Assembly: GCA_964036295.1 (NCBI GenBank)
Contig: OZ038471.1
Coordinates: forward strand, 15,345,184 to 15,409,183
Reading direction: 5' to 3'
Source: Plumapathes pennacea
Taxonomy: Eukaryota; Cnidaria; Anthozoa; Antipatharia; Myriopathidae
Length of the DNA: 64,000 nt
Below the pieces are notes generated by a model. It was not told the DNA's origin and ran no database searches. It worked only from the letters and a program-made list of their open reading frames with translations. Shown here piece by piece: positions 1-64,000 of this stretch (its first letter is position 1; each line of letters opens with the position of its first letter). The position numbers and the translations under genes were made by a program.

Positions 1-360
1 AGAAATTTAATACACTAACTGCACGTGCTGAGCATCATGTTGTGTTCAATTATATAGGTAGTGTAATCTTGAAATTTGCAAAAACACCTGAAAATCGATA
101 CACCCAGAGTAAGCGATACATAATAAATACTTTAGTATATAATTTCCTAAGAACCCTGGCTTTCTTTTATCTTCCAAGCAGAACAATGAATAATGTTCAC
201 TTCACTATCAGTTGGCACATGGCTGACCATCCAGGATCCGAAATTTAGTTGCAAGCAAGATTAGTGTTGCAGCCTCCTCACGTCAGCAGCAAAAATTTGC
301 ACGCAGAGACAAGGCAAGTATATGGCTCCATGCCAAGGAATATTCAGAGTTAGTTCAGAT

Positions 361-462
361 AATTGCTGATTAAACGATCAATTCTCACTACATCACCCAT
401 ACATTTTCTTCTTGAAAGGTTGGGAGAATCTGTTTTTTTCAAACTTGGGAATGAAAGGGTTA
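361..462. repeat. Half copy of the 'ccctttcactccc' dispersed repeat
   Basis: This matches the second half of a roughly 200-bp family found at least seven other times in the window. The shared blocks are 'gctgattaaac', 'atcaattctcactac', 'ttcttcttgaaaggttggg' and the terminal 'gaaagggttaa'. Fuller copies are at 31877-32086 and 39246-39443. Confidence 0.7.
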
Positions 463-778
463 AAAACCAGGGCACAGCAAAATTCAATTTCTACTAGTTA
501 CCATTCCAAAGAAGCTAAATAGATAATCACTAAAATGGGGCTCATTCACTCATTAAATCATGATACTACTGTAATAACTATGAGCCATGCAACCAGTGCA
601 TCGCAAGGTCAGGTAGATGGGTTTTGAAACAACATAAAACAACCTATTTGATGGTTTGCTCCATTTTATAGACAAGAGGCCTTGTTTAGATTTTTAAATT
701 TTTTTTAATGATAATTATTGTGAAGTATCAGCTGCGGTAGCTCACAAAGCTTTCTTTTTTGTCATTACTCTTCTTCAT

Positions 779-812
779 ATTTTAATTTTAATTTTAATTT
801 TAATTTTAATTT
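779..812. repeat. (TTTTAA)n microsatellite
   Basis: Five tandem copies of a six-base ttttaa-type unit, forming a simple sequence repeat in the left spacer. Confidence 0.85.
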
Positions 813-3609
813 ACAGATTAAAATAATTTTTAAAACTGCAGTTAGTAACAGTGCAAACATGTGAAAAGTGCAGCATCTTTCTAAGCAAAAGGAACATTTC
901 TGAACCAAATCACAAGCCTCCAAGTTTGATTTACAAGGACCAGAGGAATGAGTTAAAAATGAATGGCTATGAATATTGGCCAGTCTTTCAGGTGTTTTTA
1001 ACATCTCATTTGTCACAAATAAGAACCAACCAATGTATGTATGTCATGTTGTTGGAAATACCTGATAAAATTAGAGCAGCCAAACTTTTATCCAGTAAGT
1101 AGAAAATAGATCCTGAGATCAAAACAAAATAAATACCACCAATTTCTAACATTATCACTATTAAAACTACTACATGTACATCCCACTACAACTGTATCCC
1201 AGATGGATACACTCCATCAGAATAACTTTTTGACTGGAAGCTTGCAGCTCCCATGCCAGTTTATTTATCAGCCTGTAATATGCTGTTAGAGTTTTAAAAA
1301 GACCTACCAGAATGAAGTGAGTGAAGTATGCAGTCAGAAAACTGTCTTTCTTCCAACCAGTGCAAATAAGGAGGTTCTTCTTTGCTCTTAACTCTGGAGA
1401 TTCATATTACGAAGAGTCTTGACACCCACACATGTGCTGTTTCATTATTCTGCTTGAAAGAGAAAAGGAAGCCAGGGTTCAATAAAGGATTATACTAATA
1501 ATTAGTATAATATATTATTAGTATTTTTTATGTATCATTACTCTGGGTGTATGGGATTTTCAGGTGTAAACTTTGCAAATCTCAAGATTAAAGTACAAGA
1601 ATGTATACATATATAAGACATGAAGTGAACCTTCAGAGATTCAAGTCAGGGTTAGGAAGCATGGGGGGTGGGGTTGGGGAAAGATATTTATTTTGGCAAC
1701 CTAAAATTTAGAACATTTGACATAAAATTGTCCACCTGTTTGTAGCTATTTTTGACATATCTAAAAAATAAAAAGTTTCAACTAACATTTCAAAGCTGGA
1801 GATTTCATGGAGGCGAGGCATGCAGGTGTGCCATGCAAATATGGGAGAGTGGTTAGAAGAGGCTCATGTAAGGAGGAATAGGGAGAAATTTAACAAGGTG
1901 AAGTGGCGGGGAAATGATAGGCAGCAGCAAGTGAAGAAGATGGAGAAGAGGAAGAAGGATAAAGCTGTGCTCCAAAGTGATCTAAAATGCAGGAAAGGCT
2001 ATTTCAGAGACCAGAGACTTCCTGGATACCTGTACAATCATGCTTGTCAACAAGGAGTATTTCTTTGGGTATATGAGATGAGTATTACGGTACAAATTTG
2101 AAAGTATTCTTCTAACCAAGAAGTAACGAATAAGAATTAGAAGGGCTAAAGCATCTAAACACCTACAGCAACACAAGTTGGAAAATTTACTACGATCAAA
2201 TGCGTTCTAGATCACACAAATCACCTGAATATTCTTCTCCCTGAAATTTCTCAGTCGAAAACAAATCCATGCCTACACCTACTCCCGCAGTTCATTCTGT
2301 ATGCACTGGTATCCTGAAATTCAGATGATCTTGAGCTAAGTATGAGCGCACACCACTGGACCGCCATTTTGATTTTACCGCTGAGGAAGAAACCGCTGAC
2401 CGCATGATCCTGCAGGCAAGTGGAAATTCCCGGAAAATTTGTAAGGAAACTTTAAGAAGAAAAGCATAAACAATAAATAAATAGATAAAATAAAATAAAG
2501 CAAACAAAACAAAAAGTGGTGACGCGCAAAGAGAATCGTTCAATTGTGTGTTGTTCTACCTTTCCGTGACAATTAGATTCATAAATAGCATCACTGTTTT
2601 GGACGAACAAAAATTTCCGAGGTATGCCGCTGAATCATATTTTAAAGGCGAAGGCTCACGACCGTTCGACGCCCCTTCGTTTAAGCGGTCAAAACGTCGA
2701 TCTTTCACACTACAAGAGGCAATGATGGGTTGTGGATTGCTGCAGTTTTAAGCAAGTGACTTAGATAAAGACGTCTGCCGCAAGAGGTATGTGTAAGTGA
2801 TCCTGAATATTTTGAAAAATATAGGATCACTCCTTCCGGTTTCAGCGCTTGATCAGCCTATTTGCCTCAGAAACCTCTTCATATTGATGGCCTTGCATCG
2901 ACAGTTCACGTCTGGGAACGTTTAATACTGAAAAACAAATCTGCTCCAGCTTGCAAGATATAAATATTTTGGCTTAGTTTGGCAATCTGCAAGCTCATTC
3001 GTGCGGTGTCAAATATCGAATTTCTGATCAATAGGCTATAGTATTGTTTTATGCGATGTTTTCTAAATTGCCTATCCTTAGTGAGCGTGGTTAGAAACTC
3101 ACTAGTGGTGTGTTAGAACATAGTGCGACGATGAATTTCCTGCCACGTTTCCGTCACCCACGGATGACATTGCATCACACAGTGACAAATGGTTTGACAG
3201 TAGTTCTTTAAATCGGTTTCCCAGTAAATTTGGAGAATGCCACGAACCAAGCTCCGGAGGTTTTATTGCTGATTGATCAAGTGCATTGCGAGTGAATGTG
3301 GTGAGATGCAAACATCCTTCGGAACTACGATTGGAATTCTCAGTCCCAGGTACAAAATTTGTTCTCCGTTCGACGCAGACGTTTAGTTGAGTCATCAGTG
3401 TCACGTGACTGATCAAATCGTAAACCTGTCATGTATTAGTGTGATGTGAGACTGCCAACCGTTTGTCTCAGAGGTTATTCTTCTCTCATGCTTACTCGCA
3501 ACGAATCAGGTTGCAAGCTATCAAATGTCAGGTCTTATTGCTGTATAATTTGAGCAACATTGTTACCAAAAAAAATTATTTCTTCATTTTTAGCCTCGAA
3601 TAGCCTAGA

Positions 3610-6600
3610 ATGGCAGAAAAGCCTAGAGATTCTTCTGTAGCAGACAAGTCAAGACGTCCAGAAAGTAGATATGGTAGCGAGGAACCACAGCCGGTGCAAA
3701 GAGCACGGCTAGTCTCAGGACAAACGGAAGACGACCACACTTCAACCAGTTGCCTCGAAAGCGCTTTAAAAGAACATCAAAGTTTTACTTCCAGAGTTTC
3801 CGAACTGCATGGAAAGACTTCAACGTTGTTGAGCAAAATCCAAACAAGGTTGGGAATTGGCGATGATAAAGTAGAGATCTCGTTCCCGATAGCGGAGTTG
3901 AAGGAGGTAGAAAGCGCTTTGAAGAAGAATCCTGCCGTTATCTTCATTGGAAACCGCAACTGTGGGAAGAGCTCGCTACTAAACGAACTCCTTGGAGGAA
4001 CGTACCTTCCGGTGCACGAAAACCCGTGTACCTCGCGAATCGTGCGAATCAAGTATTCCGAGAAGAACGTCGCACGCGTTGTGAGTCCTGACGGTCGTGT
4101 TTTACAGACGAAAGGGGGTTTTAAGAAGGCAATCCCGAAAGATTTCGTCGTTTTAGCCGACAAGGAGAAAGATGACAAGGAGAAGCTTGAAACACTCGTG
4201 GAGGTTGGGTTGAACCATGAGCTGCTGAGAAGTGGAATCGAGCTGATTGACTGTCCTGGAAAGAATGAAACTCCCGCGTTAGACGGCGTTGTAGATGAAT
4301 TCTTGGAAAAAGGAACCGCGCCCCTTGTTGTTTACGTCATTGATGGAGATATGCATTTACGACAGACTGTAAGTTATTTTATTTATGTTGTTGGTTTACT
4401 ATTTTGTTTTGTTTTGTTTTAGTTTTTTTATTGTACTATTAGCTGCACTTAAGACTAACTCTTAGTATCGTCACCAATCATTGTCACTACTGAAACTAAA
4501 ATCACGCCTATCATCGCTGCAATCAACCACGGAAACACGCACAAACACGCACAAACACGGAAAACTATAAAAAGCCGTCCAGAGCCCTTGTTTGTTGTCC
4601 CAATTCGTATAATGTAACGATATCCGTCGACAGATCTCTTGTTGTTTTAAGTTTTAAATGTAAATGTTGAAGCCATTCATTGGGCTGTCTATGTTATTAC
4701 ACACTAATTCTTAGAATGCCAAATTAAAATCTCTCTTCTACAGTCAGTATCAGTTTTGTACATCTCCTTCTTGCCTCACCGTTTCCCCAAATCCAAGTCA
4801 GCGTCACCATCACCAACAATTTTATCACTATCAGCATGGTTTTTTATCAGCATCATCGTCATCAGTCCTACATAATATGCACAAACTTATTTAGCCATGA
4901 TTTTGTACTGATCACGGTTTTAGCCATTAAAAAGTTTCAGTTCTAGTCCTTCCCTGTTCAATTACAGGACCACGAGACGATCATTTTCCTTCAAGACAAA
5001 CTTCCTCACGTATCGTTCATCTATGTGTGCAACAAGATCGACACAACCGAGGAAGCGAAAGACTTTGATAACCAAGATTCTGATTCAGAGCACGACTTTG
5101 AAGATGCTGCTGCTGCACCTCACCAAGCGCCGGACAAGAAAGAGGCCGTGTTCACTCACCTACTAAGGCTCTATCTCCTTCCTGAAGATGCCGATATTGA
5201 TTCGTGCGAGGTCTTCCATGGTCTGTCGGCCCGAGACATCCGCTCTGCACGCCTTGATGAAAGAGAAGACGAAGCTACCAAGGGTTTCTCTAGATTTCGC
5301 GAGTGCTTCCTTGTGGTCCTTGCAGAAGGTATCAAGAGGCAGGTTAGGTTGGCCATTGACGGGATCGGCTCTGTGCTCGACCAATTCATTTTAGCGATCC
5401 GAAAGCCAATAGATGACTTACCAAAGGCCTTCGAAACGCTAAACAAAGTCATTGACGTCGCCAGGAAAACAGAGGAAAGCATTGCACATATCCTGAGGGA
5501 TCAAATCTCCGGAAACTTGGTCAACGAAGAAATGGTTGCTGCAACACTTTCCAAGGTAAAGCGGGAAACTGTGCAAGACGCAGAAACCTACCAGAAGGAG
5601 TTACACGTAGTTCCGATTGAACACGTGGAAGAGCTTATCGCAGGCCTGCCCATAGGCAAAATGAACCGAGCAGAGTTACAAGATAAGGTAGTTTTTATTT
5701 TTGATATAGCGACCGCTGTAGCTGGTAAGGTGGCTGCCATTTTGGGATTGGTGCTTGACAAAGCTCTAGAATCTGTAATCATCGCCTGCACGAATGATCT
5801 ACAGCAGGCCATAGAGAACATAGAAGCGCCCTTGGTGAAGAGAGCTCTGTGTCAGGCATATGGAATAGACTTGAGCAAAGCTAACGGTGAAGGCAGCGGT
5901 GCAGGAAAAATGGCCCGTAGGTGTCTCGTCGTACCTTCTGAAATGCTTCGATCAATTAATGGTGCTGTTTGCTCTGCTTTGAGCAAGGAAACTTTGACTG
6001 TTTCCATCAAGCAATTAGATGCTGAGTTGGTAGTCCCTTTGATCAGGATTGGAAGGAACGTCGTAGACAACAAATGGAAAGAAAAAGTGGTCCATTCAAT
6101 CATTTCAAGGTTCAAACCCAAAGAGATTGCTTTCCTCATCAATGAAACGTGTAAGGCAAAGGTTTCGACAATGCATAGCCGCTTCATCAGTTCCATAAAG
6201 TCAATCCTGGCACTTCACAAAGTTGTCGAATCGCTCGCAGCTGATCAGGGCATCTTAAACGATTTGCGCGTCCTCTATTTCCCTCAGCTGATGCAGCTTG
6301 CAGTCAAGGCCAGGTCCCTCAAGAACGAACTGGATCTCGGTGCAGTGCAGCTGGGAGAGCTGGTCGCCTCTGGAAAAACGACAAAGATTCATTCTTGTTC
6401 CTCCTCTGCCTGGCCTGAGAATGCTGTCGTTCGCGTTGTGGAGGAAACAGATGTCGGTGAAGAACTTTGGATTAGATTGACCCAAGATCTTTACTGGTCA
6501 AAGTAAGTTAATAAATTGGTTCTCAAAGACTTCCCATAATTCCTGTCGCTGAATAGTTTAGTATATGAAAACACGTAAGCGACTTTGTTCGTAGAATTCG

Positions 6601-8191
6601 GGGACCGACAAGATATCTGATATTCAGACTGTACGTATGTTGGTTCGTAATTAAACCATGTTGTATATTGTTTTGTTACTATATTCTTCTTACTTGCTCT
6701 TGTGTGTGTGTGCATTGTTCTCGTCAGGGAACTTTTGGAAAAGCAAGCCAGCCCTTCCCCATTCCTCCTGCGTTTGTATGGATGGCTAATGCCTGCTCCA
6801 GATATCCTGCACATTGTCGTGGAAACAGCTGGGACGGATTTGCTGTCTGCCCTTCAGCAAGGCATGACACTCAAGGAGCGTCTTAACATTGGTAGGGAAG
6901 TTGCTCTTGGATTAAAAACCATACATGACGGTGGTTACGTTTTCGGTGACCTCAAGCCTCGAAGCATATTGGTAAGATAAAATGCTAGTCTTAGTAAAAA
7001 CGAATTTTCGTGATTCAACATCTCAGTGAAACATAAGCCATGCTTGGCTTGACAATAGACCCATGCACGGATTTGAATGTATGAGTAATCAGGGCAAATG
7101 AACTGCTTATACATTCGTTTTTCTGATCGGTGGAACTTCGGAGCACTCTAAATTGGCCTTTGCAAGCTTTCAGTGATTCTAGATTGCGAGCGATTTCACT
7201 ATTAAACCGAGACTTCTCGCACGCGTCGCCGCCATGTTTCTTTGCTTTTGCCCTGACTACCCATCATGCATTCAAATCCGTGAAGGAGTCTATGGCATTC
7301 CAAGTTTGATGAATCCTCCCAAGGCTTTACGAAATGCATCATATACGACCCGTATCAGTCTTTTAAGGATACAGTTTTGTTGATAACACAATTTGCTTGG
7401 CCCGGCTGTTGGCCTACAGCTTGTTTTGTATTCATTTATGTATCGGTGTTCAAGTTGACAATTGAAAATGCTGAATTCATAGTGTGCAACTTGATTTATC
7501 CCCGTGTGTCAAACACCTAAACAGCCTGGAAATATTTTCAATGCTTTAGGATGTTTTAGAAGCTGATAGCTAGTCAGAGATTTTGTCATTGTTAAACCGT
7601 TGGACATGATACTTATATGCAAGGAACCCCTTCAATACTCAACGAAGAAATACCTTACCACCCTCGCAAAGGCTGCTGGGTTGTTTACGAGTTACCACAT
7701 GCTTCGCCTTATTACGTCTTTGTAAGTGTCTTCCGAGAAATCGATAGCTACAGGTCCACTATTCTGCTGAAATCACCTGTTAAAAATGATAAAAAAGATA
7801 AGAATTTTGTTTCCAGATTTCACGATTGGGAACCGCTAAGATCAATTTGGCCAAATGCACAAACCCCTTCCAGAAAACCAGACTCGGAATCCCATTTCAC
7901 CTGGCGCTAGATGTGTACAAACACGAAGACAACTTCTGCGCTTCAAATGACATCTACGCTTTTGGAATGCTTCTGTGGGTGTTGTGTGACGGAACCGGAA
8001 GTGCCCGACCTAAGGCCTATGAAGATTACGTGACAAAGTCGCAAATGTCGAAAGCAGTGCAAGATGGGATTATTCCTGAGCGTCCGAAAGAGAGCAGCGA
8101 TGCGTGCTGGGAGCTTATGAAGACCTGCTGGAAGAAGTGCAGTGAGATAAAGATGGATTTGGTCATTGAGCAGTTGACGGCTGGCCTGTGA
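3610..8191 (+). CDS. DSTYK-like dynamin-type GTPase fused to a degenerate kinase domain (paralogue 1)
   Basis: Four exons read from splice sites: 3610-4368, 4968-6502, 6728-6971, 7817-8191; the joined frame gives 970 residues. The N-terminal GTPase shows G1 GNRNCGKS (114-121), a G2 Thr in PCTSRIV (141), G3 DCPG (214-217), G4 NKID (275-278), an acidic insert, then G5-like LSAR (339-342). A helical middle follows. The C-terminal kinase fold is recognisable, with IYAFGMLLWVLCDG and the late helices, but it lacks the catalytic set. The VAIK lysine is Arg (about 742, AVVRVV), HRD is FGD (837-839), the metal-binding Asn is Ser, and DFG is missing (AKINLAKC). It should bind GTP and probably does not phosphorylate. 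It is the only plus-strand member and converges on its neighbour at 10.4-16.9 kb. An in-frame stop just upstream supports the ATG. The assignment rests on domain order and likeness to the intact copy at 26.9-33.6 kb. Confidence 0.88.
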
Positions 8192-10389
8192 AACCCCATT
8201 GCTCCTAAAGGCGAATTGGGCTAAGCCTGAACTTCGAGGTGTAGCCATTCACATGAAAGTTCTGAATAACCGCACCTTTTTTTCCAAGTTAATTTAGAAA
8301 GAATATCATGGCAATACAGCTACTCACTATGTAGCTGTTGCAGCGTTCTTTTTGTAGAGTATACAGGAGTTTTGATGAGCAACTTGACAACTGATTCACG
8401 TGTGGATTTCAATACCTCTTTTTACCTTGTTTGTTTGTATTTCTGTAACACTTGAATAGAATAGCCCGGTTAGTGGATGCCATAGCAACAGATGTTGTAG
8501 TTATGTGTTGATTTCGACAGAATAGATCAAGCAGTGAAAGTCATAAAATGCGCAGTACACTTAGCGGTTTCAAATCTATTACTGTAATGTCGTTGGAGTG
8601 CAACGTGTGTAAAAAAAGCTTTTTTTTATAGGACAAAAGCAGCCTTCAGTATAAGAAAACCTGTTAAAGAGGCTTTCTCACCGTAGATGCTTTGTGCGCC
8701 CAGCGCCTGACAGCGGCCATTTTCGTATCATACGAAAAAGGCGGATTCTCACTTTTTTCTACGTTTATCGCGAAATAAATCAGCACAGAATCAGAAAGTG
8801 TATTAAATACGGCAAGCAACGACAGTCAGATCGATCAGTCATAAAGTGGGCGCCTCAGGAAAGTCGAGCTCCGGATGTAAATATAAACATGGGCGCGCAA
8901 AGAATCTACGGTGAGAGGGTCTCTTTAAAAATCAAAATGACAAATAACACAAACATCTCAGCTGAATGGAACTAATGTGTTTTTTAAGAGACAGAAAACT
9001 AAGGTGATTTACTGTTTGATCCAATACTTCCTTACAAAAATAAGCAATTGTCCAAGATGGCTGATTAAAGTAGAAATGCCACTTCACCTGGTCTTGTGAA
9101 GTGTAAGTATATATTTCCACTCATACGGAGTAGATATTAATATAACCACAATATGTCTTGTATACTGATTAATAAACACATAATAAGAAATAATGATGCA
9201 AAATCTTGACCCAGTCAACTGTCACAGAATGTAATCAGGAGCTCTGTCGACCAATAAGATGGTTTGCTCACGTCTGGGAATGTGCTAAAAACTGAAAAGT
9301 TTAAAGTGCTCAAAACCTACTCAAAAGACTTTGCAGATTGGCTGTCATCTAGTACGGTTTTATTTAAAGCCTGAAGCTTTTTATAGTTTACATGTTTACT
9401 AGCTTCCTGTTACACAGTTTACCCATAATGCATTTAAAACCAACGTAGCCTCCATTTACTGTCCCAGGTACAAAGAACACGAGGATACAAATACAATGAA
9501 ATATGAGATATAATACAAACGAATACAGCGCATGCACTGCAATGCACCACAATACAAATAAATTCCTATAATGTTTACCAAAAACCTACTGCTTTTAGTG
9601 GACGTCCCACAATCGGTGGCTGGACCGACAGATACGTTAATTTATTTGTCTAAACTGAAAAAACAAAAACAAAAATTATACAAGTAAGATATAATTAACA
9701 ATTAGATTATGAGCTCAATTTTCATGGGACATGAAAATGGCAGCTCGAGTATTTCGGCGTGCAGAGGAATGTGGTTTAGAGGACTGATTTAACACTACCA
9801 TACAACTAGTCCGTTTACAAATCAGTACCACTTAACGCGACACAAAATTCCAAGTAGGACGTCTAAAATCACGATTTATGACTTTGACTTTTCTTGCGAT
9901 TTAAGACGAGTACAGTTGAAAACTCTCCTCTTGTGTTGTATCTGAACACGTAAAATTGTGACATCTTTAGGTGCGCTGATATCAGCTTCCATCCATGCAT
10001 ATATCGAGACAAACACCCAAAGACAAATTTCCTTTCTCTGCGCGCCCATGTATTATTCTCTATTTATTATATAGATATCGATAAAATACTCCAGGATTTC
10101 GTCAGTACTAAAACCTGATATTTGTGTGTATCTGATATGTGCAGTATCTTCATATGTGAAAGATAAAAATGATATCTTCACTGTGCACGCAGTTTTTGAA
10201 GACAGCAAATTTTGACAGGAAATAAAGGCCGTGAAATTTGTCTTTGCTCTGGATATTTCATCGATATAGTCAACTGCCTATAACGGACACTTTTTAAAGA
10301 TAGATGTACTGAGCATCAAGAATAACGTCTAATCCAATCTTAAACTCGGCAGCGCAATTTGCTAGCAGCCTCATGTTGCTCGTGTATGA
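8192..10389. other. Convergent intergenic spacer
   Basis: AT-rich spacer between the 3' ends of two convergent GTPase-kinase genes. It must carry both 3'UTRs. I see no open frame with splice support and no clear polyadenylation signal close to either stop codon. The stretch around 9990-10200 resembles parts of 17205-17460 and may be repeat-derived. Confidence 0.6.
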
Positions 10390-13300
10390 CTATAAACAAG
10401 TATTTTCACCTGTTTCCGAGTCAGTTTGAGAATGCAACGCACTCAGGTGCTCTTGAAACAACCTCAGATCTGGTGTGTCCTTTTTCCAGGATTCCCAAGC
10501 GAGATCTAACAACCCTAACAGCTCAGCATTATGCTTCATACCCGCAAGAAAGGACGACTCCGGTTTCTTCCCGCTTGCAACTGCAGCATACACCACCTCA
10601 ACTTTAGACGTGTCAGCATACTTGGGCCTGCAGTACTCACCCTTCAGCAGCAGCCACAGAAGCACACCTAAGCCGTACAAGTCGTGACCTAAGTAAGACT
10701 CTTCTGTGGCATGGTCAGCGGGCTTTTCTTGTGGCACGTGAAATGGCGCTTTGTCGTCTGGGTAAGGCACGTGGTCATCACGTGTCTTGCACACGTTCAG
10801 TTTTACCACGTGACGCTCGTCCAACTACAGAAACAAACGGAACAAGTACAAAACAACATCACTGAATGTAAATACACATACGGCTGCTGTGATACAGCAC
10901 ATTTAGACAAACAATACATTACGTACCTAAATATGCATATGCTCACATCGTACGAGCATAAAAGCATGCGTGGAAACTACCATCTACTGTCTCATTACTT
11001 ATCAAAACTAAAAGTACACTATTAATAACAAAGCAAAATGTATGCCAAGACCATGCAAGATATACCATGTGACGTCAACAACAAATGTCACTATATAGTT
11101 GCCCGTACCGAATTTCAAAACCCGCCTGTAAAATATGGAGTCACACTCGTGTATTATATGAAAAATCAAGAGAGCATTTAGGAGATGGAATCTCGGGAGC
11201 ACGCGCAGGATATAAAAAAGTTTGTTAAAGAGACTGCAAAGTGTCCCTTACCAGAATGTTGGTGATCCTGGGGTCTACGTGATACAGACCACAATGGCGG
11301 GAAAAATCGCACGCGTCGGTCACCTGAAGAACAATAGCTAAGCGAGTACTCGGACCCATTTCCTTTACTCGGTCAGCAGCCAGAGCGTCGTACAGGTTCA
11401 TATCCATTTTAGGAAGGAGGACTGTGACGTAGTTCTGATAGTCAAGACGCAGTGAAAGCGGCTTTAAAATGCTCTCACGATCTTCGTTGGTTCTAAAAAA
11501 TAACAAGAACAATTAGACTACATAGTTGAGCCACAACTGTTAGTTCTAAAGATCTATCGGGTTAATAGTTTGTGGTATAAATCATTGTTTGTCTTCACTG
11601 CAAAGTTGCCCTCAGATTTCCATACGAAAGAAAGGAAGAAAGGACGAAAGGACGAAAGGAAGAAGGAAAATGAAAAAGATAAATTTGAAAAAAATAGGAA
11701 TAAGGAATAGAAAAAGAACAAAAGAAAGAGCAACGAAAACAAAATACCTGTAGAAAGAAAAAAGTAAAGAAAAGCAATAAAAGAACTGAAATAGTACAGA
11801 GGAGAAAACGAAAGCGAAAAAAAAAAAAAGAAAAAAAAAAGCAAGAAGTCGGCAAAACACAATATACGCACCTCTTCATGGCATACTGAACTGCCAAATA
11901 TTGAGATTTGGTCGTTCCTCCATTGACATACAGTTCCTTGGCAACAACTTCACCCATACCGTGAACAGTACAATTGTACACCAGTCCCCTGTGACCTCTT
12001 CCAACCTCGGTTCCAAGCTGCACCCTAGACGAGGAGAGGATCTCGAGAAGAGCTTCTGTCTTGCACATCTGCTCTGCAAATGATGGCGATTTGGAGACGA
12101 CAACTTTACGCTGGTCAGCGGTCTGCTTTCTCACTTCATCACACATGGCCTGGATGAGTTGCACATTGACCAAAAAATTTTCGTGGGCTGCATCAAGGTC
12201 CGAACGAAGACTCTGCAATATTCTTTTAGCGACTTCTCTGTAGTCGATGTTGTTGATCACATCTTTGGCAATCTTCCTCTTCCACTCTTTATTGATTGTA
12301 GTTCCTGTTACTATGGAAGTCAAGTCTTTAATCACGTTATAAGCCTGCTCAACGTATTTGTATCCGGAGGTCATCATTGAGTAGTCAAACTGCAAGAGAT
12401 GATCACTTGATGTGCTATAGTTTAGCAGGATACATTTCATTAGCTGTTTCTTCACAATCTCGCCGACCCGCCTATCTCTCTCTTTGGACACTTCAGCAAA
12501 ACTCTTCTCTAAAGACGTTTTCGCTTTAGACATGATGGTCATGATGGTGCCTTTTCCTTTTCTCTGAGCAATGTTTATCACTTGCATCAGCACAAGTGTC
12601 TGGATCTGGGTTCGACATTGACGAACGACTTCATTTCTTCCGATGACGTCACCAATTTTGATCGGTGAGAATTCCATCAATTCCGCAGCCATCAGGATTC
12701 TTTCTGTCGCATTATTTACCTCTGACGATACTATGTTGGCGATTTTGGTCTCATAGTCACGAATGTAGTTCCTTATTTTGCTATTGTAATCCCATTCCTT
12801 GGATTTCAACTCGCCAAGAATCGTCTCGACACTTCTTGGATCATTTTGTTTCAAACCACGTGACAATGCGAAGTGAAACACTCGCTGCTGTACTTGACAC
12901 AACTGCTCGGCTGCAGAGCGCAGGTGGGACTTAATGCTTGACGCAACGAATTTGAGAAGCTTGCTCTTCATTTTCTCAAATCCCTCCGTGTACTGATTCG
13001 TCACGCCTTCCCGTCGAGCTTTGCGTACCTCTTTAGACGAGACCCCGTGGTACACGTCACAATCTTCGGGTTTCGCATCGTCATTGAGGAGACCATTATT
13101 CACCAGGCTTGTGTAGGAGAGTTGTGTCTTCTCTTGAATTGTTCTTCTCACTGCTTCTTCTAATTCTTCTTCTTCATCATCAGAATCTCTATCAAAGTCT
13201 TCCGCTTCTTGATTTCTATCGACTTTGTTGCACACAAAGAAAATCGGCAAATGACCCATCTTTTTTTTCAACTCGTACAGAAACTCTCGCTCCTGCGGGA

Positions 13301-16300
13301 TGGGAAAAAAGAGTTTTGACAACATGTATTACGTGTTTATATTTGGCATGTATCATGATGGACTTGCTAGACTTTCAGAGCCGATCAATGCGAAAGTTAA
13401 CACCCCTCCACACCTCGGGCATACCCCGGGCATTTGACCCTCTCCCTTGCCCGGGGAGGCGGGAATTTGATTCTAAATCCCGACCATGGGTGAGGAATTT
13501 GAACCGTTGCCTGAGAGGGGCGGGGAATTTGAACCTTAAGTATTTACTTTTTCTGGTTTCGCAAAATACCCACATGGTTTTCCTGTGTGGAGACGGCTTA
13601 TAATGAACAACAAGCGATTTCATTTTTATAGCTCAACAGCGCTGCGAAATTTCATCTCAACGGCGTTTGAAAGAGAGTCCCGTACTGTACGCATCGATTC
13701 GAAAACATTTGTCCTTGGAAGGGGGGGGGGGGGGGGGGGGGGGAGGGGGTCATTTGACTGCAAAATTTGACACTGGGGTAGGGCATTTAAACACCTTTTT
13801 AGCCCAGGGGGGGGGGGGGGGGGCATTTGACCAAGCCAATCTTCAAAAGTTCAAATGCCCGGGGGTGGGGGGGATGTTGAACTTTCGCATTGATCGGCGC
13901 ATAATACGGACAAAAGAAAGCAGTGCCAATTATACTACCCTAGAATTCCCCTAAGCCTCCCACCAAAGGAACAACAACAACAGTACAAAACAACAAAACA
14001 AAAACAGATTAGCCCCCCACTAAAACAACAAAACATTTAACAAAAAAGGCCCCCCACCAAAAACAACAACAAAAACAAAACAAAAAAAGCCCCTCACCAT
14101 AAACAACCACACAAAAACAAAACAAAAATATGCCCTCATAATCGTAAACACAAAAAATTCCTCCAACACTTCAGGCCCTTCACTGTAACAAATATAAGCA
14201 TGTTTACCTGCGTACGCAATGAAGAGTTACCATCAATCACATAAATGAAAACTTGAAGCACTCCATCCAAACATTCCTCCACAATTTTGTCCAGAGCCTC
14301 GTTTTCACTCATGCCTGGGGCATCTACAAACTCCAAGTGACCATGTTGAAGGAGAGAATTCTTGATACCAACTTCCACTACCCGGTTCACCCATTCTTCA
14401 CTGGATCTCTCTGTGTCTCCGAGAGCGATTTCGGTCTTTGGAATGCTCTTCTTTGTGAATGTTGTGGCCTCACCAATTTTTTGTCCATCCTTGTCCAACA
14501 ACTAGAAAAAACAAAAACAAAAGCAAAATAAGAAAAAACAAAAACAAAAGACAAAAGCAAAAACAAAGTTGTTGACACAAACAAATAAAAAGCAAAATGC
14601 CTGTGGTGTAACTGAATGGGTTCACGAGTGCAATAGAATTCCAAAGTGTGGTGTCAAAATTTTACAAACTTTTCCATTCAAGCTGCTGCAAGAATGTGTG
14701 CAAAATTTCAGATCGCTTGCCCTACTGATAGCAAAGACACAGAACTTTAAAGTTCCAGATAACTCCATACTAAACTCTCCTATTTAGTGTCATGTAGTTC
14801 TAAATCAAAGGAATCATCACCTAATCATGAGAGGGTTTAGTATTGAAGCAATTTGAACTTCAAAAGCCTATATCTCAGCTGTCAATGCCTAAAAGGGCAA
14901 AATTTTTAAGACAGGCCTTAAATTTCCAAAGATTTGGACAGAAAAACTATCTTTGTGATGCCATCACTTTGGCGCTTTATAGGGGCCAAAGTAGCCTTCT
15001 CATAGCCATTTTTGTGGTCACAAGGTGTTGTGATCACAAAATTGGCTGCGAGGAGACAGGGCCCAAGTGAAAATTTATTTTTACCTGCACATAGTTGTTC
15101 TCGCTATACTTCAGACGCACAATCCGTGAGGTACAAGGAACTTCTGCTGTTGGCAAGTAACTCCCCCCAAGAAGCTCATTCAAGAATGAACTCTTTCCGC
15201 TGTTGGTTTGACCCACCACAAGGACAGTGGACTTCTTCTCTAAATTGGCGTCAAGTTGTTGTTCTTCTTTTTCTGTCATAAAGACACTGCTGCCTTCTTT
15301 CTTGCCAGCATCTTCACATTTAAAAGCTTCTTTCAGTGTTTTCAGGAGTGCTTTGGACTCTTTCAGACAGCCCTCAAAGTGTGTAATGTAAGAAGTGAAT
15401 TCTTGAAACTGAACCTCAAATGAGCTGGTAGCTTTGCTCCCTTTAAAAAAGAAGTAAAACAGTGTAAATGCTATGTTTATAATGTTGTAACACTCTTGGC
15501 TATAACAGCTAGTTTACAGGTACAAGTATACCACAGACAGAAAATAAGCAGTCACTTTGGTGCTGGTGAAAACCAGTGACCTGCCGACTGCACCACAAGG
15601 ACATTACCGACAGAACAGGATCTCCTTGGTAAAGCCAATGATCCTCACTAGCACATAAGCATAAGCACAAGCATAAGCATAAGAATAAGAGAGCGACAGT
15701 GGTGACATACTGCAAGCATACGGATCAAACACATCTGTTCCTTAATGCTTTATGCTTATGTCGCCACTGTCACTCTCTTATCCTCACACTTATACTTGTG
15801 CTTATGCTTATGCGCTAGTGAGCACCAGGCTTAAGTGACTGCAAATATTAGCTCATACCTCCCTATAGAGGGTTTTTGCACTGATGTGGCCATGTTGGAT
15901 GGCAGATGGCAGAAACAATAGAATTTAATTCCTCTGGGAAAGAAATGCTATTGTTATGGAAACATATTTAATTGTTCCTGCCATCCAACATGGCTGCCTT
16001 GCAAACCCTCTATTGGAAAGATTCTTGCAATAATCATTATAATATTTGTTAAGCATTCAACCTTACAGGTGATCTGTCAGTAAAGTTCTATCAACCAAAT
16101 GTTTTAATATGTAAAGTACACCCAGTGTTAATGGCTGCATTGAACATGAGAGTGCTTCTAGGATGACTGTTGAAAACCAAAACCAAAGCAATCACAGAGC
16201 CAATCAATGAGATGAGCAAAAACACTGCCAACTCAGAACGACATCAGCAAGCTGGGTCGAGACAGGCAGTGTGTTCAAGGAGACTTAAATTATATGAAGA

Positions 16301-16869
16301 AGAAGTCTTGGTTCATCCCTTTGTAACTAAAGGAAAAATGCAATTTGAAAAGGCAACTACTCTGATCAGAAGTATCCCTAAAAGGCAGGAAACTGTCATT
16401 CTAAATTTCAGTCCATTGGAATAGAGCATGGCTATGCCTACAATTCAGCACTTTAACAATTAGCCACAACCTCGAAACTTCTCACCGAATTCGGCAGACA
16501 TCCCAACGAATTAATAATATCGTTTTAAAGACATCTGTAAAGCAGATACTCTGAGAATTGACAAAACAGTTCAGTCAGCTTCATCTGGAGCACGAAGCCA
16601 GAGAGGCTTCCGCGTTCCGGCCAGACATACAAAATGCACTGCATCGTAACAGCTCGTTGAGTCTTCACTTCTTTCGACAAAGACAACCGGTACAGACTCT
16701 CTCAATAGTGACTCTCGCGGGAAAAGAAGCTTTAAAAGTGAACGTCTGTTCGTGATTTGCGATCTGCCCGCTCGAATACAAACCCAAACAGGCACGAACA
16801 CTAGCGGCCTGTGACTTGGCGGTACGTTTGCGAAATAAACCGGCTATTGTACTAACCTGCAGATGCCAT
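10390..16869 (-). CDS. DSTYK-like dynamin-type GTPase fused to a degenerate kinase domain (paralogue 2)
   Basis: Six exons on the minus strand: 16857-16869 (only 13 nt, ATGGCATCTGCAG), 15085-15440, 14208-14501, 11872-13292, 11252-11492 and 10390-10824, giving 919 residues in one open frame. GTPase motifs: G1 GQTNSGKS (81-88), G2 in PCTSRIV, G3 DAPG (183-186), G4 NKVD (243-246), a strongly acidic DSDDEEEE insert, G5-like VSSK. The kinase N-lobe keeps a glycine-rich GRGHRG and a lysine in VVAKEL. The catalytic loop is HVDPRITNIL (H766, D768, N773), so Asp and Asn remain but the lysine two residues after Asp is replaced. DFG is absent (VKLNVCK) and the APE region reads VPQE. It is probably a pseudokinase with an active GTPase. 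Compared with its neighbours it has an extra intron splitting the GTPase and a tiny first exon. The first exon is the least certain part. Confidence 0.85.
11600..11860. repeat. Purine-rich low-complexity tract in an intron
   Basis: An A/G-rich run (gaaagg, aaagaaa and similar) immediately downstream, in gene orientation, of the donor at 11871. It keeps a frame open artificially on the minus strand, which would otherwise suggest a Phe-rich tail to the preceding exon. The donor and the in-frame join to 11492 argue that it is intronic. Confidence 0.75.
13380..13898. mobile_element. G-rich MITE-like element with 19-bp terminal inverted repeats
   Basis: The left end gccgatcaatgcgaaagtt (13380-13398) is the exact reverse complement of 13880-13898. 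Inside are repeated 'ggggcatttgacc' and 'ggggaatttgaacc' blocks and long poly-G runs at about 13723-13745 and 13808-13822. It sits in an intron of the paralogue-2 gene. A related copy is at 19749-19945. It has no coding capacity, so it is non-autonomous. The G runs could form quadruplexes. Confidence 0.7.
13960..14135. repeat. A/C-rich low-complexity tract
   Basis: Repeated 'aaaacaacaaaacaaaaac' and 'ccccccac' blocks in the intron between 14208 and 13292 of paralogue 2. No coding content. Confidence 0.7.
15645..15831. mobile_element. Foldback repeat with 'cataagcataag' arms, copy 1
   Basis: The left arm (15645-15708) runs 'tcactagcacataagcata' to 'gcgacagtggtgac'. The right arm (15757-15831) is its imperfect reverse complement, ending 'gcttatgcgctagtga'. 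It is a small foldback in the first intron of paralogue 2. A second copy lies at 25658-25772, and decayed pieces occur near 41820-41890. Confidence 0.7.
15864..16015. mobile_element. Short foldback repeat
   Basis: The left arm contains 'tagagggttt' and 'ccatgttggatggcag'. The right arm contains 'ctgccatccaacatgg' and 'aaaccctcta', its reverse complement. The central part is also palindromic (caatag...ctattg). MITE-like, in the first intron of paralogue 2, directly next to another foldback. Confidence 0.65.
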
Positions 16870-17757
16870 TTCCTTAGTTGAGGACGTTCACAATTTAAGG
16901 GTTTGTCAGAGCCATCTTTTTCTCTCTCTCTACCTCAGTTCCGAGAATCCGTGCGTCACGGTTTAATGATTTCCAGGTAAAACGATGCCAGGTGACGTCA
17001 TTCTTGCAAGGTCTGATACGTGGAATGGGAAAACTGGCATGTTGGAGCAGGGACTCTCTTTAGTGGGATCCGTACGTGAACTGTTGGAAAGGGAAAAAGC
17101 CCTCTTTCACACTTTCTAGACTTCGAAAACAAACGGAATTTTGCTTCGCCGAAAAATCACTACACTTCACATCAGCCGCATCTTTTATTTCAGCTGATTT
17201 CGTTTCTCACTCGTGAGATATCAAGATGAGCACTCGAAGATAAATTTCATATCACCAAGCGTCCATGTACTATTCTGTTTACTTCATAAACTCCGGTGTG
17301 ATACAGGGATTTCCGCCACAAAGAACTGCGAAAACATGCAAAATCATTGCTTGGCTGATATCACTCCAAGTAAAAATATCGTATTTTTACGTGTGTTCAA
17401 ATACGACATTTCTAAGTGGCCGAAATTTCTGTATCACACACAGTTTTTGCAATAAACTTCTCTATTTACTGCAACTTCACTGTGCAGCTACTTTTCTGGG
17501 AGATATCCTTTTACTTGGTTACAATAGTGTATTAAAATATTACGATATCTTTTGTATTCTACAACGGGTTGCAAAAATAGTTAAGACTTAAGTTTTTTTA
17601 CGTCCTTTTATTCGATTTTGGACTTGTTTCTTTCTCTTCTTCCCCCCCCCCCCCCCCCCCCCCCTTCTATTGCAATGTTGTTTAAGCCCCCAAATCTGTC
17701 GCAAAGTATTACAGGTACAACAATGACTGAAAATGATCAGATTGAGCGCACACTTAC

Positions 17758-17983
17758 TTAAAGGTGGTGTTACACTGGTCGATTTGCAACGATGCAATGT
17801 TGCGCTAAAAATCGTTGAGGTGTAACACCCCATTGCGAACGATTTTTCGCGATGTTTGCAGTGCTGCAACGCGTTGCAAGTTTTTGAAAGCGATTCAAAA
17901 ATTTGCAACGCTGTTGCGTGGATTTGGAGCAAATCGGCGTTGCAAATCGTCGTTGCGAATCGACCAGTGTAACACCAGCTTAA
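17758..17983. mobile_element. TTAA-flanked MITE
   Basis: The ends are inverted repeats: 'ttaaaggtggtgttacac' on the left against 'gtgtaacaccagcttaa' on the right, followed inward by 'tggtcgattt' and 'aatcgacca'. TTAA lies at both boundaries, as expected for piggyBac-type target duplication. The interior is rich in 'ttgcaacg' motifs. About 226 bp, no coding capacity. Confidence 0.7.
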
Positions 17984-18288
17984 AGCAAAGGAAATAAACG
18001 GGAAATTTAGCGTTTTTAAAGAACGTCTCAACAATTTTGCAACTCATTGCAGTAGTAGTTTCCGTTCGTAAACAATAATAATAATAACAACAACAGGGAA
18101 AATCTACGCAGGTAGTATTGAAAACCATTTTTATTATAATCAAATAGTGCTGTGGCTATGGTATCTTGTTATCATTTAAATCAAGGATTGATTTGTATAC
18201 TACGCAAAAATGATTTTGAATAAATTCTTGTGACTACCGTGCTACTTTTGTCACTTACTGGTAAGTCCAAATCTGTTTATAGTGCACA

Positions 18289-18428
18289 ACTCCAAGAGTG
18301 ATCAACATCAATTTTCTCCTTCAGCTCCTCACCAGAGATATATCATATAGTAAGGAGAACTTGGCTTTCAGATTACACCACATTATTCATACGTTTTCTT
18401 CTACGTTTTCTGCTTGGGAGTGAAACAC
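18289..18428. repeat. Copy of the 'ccctttcactccc' dispersed repeat
   Basis: Contains the family blocks 'agagtgatcaac', 'caattttctccttcag', 'ccagagatatatcat', 'agtaaggagaacttggct' and the end 'cttgggagtgaaac'. Internally shortened compared with 39246-39443. Confidence 0.7.
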
Positions 18429-18710
18429 TAAAAACATTGCTACTTGTTAAAATCAGAAAATCTATGAATATACTTACTATGAATATATCATTATCATTCA
18501 TAAAAATCCCTACAATCTGATTGGCTGAGAGCAAGGAAGTTAATCGTTAATTTTTTGCTGGTATGAGCGAATGCTGACGAAGGGCTAACGCTCGAATCGT
18601 CAGCCGACGCAGTTAATCTAGTTCTCTTAAGAGCTGGTATCACACTATACACAATCGCTAATTAGCACTGAGTTCAATTAAAATCGTTAAATACATCTTG
18701 AAATTTCAAA

Positions 18711-19260
18711 TGAAACCGCAAGGTGTGATTATTCAAATGATGGCTTTCAACGAGTTCACTCTAACATACAGCGGTACTCACTTTCCAACTCTTGAACTGT
18801 CAATTGAAACCTAAAGGTGTGACCACTCAAATAAAAGTTCTCAATGATTACATTCTAATAGCAGTGTTCACTTCCAACTCCTGAACTGGAAAATGAAACC
18901 TAAATGTGTAACCACTCAAATGAAAGCTCTCAATGAGTACATTCTAATAGCAGTGTTGACTTCCAACTCCTGAACTGGAAAATGAAACCTAAAGGTGTGA
19001 CCACTCAAATAAAAGTTCTCAATGATTACATTCTAATAGCAGTGTTCACTTCCAACTCCTGAACTGGAAAATGAAACCTAAAGGTGTGACCACTCAAATG
19101 AAAGTTCTCAATGAGTACATTCTAATAGCAGTGTTCACTTCCAACTCCTGAACTGGAAAATGAAACCTAAAGGTGTGACCACTCAAATAAAAGTTCTCAA
19201 TGATTACATTCTAATAGCAGTGTTCCTCTCCAACTCTTGAACTGTCAAATGCGAGGCACA
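18711..19260. repeat. 89-bp tandem satellite, about six units
   Basis: The motif 'tgaaacc' followed by 'gtgtgaccactcaaat' recurs at 18805, 18894, 18983, 19072 and 19161, exactly 89 bp apart. A more diverged first unit begins at 18711. Units differ by a few substitutions (aatgattac or aatgagtac; ataaaag or atgaaag), with the variants partly alternating, which hints at a higher-order dimer. Confidence 0.9.
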
Positions 19261-19319
19261 TTCTAATAGCAATGACCGTGTAGTTCTATTTATATCATAG
19301 ATTTTCAGTATATTATATT

Positions 19320-19626
19320 TAACAATTATTCGCCGAAGCGGAGGTGAATAGCGGTGGATATTTGCCCAGCCGTTTCGGCGAGGTAAATATCCACCGCTAT
19401 TCACCGACACTGAGGCGAATCATTGTTTTAGTATATACCACACAAGTTTAATAGCCAACTCCCAAATAGCTATTTTATTTCCGACAAAAATGGGCAAAAA
19501 CTGGGTTCGCGCGCCATTTTGTTTTACCGGAAGCCGCCGGGAGGTGAATAGTACTTGATATTCCGAGATTGAGGAGCCAATCAGAGCGCGCGAAAAGCAC
19601 TATTCACTTGTGTGGTATATACTAAT
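19320..19626. mobile_element. Foldback element insertion (shortened copy)
   Basis: It begins with a palindrome ('ggtgaatagcggtggatatt' pairs with 'aatatccaccgctattcacc'). It continues with an inner part bounded by 19-bp inverted repeats, tagtatataccacacaagt at 19429-19447 and its reverse complement at 19606-19624. A longer copy in opposite orientation is at 50166-50821. The flanks match an uninterrupted sequence at 19949-19980, which defines the insertion limits to within a few bases. Confidence 0.75.
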
Positions 19627-20100
19627 CGGGTATATTTAGCATTTTAATTAATTATTTAGACTAGGTTAGTATAGCATAGTGTCCCAAATTTAATGGTTTG
19701 TCAAGCTAAATAATTGAAACATTTAAAGGCAATATTGTTATTATTTTAGTTTTTTTGCCCCGGGGGTGGGGCATTTGACCACTAAATTCAGCCTTAAACC
19801 GGGGCATTTGAACAGTCATTTTGGCCCCAGGGTGGGGAATTTGACCATCGGAAAATCGAAAAGTTCAAATGCCCGGGGGGTTGCCCGGGGGGTTGCCCGG
19901 GGGGGGGGGGGGGGGATGTGCGAGTTTCGAATTGATCGGTACATTATATCATAGATTTTCAGTACATTATATTCGGGTATATTTAGCATTTTAGTTAATT
20001 ATTTAGACTAGGTTAGTATAGTATAGTATAGTGCCCCCAATTTAATGGTTTGTCAAGCTAAATAATTGAAACATTTAAAGGCAATATTGTTATTATTTTA
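19627..20100. repeat. Direct duplication, 19627-19748 and 19974-20100
   Basis: About 122 bp beginning 'cgggtatatttagcatttta' is repeated with few differences after 347 bp. The G-rich element lies between the two copies. The 5' flank 'tcatagattttcagta' is also duplicated (19297 and 19949), but in the left copy the flank and the rest are split by the foldback insertion. Confidence 0.8.
19749..19945. mobile_element. G-rich element, second copy
   Basis: Shares 'ggggcatttgacc', 'aagttcaaatgcccggggg' and the right end 'gagtttcgaattgatcggt' with the element at 13380-13898. The left terminal repeat is not obvious, so it may be 5'-truncated. It ends in a run of about 16 G. Confidence 0.6.
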
Positions 20101-20224
20101 ACGGTGTTTAGTAATTCATACGTCAACCTTTTGTTTCTTTACACTTTATACGTTTTATCTCCATGCCGACAAAGTCTAAATTTAGTCCTGGTATAACTCC
20201 ATTGTATGCCTGAAGCGTTTCCAT

Positions 20225-23200
20225 TTAAGTTAACTTCATCTTATTTACCAACTCCAAGACTTCGTCGATCTTCAAACTCTCTGGAACTTTCCAGCATTTC
20301 ATCATTAGATCCCAGCATGCATCTGTGGCTTCCGGGGGTCTTTCGGGAACAACGCCATCTTCCACGGCATTTCGCATAGCCGCGTTGGTCAGGTACGGAC
20401 TGAAGGCCTGAGGCCGAGTCTCCCCAGTCCCTTCGCACAGCACCCACAGCAGCATGCCAAAAGCGTAGATGTCGTAAGAACAGTGAGTTATACCCGTGTT
20501 GTAGTTTCTGTACATTTCTGGGGAAATGTGGAATGGACAGCCAAGGCGAGTCTCTTCAAGCGGCCTCTCTGGTATCGCCATGTTGATCTTAGCAGTACCG
20601 TCTGCCATTAACTAGTCAAAAGAAAAAGCGACTAAAAAATTGTGGAAAAATAAAAACAAATTTCCACACAAATGTTCTTCTTTTTCATGACCACTTTCAA
20701 AGCACAGCAAAAAAAAAACTAAGATAAGCACAGAATTACTTCTTGAAAGTCAGTAAAAAGGTAACACTTTCATCAGTGTACACAATACGTCATTTGATTG
20801 GAAGTTATTGGATTCAGTGGACTTGTGGGTAGCTAAAGAACATGCCCATGGTCCATTGCGCGCGCTCGTATATTGCAGTGAGACAATAATCGGTCACTGT
20901 GTGCACGTTTCGTCGCGCTGTAGATCAGTCCTTTAGTCCATTTCTTTTGTACCTAAGTCCGTTCTAATCCAACTCTAATCCGACACCACCTGATTAATCA
21001 AGTTACGAGGCTCGCAAAGACTTATGGGCTCTTTCTTCCCCTTTGTACTTGTTGGGCGCTGATTGGCCGAGAAAACGATGTCCGAGTAACTTAGGGTATA
21101 TTTATATCAGATTTACTTACCAGTACAGTCTCGGGCTTCAGGTCTTGATACACATAACCTACTTTGTGCATGGCCTTCAAACCCTGAGCAACATCAGCTG
21201 CAACTTTCAACCGCTTCTCCAGCGACATCCGTCGGCGTAGAGCAGTGAGCAGGTCTGTTTGAGCTCTCTCCATCACGATATGTAGGACATCGTCATGTGG
21301 CATCAACCAGCCATGTATGTGTAGAAGATTTGGATGAATCCTTCCGTACCTCCCAAAAATGCCCCTACAGGGAACAAGAGCGAGCTGAAAGAGTTGCTAA
21401 TGTTGTTATCTTAACCAATAGACTGCGTAGCAAGCCCCAATTTTCGCGCGGTAAAAATGAAAAATCTTCGTATGCGCAGAAACCTACAAAGATCTTAAAA
21501 AAGAAAAAAAAGTCCGTGTAATGTTATGTGTACAATCTTGGTCAAAAGTATGTGGGACATTATGAAAACTGCTATGTTTTCAACAATCATTACTCCTTTT
21601 ACGAAACTTAACCCTCCCTCCCTCCACAATGTTGCACTTTGAGCACACTGATTCAGCTTTGCATAGGGGGAGGGTTAAAGTGTCATAGTTTTCAGATAAA
21701 AGGCTAAGGGTCCCAACACTTTTGACCAGGACTGTAGGTGTCGGACTTTACAGAAAAAATTTGGGCAGTGTGAACACGTATATTCAAGGCTTCTTTCAAG
21801 CTGCCTGACTCTTTTGGGTTTATAATGAAAGAAACGAAGAAAACAGAGTATTACTAAAATGCACACGGAATTTAAGTTTGGCTTCACTTACCAAGTGTTG
21901 ATAAGATCAACAGAAGTTCTTTTCCAGACTTCGTCCTCGACTTTGCTCTTTTCCACCACTTTCACGACGCTTGGCGCATCATCATGGCTCCAGCGAGGAG
22001 ACAAGCACACGTAAATTTGCGTAGGGCGCGTACAAAGAACAGGATCTCCCAGCTCTGCTGGCCCTTTCTTCATTAGGAACTGCAGTGCGAATCCTTTGAT
22101 TGCAAGTGCTCTCACTTTGGGTGTGTGGACATCCCGCAAGTCCCTTAACTGCGTAGGGGTGATGTCCTTTGAGAGCACATCGACAAATTCTAACAAATTC
22201 AAGAGAGCTTTGCTAAACGTATCATGCATGCTCTCGAAAACGTCTCTGCATTCTTTGATGAGGGCTTCTGATACGTGACGAGAGTCAATTCGGGACAGAA
22301 GAACCTTGACAACTTCTCTTCGGTTTTCTTTATCTTTGATGTCTTGCCCAATTCGACCTTGGCCCGACCCAAAAGGGAGCACTTCGCTCAAGGGACCAGA
22401 AATTTCTCTTCTGAAAGCAACGGTGACAATCTTACCGATCGAGTCAAAGAGATCTTCAAGCACAACCAATAATAGATGATTACCTTGATCTCGAATTTCC
22501 TTGAAGTCGATGTGGTAGCTTTCTTGAAAGATTTGAGAAACAGCTGGGTGCTGAAGTTTCTCAGAAAGACTCATGATCGTCTTGGAAGCATTGGCAAGAG
22601 GGTTGTTCATCGTCTGCAGCAGAGGATCCTTGAGGGCGTTAAACGTTTCACTTAGGATCGTCTCCTTCATGTCTTCTACAAACCGAGCAAAGGGAAGGTT
22701 GAGTTCATACACAGAATACAAGATTTCGAAGGCCACTTCAGGAGAACCTACTTGCATTGTACTTTTTTCTACATCTCCCCTGATGTTCCCTTCACTCGGT
22801 ATCTCGTACTGCTCGGCCTTTCGCATGAAATTCCGCTCCAAGCTACGCAACTTGTTCTCGATAAGCGATTGCATCCCTTGCTGGTTGGCTGCAAGTGTGG
22901 CTAGAGTGTTTTTGAGGGCTGCTTCGGCATTCCAAATTTCCCCGAAGATGTCAGGAATATGTTGCAATCGAATAGACTGCGTTTCCTCCTTCTGCTTGTC
23001 GTGAGCAATATTAACACCAGTGACAAAGCTTTCTTGGAGCACCAGCAGCTTATCAACAGCTCTCTTGGTGTCCTGCTTGATGGCTGCCTCTAACTTTTCC
23101 TTGAGACATTTCTCAAATATTTGGAACATCTGCACGGCTTTATTGTGCTGGTTCTTGTATCTGGCTTCCTTAGTTTCTTTCGCCGACACTGCGTGAAAGT

Positions 23201-25104
23201 AGGGATACGATCCAAGCACTGCTTCGGAAGGAATTATTTTGGCAGCTTTGAGTTTGTGAAAAACTGATAATTCCTTAGCGTCGACTTGGTCTTTATCTTC
23301 GTCGCCGGAGTCACGGTCGTAGTCACTTGCCCCAGAGGTGGTATCCACTTTATTGCAGACAAACATGAATGAAACTTGCGGGAATTTTTCCTGGAGTAAA
23401 TTAATTGTGTTAAGATCCTGAAAAGCAAGCGAAACGCTTTAATTAACATCGAGCTGCCTTTAGAGGAGAGCGAAGAGCTTTTACAACTCCTCCCAGTCTA
23501 AACCGGTATGACCTATTTTTACCCGGTTTACGCGGGACAACTTTTTTTCGGAAATAAAACGATTGGTAAAAGTGGCTCAGGGAGAGATGACTCGGTTATC
23601 CCCGTGCGGTAAATCGATAAAACCGATAATCGCTAACAATCGATACCAATTAATCGGTTGATATTGGAAATTGATGGCGGAGTTTCTTGTGATATATGAT
23701 CGCTTGGTTATTGATAGTTTTAAATCTCAATCGATTAATTATATGACCTTGCGGACAAAGGATTCTTTTTACATCACAATTTTTTATTAGAGGAACTTTT
23801 TGTGTTATTATTGATTGGTCATCGATTGGCTCCTTCCTATCGATATCAATCGATTAACTGTGATCAATTGGATTTGCGATGATCGACAAACACTGATCTA
23901 CCAAACCGGGTACGGTCAACTCTCCTAAGGTGGACACCCTCGGGAGTAAATTTAGTGTCCGCCTTGGAAAGGTGTCTGCCTTAGAGAGTTTAGTTACAGA
24001 GAAACAAGTGAAAATCGGCGAGGACCAAACTCTGCATGCTGTTCGCCTTAGAGAGGTGTCCACTTTAGAGAGGTGTCCACTTTAGAGGTGTCCACTTTAG
24101 AGAGGTGTCCGCTTATAGAGAGTTGACTGTACATAGAAGCGGGACAGTCATTTTCATAGTCAAAAATGGCGTGACAAATGTATGTGGTGGAATTTCTAAA
24201 AGACCTATTGACCTTCGAGTGCCATTAGCAAAAGCTATGTTGAAAATTATGGCCGAATATTTCTCAAGTTATAAGTAAGTAGAAAAAGAAAACATGACCG
24301 CGTAAAATGCGGCTGAGAAGAAAATATCGATCCGAAGCGAAAAAGATTGTGTGATTTCGATCTCTTGATACAGTATTGCTTTAAATTCGAATTAACTTAA
24401 TTAACAGAGAAAGCGGGTCTCGAACATATGGATCGAAATAAGTTGAGTGAATATGTATCTTGGATTTCATTGGTCCTTACCGTTTTTCGTAGTCCCGTTC
24501 CCCCGTCGATGATGTAGACAATCAGGGGAACAGTCCCATCGCCCAAGAACTTGTCCAACACACTATCAAGCTCGTCATTCTCATTCCTGCCCGGTGAATC
24601 AATAAGTTCGATTCCGCTTCTCAACAGCTCGTGGTTAAGGCCAACCTTGACAGTGCACTGAAGCTTTTCACCTTCCTTGTCTGCATCTGACATAACCGCG
24701 AATTCTCTCGGAATCTTCTTCTTGAAACCAGATTTGGTTTCAATCACTCTCCCTTCTCTGGTAATCAATTGAGCGTACGTCTCCTCCGCGAAGACAATTC
24801 GGACTATTCGCGAAGTGCATGGGTTCTCATGGACTGGAACATAAGAACCGCCCAACACCTCATTTAGCAGAGAGCTCTTGCCACAGTTCCTGTCTCCAAT
24901 GAAAATGACCGATGGATTCTTTCTCAAAGCTCTCTGGACTTCGCTCAACGCTGCTGTTGATAGCACATCTTTCTCGCCTTCAGACTCGTTGAGTGGAAGC
25001 GTTTGCTTGATTTCCTGAAAACAGGTGACAGTTTCGTCATAGATGGACTTTACACGGCTTGAAAATCGTTCAAATTCATGGACGGCTTTCTGCAATGTTC
25101 CCAT
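20225..25104 (-). CDS. DSTYK-like dynamin-type GTPase fused to a degenerate kinase domain (paralogue 3)
   Basis: Four minus-strand exons: 24481-25104, 21892-23417, 21121-21364, 20225-20611; 926 residues in one frame. The first ATG in frame (MGTLQKAV) is used; upstream codons are open but carry no ATG. GTPase motifs: G1 GDRNCGKS (70-77), G2 in PCTSRIV, G3 DSPG (169-172), G4 NKVD (230-233), acidic insert DRDSGDEDKD, G5-like VSAK. The kinase fold keeps a lysine in SVVKVV but has no glycine-rich loop. HRD is YQD (789-791), the following DLKP is kept, Asn is Thr (ETVL), and DFG is missing (AKINMAIP). The SPEMY and DIYAFGMLLWVLCEG segments show the C-lobe is otherwise normal. Closest in sequence and intron layout to paralogue 1, sharing the GYV(F/Y)xDLKP catalytic-loop style. 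Role unknown; probably a GTPase with a pseudokinase module. Confidence 0.88.
23910..24132. mobile_element. MITE with 15-bp inverted ends (gtac...gtac)
   Basis: The left end gtacggtcaactctc (23910-23924) pairs with gagagttgactgtac (24118-24132), one mismatch. The interior has repeated 'ttagagaggtgtccac' units near the right end. Intron 1 of paralogue 3. No coding capacity. Confidence 0.7.
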
Positions 25105-26874
25105 TGTGAGCCACAGCTTTGTAAATATGCTGACCCACAGGGCGGAAGTAAAATAACGCACGAGAGACTGGAATCTAGAATATAAAAATTGAAGTGTGAG
25201 GGAGGGGATCCTGCAGGAACATTGAGTTGAGTTTAGTTCAGAATATTTAACTTCAATTTTCTCCTAATATTATCTGATAGCATTTATAGCATACGGTAAA
25301 GAGAATTTGGCAATTCATTACCTGTTTCTGGCTGGCTTGGGTTAAAAGTAGCGCGCTCGACAAGTAGTCCGAGGTCCAGTTCCAAATTTTAATTCCTGTT
25401 AATTTTTCGTTTTTTTTTTGTGTAATTCGGTACTCCTGTCATTAATGCTGAAGCCATCAAAAGCACCCAGTTTCATTGGCTTCCAATCGTTGTCTCTGAG
25501 ATTCTCGGAACCGACACAATTACCGTGAAAGCTTGAAGAAGACTCCTCAAATACGCAGAAATGTTGATCAAAAATGGAGATGACCACACAAAATATTATT
25601 GGTGAACCCGCTGTGTATAAATGCAACTCGACATAATTCTCTATAAAGCCTTGCCGTCACTTGGGCATAAGCATAAGCACAAACATAAAAAAGCGACAAG
25701 AACGGACGTGTTTAATCCTTATGCTTATGTCGCCAATGTCGCTGTCTTATTCTTATGCTTATGCCCTAGTGGACAAGGTTTAAAACTGAGTCTAAAAGCT
25801 TGGGCCATACTTAGCTGCGAACGCTATGTTGTCAAAACGTCTGTATAAATGCTTCATGGGACTGATGCCAAATGTCAGGTCCGTAGCATCAAGTAGGCTA
25901 TTTCCGATGTCTTGGGTCCCTGTTTCAAACCTACGCCTGGTGCGAAACATTTCTTATGAAAATGAATTGGATCTGCACAAAAATGAATTAATATTAGCAC
26001 TTGGCCTCGTCTAAAAACAGAGGCAACAGGTATCTCGGAAATTGTTTATCTGGCAGCCTTTTAACGTTCAGAATTATTCAGTTATTATATTATTAAGAAT
26101 TATTAATTAACAAGTTTTGTTTAAGCAAATTTACTGGATAGCTTGACCTTGAATGTTTAGATTGTTTGGTCCGTTTGTCTCATCCCAATTACTTATATGA
26201 TCTGTTATTAGTACAGGAACATTAAAAAATAAAAATAAAATAATAATTATAATAATTAAACTTGTACTCATACAAACTACTGAAAAAATGCCTGATTGCA
26301 GCCTTTTGTGAGATTAAATGAGCTGTATAAAACTCTAACTACGTTAAAAGTATTCAAGGCCCCGTTCACATTAAAGCAAACATTTCCAAATCCAAGACTA
26401 CTTTTTCCAGAGTCTTTTAGACGTTTACACACACTTGATAGTTATATTTAAGTAACTATTTTTAACTAAAATGTTTCCTTGTCTGTGGAAATCAAGTATA
26501 TGGGAAAAGTGTTTCGATTCTAAATGTTTTTTTTTTCAGAGGTACGAAAAATGTTGATAAGTTCAGCAATGTTAACAACAAAACAAAACAAACAAAAACA
26601 AAAACGAAAACAAATACTAAGAGATACCTTATGCCCTATGTCTTTTCCTGTTCCAACACACAGATTGATGATCACTACTTATGTCAAATTCTGTTGACAT
26701 AATAACCAGCCACAATTATATTTCTAGTTGGAGGTTTTCCTGAGTCCCTATTTAAGATTAATACATGTATTGTAATCAAACTACAATAAACTATCCGATT
26801 CTATAGTTACATAATAATATCAATTAATATCTAAGTTCACCACGGAGACCGTGTGTCTAGTCACATTACGACAG
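25105..26874. other. Spacer between paralogue 3 and DSTYK
   Basis: Holds the promoter side of paralogue 3 and the 3'UTR of the DSTYK-type gene. AT-rich, with one foldback repeat (25658-25772) and A-rich stretches near 26220 and 26575-26615. No gene seen. Confidence 0.6.
25658..25772. mobile_element. Foldback repeat with 'cataagcataag' arms, copy 2
   Basis: The left arm 'cacttgggcataagcataag' pairs with 'cttatgcttatgccctagtg' on the right; 'gcgaca' and 'tgtcgc' pair inside. Same family as 15645-15831. Confidence 0.7.
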
Positions 26875-29800
26875 TTACAAGATATCGGGGTCTTCCAGAA
26901 TCCTCTTCAAATCTTCAACCACGACATCAAAACTTGGTCTGTCTTCGGGTTCAAAGCTCCAACATTTCTCCATAAGGTTCCAGCAATTTTCCGGGAATTC
27001 CTCCAGCCGTTCAGGGGTCTTGTTCTCGAAGGCATTTAGGTAGAGCATTACTAAGGGATTGCAGTGCTTGTGGATGTTTTGTGGCTGGTTTCCTTTGCCT
27101 TCACACACGCGCCACAGCAGTACACCAAAGGCGTACACGTCAACGGTCTTGTCGTACTTGCGCGCGATCATCTCAGGCGCCATGTTCAGCGGTGTTCCCA
27201 CGAGAGAACCAGTCACCAGACCCTCTGGTTTGCAAAGGCCCATGTCAGTCAGCTTGGCGTGATTGTTTTCGTCAATCTGAAAGATATTACATAATTCGTC
27301 TGCAGTTGTTTATTGCAAATAAGCACCACTATCTCGTGCAGATATGATAAAAAACAAATAAACAATACTAGCTTTCTTTACAGGGCGGATTCTGGACAAT
27401 AATTTTTCTACCAAAACAATTACTTTCGACCAACCAGAAGCGAACATAAATTGTGAGGCAGCGGTACTGCCACTTGCTTGCTTACGTGAGAAAACCATAC
27501 TCGGGTTTATTGTTTGTTTCTGGTAATATCAAAGAATGCTGCAAAAAGCGTTTTGATTGGCCAAGAATGTTGCTAAACTTGCTAGGACCAATCGGAAAGC
27601 GTAGAAAACGCAGCAATCACACGATTATATTCGACAGCCTGTTAACGATGTCTCAGGCTTAGATCAAACGACGTACTTTAGACGAGACGAACTAAATTGA
27701 GCGAATTAAGTTCATGATAAGATCGACGTTTGACTCAATTAAGTTCGACTGATTGTATTTGGATCGACCAGGACGTTCTTTCCGTCTGTTGCAGACGGTA
27801 AGAACGTCCGAAGATCGTCTCGGGGTCAAACGTCGATCTTTTCATGAGTCGAACTAAATGCAAACTCCCACTGACCCAAAAAATTGATTCTTGTATTCTG
27901 AATTTGTTTCGAGGGAATTAAGTTCGACGATTAAGTTCGACGTTTGACCCAGTAGTCGAACTTAATTAATTTCGGTGGACCCGAAGTGTAATTTAGTTCG
28001 TCTCGTCTGAAGTACGTCGTTTGACCTGGGCCTCAGTTAGAACGTTGAGGAGGGAAATAAAACTTTTATAGGTGTCCAAACGGCGAGATTTTACTGAGTA
28101 ATGAACATATTACAAGCAAAACCCGCATACCAGAACGTTTTGTGTCTTGACATCACGATGAATCATGCCTTGCTTGTGAACATACTGCAAAGCTTCAGCC
28201 ACCTTGTTGGAAAAAATGAAATAACAATGTCAGACAATAACGCGAACAGTCATTTACTGTAATGTCTATGATCCGCACACTTTAAAATCGAATCCACATT
28301 GTCGATTCTTAAAAAACTTCTCTGCAAGCCGGTTAATCCTTTCCCTCCTAAGAGTGATCAAGTTCAATTTTCTCTTTTCAGTCTCTCATCAGAGATATAT
28401 CATACAGTACGGAGAACTTGGATTTTGGTAACTTCCTCAAATAAAAGCTTATAAATTTCTTATCTCATGGCTGGGAGAAATTGTATTCCAAACTTGGCCT
28501 GGAAGGAAAAGGGTTAATAGGCAGGTGGAGCGACAATGATCCTGACACAGCTAATTACAGCAAACTCGGAAACGTTCACCCTGTAAGTGTATCCCAATAA
28601 CTTGCTCAAATAAAAGCTGATTGATATATCAATTCTCACTTCACCACTCATACAACTTCTTATTTCATGGTTGGGAGAATTTGTATTTTGAGCTTGGGAG
28701 TAAAATGGTTAATAAGCAGGTCAGTGGAGCGACAATGATCCTGTTACAGCTCGTTATAGTAATACAGAAAACGTTCACCCTCTATCCCAACAACATACCT
28801 CAAGAGCAATGTTTAGCCGCGTTCGGAGAGATGGAAGTGTTGGTAAAGCCTCGTATAGGTCACACTTCATTCGCTCTAACACCAGGGAAACACGATATCC
28901 CAGGCTGCTTGAGCCCGCAATGCTGGTGCACAACAGCGGCAAAATGTTTTTGTGGTTCAGTGCCCTGCGAGAAATGGATATTAGTGGCCCTTGGACTTTC
29001 AGGATTTTTAGAATGTTGAAATATAAGTTTTTACCACAACACACTAGTTTCTCGTTCTCTGATTGGTCGATTTACCGTGGTAAATAAGAGTCCAGACAAT
29101 GATGCTGACGCCAGCATGTCACGTTTTGCAGCGAAATACAACAAGTTTCCTGTATATTTCTAAATGTTGTGGTAAAAAACAAATTTCCAATGGTTTGCCG
29201 TGGTGTGGACTCTTATCTACCACGATTTACGTCATCACATGGTCAAAATTAGTTGCGGACTCACTCGGCGAAGCGCCTCGAGAGTCCACAACATTTTGAC
29301 CATGTGATGACGTAAATCGTGGTAAATAAGAGTCCACACCACGGCAAACCAGTGGAAATTTATTAAGTAGTCCTTTCGGTTTAGATTTTGGCGGGAAAAA
29401 TTAGACTTGTCACTTCATTCCCGTGAGTCATAAAAACACGTGTCACGTGGTATTACCAGTATTCAGTTGGTCATTTCCGAGCCGGTCTGCTGACCCTGTT
29501 TTAAAGCGAGGGGGCTTGGTGCAAAACATTTCTTGACATACAATCAGTGACCGAAGTCTTGGGACACTCGCACAGTTTCAGTAAATTCTCTACTGTTTAA
29601 GTTGAAAGACAACCCCCCTCCTCCCGTTCAATGTTGAAGTGGCCTAAACTTGTTTTTCCCAACACACGCAACATTGTACAAAGGGAAGGGGGGGGGGTGG
29701 GGTGGGGGGGGGGGGGGTTTCGCGCCTTTCAGTACGCTTAGTCAATGACTTGTGTCTGAAAACCTTCAATTTTTAAAAGTGTTCCAAGAACTTTTGTCAT

Positions 29801-32800
29801 TGATTATAGCTATACTGTACACATCATCAATCTTTTAAATGTAAGTACTGTATGTATGCATACAAATGTTCATGGACCTTTGCAAGACGTTTTCATAGTA
29901 AAATGTCAGGTTCGCGTGAGTCTAGGAACCTTCACTATACCTGGTGTTGTGTAGCTCGAGTGTCAGGTCCTTCAACTGGTCATCACTGGCTATGGGTACT
30001 TCTTTCACGACGCATGGCTTGCCTGAGGGAGATCGGATGTTTTCGCACGCATACACTTTGCCTTGGGCTCCACCTCCAATCTGATCCCCACACTTAGGAA
30101 CTCCGAACCTCATATTATCCAACACACTGTAAGTCAGCATCTCTAGCATGGCGACATCTGGGGCCAGAGCTTGAATTCTCTTCCGCTGTTCATCCTTCAT
30201 GGTCTCGCCCCGCTCACACAACATAATGATTTTTTCGACTTCTGCTGCAAACCTATCGTGACAGTCATCGAAATGTTCCTGCAGTTTCTCGATGAGATCC
30301 GTGGTCACCTTATCAGCTTTAATGGCCTGCAGCTGTCGCTTTGCAACATCTTCCTTCCACTTGGGGTCCCCCACAAAAAACTTGCCCGATAAGGCCTCTT
30401 TCAATCCCTTCCAGCCTTGCTTGATCAAGCCTTTCCAAATATCGACAAAGGCCTGGCCAAATGCTCGAAGATATCCACTCTTTGTAGCTGGCGTCTCCAA
30501 CTGCACTTCGTAGAATGTGACCAGGCTTTGTGCCAGCGCATGCGCAGCAGTGGAGGAGTTATCGTCATCTCTTGTTTCTTTCTCCAGATTTCTCACTTGC
30601 TCTTCCAGCTTTTTGGCAAACTCATCTTTTGAGGTGAACATCTGTTGCAATTTCACAGATATTTCAGCCTGTAGCTTGTTCATGACCGTGTGTCGAACCT
30701 GGTCCACGCACGCGTCTCTGGCAGCCGTGCTCTTCACGAATCCATCGGCAGTGAGATCTCTGATTTCTGCTGTGTCATATTCAAGTTCCCCAGCTGCCTT
30801 CAGGATTCCTTCTTCGGCTCCTTTGATTGTTTCCTCAATTACTTCCTTGATATCCTCATGTTTGGCCTTCAAGTCGCTCTTGATGGCTTCGTGCACTATT
30901 TCCTCCTCTCTTTTGGCGGTTTGCAGCATTTCCATGGTCGCCTTGTTTTCTGACTGAAGAGCATTTGCTTTCTGGATGAAGAACTCGAGGCACCTGGAAA
31001 GGACAGTGATAAGCAAGGACGCCACTCTGTCGATGTTTGCTCGGAGACTGGCTTTGTAAAAGCGTTGGAGGCATTCCTTAAAGTGCTCGAAGTCCCTGGT
31101 GTATTCATCGGGATTATTCTTTGCCTGGTTTATCTTCCAGGCCGACAGGCCATGCAACCGCTCTTTGATCTCTGCGTCTTCCTCAGGAAGGTAGCCAAGC
31201 TTCACCAACTTCTCCATAACTCGGCGTTTTTTACTCTCTTGTACTCGCTCTACTTCTGTTTCGTTTTCTTCTTCTTCATCATCCGAGGAGAGACGCTCTT
31301 CTGGGTCAATCTTACTGACAACATAGAAGATATCCAGCTGTTTCTCCTGCTTCGTAATGTCGGTCAAAGCTGTACGATCCTGAAATGTTTAGAAGAGATT
31401 TAGCTCAGATCTCCAAACCATTCTGGACTGTAGAAAACACAAACGTTTGGTACGAAGGTGTTTCTGCTGCCGCATATCGGTTTTGTAAAGAACCTTGTAA
31501 CAGAGTCAATCACAAGGGTCATCAATGGTTGCTAGGAAACTATTGTTTCTCCAACGTAGCTGATTGGCCAAGAGAAAATAGGCTTTTACTCGTATTGGTC
31601 AAAAATTGCACTGAAGCAATGAAACGTTTGCGTATAGAATAGAGTTTAAGATTGTTTTCCGCATCCCGCAAACCTTAAAGCTCAAAGCGCAAGAAGTCAC
31701 ACGTCATGTCTGGCGTATTTCTGTTATGTTTTTAACACCAAGAAGCATTCCTTAGGTAAGTCAAATACTGCAGAAATAAGCTCCTGTTATCTCGGAATTT
31801 GCTACCTTTAGCAAACTGGAATAAGTTAGATCATGTGACTTTTTGCGGTTTGCGAGCTGCAGTATACGGCAATCTCAACCCTTTCACTCCCAAGCTCAAA
31901 ATGCAGATTCTCATAACCTTCTAAGAAGAAAATATATCAGTGATGTAGTGAGAATTGAAAATTTGAACAGCTTTCATCATAGCAAGGTATGAAAAGCCTG
32001 ATTCTCCTTACTCTATGATGTATTTTTGGTGAGAAACTGAGGGAGAAAATTGGAACTGATCACTTTTGGGAGTGAAAGAGTTAAACAGTCTATTGAGAGT
32101 GTCAGTACACCGGCTATTGTTCCCGAAAATCAATGTAAAATAGCTCATCTGGAACATTTAAAATTGGGATATATTTTGTGACTTTTGTGAAGAATAGATC
32201 ATTCACGACCAACAGATAAAATAGAAAAAAAGACTGAAGAGAAAAGCCCGAACAAACGAACGCAACTTCTTGGCACAACATCGCCTAACATTCAGTGTGT
32301 ACTTTATGCTTCATCCGACGGTGAGAACAGCAATTGATGTGTCGTCAATTGACACCACACTTGGATCATTTGGAAAGTCGCCCGTTTGTATTTTTGCAAC
32401 GAAACATGATTGTCAGAGTCACTCAGGGTTTTTAGTTAACTTTAGCCTCCGTTTGCTTTTGCCTTTGCCTTTTTTGTGTCCAGCCATCTAGTCAGAATTT
32501 TTTGCTGTGAATCACTCAAGCAAGTGAAATATTCAATTACCAAAATTTTCTCTGCTAACAGCGCTTTGGTAGAGGTTCCGACGGTGAATAGTTTGAACTT
32601 TTTGAACATGTATATGTTGGTGAGAGAATTACATCTAAAAGCTGTTTTAATATGCTCAGTAAAAAACAATCCTGACATTTGAAAACTGAACTAAAACATG
32701 CAGGGTCAGACTAAGGTCAATTTCGCAGTCTTTGATTTTTGACGGTTTTACAACTAAAACCAGCCAATTTCGACCAACATTCTCAAGTTCTTAAAAAAAT

Positions 32801-33604
32801 ATTACTCAAATATGACATATAATATGTATATGACGGCTGTTAATAGAATTGTGCACAGAAACACTTACAACGTACCTGAGAAGTAAAAAGGTTATGCCCG
32901 TCCACGACGTAGATAATAACAGGAAGAACGTTTTCCAGTTGTTTATTCACGAGGTTGTCCAGCACTTGGTTTTCATTTTTGCCTGGGGAATCAATGATAT
33001 CAACTCCAGCCTTCAGGAAGTCGTTGTTCAACCCGACCACCAGACTCGCACCAGCCTTGTTTGGGTCTTCTCTGTCGCTTTTTGAAAGCTCGATCATGCT
33101 CCGTGGAATTTTTGATTTCCCCGTCAGCTTACTCTCTTCGAGTATAGTGCCATTTCCCGCTTGAAGCTTCACGTAAGACTCCTCTGAGTACGTCACACGT
33201 ACGATTCGTGCAGTACACGGTCGATCTGATGTTGGAAGTGCCTTGGTTCCCAAGAGTTCATTAATAATAGAGCTCTTGCCACAGTTGGTTTGACCGATCA
33301 CTATGAGCGCTGGTTCTTGAGAAAACAGGCGTTCCACTTCGTCCTTTTCAGCCTTAGAATAAAGCACATCGGATAAATCGAGGCCTAGCTGCACGTCTTC
33401 AACGCTAAGAGCGACATCTTCGCCGCTTGGTGAAGTTGGGGGACTGTGAGTCACGGTTTCAAGTTCCGTTCGTAGTGCAGCGTCTCTTGGAGTCGTTAAT
33501 CCACCGAGAATGTTTTCAAAACACTCGACGGTGCCTTCATGAATGCGTTGTAGAGATGCTTTTCCCTCCTTGAACTCTTCAAAAGCTTCCTGAAGAGCCG
33601 ACAT
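26875..33604 (-). CDS. DSTYK: Dual serine/threonine and tyrosine protein kinase (DSTYK orthologue)
   Basis: Five minus-strand exons: 32876-33604, 29941-31379, 28799-28964, 28131-28202, 26875-27276; 935 residues, close to the 929 of human DSTYK. The N-terminal GTPase has G1 GQTNCGKS (104-111), PCTARIV, and G3 DSPG (205-208). The G4 position reads SKID (265-268) instead of NKID. An acidic SSDDEEEENE insert and a helical middle follow. The kinase is complete: GGGAQG loop (678-683), VAIK-type lysine in CVVKEV (702), HRDVKTQN (793-800), DMG (813-815), APE (835-837). A kinase of this kind autophosphorylates and, in vertebrates, is linked to FGF/ERK signalling and cell death; that role is transferred by family. 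It has an extra intron before VAEALQY that its paralogues lack. The introns carry several MITEs. Assignment is strong from the C-lobe sequence (LVGTPLNMAPEM, DVYAFGVLLW) and length. Confidence 0.92.
27656..28034. mobile_element. MITE with about 40-bp terminal inverted repeats
   Basis: The left end runs 'atcaaacgacgtactt' then 'agacgagacgaactaaatt'. The right end runs 'aatttagttcgtctcgtct' then 'aagtacgtcgtttgac', its reverse complement. Internal palindromes include 'gttcgacgtttgaccc'-type blocks and 'ccgtctgttgcagacgg'. About 380 bp in the DSTYK intron between 28131 and 27276. Related 'gttcgacgtttgacccgg' sequence near 47590 suggests a dispersed family. Confidence 0.8.
28334..28517. repeat. 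Copy of the 'ccctttcactccc' dispersed repeat
   Basis: Begins 'taatcctttccctcctaag', ends 'aggaaaagggttaat', with the family blocks between. DSTYK intron 3. A half copy follows at 28603-28712. Confidence 0.7.
28603..28712. repeat. Half copy of the 'ccctttcactccc' dispersed repeat
   Basis: Carries 'aaaagctgattgatatatc', 'aattctcacttcaccactc', 'gggagaatttgtattttgag' and a terminal 'gggagtaaaatggttaat'. Same intron as the preceding copy. Confidence 0.7.
29182..29360. mobile_element. Near-perfect hairpin, 68-bp arms
   Basis: 29182-29249 and 29293-29360 are reverse complements apart from a few bases, around a 43-bp loop that is itself partly palindromic ('cggactc' and 'gagagtcc'). DSTYK intron 2. 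Fragments of the same sequence ('ggtaaataagagtcca') lie at about 29070-29100, so the element may extend left. Foldback MITE. Confidence 0.8.
29686..29719. repeat. Poly-G tract
   Basis: Thirty-odd bases almost all G, in DSTYK intron 2. Prone to length error in assembly. Confidence 0.8.
31877..32086. repeat. Fuller copy of the 'ccctttcactccc' dispersed repeat
   Basis: Bounded by 'caaccctttcactccca' and 'tgggagtgaaagagttaa', which are inverted repeats. In opposite internal orientation to most other copies. DSTYK intron 1. About 210 bp; the terminal inverted repeats argue for a MITE rather than a SINE. Confidence 0.75.
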
Positions 33605-34543
33605 TGTCGTTCAGCTTCGAGCGCTGGAACAGCAAACGAAGTTGGGTGCGTGTGTCTATTATTACGGATTCTCGGAAAAGCCGGAAGTAAGTAACAGATG
33701 ATAATGTTGCAACGGTCTGTGAGTGGATGGGAATTTAGGATTTGCGGAGTTTAGACTATCCGGCAGACAAATCTGTAATTTTACGATTTTTCCGTCTTTC
33801 TTTTTTAAAACGTTCGGTTTCTAGTCTAGTAATGCTCTCGCTTCCTAAAAAACGACTGTCCCTGATCTGGATGGCCCGTGTTCATATGGGAAATTTCGGT
33901 CCGGTCATTAACCGAGATAATGTGTCTATGATGCAAATGTTTTTGCCAATTCTTCCATCAATGCCAAATTAAGAAGCAAGAAAGTGCAAAGTACTTTTCA
34001 GACTCGCGTAGTTGAAACATTTTTATCCCGATCAACCGGGCTGGAGTGTTCACGTGAGAAACGGGCCAGTCCGGTTTACCGAGATCTCGGCTAACAGGGC
34101 TGTCCCGTCTTCTCATATCGGAATTTTTACAAAGAAAATATGCGGAGAGCGAGACCTCGTTAAGCGGGTTCATATGAAGGGGCCCTAAGATTTTGACGTA
34201 AACGAACAGATATAATCTAATTTCTGGAAAGTGAAAATCTAACATAGAAATAGAGCGCGTTTCGCATGACTGTCAAAAACCAAAACAATCCTAGAGCCAA
34301 TCAATAAGGCGAGCAAAAACACGTCCGACCAATAATTGGAACTAATTATTAGAAGTACGAACAAAACCAAAACCAAGCCGAGCGATTGGTTTTACTACCC
34401 AATCAGCAGTGCGAGAACACGCCATCGCCATTTGCTTTCTTGCGTGAAAATTTGCTTTTGCTCTTGATTGGCCAAGAATGTTTCTTTACTTGTCAGGATC
34501 GGAAAGCGTCGCAAACGCAAGAGAAAAGCAATCACACGATACA

Positions 34544-34991
34544 TTAAGGTGCAGTAATAAGGGCAACAAAAGAGAGCAATTTGTCGCGCAACATTGTTGC
34601 GTTGCAAGTTGATGAGCGAACTGCGCGTATTACCAACCTTTGCGCAACTTGTCGCGCGACAAAGTTTTTATGTTACAAGTTGCAATATTTCGTTGCAGAT
34701 ACAGAACGAGCTTCTACTTTTTACAACAAAATTTGAGTTTGCTGCGCGTATTACCGGCCACTGTCGTTGCAACTTGACACGCGACAGAAAACTCCTCGGC
34801 CGCCATCTTGTATGTCAAACTGACCAATCACGCGGCCGAATTTCGTGTCTAATTGCAACAGAGTCCTGCTGCAAGTTTTAGCTGTTGCGTGAGCGGTAAT
34901 ACGCGCAACATAAAATCGTTCTCGAACTTGTAACACAACACTGTTGCGCGACAAGTTACACGAATTTGTTGCCTGTGTCACTACACCTTAA
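34544..34991. mobile_element. TTAA-flanked MITE rich in 'gttgcgcgacaag'
   Basis: 'ttaaggtgcagtaa' at the left pairs with 'ttactacacctt'-like 'tcactacaccttaa' at the right, then 'gcaacaaa' with 'tttgttgc'. TTAA occurs at both ends. The interior repeats 'ttgtcgcgcaac' and its complement. About 448 bp. Its TTAA ends and 'ttgcaac' interior recall the element at 17758-17983. Confidence 0.7.
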
Positions 34992-35594
34992 GATCTATAT
35001 ATGATTAAACATGCTTGGATAATACACTCAGGAACTATTTCAGATTTGAGTAGATTGACGGCACAAGCCACATATGCAAATTAATCGCTCCAGCGACACG
35101 CTCCAGCCTTAATTATGAAAGTGAAATTAGAAAAAGAAAACCAGCCTAATTGTAATTTGCAAATCAGATTATAGTAAAACATGAGTTTAGTGGTCGACTC
35201 AAAGATTTCTTCTACTTTTCTTTTTTTTTTTTCGATACACTAATATACTGCTGCAAACAGATAATTCCTAATTCTCTAACCAGGTGCGGAAAAAAGAACA
35301 TTCTCTTCTAAGTCGGGCCACCATCTCGAGTTGGGAACCGCGTGAATGGATGAATTTGTAGACATCAAGTTAAAAAAGTAAATTAAGAACAACTCGGGGA
35401 AAGATGTCCTCGTTGAGTTTTCCGTTCGTTTGTTTTGCTTTTCAGTGTCATAAAACAGCTGCACAAACAAACTGGAACTAACCAAAAAGACAATTAAGTA
35501 AAATGTAAAACTACCTTTTATCAGAGGCACACGACAGGGCTAACAAGAGAAAACGATTTGTGGCACGAAACATGACTGGCGCGGGAAAGAAACT

Positions 35595-36737
35595 CATGGC
35601 CAGAAATAGCGGACATTCTGAGCCTGCAACATTGTCAGCGGGCCGGGTATTTCCCGCCACAATGTGCGTCCGCGGCAGCTTTTCCCGCCCAAAATCGCGG
35701 GCAGCAGTTTGTTTACCAAACGTTCAATTAGCTGAAGTATGCCGGATTGCGATCAATCACTGCGATCGCTCAAAAAAGTGTTCAGAGACCGCTGGATTGC
35801 TACGATCACTGCGATTGCTGAAAAACTGTTCCGAGATCGTAGTGATTATTGGGAACAGCATGCCGCGAATGGAAAAGCTGAAATGTTTCAAAGCGACTGG
35901 TGACACGCACGGTCAGTTTTGTAAAACTTGGTGCTGTAGTTTAATTGCAAATTCTATGCTGAAGTTAGAAGAAAGGATGAACAAGTCTTACAATTTAGCG
36001 GTATTAAAACAGTTCCTGCTTTGCTGGACAGAGTTTCCTTGTCCGTTCTTGAACAACCGTATTTATGCGCCACGATTCGCGACGTCTCTTTCAAAGCTTC
36101 ATTAAATTCCCAAAACAAATCCTGAACTCACTTTGCAGGATGGTTTACTCACAAGGCTACACAGTTTGTTTTGAACAACTCGGTCGATCGCCGGGGCCGA
36201 TCGGAGGGAGCTAGAACCGATCGCGAGTAGCATCGAACCTTGCTTCACTAAGCGTGCGTATCGAGTGATTGTGCGGCTAAATTCAACAAAACACATCTTT
36301 ATAATCCAAAAACGCAAGAGATACAAAGTGCCGAGGGTTACCAATACGTTTGCTCAGAAGAATGACCTTTCTCGAAGTAAGAACCGATTGAACAGCTTCG
36401 ATATTTCAACAACTTCGAGGCAAAACGGTCAGCTACTCTCATCCAGTATGCCGTTTTCAGCTTGTCTGCCATACTGTTGTCTCTTAGACGTGTCTTGCAT
36501 CTTTACATTAGAAAAACGCAAGAAGTGCATATGGACAGCTACTGATTTTGTGTTAATATTTTCGGTATCCTTGTATTATAAGAGAATCCGGTTGAACAGC
36601 TTGCTATTTAGTCTCTAATTCAAAGGTACGATAATTTTTGTGTCCATCTTCATAGTAAAGTCTCTTGTTTAGTTTACACTGAAAGCCAAAAAATTGCAGC
36701 CCCTAATGCGCATGCGTGTCCGCTATTTCTGGCCATG
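35595..36737. repeat. Exact 21-bp inverted repeat pair
   Basis: 35595-35615 (beginning catggccagaaat) is the exact reverse complement of 36717-36737. The pair encloses 1.1 kb that includes the 181-aa open frame. It may mark the ends of a decayed element, or be paired regulatory sites upstream of the GPCR. Confidence 0.65.
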
Positions 36738-36918
36738 AAGACAACACTGATAAACAATAAAGTGGTCCGGAAATAACCAGGCTGTTCTTTGGTCTTTCCT
36801 ATTGTGACTCGGCGAACAATTACAGGCTAACCCCTCCGCCCACTCTTTTGAAAGCAATTGCATCATTTAAATACTGAAAACAAACAGCTGAAGCATCAGT
36901 TTCGTGTCAGCAGTCACG

Positions 36919-37908
36919 ATGTCTCTAAACGACTCGCGACTGTTCCAGCTTGAAAACGAGCTTCCCGCTCGACCTTTAAGCTTGAAAATCGTCGAATTCG
37001 CCGTCCTCTTCGTGATAAACTTAATGGCATTGGTTGGGAATGCTCTTATTTGCATCGTTGTATACAGACGAGTGGCTCTTCGTACGATTGCGAATATGTT
37101 CATCGTTGCTTTGGCTGTTACTGATACTCTAATGGCGCTTGTGCCGATGCCGTTGACTATAGGAGCACTGCTCGTAAATTCCTGGCCCTTTGGAGAACTG
37201 GCTTGTCAACTCCAAGGTTTTATGATATATTTGCTGGTGTTTCAGTCGCTGCAACTCATAACACTCACGGCAATCAACCGGAACATTCACGTTATGCGTC
37301 CGACGCTACACAAACGTCTCTTCACGCCGAAAAAAACATGGTTAATGATCACGTTGACGATGATTTTCTCGGCTATTGTAATAGGAACACTAACGACTGT
37401 ACTACAGAGTTCTTTCGCCTTCCACCCTGGAAAAGCGTTTTGTTCCGTGGTAATGCCTTCCCTCCATCGCGGATTTATTTTCACCAGTGTATTTGGTTTG
37501 TTATTCGTTGTGATTCCAACTCTAATCATAACCATCTGTTATGTGAGAGTCTTGCGCGCGATTCGTCAACATCGAAGGCAGTTCGAGTCGACTAAAGGAA
37601 AATACGACTCCGGATCGGTTTTGAGCCGCGAAGAAGTCAAACTATCACGGATAGTGTTCGCGATAATTCTGGGTTTTGGGTTCTGTTGGATTCCGTGTGT
37701 CATAATTGATGTTCTAGACACCATACAAGACTCTTATCACCCAAGGCAAGTCTATCTCTTATATACCTATCTCGGCTACGCAAGTTCTATGATAAACCCT
37801 TGGATTTATGGCGGCATGAACAAGTTGGTGAGAAAAGAGATATTTTCCTTTCTACTCCGCCGACAAGACACACAAACAAGAGCTTCGAATGAACCCGCCC
37901 AGGAATAG
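36919..37908 (+). CDS. Class A (rhodopsin-family) GPCR, melatonin-receptor-like
   Basis: Single-exon gene of 329 residues, counted from the first in-frame ATG (MSLNDSRLFQ); the frame is open five codons upstream without an ATG. Seven hydrophobic helices are clear. TM1 has GNALI, TM2 LAVTD, and TM3 starts at Cys in ELACQLQ and ends NRN where most relatives have DRY. TM4 has the Trp in KKTWLM. The second extracellular loop has Cys in KAFCS, TM5 a Pro in VVIPTL. TM6 has CWIP and TM7 NPWIY, followed by a basic helix 8. NDS near the N-terminus is a glycosylation sequon. It should sit in the plasma membrane and couple to G proteins; the ligand cannot be read. TM7 has no retinal lysine, so it is not an opsin. 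NRN resembles the NRY of melatonin receptors. Intronless, as is common for expanded receptor families. Confidence 0.93.
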   Translation: MSLNDSRLFQLENELPARPLSLKIVEFAVLFVINLMALVGNALICIVVYRRVALRTIANMFIVALAVTDTLMALVPMPLTIGALLVNSWPFGELACQLQGFMIYLLVFQSLQLITLTAINRNIHVMRPTLHKRLFTPKKTWLMITLTMIFSAIVIGTLTTVLQSSFAFHPGKAFCSVVMPSLHRGFIFTSVFGLLFVVIPTLIITICYVRVLRAIRQHRRQFESTKGKYDSGSVLSREEVKLSRIVFAIILGFGFCWIPCVIIDVLDTIQDSYHPRQVYLLYTYLGYASSMINPWIYGGMNKLVRKEIFSFLLRRQDTQTRASNEPAQE

Positions 37909-37949
37909 GAAGCTAATGGTTCTAGTTCAATATTTACCGTCGATGCATA

Positions 37950-37955
37950 AATAAA
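37950..37955 (+). terminator. Polyadenylation signal of the GPCR gene
   Basis: AATAAA lies 42 bases after the stop codon, a plausible distance for a short 3'UTR. Confidence 0.55.
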
Positions 37956-39924
37956 CTTTACCAAAAGTTAGGCGAGCGAGCTACCAGAAGACATGGGCCG
38001 ATAATTTCATATTTAATTTAGCATGAAGTCCATTAAGAAAATATGTATTGAAGACACAATATCAGACTAATATTAACAAATCAGGGCAGAAAATCGTCTT
38101 ATTGTTTGAATAAGTCTTCCAGTCACAAAACTAAAGAATAATTTTCATCAAATTTTAAAGTTAATGTTGAACAAAATAAGTTCTAGTCAAAAACTAAACA
38201 TTGTCGCTCACCGAGTAAAAGGTCTAACTCGCTCGTATTTTCCCAGATACAAACATTTCAGAGGATATAAAATATAATAGTATTTTTATTTAGACTGAGT
38301 TATCTTGTGAATCTAATAATAAAGTCGCATCAATGGCAGAGCGAGGGGGTATCTGAGATTATCGTATTTCTAGTAATACTTTGATCCCAAAACAATTCAA
38401 CGTTACTACTACAGTAAAATTATAATTGCAAATACAGTATTCCTGTTTTGAAACGTATCTTTCGCGCGTACAGGCGTGTTAATTTATGCAGCTTAATATA
38501 TATTCTTGAGGCTTCTAGAAATTTGCAAAAAAGGATTAAACTTTGACAAAACTAAATAATTAAATACTAAGACAAAAAATAGTGATAAGTATGCACACGT
38601 ACTTAAGCATACTGGCATAATGCAATTTGCAAACTTAAACGAACGAATATATATACACTGATACATATAAATGAATATTGAATTCACGACAAATTTTACG
38701 CCAACGTACCTTAAAAATCTTAGGGCTCCCCGCCGAAAATTCACGGCGAGAAGGAAAAAATAACGTTATCAATAATGTTTTGGAAAATCAGTCATTTTAT
38801 TGATTAGTAAAAGATCTTTTAATCGTGAGCTGATCGAAATTTTTTTAAACCCTTAGTTTCCTGAATTATTTTTGTTTCTCCCTTATTATTATAAACACCA
38901 TTTCGCAAGTGCGGTTTTTGCAGACAAACAACTAATTTCTGGCGCCCACCTCAATAAACGTCATTCAATCGGTAACACTTTGTAAATTCAAACTGCACGC
39001 GTGTTCGTACAAGTAAGCCCGTTCGCGCGAGTTTGTACACGCGTCAGTTCCGTGACGTGACGTGACGTGAACGTGATCAAAATATTTCCCAGCCTCTCCT
39101 ACTCTGAACTCTTAACATACGAGTATTTATTTCAAGGAAGCTAAAATTCTTGAGTATACATTTGGTACGTTCATCAGCTTAAAAATAATCATACTGAATT
39201 ATCTTTGATTTTTTTTTCGTTTTGATATTCAACTCGATGCCTGTTCACTCTTTCCCTCCCAAAAATGATCAACTTCAATTTTCTCCCTCAGTTTCTCACT
39301 AAGAGATATATCATACAGTAAGGAGAACTTGGCTTTTGATAACTTGATCAGATGAAAGCTGATTAAACTATCAATTCTCAATACATAACTCATACAGTTC
39401 CTTCTTAAAATGCAAGGAGAATCTGTAGTTTGAGCATAGGAGTGATTCGCATAATTCCATGCCAGCTGTTCACTGCAAGCCAGTTATCACATGCACATCA
39501 ACATAAGATTTTGTTTGGCGAAACACGCACAACTTCCACCAGGTCTTTCCATTGCATCCAATAGTAAATAGGATTGGACGTTGATGGTGGCTGATAGTTG
39601 GTTAGGTTCAGCTTTCACAAAAAGTAATGACTTCTGAGTACTAGCTCAATGCACTGTCACTTAGACTGTGTTCATAAACAGCATTGTCACAGTGTGAGTG
39701 TTTGCGTGACTCGTTCAAAGTCTTGCGTGACGAACTCACTGGATTGTGTGATTGACTCCAAATAAAGTGCTCACGTGACCACTTGTACGTCCAGTAAATT
39801 GACAGAACATACATGTCAATGTCCTTGCTTCACAGTATTTGTGCATATTCTTGTATGGCAAGTGTGAATCAGCTCTTACAAACACTTCAATTGATACGAT
39901 CCATCGTATTGTGCTGATACTTAC
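37956..39924. other. AT-rich spacer downstream of the GPCR
   Basis: No gene seen. Contains a copy of the 200-bp dispersed repeat (39246-39443) and the short tandem 'cgtgacgtgacgtgacgtga' near 39051-39070. The missing last exon of the TUBGCP5-like relic is not recognisable here. Confidence 0.6.
39246..39443. repeat. Copy of the 'ccctttcactccc' dispersed repeat
   Basis: Begins 'cactctttccctccca' and ends 'agcataggagtgatt', with 'gatcaacttcaattttctcc', 'agagatatatcatacagtaa' and 'gctgattaaactatc' between. About 198 bp. Confidence 0.75.
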
Positions 39925-40940
39925 AGTGTGGGAACGCTCCTCGCTTCACGATATTGTTCAGGAAAGTGATGATGAAATTCTTGCAATTGGAGAACTCTGC
40001 TTCCAGTTTTTCAAACACCTCCAAACTGCAAAAGGAAAGTACACTAAGTAAAGCCTGGTTTTCGCATTTGGCGTAAGCACAACAGTCATTATTTCATAGT
40101 GAACAAGTTCAACGCATGCTAAAGCACAAGGGCATGTCTTCATTTGACGCATATATCGCTTGTGCTTGTTTCGCTCGTTTTCATTTGACGCATATATCTC
40201 TTGTGCTTGCTTCGCTCGTTTTCATTTGACGCATATATCTCTCGGGCTTGCCCCGTTGGTTTTTACTAGACACAGCACTTGTATGCCCGGATAGTAAGCC
40301 TTGCAACCTTTCACGCAATCCCTCTTACATTGCTAAAAATGCACATTACAGATTGGAGTTGCAGAGTCAATGGGCATTTTAACCTGAGACGTCAGAAGAA
40401 GCCCCCTCCCTCCCCTCCCCCCCCAAATGTAACCCTGATAGAGCCAACACCAGCAAATGCACTGCTATAAGATACCTGATGTTCTGAACACCCGAGTCCC
40501 AGCGTGCTTGAAATACAAGAGCAATGTTTAACACTTTCAGGATTGCTTCCTTGATGAAACCAACCTGTTTCAGAGGCAATACAAAAACAAAACAGTAAAG
40601 TGATGTAAAAAAAGAGAAAAAACAAAAGGGTTATCCACAAGAAACAAGTTCCTTTTCATGATATTGAAACTGAGAATAATTTGCCCACAGGCGTGGAGAG
40701 TCTGACCTTTCAACTGAGTAAACAGCGGTCGTAAACCTTGTCCATGTAAGAATGATGCACCTTGATCAGGTCATCCAAGTCCCTCACCTGCCAGAAAAAC
40801 GACAACACGTTTGAGAACCACGGAGATCAACCTCATTCCCAGGCTCTTTCATCTCCCGGCCAATGACAGAGCCTGGGAAGTAGGGTTGTACGTTTATTTT
40901 TTGATGTAGGAATTACCTTACGCCCCCATTATCCTCTCAT

Positions 40941-41095
40941 TTATACACAGTAAGTAATTCTGGTGGGGCCGTGTTGTTAAACTTAACGTAAATTTGTTTA
41001 TAGGAATCCCAACTGGTCGGAGGCTAACCAGTTGACTATTTATATAACATGGTCGACGATTTGAACCCGGTATATCGTGTTGCAATTTAAGTTAG
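40941..41095 (-). mobile_element. tRNA-derived SINE, copy 1
   Basis: Shares 'ggtggggccgtgtt', 'aacgtaaatttgtt', 'gtcggaggctaaccagttg', 'gatttgaac' and 'cgtgttgcaa' with 63831-64000. Read on the minus strand, 'tagtcaactggttagcctcc' resembles a polymerase III A box and 'gggttcaaatcgtcg' a B box. Lies inside the TUBGCP5 relic. Confidence 0.65.
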
Positions 41096-41693
41096 TGGTC
41101 AGAGAACCCGGGACCTCAGAATGCGGTTATAGAAAATACAGTGAATTCAGTATCGAGTCTCAAGTTTGAGTCTAGAGTTTTACAAATTATGAAAACTGAA
41201 CTCGAATTTGCTGTTGTTTCCGCTGACTCAAAAGTGCAAATTCGACGTCCGCTATGCTTAAACAGCGACCGCTAACATTTTACACAAAAATTACCTTATC
41301 TAAGGAGCGCTGAAACTCCAACACCGTAGTATCTGGAAATAGAAAAAAGAAAAAAGCAAGGATGACTTTAAAACCATTGCTACTTGTATATTGGTTTACT
41401 TACCAAAAAACCACATAAGGCCTCTTACCAACTTAAACCGAAACACGAACATCTTTTGCATGAGCCTGCCATTGTTCTGCCCAAAGGCTTGACTCGCTGG
41501 AGCACGCACGTTTTGCTGTTCCTCATCTTCATCACTTGACATGTCACTGTTGTATTTTCGTCCCAGCCTCAAGTCTAAAAAACCAATAAAAATACTGAGA
41601 AGCTCTTTAAAACTTAACCAAAGGTTGCTATATATTCATCAGAGAGAAATAATATGCAATCCTCGAACAAAAACCTCGGAATTAGCAGGTTTA

Positions 41694-41798
41694 CCCTTTC
41701 ACTCCAAAGAGTGATCAACTTCAATTTTCTCCTTCAGTCTTCTGCAGGAAATTCATGTGTAGAGCTCAGCTTTTGATAGCTCAGATAAAGGCTGATTA
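41694..41798. repeat. Partial copy of the 'ccctttcactccc' dispersed repeat
   Basis: Starts 'accctttcactccaaagag', then 'tgatcaacttcaattttctc' and 'aaaggctgattaaactat'. It lacks the second half. Confidence 0.65.
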
Positions 41799-42460
41799 AA
41801 CTATATGTTGACTTGTAAGAGGTTTATTCCTTATGCTTATGTCACTTATGATTGATGGTTATATTATGTTGCTATTGTGAACCAGGCTTCAATGAAATGA
41901 TTGCCACTGACCATAACCAGTCTTGACTACCCCCCTCAGAATAGATTTGGTCACAAAATGGCAGTGCGCCAACAAGACTTAAGTCTTCTCAGCAGTTTGG
42001 CGTTTGTTTTGTGCCATCAACTGTTACAACTTATACAAACTGTCACCCTCGAACATCCTGAGACTGTTTCCTAATGACAAACTTCCGAATTAGTGCTGTT
42101 GCACTGATTTTCCACCTACCCATTGATCGCTTTTTGCACTTTATTGCTGTCTACATCCAGGAATCGGTGGTATCTGCAGGTTTGAGGCAAGATGCATGCT
42201 CTAAGAACAACACCCAAACCATACTTAAAACAAATCTATCCACGTGTAATTACGAACCTGAAATTTGACAATGCATACTGCACAGATATATGAAAATTCT
42301 TTGACCCTTTCTGAAAAAGCAAACAAAATACTTCAATTGCCTACGGGAAATATTTCGATGTTCAGCTATTTATTTCAATTACCTTAAAACCTGTAAAGAT
42401 TCGCACAAATTCCTCCGCCAAGTCCTCAAACTTCGGATCTCAAAGCAAAATGGGCGCCAT

Positions 42461-44340
42461 ATTTGTTTTCACTCCATGCTTGTCCCAGGACTGCTCGATT
42501 ACGACAACTTCTGAAGTCTGGTAACAAGGCTGATTGTCTTTCATAATTTATCAAACTTATTAATTTTTCCGAAATTCGTCCGTTTCCCCTCCAATATTCG
42601 TTCAATATTCCCTCAGTGTTATTACTATCGGAATGATCCAATGAGTAATTTTGTACATTTTCTTTTTCTAGACATATCTGTAATTTGTAATACTACCCGC
42701 CACGATTAGCTTGTATATGCGGGTTAGGGTTAAAATTCAGACCTGAAATAAAATTGAGGCTGAAGTTGACAAACTATGCCGTCGCACAGCCGACGCAATG
42801 GCTGAATGCTCGCTTAGATGAGCACACCAGGTTAAACCACCGGCCTCAAGTCATAAGATAGTCAGTGACACATGCAAATAATCCCTTTAGTGGCGTGCCG
42901 CTATTTTTCTCCCCAGTTCTTGTTTCAGGGCGATGAACTCACAGCAAACCTCAAAGTGGCCACGTCGCTGAAAGCTCGGCTATCGCTTTTCAAAGGACAG
43001 AAAGCGCAGTTTCAGCAGGCCAGGAGCCATGGCGGTTATCAATGTCACCCATGCGGCATACTGGATAAATTATCATGTAAATGTTGGTATTTTCGATCAG
43101 TTTTTCATCAAATTAAGTATAATTATTTGTAATTCACGTCAATTTTTTTTTCAACAAAAACACTTGCTGACACCAATGCAAGTAAATACAAATGTGTCCA
43201 GTTTAACGTTTATTTTATTTGTGTTCTATTTTAATTACACGCACGCAAGCGACCAGCTACGAATCTACCAAAATCTACCAGTAGTAAACAACGAAAACTA
43301 ATAAATATGTATACACAAACCGCAACTGTATGCTCTCAAGTCACCAAGGTCTTTTACTCCAAATGGAGTCGTTTCTGAAAGTTCTGAGTCATCAACTCAA
43401 GGCGATGCAAGAAATAGAGAAACGGAAAGTGTTAATCATCCGTTTTGAACCAATACAAGTCGAGGGTCGTTTAAAAGCGAGTCATTGAAAAGAGGCAGGG
43501 TATAATTTTGATTCCACCGTGGGAATTATGAGGAAAAGTTCAATTCATAAGACACGAGGCAGAGGGCAGCTAACACAAAGGGTGGCGAATGGTAAAATCC
43601 CAGACTCGTCGAGACCTTTGTTTGAAAATCCGAGACCGAGTCTTTAGAAAATCCTGAAAAACAAAAAACGAAACACAAACATTTCGTGATTCATCACGAA
43701 CGGTTCTGAGATTTCGAGATCGGATCAAAAGTTTCCGAGACCCACAATTTTCTAGGAACCATTCGCCACCCCTTACACAACATGTTCTGTGATTTGAAAA
43801 CAAGGCGGAGTTTTCAAAGTCTAAATACATGAATTATATATAACCTGCATCGCTCAACTTCGAAGCCTATCTAAAAAAGATCGCACAAATTGCCCCTTGA
43901 CATCAGGGGACCAGCAAACCTCAATAAAAACAAAGCGAACAAAAATCGACTAAGTGGGGTAGGGTAAGGGTTTTTCTGACGTGTTTTACCCGCCACTTCC
44001 GACCTGTTTCTATCTCCCCTTAAGTTTAAAAGCTCCACAATTGGTTTCCCAACTCAACTACCCCGATACTGAAGTATTTGAAAGTACTCGACTCGGAATA
44101 AAGCAACCGCTGTAATACCCCCTGGGGGAGGGGGTGCGGGATACAAGGCATGTAATCGACTGACGAATAACTTATGGCAAAAAAGACCAGAACAGATAAC
44201 TCCTTCTAAAGTATTAGAAAAATGACACAACTAAGTAATTTATCAAATTTGGTGTGACAATCTACTGCAGCTGTGTCTGCATGTCGCTTGCGTGGTTGGT
44301 TTACTATAAAGTAGGCAAGACTTGTCTAGTGTCAGCTGAG
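42461..44340. other. Spacer between the TUBGCP5 relic and the TLDc gene
   Basis: No gene is supported. It holds a MITE (43580-43771). The 71-aa minus-strand frame at 42426-42641 overlaps the relic's first exon in another frame and matches nothing. Confidence 0.55.
43580..43771. mobile_element. MITE with gggtggcgaatggt ends
   Basis: gggtggcgaatggt (43580-43593) pairs exactly with accattcgccaccc (43758-43771). The flanks 'taacacaaa' and 'ttacacaac' share ACACAA, a possible target-site duplication. 192 bp, no coding capacity. Confidence 0.75.
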
Positions 44341-47300
44341 CTACTTCTGGTAAAACACCTCGTACTCGTCACATTTGAACTCGTAAGAACCAGCGAGCAG
44401 TTTTGTGGCCTCAGGACTTCCCGCGGTGTATCCGTTTGGTGGTTTGTAAGTCGAGCCGAGATTTGAGTGGGAGTCAGTGTTGACGTCACAGCGATCATCA
44501 ATGAAGAGATCACCAGCATTACCAAAGTGTGGTCCCCAGCTGTTCTTGTTGTTCAAGGCGAAACCCTGGTTTCTGTAGGTGAACATCTTGTACTGCTCAT
44601 TCAAATGGTTTTTCAGTGAAAACAGAAATGCCTTGTCGCTGCGGAAATGACCTGTATGTGATGAGAATAAGTACCAGTCAAGACAATAAAAACTCACAGG
44701 ATACTGTTCACACTAATACGACTCAGCTAACATGAAAATATCGCAAAACACGAGACAACACCAACACCTCTAGTGAACTATAACAACTACAATTAGCACT
44801 GCCATATTATGTTTACTAAATATAGCCATGCTAAGTTTCTGACTAAGAGAGAAGGCGGGGAAGGGACTGGGTACGAGGGTGGTACATCTTCTGCGGTTTA
44901 TTACCTGTGCCGTACCTCTTCACGTTACAGTATGTTTTATACGGTATGTTGTCTTCACAGAAAGCGGTTCGCGAAACATTCCAGTTTTGTTGTTTCGTTT
45001 CGCACAAAATAAGCCGATATGGATATGAAACAATGTTTACTTTTTGCCATATACAAACGTTTTATACTCAATTGGTAAATCCTTGGTATTGTTTTGTGCA
45101 TTATCTGTTTATGGGAAAAATCGCAAACCCTAAAAATATTAGTGCAGAGTAACAAATTTCAGTGGTATCAGGTTGTACACGTCAGGACTCACGAGCATCT
45201 CCGTTTCATCACGTTGTCTCCAACTCGAACCCGCAATATTGTGCACAACTATGTAAATTTTTTACATAGATAAACGTTTATCCGAGCGGTGGATAAGTGG
45301 CATATATATTGGGCATTGATGGGATCAAGGTTCCTCCTACTGTCCTGTTAAAGGCCTGACTAAACAGCTTGTTTTAGGTCAAAATATTTTAGGTAAGTTG
45401 TGATGTGAGCAAAATCGTTTCGTTTGCATTCTTAAAGATGGATTCTAAGTTTAACCCTACTCCACAATAAGCCTAATAGGGTTTCAATATCTGGGCCATA
45501 CTCACCCGATATTCCATCTCTACTCGGCGCATCCCAGCTCTCGTCTGCGTAGCCACCAAATACGTAGATTCCAACTCGAACCAGCGTAACTGTCGCACCT
45601 TTCCTGTCGCAAGAAGTGTGGAAAGCACGAGCACTGTAGTTATGCTCAGAAGCCCTGTAGCACAACTTCCACTGCTTACCACTCACTTTCACAGGTTCCA
45701 GGTATTCGTTCAGCTTTTGTTCGTAATCAGGGTGACCGCTGAGGATTACCGAGTCAGACCGACTGAAATGATATTCTGGTAAAAAAATCCCGCTATCAGA
45801 ATGAGTATCAGTATCAGTATTGCACAACTTTTTTCATGGTTCAAAACGTGCGATAAGTACTAATCTACTGATTGATAAGAACATATCTTATACATTAATA
45901 TACAGTAAAAGAAGTACAGTTGTACCCTCACTAAACTCATTGGGTTCTTCTTTTCTCGTTTTTAACTCGTGAATGCGCTTGCGCAATGAACGAGTTATTG
46001 TGAGTGGGGGGAATTTCACTCGCTCGCTCGTTCCATGGATGTAAACTTCCGGCGGAAGCGGGTTCCGCTGACCTGTGCATAACTGTAATAACCTGTGCTA
46101 ACTGACTGTTTCGCTAGGTTGTGGTTTCAACGCTTCGCGGAGCTTACGAGGGATTTAGCTTGAAGCGTGAATTGAAAAAGGTAAAAACATAATGTTCCAT
46201 TGTTCAGGAGACCCTCACAGGAAAATACACAATAATAAGTTCCAAAATATTCGATTCTCATCAAGCTTGCATACTATTTTCTTTGTAGGCAAACTCTAAC
46301 TTGTACATTTACCTCTTTTGGTCGAAAACTGCAAGCGAATTTATAATAGACTGAACTGTGCAAGATCCACACATTGCTTAATTTCAAGACCCTGTTCGAC
46401 TTGAGGAATTTAACGAAAATAATGCCGACATTTACAACACAGCTTTTCAATAGTGAACGGCACTTTGTCGGCGACAAATATTGTGTAATTTGTTATCGGA
46501 GTTTAAAAGAGCTGACGTCTTCTTCGAGATGTTTAGATATTATAACTATCCAATTTATTGCGAACGGGCCCCAAACCTGCATCTATTTGCTTGCGTGGTA
46601 ACGTTTTACCACAAAACTTAGCGCGTTTCCCCTTGATCCGAGGTCAGATCAAGTAGTGGACTATAACAGGAGAGGTGGCGTGAGTCGCCTTCATCTTCAA
46701 TTTCAAATGTTTGTGTCACAACGAGAAATAATAAGTTGGTGCGCAAGTACTTCTATTTTAACAGTAGATCAAACAGGCAAAGTTTAAAACAAGTCGCGGT
46801 CGTCTTCAGTGTCAACTGTCATCTATAACCAGATTGTCTGACGCCTCGCAAATTTGATCTTGGAGGGACATCTAAAACGTGCAGTTTCAACTTCGAGGAC
46901 AGTCTTGCACTTGTGTATGTTTAAAGAAAGAAATGGAGTCGATTGTTAAAAGTCTTCAAATAAAGTGACACGATTCTGGACTTACTTTTATCGTGTGTTT
47001 AATTTCAAAACTCGCTCTATAAATGAGCAGCCCATATACACCAGCACCAAGTGAAGAATAAGAGAAACGAAGATCGCCATGTGGAATATGCCGGCTGGAT
47101 ATTTACTAACCTCGCGTTTTGTGTTAATCCGTCTCCTAAACGCATGTTTTTTGACATTTCATACTAAACTGATCACAGAAGGATGCAGAAAAATGCTGCT
47201 GGAAGTTCTCCTCAGCAGAAATGTTTTTCTTCTCACGGAGTTCGCGTATTACTTATGCTGTTAGCACGTCCAGACCCAGAGGGGTGGGGGAGAGGCAGAA

Positions 47301-50300
47301 AGTTACTGCCACTCACAACTGAGACAGGTATAACACCGTTTTGGAAATATTTTTGGAGCGATCTCAGAATGCTTCCATGACTGTCCGCATGAACCAAAAA
47401 TGTAGCCTGGAACCTTTCCTGTCATTGAACATTTACTCCGCGAACCTTATATTCTTTAGACGAAAAACTGCGCTCCACAGAACTTTTTTAGAAGATTAGA
47501 TGCAAGGCATTGAATCATGTGTAATCATGTGTCAATGCAAATTAGCTCACACAATGGGATTTGTTCATTTGCATTGAGTTCGACTCATGTGAAGTTCGAC
47601 GTTTGACCCGGGAACTAGTGAATTTTCACTCAGCTACCACACACCAGCGCCAGTTCATATCTGTCCGACTGCGACTGAACTTTTGTTCTCAATTTTATTC
47701 GAGACGAAGTTAAAGTGACCACCAAATATACTTAGGTGTTGACAATTGGATCTCCTTTAGATCCCCAGCTGCATGTGAGTTACACCACTATAGTTCACGT
47801 GCGTTTTTCAGCGTTAAAAATATGTTTTAACTTGCAAATTCGATCATTGTTTTCAAAGAACGCAAAAACAAATAAACAAACAAACAAAACAGCAACAGGT
47901 AAGGTCGATCTTAAAAAGATCGATCATCCAGGATTCTAATCTAATCGTTGGCAGAAGAAAAAAAAAGAAAGTTAGAAAGTGAGAATAGATGATGCTATCC
48001 CCTGTTTTCAAAAGTTACAAAATTAAAAATAAAAATTACACGAGATTTGACAATATACATTGTCAGTCGAAGAACTGTACAGTCTTAAACCACCGACCCC
48101 TTTCGCCATTGTGCGCTGCCAAATGTCTTGTCGCAAAATTGTCTGTGGAACAGTTTATGATGCGATTGCTTCAGACCAAAATCTGTCTCAGGGTTGCCCC
48201 GCTTCACAATAGTACATGTCCGCGTACAACCGGATTTATTACTTGTATCAGAACGGTAACTTTCATTGTTTAGCTTTTCGCTCCAATAGCTCCAGGCAAC
48301 TGAAGGATTCTATAAAGAACTACGGAATTCCATCTCCAATATGTATAGAAAAAAACTGGCATGCATTGCATATCAAAACTATAATGATTTATCTCCAGCC
48401 CCTATCTGATCTATTAACAAAACACATATCTGCTAGAAATGTACAAGATAACTATAAATTTAAGCTACAACGCCCACGAACAAATGTCCTTCGAGACTCT
48501 TTCACATCAAACCAGTATGGTTTGGAATAACCTTCCAGTAAATTTAAAATCAAAGCCTATCAAAATCAAAGCATTACAAATTAAACTCAATGTATGTACG
48601 AATGTGTGTATGTATGTATGTATGTATGTATGTATGTATGTATGTATGTATGTATGTATGTATGTATGTATGTATGTATGTATGTATGTATGTATGTATG
48701 TGTGTGTGCGTGTGCATGCGTGTACGTGTGTATGCATCGCACGAGATAAAAATATGCCAATAAATGTTTACCTCGCACAACAAGCTCCGTGGTTGCATTA
48801 ATTACTCCTTGCTTGTTGGATACTGTACACGTATAGTTTCCTGAATCTTGTGTCTGAACTCTGTATATGGTGAGTCTGCCATCTTGTTGGTAGCTTCGCT
48901 TCTGCTGCAACACAGTCAGCCCTGTCCACTTAATCGTCGGTTTCGGTACACCCGATGCATCGCACTCAATCGTCAACGGCTTATCAATTTTCGAAAAGAC
49001 GGATTTCTTGGGTATTTTGTTGAACGAAGGAGAAACTGCAACAAAGAGATTTGTCTGTCAAGTCTTCAACTTTACCTGTCTCTACGGCTATGAGTCGAAC
49101 ATCACCTTAATTACGGGCTACCGCTGTCCAAAAATTGTTTTATGGATAGTTGATGTGAATGAAAGCGCGAAGATAACTTTTGATCTATTTATAATTTCTT
49201 CGTTTTTGTTCCTGTTGTTGTTGATGGGGGAAGGGGAGGGGTATTAAGGGGGGAGGGTGGGGTTCCGTGGAAGTATGTTGAACGACACACACAAAATGTG
49301 CAAGCCGGGCTCGTAGACATGAGGTCAATTGACGTACTATAGTACCATAACAAAACTCACTCCTCGCACGCAACGCAAGATTAACACAAAGTTTAATTTC
49401 AAATGACAGTTCATACATGGATGACTAACTGCGAACCCTGCATGACAGCAACAAAGAGAACGAGATGAGATCTTACAAAACAAAGTCCACGAGGCAGTAA
49501 TCGGATGTCCATTGTTCATTGCTGAGTTGGTTTCATGCGGCCTTCTAACCAACTTAGTTACATTCCAAAAGAACTTTGATTGGTTCCGACGAACAATGCA
49601 TTGTCAATCATTCAGAAAACCTGCACGACAGCAACTGTCTTATAGCGCAAGCGCAGTACACACGAACCCGTTGTTCAATAGAGCAGGAGATTTGCTGTCC
49701 AACTTTGCCGTTTAGCGGACACTATACTGGACAACTCAAGAGTAACAAACGTGTTTTCTATTTGTTCCGTGATTCAACTAAAATTCAGAAATACTAAGAA
49801 GTCCTCTAAATGTACAGTTGTTCTTATATTCATACTACTCCATACCCGTTCACAATATTTATCACTTAGTAAATTATTGGAATTTTTCTTCATTTGTGCT
49901 GTGCTCCGATAACCGAATAGGCAGTCACATGAAATCGCTAACATAAAAGCTACTTGCACTTTGCAAATAACTTTAAAAATGTGAAGTAGAATACTGTGCA
50001 TAGATGTAAATTGAGCTAAACGCGTTCCAACTTGTGAAGATGCGATAAAGCATGAAATAGAACAATATATTGCTACGGGGCAAATAACAGATTTATAGGC
50101 TTCATCGAGAGCAACTCGCTGGCTGAAGCTACTTGATGAGAGTTGAAAATAAGAACATTTTCAGTTCATATACAACACAAATGAATAGTGCATTACGCGC
50201 GCTCTGATTAACTACTCAATTTCGGAATAGTAAGTACTGTTCATCTCCCGGCGACTTCCGATTTGAAACAAAATGGCGCTTGTTTTGCTGCTGTCACCGA

Positions 50301-53300
50301 AGCAGAATTGTTTCGGTAACGAGGCAGCTGTATCGGACAACACAAAGAAAGCTGCAACGTTCGTTTTGGCAGTGTTCAGTGGTGAGCTTTTGAGTTTCAA
50401 TGGTACTAACCGGCCGTTGGTATACGAAGTGTTTTGTTTTATGCAGGTGTCCTTTTACGCAAGCTTCCATGAAAAACCTAAAAGTTTTCAACTCTAAGGG
50501 AAACATTTAATGTTTGCAAAATGGTTTCAACAGCAAGAAAAACTTAAAACTCTGTTGGAAGAATGTCTCAGGCACAGTTACACATATTTCTTCGAACTCT
50601 CGAGTTGTTTTCAGTTGCAAATTGGTCTCGCGCGGGATATCAGGAAAATCGCCTCTACTTTTTGCCCAGTTTGTCGGAAAATAAGAAAACTTCTGTTGTA
50701 TACACTAAAACAATATTATTCTCCGCAGTGTCGGTGAATAGCGGTGGCTATTCACCTTGCCGAAGTGTCTCAGTAAATAGCCACCGCTATTCACCTCAAC
50801 TTCGACGAATAATTGTTAAACAGAGCAAGTAATACGATGGACCGTTGAGTTCGAAAGGCCCGCGAACAACAGATCCACAGGTGGACTTGCATCTGCATAT
50901 TGGCACTACAATTAGCAACCGACTGCTTTAAGCTTACCTGCCCACCCACCCTGCAGTCTGTGATTCATTTTAATACCATGTATGTTTGTTTAGTAACTTT
51001 GTGATATTTTCATTATTTTTATTTGTCTTACTTAGTTGGAACATTTACCAATATTGTATAGGTAGTCATTATTTTATATGTACTGTATGTGTATTTAATT
51101 AAGCTAAGCCGGCAAGTTGTAATAAAGACTGAGGGAGCCCAAATTGTGTTGAGTCTTATTGTGTTAAGGCGATTGGTTATGGCTGTGGTTACGGAGGAAA
51201 CAGATCAATTTCCAGAGGAAGGCCTCAGCGTTGACAACAACAAACAACAAATGGACTGTTTGATCAACAGAACTGATCTACTCTGACTCTTCCGATTGTC
51301 AAAAAAAGAACTACAAATCACTAAATTATTTACTTTGAAGAGTAGTGGAACATTTTACAAATTTTATGCTCAAGGCGTCGAGCAGTCGTTTCATTCTCAG
51401 CTTGAAGCCTTCGGGACCTTAGTTGAAATGTTTTAAAACCGCGAAGTGTTTCGCTGCATGCCCTTGAACTTTTAATTGTTTGGGCCGGATTCTATTTATG
51501 ATGCACCTAATCACATTTTCTTGGCAGCGACTATTTTTCGTCTGTGTTGCTGAATTCGCCTTCTTCTTGTTCTCCGCACAAGCGCTAAAGACGAATTTAC
51601 CGCGCTGTTCCCTGGGGCGTGTTAATTACCCGCGCGAGTTTTGTGAGTGTCAAAGGTGGCAAAGAGCGTTCGATGAACCGGCGCACTTATAATTGGCACA
51701 CAAAAAAATTACATAAATTGACAGTTATTTTTGAGCTGAAATTTACTGAGTTGAGTCCATAAGGTGGGAAGTTCCATCTCCCCCTCCCTTCTCTCCTCTC
51801 CTTTCTGAACAAACTGAAACATTTTGAGTGATCCTTACCTTGGCAATCAAAAAATTTAACATCGTCAATTGCTGCATCCCCGAACCAGCTGGTTCCTATG
51901 ATTCCCTCGAAAACAAGCTGCGGAAGACGAAACATTAACTATGATTACACACAGCCCTTTTACCGTGGGTTTAGGCACTTTTACCACGGGAAACACTTTC
52001 CGTATGTGTAACCGCAGTTTCCCAAGCTAAATTTCCCGACGGTAATCTCTATGGATACATCAAAAAGAAAAAAGAAAAGCCCATGGCACTTCCAGAGCAA
52101 GCAAGCTAAGGTTTTCTGATACCCACGGCAAATAGGCCAATCAGCAAGCGACGGAACATTTTACACAAACAGAGTATTTTACATTTATTTTGTTTTCAGT
52201 TTGCTGCGAATTGATCTGCAAATTAAGCTGTGGCCTCGGAAGAACCCAAACACTTCTAGGAGGTCTGGCAAGAGGTCCACGCTCGTGTTCAATAAGCTGG
52301 CGAATTGCGAATCAGTTTAATTGCACGGATTAGACGTAACTGGAGGCGCCTTCCCCTCGTAATCTTAGCACGAACAATTGGATTGACTCCGGCGAACAGC
52401 GCTGGTAAAGAAGAACCAGTAGAATCGACGCTCGAGTCGACAATAGACTTGCTACATTTCTTGAACCTTCCACGAGTTTTGACAAATGTGTTTTAGTTGG
52501 GTGATTTCACCTTGGGAGTTATTTACTGTGTGACCTTAAGCATCTCGGGTACCAGAAATCCCAAGGTGAATTTGCCATGGTCAAATTTAGCATGAGATTC
52601 GCCGATACCACGGTGTGTGTAACCACAGTTATTTACTCAAAACCCGTCCGAGCAATATAAGTACAGTCTTGTTAATTGTCAAATGATTTTGCCGTTACAC
52701 TTCATTGCCCAAGTGTGTATCAAAGAGTCGTGTCACTTCCGGGTCTTGGAATTAATATCGATTCTCTTTCCTCACGGTTAATAGATTAAACTTTTAATCA
52801 ATAGTTGATTGATATTATTATATTGTACCAAGTATATGCACCTTCTTATTTCCAGTGCCACTGAGATAAGCTTGGGAGGACGTCCACCGGTTTTCCTGGT
52901 TACCTGACTTGCTAAAAACAGAGTTTCCATCGATTGTGACATTGAGTGGCCCCATGGACCATCCGAACATGTGATAGTAAAAAGACAGACAGGAGCGACC
53001 ACTCAACGTGATCATGATGGACAGCTTGGCGTTATCACCTTTAACACGTGGATTAGAAGCCTCGATGTACATATAACTCCCTGAGATTTAACCAAAATGA
53101 GACATTTATTTAGTGCGAATAACGCTCTTATTAGTTGCCATGCCCTGTCCATATTAAACTGAACATACACAAAATATGACCTCCACCCAGCAACAAAGCG
53201 ACCTCTATAAGAATCCAAGAGGGTCTTGCAAGGGATTTCGAAATCACTGAGGCACTGGGATTACCTTCAGTTATGATGGCACGGCAAATTAATGTTTTTT

Positions 53301-56300
53301 AACCAATTCCTGCAGATCCAGAACACACGAAGACAGGTTCACGGCTATTTTACAGTCATTGACAACAGAAGTTAAAAAGCAATCCAACATGGCCGCCATG
53401 ACGTCACATTGAAACCAATCATAATAATTAAGTGAATTCCTTTTCCCCCACCCCCAGACTTGATAGAAGGAGGATGCTGGGAGGGGGGGGGGGGGGGGGG
53501 GGATTTTGTACTCGATACAAAACCAGGAGCGTGGGATACCTCTAATGCAACTGAACTATGTTCCAGTTCAAGACAATATTAATTTCAGTACCCCAGTTTA
53601 AGACCAAATTTCTTCAAGTGTCCTCATTCTAAACTAAACGCCAAATACAAACGTATATTTCATGTGATATTTTAACTAGCCAACACAATGCGACAACCAA
53701 CATATTAATATTAACCTGGTGTTAATACACTCTATGTTTTACGGCCGCGCCGACCAAGACTAAACTTAATTCACAAGGGGAGTAACATTCCATTATTATT
53801 TGATAACAAAACACTAAAGCAAAACATTCATTGTAAATCCTGTTGAGACAGAGGACCCTGAAAACCCACGCCAGCCCACACTACACGCCTCCAGAGAAAA
53901 AACACAGATTAATACCTTCCACACGGGGAAGGGTGTAAAGTTGGTTTTCTTTATTGCACCGGCTTTCCCCTGACACTCGGCTCTGTCACACAAAGTCAAT
54001 TTTATTCGAACTGTGCGTTCAGTGCGGTAAAATTAAAACAGGATATGACAATATACAGTTCAATATTACAAAAAAAGGCCTTCTCCGCTCCCCTCACAAT
54101 GAAAATAAATTATATCCTCCTCACCTCCCCCAGTGTGGTCACCACGTGGTCCAGTTGCATAATTAATGTCACGGTCTGGTGTAGGACCCGATTGTCTGGT
54201 CCAATTAAATATATCGTCTGAATCCTGGTTAAATCCGCATAAGTTCCTGTCAAAATCGCAATTCCCTATATAAAAACAAAAATAGGAAGCTGTAGTAAAG
54301 AATAAGTAATAAGTAAGATAGACAAAGAAAACAAAAAGAGGACAAAAGTACTTGACAACGCCTTATTCTCGCAAAATGTTTTTCAAAACTGAATGTTCCC
54401 ATTAAAAGTACGATAATTTTTGTTGTTGCGGATTCTGTTCATTTGGGTTGGGGAACCTTTGTTGATTTCGACATTTGGGAAACAAACATTAAATTTATTA
54501 TAGTTTATGATGCCTTGAATAAAAACGATCAGGTCCAACTGGGCCGTACAGGGACAATGTCGACCCGACTCAGTCTTGAGAGTTCGGCCTCAGCTGCTTC
54601 AGTGAGGTCGTACAAGAAAGACGGAGGGCCGATATTCTCCCAATATGGTCCCAAGCAACCTCAATCAATATGAGATTCATTACACAACTTTAAGATCGAA
54701 AAGACCGATGAAAATTGTGCCGCACAAACCACCAGATCAAGAGGGTAAAAACAAAGGACTCATTCCTCACAAAAAATGTTCTGAATACTTAAGACTGTTG
54801 GCAATACGCTTTAAAATACTCTCTCGCTTTTTATTTAGTAATGAAAGAAAACCAGTGAAAATGTGAGAAAACCAATCAAATGATTGAATCGTTGAAATAG
54901 TTGACAGCGGCTGTCAAACAAACGCCGTGGTGTTCGTTGTGTCGGAACTAAAAGAAGTCTACACTCTACCATGTTAATTTGTCTTGGAAAGACACCAAGC
55001 ACAACAGTCACTGCGATGGGTAAGTCACAGGATTGTTTGAAGTGTAAGAAGGTCGTAGTCTCCAAACTGCTCAGTCTGAAAGAGTCAACATTGTAAAACC
55101 ATCTCTGAAGAGAACTAGATTAACTGCGTCGGCGTGGAGAAAGACGTGAATTTGGATCAATTAAGGGTCGATGTGTAAAACCTAGACGCCGTGAAAGAAT
55201 TTGAAGCTGACCTTTCCAGCGCTAGCTCCTTGTCTGAGCAAACAGAGAGTTATGGGTTACGAAAAGATTTATAAAGGATGAGCTGTACAGACCTCAGGGT
55301 AAAAAAGGATTTGTGGCCAAAGGTCATGAGCTATTATTAGGTGAAAGGAAACGTAAAATTGGTGGGAGTGGTCACTGACACATGTGCTAACAAAAACAAT
55401 TGTATAATATGTCGAATTGTCGGATTTATCGAATTCATCTTGAAAAGTAAATCTTTCGTTGATTCCATTAGGCGCTAAGGTGCCGAGTTTAAAAACGAAG
55501 TTTTGTTCTTTTCGCTTTCGGGAATCAGTAGTGCCGCAGTGGAGCAAGGTACCACAGTTAGACAAGTGGCTGGTGGAATGGCCAAAAAGGTTGAAAAGTC
55601 GGGCTACTTGTTTGGAGATGTCTTTTCTGTTCTTTTTCACGTCGAGCAGATGCCCAAAGAGCTAAGTTTGCTCTTTGTTCTGTCACTCTCTTGCTGAATT
55701 TGGTTTATTTCCCAAAACGCTTTAAACGAGGCTTTCCGTTTTGCTGCAAGGATCTGACGCCTGAGACTTGACGGGAACGTCTTCCTATATGGTAGAGCTG
55801 AAAGCTTCGTTGAAACAATGTTAAAGTGCCCGGTTCGTAATTATTACGCTCCATTCTGAAATCGCAGTTGTCAAAAGTTTTTGTTTCTGGTTCACTAGGT
55901 TCAACACCTGCAGTACAAAAACTCTTCAGTGCCCTCATGTCAGATTTTATTTCCTTTACCGTGTTGCTTCAAAATCAAGCTTAGGAGTGAGGCATTATGT
56001 GGAACATGTTTCATCTGGAAATAAAAAGCGACTGCTTGAAGTCCACCACATTGAATTTTTGCTGTTACCCGGTTCAATGCTTAGAAAATAGTAAACTCAG
56101 AATACAACTCTCTTTTGTTAGCCGTTATTATAAAAATGATAAGGAAGTATGGGGAAGATTAGATCATCCATTGTCTGCACAACATATTACTAGGTGCTAT
56201 CTTGCCATTACCACATCCAGTATAAATGACTGACGATTTAAATGAGAAAGTATATCGTGATCACATTCACGGATCAATTCAGTTACGTTACGTGGCGATT

Positions 56301-59300
56301 TCCTATACGCAATACCGTTTGCACCTGTTCTCTTCGATTGACGAAATCCGTCCTTCTACAGAGACTGCTGCATGGCTTTGTGGTTTTCCTTTATTTTTGG
56401 CTTGGCTTTGTGGTTTTCCTGTATTTTTGGCTTGGCTTCACATTAACCCAATTTATTTGCCCGCAAATCCTTGAAAAGTAGACTTCGGGTACCAGAAGAC
56501 CCCGCCCAATCTGTCCCTGACAATCCTTTCTTTTTCAGCTCACTAAAAACTCGTCCTTCTCTTCTGTTTCGCATTTTAAAAGCATTCTTGCACTGTCTAC
56601 TCCCGTGCATCTTGCTTCTTATTTCTCTGTCAGTAATTTCCCAAAAACGTCACAGACCCAAGAATTGTCAAGACAACTCCCCCGAAGTATTTACAAAGGT
56701 CTACTGTGATGACGTCTCCTGGCCCCCCTATCCATGAATCGAGAAAGTTCTGTTGGTCATATCAACCAACGACGGCCCTCGGTTTGGTCCCTTCAAACTT
56801 TAGCCGAGCTGGTTACAGAGAAACAATATACATTGGACTTGACGTTGGACCATTTACTTAGTAAAAACATAAAAAACATTTACCTGGAGGGCGTACAACA
56901 AGCTCTGTGGTTGTGCTGACGACTCCTAGTTTGCTGGTTGCTGTGCAGGTGTAGCTTCCAGAATCTTTGATCTCAGCTTTGTTTATGCTGAGTCTTCCAT
57001 CTTGTTGGTGGCTTCTACCCTCTGGCAGTGGCAACAGGGATCCTGTCCACTTGACGGTCGGTTTAGGGGCACCAGAGGCGTCGCACTCAATCGTTATATT
57101 TTCCCCGATCACCAGGTAAGTAACATTTTTGGGTGCTTTGGTGAACGAAGGATAAACTGAAACATAAAATACAGTTCTGTTTGTGTTGCGCTCTTTATAC
57201 ACAACTACAAGTGGAATTAATTATCGCCTTATGCACAACTCTCATATACACTATACCTTGTTATCGATCAACGCTAAGCGGACAAACAAACTTGGCGAGA
57301 CTGCATACTCAGAGGGTTTTACTTTCCGTTTTTGAAATGGAGGAGGAAAGATGGGAGGATGAAGCAGTAATACTGTAAATGTCCTAAATAAACGGGTGTG
57401 GTTCACGTCCAGCTTACTTCGTGTTGCCTGGGATATGTCGAATGTAATTTGAGGGTTTATAGTTTCAAATTGTACATGGCATATACACGAACTTAACGGC
57501 ACTTTTTGTAATTTGAGACTATTGGAGCTCTATTTTTTTCTTGATTGATCAGATGTATATTGTTATTAATCAAATCGCGTTAGGAAGACTTGCAATCAGC
57601 AACTGTCACAAGATAAACGGAAATTTGCATTCCCCAACCCTGGGACACCCTACAGAGATACGAGAATACATTGGAGTTACATAGCTTGAATGGTGACAGA
57701 GACACAAGAATACATTGGAGTTAATAATATAGCTTGACTGGTGACAGAGATACGATAACACGTTGAAGTTATATAGCTTGACTGGCTACAGAAAAACTAG
57801 AATACATAATTGGAGTTAAAGAGCTTGACAGGTAAGAGAAAAACTAGAACACATTAGAGTTATATAGTTTGACCGGTGACAGAAAAACAAGAATATCGTG
57901 GAGTTATAATATAGCTTGACTGGTGACAGAGATAGGAGAATACATTGGAGTTATATAGCTTGAACTGTTACAGTGAAAAGGTGGTAGCATGTTGACACGT
58001 CATATATTCGTTGAGTTATAGCTTGAATGGTGACAGAGACACAAGAATACATTGGAGTTATATAGCTTGAATGGTGACAGAGATAAGAATACATTGGAGT
58101 TATATAGCTTGACTGGTGATAGAGATACGAGAATACATTGGAGTTATATAGCTTGAACTGGTACAGTGAAAAAGTGGTAGCATGTTGACACGTCATATAT
58201 TCGTTGATTAAAATCGCCTTGTTCTTTTTTCAAACATTTCAGACTTCTACAAGGCATCCTTGGGTTTCAAAAAAGCAAGTAAATATAACCCATATAACCC
58301 GCTGTCTTCTGACTTGGGTCTTAAATTGAAGTGTACACGAACTTCTGCTTAAAATTGCAATTATGTCTGCAAATCACTTGACATTTTATTTTAATTTTTC
58401 TAGATCAACTTTTAAATGTACAAAAAATTCTCCCCCGTTTTGTTTTGTTTTGATCTTTTTCTCGACAATTTCCAAATTTTTGTGATCGAAGCACAGTTTT
58501 GCACTTAATCGCCACAGGGATCCCCGATTCTCAAGTTTCCATGCCAAGAAATCCACAAATGATTATACAGACACTAAACTTCCTGTTTTTTTTTTGTTTT
58601 TTTTTTTGTTTTTTTTTTTTTGTTTTGTTTTTTGTTTTGTTTTGTTTTGTTTTCTGTTGTTGTTTTCTCTTTTTTGTTTCTTGTTTTTACTTTTCTAGCA
58701 GCGGTCAGAAGAAGATAACTGCGATAAGGTGCGATGCTCGACCTGACGCAACAATCTGGCGCACACATCAGCGTACACGCGTGAATACGCGCGCGCGTCC
58801 ACGCACACATGACAGCTAATCATTTGAGAATGAACGAGACGGCGATTGACAAAACAAAAAAGATGTTAATAAGATACAACTCCTTTTGCTAACAGCGTGT
58901 AAATATCTGAACTTTACCCTGAGGATATTCAAATTGATCTACAGCGCGTGCTCACCAGGTGTCTCGAATGAAGCTTCATCGATCCATTTCTCAGGTTCCC
59001 CATTGTTTTGCACAAGTCCGACACGAACACTGTACGACGTACCAGGATCAAGAGAAGGCAGGGTTATTTTGGTGACGTCAGCTTCTGACTCTACAAAATG
59101 CTTAGACTTAAGCATCTCTGTGGTTCTGCGATTGACGAGCTCGATGATGTACGCTGCCCAATGGAAATTCTTAGATTTTTTGGCAGACAACACTGCCTCC
59201 CTAGGTGTGGTCTTCTCGACCTTCAGGCTGACTGGTGACAGACAAAAATACATTAGATAATATATCGACAGCGCATTTTTCGTTGACTTTGAAGTCAGCT

Positions 59301-61124
59301 TTTGCTTTTAAGACCTACACTACTTCCTTTCCTATATAAAATAAGATCCAATGAATTTAATCTGGTTACAGACGGCAAACTTTTCAGCATTGGCTCCGGT
59401 CGCATTCGTAACTTTAACGGCATTTATATAAACATTTGCATCATTTGAAGTGCAAACAGCGCTTGTCTCCAGAAATATGTGTCAGCAAGTTGCTACCAAA
59501 CATTGAAGAAACCGTCGTAGTGCTCTCGATGTGGAGTTATTATCGACTAAACTTCCCAATGCGACCGGGCCCATTAACACCCTCATTAATCCAAGCGTGG
59601 TTCTCAACTGAAACTAATACAAACGCAGAAAGTGAAAGAGTCCATTCCGGGAATTAACTAAACCAAAATAAAAACACATACATTTCTTTTTTTTTTTTTT
59701 TGCTTCCATACACAAACAAGAAAAAAAGAAACACCGAAAGTAATACAATAGGCTGCATGCGCGGCACTGCTGACTTCCATCCTCTCTAACAATTGACATT
59801 ATTTTATTTTGCATAACAACTCCTTGCCCAATCAAGTAAGCTCTTCAATACAAAATATAGGATTCGACGTGTCACAAAAACAGCGGCAGCTCTTTCAGTT
59901 CGAAATAATTCAAATTATCGAAACTGTCAACTTCACACATTCGCGGGTTGATTAATGCACTCCTGTTCTGTGCCGGATCATGGTCTCTCTCAGGAAAAAA
60001 TATTTACAATCAGAAGTTAGTACAGGTAATCACACAATTTCGAATGCAATTCGGAATAAATGAGCACGAGTAAATTTTTCAAAGGCCACAAAATTGCACG
60101 GGCACCGCGCGAGTACAATTTGTGGGCTTTGAAAAAATATGAGAGCTCATTTAGAAAGTTACAGGTGACTCTTCATGTAAACGCCAAAGTTTTTCTGTTG
60201 TATGTATGTTTTTCGCTAAATTCTCTAGTTTCCGAAACACAGCAACACAACAAATGAAGAAGGGACAACTCGAGTAAAAAGACAGCTGTTTCATAGCATG
60301 ACTTCAGCATCCAAGCTCCAATCTCGTTTTACAAGTGTCGTGTGTATCGAGCAATGACGCCGGCTCTCGGCCCGCCATAACATACAAAACAAACCCGTCG
60401 GTCGTTTCACAAGCTCAAGCGAAGAATACTACATATTTTCTTGTATTTCAAATCCTGTAGTGTAATATGCAGCAAAACACTATACGAATGGCATATATGT
60501 AGCAGAAATAAACGCTGAAATTTTCGAAACATTGCTACCGGAATATCGTTTTCCGAATGCCTTTCCATCTTAACCATAAACTCTTCGGACTGGTTTTATC
60601 GACCCGGCAAACAGCATACTTGTTCTTGTCATTCAGCAGATTTATCAAGATGTGCTTTTGTTAATTTATATGTTTTACAAAGTTACAAAATCTAAAAGAA
60701 CCGCATTGAAGAGAAAACATCGACATGACTAGTTGTGAGACTTTCAGAACCCTTCCATGCTTTTCCGAGCAGCAGCAGGAAAACCAGATAACCGGAAGTA
60801 AAGAGAAAAACGTAGTAAAAGACAGACTTCAACTCAAGTCTAGCTGAATTACTTACTGAGTTTTTCTTCACAGTTTACTCCGCCATATCCGAGAACACAT
60901 TTGCACTTGTAGGGCTGATTTTTGTCATGAAGTACAGGGGAACATGTCGCTCCATTTTTGCACGGTTTAACCACTTTGCAAACGTCCTCTGGGTCATAAC
61001 AAACTGCTGATATGCCCATGATGGTGCGTTGAGATCCCGAGTCCTTGGTGTATTTATTAGAGGCTTTGATGACAGGTATCAAAAGAAACGCGATGCACAA
61101 AACTAAAATATCAAGCAGCTTCAT
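44341..61124 (-). CDS. Secreted EGF-FN3-Ig-MAM-Ig-TLDc multidomain protein
   Basis: Nine minus-strand exons: 60857-61124, 58956-59231, 56884-57156, 54125-54265, 52842-53080, 51839-51917, 48772-49035, 45506-45775, 44341-44651; 706 residues in one frame. Order: signal peptide ([16 protein letters not shown], cut near residue 22); EGF-like (about 46-86, six Cys ending GYGGVNC); FN3-like (about 92-181, [12 protein letters not shown]); Ig I-set (183-272); MAM (274-425, [17 protein letters not shown] to [12 protein letters not shown]); a second Ig (427-513) very like the first ([17 protein letters not shown]); TLDc (about 520-703, [34 protein letters not shown], ending EYEVFYQK). There is no membrane helix, so it is probably an extracellular matrix or secreted adhesive protein. 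Introns are phase 1 except the one inside MAM (phase 0), the sign of exon shuffling. TLDc proteins are mostly intracellular (OXR1, NCOA7), so its place here is odd. The ATG at 61124 is the only one before the signal peptide. Confidence 0.88.
48216..48600 (+). mobile_element. 3' end of a decayed non-LTR retrotransposon
   Basis: Two plus-strand frames together read like the end of a LINE reverse-transcriptase [19 protein letters not shown], then [15 protein letters not shown], then, after a +1 shift, [12 protein letters not shown] and [11 protein letters not shown]. This pattern (R...SF....WNNLP followed by a K-rich end) is typical of CR1/L2-like elements. The frame is broken and it stops at a (TATG)n tail. 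It lies in the intron between 48772 and 45775 of the TLDc gene, opposite strand. Confidence 0.6.
48608..48701. repeat. (TATG)n microsatellite
   Basis: About 23 tandem tetranucleotides directly after the LINE end and 71 bp 3' (in gene orientation) of the second Ig exon. It becomes (TG)n at its right edge. Confidence 0.95.
50166..50821. mobile_element. Longer copy of the 'ggtgaatagcggtgg' foldback element
   Basis: On the minus strand it starts 'tttaacaattattcg', has the palindrome 'ggtgaatagcggtggctatt' and 'gaatagccaccgctattcac', and ends near 'catttgtgttgtatat', matching 19320-19626 in order. The inner part is about 350 bp longer. TLDc-gene intron between 51839 and 49035. No recognisable transposase. 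Confidence 0.7.
53486..53503. repeat. Poly-G tract
   Basis: A run of about 18 G in the TLDc-gene intron between 54125 and 53080. Confidence 0.8.
55269..55640 (-). mobile_element. Retroelement fragment, GIY-YIG-type C-terminus
   Basis: A 123-residue minus-strand frame contains [18 protein letters not shown] followed by [14 protein letters not shown]. Both recall the end of the GIY-YIG endonuclease region of Penelope-like and related retroelements (PVAxHFNxxGHS, then a KLxTLxPxGIN tail). No reverse transcriptase is visible upstream, so it is a 5'-truncated fragment. It lies in the TLDc-gene intron between 56884 and 54265. Confidence 0.5.
57650..58206. repeat. About 45-bp minisatellite, 10-11 units, with a larger internal duplication
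   Basis: The unit is roughly 'gaatacattggagttatata' plus 'gcttgactggtgacagagata'. It recurs at about 57671, 57715, 57764, 57810, 57855, 57899, 57945, 58052, 58095 and 58138. A longer block beginning 'gcttgaact' and containing 'gtggtagcatgttgacacgt' occurs twice (57957-58015 and 58150-58206). In an intron of the TLDc gene. Confidence 0.85.
58585..58700. repeat. T-rich low-complexity tract
   Basis: Runs of T broken by single G (tttttttg, ttttgttttg) in the TLDc-gene intron 2. On the gene strand this is an A-rich tract. Confidence 0.85.
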
Positions 61125-63590
61125 GGCTTCGAGCAAGAGGCTTTACCCTTCCAACTTGTTTGAAACGTAAAGCAAACACCATCTGGTTAAGCACTTTGGA
61201 ACCTATAAAAGACATACCACACCTTAGTTGCCATGTCATTCAAGCCGACAAACGGTGCCAAACACATCACTTTTCATGACAGTTAAACATCAAATAAAAA
61301 CTCTTTGACGATATGAGTTTATAGCCACTAAAAGAAAAATAGTTTCACTAAAGGAAAATCAAAATATTTACATGACCTCATCCGAAGCAGCACGTTTTCA
61401 TGGTTTCTTGAGATATCGCTATGCGTTCTGCAGTTTGCCAGCACTTAAGCAATTACAATGAGTTCAAAGAAGCCCTCTCAGCCACGTTCAATTGATCCGC
61501 CATTTCGTGTTGAGAAACAAATGTAAACAAAAAAAATTTTAATTGGCTGAGAGGTAAAAAGATATGCTTAAACTAAAATTTTCGCTTCAAATATTTAAAT
61601 TTTTTTTAAAACCACCCGTTAGAACTACTAAATATGCAAAAAAGAAAGGAATAACTGGGACTGATAGCTAATAATCAGAAGGAAAATCTTCTATTGTGTA
61701 CTAAATATTTCGAAACATCGGATCTTTTCTTGTGGACGGGGATGGGGAGGAGTGCTGAAAATCATCACAACCTGGGATCAAACTAGTGACTCAGCCTTTC
61801 TTCAGGAAGACTTTAACATCTTAAATAACACTGTCAACTCGACAACAAGATAATTGTGAAGACCTTATCTGAGGCAGGAAATTTAGAACAAATATTAAAA
61901 AGACAATTAGGATTTCAGAAGACCAGCCTTTTTCCATATTGACTCGTTCGAGCTGCTAAATGTGTGTTTACTTTTCAGGATGTCAAAACTGACATTTGTA
62001 CATGATTTGAACTGTCTTGAATTTCTTTCTTTTTTTTTTTTTTTTTTTTTTTTTTGTAAAGCGCCCGTTCAAATTTTCCATGATAATTGATGAGAGTTTT
62101 CCCGTTTGATTACCCTTTCTACGAGTCATTTCTAAGCTGCGATCCCTAAAACTATGATCAGCTATCATTCACTGTTTGTTTTACATTAACGCCTATTAGC
62201 CCCGAGATGCGTCAATAACAAGTTAATTACAGCTGTTCGTGTTATTACGATAAATATCCTAAATTATCCTAAAGAAAATTATGAGACAGAGAAAATGAAT
62301 CCCTAAAAAGCGTCCAAGACTCTTACGCTACTTTCGATTATCTTTGGGTTTGCCGAGTTATCACGCATTTAAAAAAAAACAGTGACGTTTTAACTGCTGA
62401 GCAGTTTCCCTGGTTTGTATTTATAGGTCACCACTCGATCGATCAGACTGTATACACGCTTGAAAAAAATCTATCTTATTCTATAGTTTAGCGCTAGTCA
62501 GAAAGTACGCACAGACATGGTACTATTTTATAATGTTGTACCGAACAGTATTCATTGCATGCGGGTAAATATATAAATAATTGGGCCTAACAGCTAAAAT
62601 ATTTTAAAAATGGAATGTAATTTCTTATTTCGTAGTAGAGATTTCGAGTGGCTTTAGCTGTCAAACTTTCACGGGAGAATAGAATGTTTTCTTTTCTTTC
62701 CTTTTTTCTTTTTGTGGCCGCCATATGCTAATTTTTAGTTTGCATAATTTTTTTTTTTTCTGAGCTTGACTTCCGCCGAAGCAAATTCTGTATTCAATCC
62801 GGATGCGGTTAACGCAAAGTCGCTCAATTTTTCTATGGAACATTTACTGCACTGTCCGCGGTCTGCTCACAGTAGGCGCTGAGTGTTCTTATTCGTCAGG
62901 TCTGGTGGTATAAACATTCCGTTTTAAATCTCTCTGAGTTTCAGCGGGAAAATATTCCTTTCGATGCCATTTATTCTTCGTTTTCGTTATGTTTTTGTTC
63001 ATAGAGTCAATTCTGCACTTCACGTGTAAGCGAGAAAATACGAAACAACGCGTCAACAAGGTAGAGGCGTGCAACACCAAGAGACAAGCTGCTGTTTTCT
63101 CCCTACTAAACTACGGAGAGATAATTACGTCTTGAAAGGAGAAGTTCGTTTCTGATCACTCTTCGAATTAATTGGGGTTCATTTTCCCTCTCAGAAAAAA
63201 AAAAAGAGCTTCCTCGCCGTTTATGTGAAGTATGCATTGAGGCTACAAGTTCAGCTTAAAGCAATTACCACACTCAACAATTTCTAAATTTATAACATAT
63301 TAGCGCTCGCAGGTAAAATTGAAATTAAAGTCAGTCGCCAGCGCTCGATTTTATTTGTCCGTCCTTTTATTGATGATGAAAATTAGCCAATCACAATGCG
63401 AGAAACTGACGCATTGTAAAAATCTGTTTTGCGGTCATGGACAGGGTCGAGCTATTACCATAAGGATCAAGGAAACTATAAGCCATTTACGAGACGTCTG
63501 CTGCTCTGTTTCAAAACGAGGCTGAGTGCGGAATATTTTGCTGTGAGTTGACGCTGCTGCGCTCAGTGTGAATTACAACATTCAGCATAC

Positions 63591-63684
63591 CGGGGTGAGA
63601 TGAGCCACTTGGATATTTTCTCTAACATCGATTCCATCGTCCTGAACTGTGTACACAAAGGAATCTTGCACTCCTGATAACATC
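63591..63684 (-). other. Possible internal exon of an unidentified gene
   Basis: Flanked on the minus strand by an acceptor (cttttacag) and a donor-like gtatgc. One frame stays open for 31 codons and reads GVQDSFVYTVQDDGIDVREN, which has the look of an extracellular beta-rich repeat. A second frame is also open, and no partner exon is seen in the window, so this is weak. If real, the gene continues past the right edge. Confidence 0.25.
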
Positions 63685-63751
63685 CTGTAAAAGTGAGAAA
63701 TCACATGATCACAAAATGACCACAGCTACGTACAGTGTAGCCCTTGTAAAT

Positions 63752-63830
63752 TCAAAATACAAATTCTCCCAATACATCCAAGAAGAAAATGTATGATTGA
63801 TGTTGTGAGAATTCAAAGTAAAGTAAAGTA
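63752..63830. repeat. Fragment of the 'ccctttcactccc' dispersed repeat
   Basis: 'aaattctcccaatacatcca' and 'agaagaaaatgtatgattga', then 'tgttgtgagaattcaaa', match the copy at 31877-32086 in the same orientation. The terminal repeats are missing. Confidence 0.5.
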
Positions 63831-64000
63831 AAGTATCTATTTATGCACGGTAACTAATTCAGCAGCAGAGCTGGTGGGGCCGTGTTTTAAACTCAACGTA
63901 AATTTGTTAAGAATCCCAACATGTCGGAGGCTAACCAGTTGGCTATTTAAATAACGTGGCCGAGGATTTGAACTCAGGGCTACCGTGTTGCAAATTCAGT
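63831..64000 (-). mobile_element. tRNA-derived SINE, copy 2 (cut by the window edge)
   Basis: Same blocks as 40941-41095. On the minus strand 'tagccaactggttagcctcc' fits a polymerase III A box and 'ctgagttcaaatcct' a B box. The 5' end of the SINE lies at or beyond the right edge. Confidence 0.7.

What the first reader, a model, noticed from the sequence alone, without database searches (positions are those of the whole stretch)
3610..33604. Cluster of four GTPase-kinase (DSTYK-type) genes
Four complete genes with the same fused layout (P-loop GTPase, helical middle, kinase fold) lie in 30 kb. As I recall, DSTYK is single-copy in vertebrates. One copy here looks orthologous; three are diverged neighbours. 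A tandem expansion of a GTPase-kinase fusion suggests lineage-specific signalling or defence use. The motifs are seen directly; the function is inferred.
Basis: partly seen in the sequence, partly recalled or inferred. Interest (0 to 1): 0.82.

Follow-up and report, generated by a model that had tools for sequence, protein, structure and literature searches.

The report
Dynamin-like GTPase–kinase fusion gene family
An animal genome carries a family of genes that fuse a membrane-remodelling type of GTPase to a protein kinase; different branches keep both enzymes, only the GTPase, or (as in the animal's own DSTYK gene) only the kinase, which suggests that the poorly understood front half of DSTYK is a worn-out membrane GTPase.

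Summary
In detail: four genes (A+, B-, C-, D-) each encode a dynamin-family GTPase, a helical middle and a kinase fold. One exon per gene runs from G4 to the kinase N-lobe, so the halves are truly fused.

The interpretation needs correcting. D is not the DSTYK ortholog: that gene (K1) lies on another contig. The four belong to a larger DSTYK-like family in this genome: at least 13 fused copies in three branches, two GTPase-only copies and a fragment.

The branches kept different enzymes. D-type keeps GTPase and kinase motifs. A- and B-type keep the GTPase, but 9 of 9 lack exactly the DFG triad. K1, like human DSTYK (recalled sequence), keeps the kinase but has lost P-loop and DxPG. Pseudokinase dN/dS is 0.20-0.48 in the pairs with usable sites, so these are not decaying copies.

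The GTPase is closest to bacterial dynamin-like protein and mitofusins, which fits a published report that DSTYK promotes fusion of late endosomes/lysosomes. In D and neighbouring copy D2 the ends look homogenised by gene conversion while the middle diverged.

A membrane-acting mechanism is inferred; defence use is untested; the lineage was not established.

The parts
3610..8191 (+). Gene A (A-type): exons 3610-4368, 4968-6502, 6728-6971, 7817-8191; 970 aa; intact GTPase motifs, pseudokinase
10390..15441 (-). Gene B (B-type): exons 15085-15441, 14208-14501, 11872-13292, 11252-11492, 10390-10824; 915 aa without its start exon; intact GTPase motifs, pseudokinase
20225..25104 (-). Gene C (A-type): exons 24481-25104, 21892-23417, 21121-21364, 20225-20611; 926 aa; intact GTPase motifs, pseudokinase
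26875..33604 (-). Gene D (D-type): exons 32876-33604, 29941-31379, 28799-28964, 28131-28202, 26875-27276; 935 aa; GTPase motifs (G4 = SKID) and kinase motifs present
29941..31379 (-). Exon 2 of D, which joins the GTPase G4 motif, the helical middle and the kinase N-lobe in one open frame; equivalents 4968-6502 (A), 11872-13292 (B), 21892-23417 (C)
32836..33597 (-). 5' end of D (exon 1 plus 40 bases of intron), 91.5% identical to D2 next to the window: homogenised end
26863..27288 (-). 3' end of D (exon 5 plus 12 bases on either side), 93.9% identical to D2: homogenised end

Best explanation
A, B, C and D belong to a multi-copy animal gene family, related to DSTYK, whose proteins join a BDLP/mitofusin-type dynamin GTPase and a helical middle to a C-terminal kinase fold. 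Proposed mechanism: GTP binding makes the N-terminal half self-assemble on membranes, most likely endolysosomal, and tether or cluster them; the kinase fold is the output. In D-type copies it can phosphorylate. In A- and B-type copies it is a catalytically dead but selected module that docks or allosterically regulates partners, perhaps the D-type kinase. In DSTYK itself the converse happened: the GTPase decayed to a pseudo-GTPase and the kinase remained. SHOWN here: gene structures, motifs, phylogeny, purifying selection, sequence affinity of the GTPase, and a mosaic of divergence between D and D2 that fits gene conversion. INFERRED: GTPase activity, kinase activity or its absence, membrane site, oligomerisation, regulation of partners.
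For: Dynamin_N and kinase domains in 4 of 4. Best solved relatives of the N-terminal half: BDLP 3e-16, mitofusin-1 3e-11, FZO1 9e-10; D alone BDLP 1e-10. G1 intact in 13 of 13 fused copies; DFG deleted in 9 of 9 A/B-type and present in 4 of 4 D-type copies. K1 and recalled human: P-loop and DxPG lost, kinase motifs kept; no Dynamin_N in either. Kinase/GTPase branch ratio: human 0.34, D 1.27, B 4.35, A-C stem 3.09. Pseudokinase dN/dS 0.21-0.48 in 10 B-type pairs and 0.20-0.33 for A-F. Published: DSTYK sits on late endosomes/lysosomes and its overexpression promotes their fusion and enlargement (PMC6981171, passages).
Against: No structure could be predicted and no biochemistry, localisation or expression data exist for these copies. 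Outside the G domain the BDLP match covers only the N-terminal helices and the start of the middle. The human DSTYK sequence is recalled. Some copies are damaged: D3 has a stop and lacks the APE segment, B4 lacks about 245 aa of the middle and has DTPS for DxPG, D2 lacks the switch threonine. Terminal branch C has a kinase/GTPase ratio of only 1.46 (0.91-2.17). Kinase-dead DSTYK fails to restore STING signalling (PMC11933320, passages), so in DSTYK the kinase matters.
Confidence: 0.6

Rival explanations
1. One reading: D is the DSTYK ortholog and A-C are a tandem expansion beside it.
For: D's kinase is much closer to recalled human DSTYK (222 bits) than to any solved kinase (best 95 bits); without the rest of the genome D looks orthologous (D+human 99 UFBoot with five sequences).
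Against: K1 on C1 matches human at 59-76% over its last three segments and groups with it at 100, while D, D2, D3 and D4 form their own clade at 100.
Confidence: 0.03
2. A- and B-type genes are decaying duplicates on the way to pseudogenes.
For: Kinase catalytic motifs are lost; some relatives are broken (D3, B4, the C2 fragment).
Against: Open frames over 900 codons in A, B and C; dN/dS 0.20-0.48 in the pseudokinase lobes of ten B-type pairs and A-F; the same DFG deletion and the same HVDPRITN[IV]L loop in 6 of 6 B-type copies.
Confidence: 0.04
3. The family is a cell-autonomous defence system, comparable in use to GBP, IRG or Mx GTPases: fast-diverging middle as sensor, GTPase for assembly on pathogen or vacuole membranes, kinase fold for signalling.
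For: Many copies in two clusters, GTPase-only forms, a middle that is far more diverged than both ends in A-C (22% against 63% and 41-50%), converted ends in D/D2. Vertebrate DSTYK supports STING signalling and resistance to a DNA virus (PMC11933320, abstract).
Against: No induction data; no dN/dS above 1 in any segment with a finite value; no GBP, IRG or Mx among the 33 solved sequences matched at E 0.01. Not exclusive of the best explanation.
Confidence: 0.25
4. The proteins are soluble GTP-switch scaffolds: the GTPase gates the kinase fold in cis and membranes are not involved.
For: GTPase and kinase are linked through a helical middle in one chain; no clear transmembrane segment except one hydrophobic stretch in A.
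Against: Closest solved relatives are membrane-tethering dynamins; vertebrate DSTYK is reported on late endosomes/lysosomes (PMC6981171, passages).
Confidence: 0.2

Closest known systems
[quoted passage not shown] SgK496, RIPK5 in part of the literature)
   Same: Homologous over the full length (D 28% over 903 aa against recalled human, E 3e-102; A, B, C 21-23%, E 3e-37 or better); intron positions in the N-lobe and after the catalytic loop appear shared with K1
   Different: These copies keep the GTPase motifs that K1 and recalled human DSTYK have lost; A- and B-type have lost the DFG that DSTYK keeps; multi-copy and clustered
Bacterial dynamin-like protein BDLP (2j68) and mitofusins/FZO1
   Same: Best solved relatives of the N-terminal half, aligned from the N-terminal helices through the G domain
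   Different: C-terminal kinase fold; no clear paddle or transmembrane anchor except a hydrophobic stretch in A (residues 494-512)
LRRK2-type Roc-COR kinases (recalled)
   Same: GTPase and kinase in one chain
   Different: LRRK2 uses a Roc domain; here Dynamin_N reaches 1.3e-23 while Roc is a weak match (5e-4) in 1 of 4; no LRR or COR family was reported by that scan
GBP, IRG and Mx immune GTPases (recalled)
   Same: Large assembling GTPases of the dynamin superfamily, often clustered
   Different: Not among the 33 solved sequences matched; none carries a kinase fold (recalled)

Membership tests
DSTYK family (broad: DSTYK plus DSTYK-like) | Full-length homology to DSTYK, beyond the kinase domain | tested here: met
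   Full-length BLASTP alignments of A-D to recalled human DSTYK; profile of A-D matches the human N-terminal region separately (47.6 bits)
DSTYK family (broad: DSTYK plus DSTYK-like) | Kinase fold closer to DSTYK than to other kinases | tested here: met
   D 222 bits to human DSTYK against 95 for the best solved kinase; family separated from BRAF, EGFR and JAK1 at 99. For B the match is weak (39 bits) and its placement rests on the other domains
DSTYK proper (ortholog) | Groups with human DSTYK to the exclusion of the paralogs | tested here: not met
   K1 alone groups with human, 100; A-D do not
DSTYK proper (ortholog) | Catalytically competent kinase motifs (VAIK, HRD, DLG/DFG) | tested here: not met
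   Met by D only (1 of the 4 window genes); A, B and C lack DFG
Dynamin superfamily, BDLP/mitofusin branch | Dynamin-type G domain with G1-G4 | tested here: met
   Dynamin_N 4 of 4; motifs
Dynamin superfamily, BDLP/mitofusin branch | Closest solved relatives are BDLP and mitofusins | tested here: met
   Ranks 1-9 of 33
Dynamin superfamily, BDLP/mitofusin branch | Helical neck/trunk with membrane-inserting tip | tested here: inconclusive
   Profile match ends early in the middle; structure prediction was off
Dynamin superfamily, BDLP/mitofusin branch | GTP-dependent membrane tethering or fusion | not testable with these tools
   Needs biochemistry
Pseudokinases | Loss of essential catalytic residues with retained fold and selection | tested here: met
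   DFG deleted in 9 of 9 A/B-type copies; dN/dS 0.20-0.48; inactivity itself not tested
Interferon-inducible or immune GTPases (GBP, IRG, Mx) | Sequence affinity of the G domain to these families | tested here: not met
   None among 33 matches at E 0.01
Interferon-inducible or immune GTPases (GBP, IRG, Mx) | Induction by immune stimuli | not testable with these tools
   Needs expression data

The most novel reading that the evidence does not exclude
DSTYK descends from a two-enzyme ancestor, a BDLP/mitofusin-type membrane GTPase fused to a kinase, and its descendants have lost opposite halves: DSTYK became a pseudo-GTPase with a live kinase, the A- and B-type families a live GTPase with a dead kinase, while D-type keeps both. 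Vertebrate DSTYK's reported role in lysosome fusion would then be inherited from its decayed dynamin half rather than from its kinase.
Probability: 0.55. Interest if true: 0.82.

Novelty: new variant of a known kind. Interest (0 to 1): 0.72.

Why it matters
DSTYK is linked to spastic paraplegia, urinary-tract anomalies, scoliosis in zebrafish and STING signalling, yet the passages seen here treat it as a kinase and do not name a GTPase domain. These genes supply the missing intermediate: relatives in which the front half is a readable membrane-fusion-type GTPase. That makes a direct test possible (does DSTYK's N-terminus act on lysosomal membranes without its kinase?) and gives a natural series in which GTPase and kinase were lost independently. 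The D/D2 pair is also a candidate case of gene conversion that renews both enzyme ends of a gene and leaves its middle to diverge.

Tried and rejected
Prokaryotic or viral relatives: none confirmed (viral contigs 47 pattern matches, 0 relatives; genome contigs 67 matches, 0 relatives); the seed patterns are strict, so distant relatives are not excluded. Structure prediction: switched off. Bootstrapped IQ-TREE runs timed out and were replaced by UFBoot and FastTree. A lineage test and STING presence (Pfam families in the own genome) stayed unanswered, so 'cnidarian' is neither supported nor refuted. D's extra intron between kinase exons was first taken as lost in A-C; the tblastn blocks of K1 and D4 also run through that point, so it is more likely a gain in D/D2/D3 and is not used as evidence for an A+B clade. 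Whether A-type and B-type share one DFG loss is unresolved: the kinase tree puts B outside with support 74, while the identical three-residue deletion favours one event. With five sequences the kinase-only and GTPase-only trees did not resolve B either (47-55 UFBoot). Recent gene conversion as the cause of the A-C contrast was tested and rejected (synonymous sites at or near saturation throughout).

Literature: I found no paper that links DSTYK to a GTPase domain. DSTYK+GTPase+dynamin: 6 papers, unrelated by title, of which one (PMC8835766) was opened, passages only. DSTYK+GTP-binding: 3 papers, unrelated by title, not opened. Any two of DSTYK, pseudoGTPase, P-loop and similar: 799 papers, 20 listed, none of the 20 holding DSTYK. 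Any two of DSTYK, mitofusin, pseudoGTPase, BDLP: 34 papers, 12 listed, none of the 12 holding DSTYK. DSTYK+Nematostella: 0. DSTYK+coral as whole words: 1, a human phosphoproteomics paper by title. Other listings. The library holds open-licence papers only, and the 2006 paper on Dusty protein kinases (PMC4277547) is not held. So this is no proof that the idea is unpublished.
Full report
OBSERVATION. Six-frame translation and splice-site inspection give four gene models with open frames and GT-AG introns. A lies on the + strand at 3610-8191; B, C and D on the - strand at 10390-15441, 20225-25104 and 26875-33604. B's 5' end is provisional: the frame enters from an intron and the start exon was not found. 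Pfam finds Dynamin_N and kinase domains in 4 of 4. In every gene a single exon of 1.4-1.5 kb begins just before the G4 motif and ends in the kinase N-lobe, so the fusion is visible in the DNA itself. Three intron positions are shared by all four: between G3 and G4, within the N-lobe, and just after the catalytic loop.

MOTIFS. All four keep G1 (GxxxxGKSS), the switch threonine (PCT[SA]R) and G3 (DxPG); G4 is NKxD in A, B and C and SKID in D. In the kinase part D keeps the glycine loop, the lysine, HRDVKTQN, DMG and APE. A, B and C keep the catalytic-loop aspartate, but exactly the three residues of the DFG motif are missing; aligned to BRAF, EGFR and JAK1 taken from solved structures, the gap falls on DFG. 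A also has Arg for the VAIK Lys, and A and C have lost the glycine loop.

THE WHOLE GENOME CHANGES THE PICTURE. The window is C10:15345184-15409183 of a 290 Mb assembly in 24 contigs. Searching it exon by exon with D, C and B queries (the tool calls its counts lower bounds) and fetching 14 regions gives three fused branches. D-type: D; D2 just left of the window (C10:15338700-15343726); D3 (C10:12.19 Mb; one stop, APE segment missing); D4 (C7:2.23 Mb). A-type: A, C and F (C10:12.15 Mb). B-type: B, B2, B3, B4 and B5 (C10:12.21-12.28 Mb) and one on C7 (2.22 Mb). That is 13 copies with both halves. Two further A-type GTPase exons lie at C10:12.166 and 12.169 Mb; two short second exons in the same area both end in a stop at the same residue (DG[VI]KR), so these look like GTPase-only genes, although the pairing of the second one's exons is uncertain. 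A fragment with a TGA lies on C2. One weak match on C5 (E 5.5e-4) was not examined.

THE REAL DSTYK. A gene on C1 (K1, C1:40663140-40672890) matches recalled human DSTYK at 59%, 76% and 69% over its last three matched segments, 41-47% over the earlier middle and 30% at the N-terminus. K1 itself was not used as a query, so single-copy status is not proven. K1 groups with human at 100 in the full-length tree; D-type is a separate clade at 100, joined to K1+human at 99 (14 sequences, B4 left out). So D is not the ortholog. K1's P-loop reads GQTCYAKV and its DxPG position reads CSPS; the exon with G4 was not found. Pfam finds nothing up to E 1 in its GTPase region, and in recalled human DSTYK finds kinase families and weak matches but no GTPase family. 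The human letters were recalled; the length is 929, and K681 and D777 (PMC11933320, passages) and Leu91 (PMC8490499, passages) agree with published positions.

COMPLEMENTARY LOSS. The three states are GTPase+/kinase+ (D-type; D3 damaged), GTPase+/kinase- (A- and B-type, 9 of 9 copies lack DFG; B4 also has a poor G3) and GTPase-/kinase+ (K1 and recalled human). Branch lengths agree: on a fixed five-sequence tree the kinase/GTPase length ratio is 0.34 (5-95% of 60 bootstraps 0.23-0.59) for human, 1.27 (0.85-1.98) for D, 4.35 (3.17-6.34) for B and 3.09 (1.63-5.32) for the A-C stem; B's ratio exceeds human's in 60 of 60. Terminal A is 2.65 (1.43-5.23) and terminal C only 1.46 (0.91-2.17).

THE DEAD KINASES ARE SELECTED. 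Among five B-type copies (10 pairs) dN/dS is 0.21-0.41 in the kinase C-lobe, 0.25-0.48 in the N-lobe and 0.12-0.27 in the GTPase; for A against F it is 0.20-0.33 in the kinase and 0.19 in the GTPase (simple Nei-Gojobori counts; B4 left out because of its deletion). A against C is at or near saturation and gives only the qualitative picture pN well below pS at both ends. The middle is looser (0.18-0.57 over the B-type pairs, 0.34-0.39 for A-F), but no finite value exceeds 1, so there is no evidence for positive selection.

GENE CONVERSION. D and D2 lie in opposite orientation at the two ends of the cluster. Their GTPase and kinase exons have dS 0.13-0.17, the first part of exon 2 0.45-0.51, and middle segments 2 and 3 have dS 2.28 and 1.46; four-fold sites agree at 187 of 206 in the ends and 18 of 39 in those middle segments (Fisher p 1.4e-9). 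D-D3 shows a weaker contrast (p 0.003); D-D4 and B-B5 show none (p 0.51, 0.89). At the DNA level the D-D2 similarity runs 4-75 bases beyond exon edges, except for one 72% block that reaches about 240 bases into intron 1 and three short intron blocks of 52-82 bases. Short conversion tracts are the simplest reading; no formal conversion test was run.

AFFINITY OF THE GTPASE. A profile of GTPase plus middle finds, among solved structures, the bacterial dynamin-like protein first (3e-16), then mitofusin-1 (3e-11) and yeast mitofusin FZO1 (9e-10), ahead of Era/Der-type GTPases; D's N-terminal half alone gives the same first hit (1e-10). The BDLP match begins at the N-terminal helix. These relatives tether or fuse membranes (recalled; abstracts in the listing say so for mitofusins). 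Published work reports that DSTYK sits on late endosomes/lysosomes and that its overexpression promotes their fusion and enlargement (PMC6981171, passages), and that kinase-dead DSTYK still reaches LAMP1 compartments and binds STING but does not restore STING signalling (PMC11933320, passages). The word GTPase occurs 0 times in PMC11933320 and once in PMC6981171, in a reference title.

MECHANISM. The most economical reading is a GTP-driven membrane assembly module with a kinase-fold output that has been switched off in some branches and kept in others. Which membrane, whether GTP is hydrolysed, and what the dead kinases bind are inferences. Use in defence is plausible from clustering, conversion and the diverged middle, but nothing here tests it.

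LIMITS.

Noticed in passing
36892-37905 (+): Single-exon rhodopsin-type GPCR gene (7tm_1, 7.7e-46) next to the cluster.
   Followed up: partly
about 44300-61142 (-): Exons with signal-peptide-like start and EGF, fibronectin III, Ig, MAM, Ig and TLDc domains in a row on one strand; possibly one secreted or membrane protein with an unusual extracellular TLDc. Splicing was not modelled.
   Followed up: partly
L029:5601-9065 (-) and L028:6794-7165 (-): Two GTPase-only A-type relatives; two short second exons end in a stop at the same residue, as if a kinase-less form had been fixed and duplicated.
   Followed up: partly
Gene A, protein residues 494-512 (in exon 4968-6502): Strongly hydrophobic stretch in the middle of A (Kyte-Doolittle mean 2.12 over 19 residues; C has 1.65 at 523-541, no such stretch in B or D): possible membrane-inserting tip.
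   Followed up: no
18778-19251: 89-bp tandem repeat, 5.3 copies, 93% matches, between B and C.
   Followed up: no
29178-29364: Inverted repeat in an intron of D: 72-nt arms, 96% complementary, 43 nt apart; looks like a small transposable element.
   Followed up: no
G000:C2:28527988-28528970 (L027): Fragment of a D-type first exon in two pieces with a TGA and no later exons found in 9 kb.
   Followed up: partly
48590-48705: ATGT microsatellite, 29 copies, inside the open frame that holds an Ig domain.
   Followed up: no
G000:C5:4524951-4525088: Weak match to D exon 1 (47 aa, E 5.5e-4), possibly a further relative.
   Followed up: no
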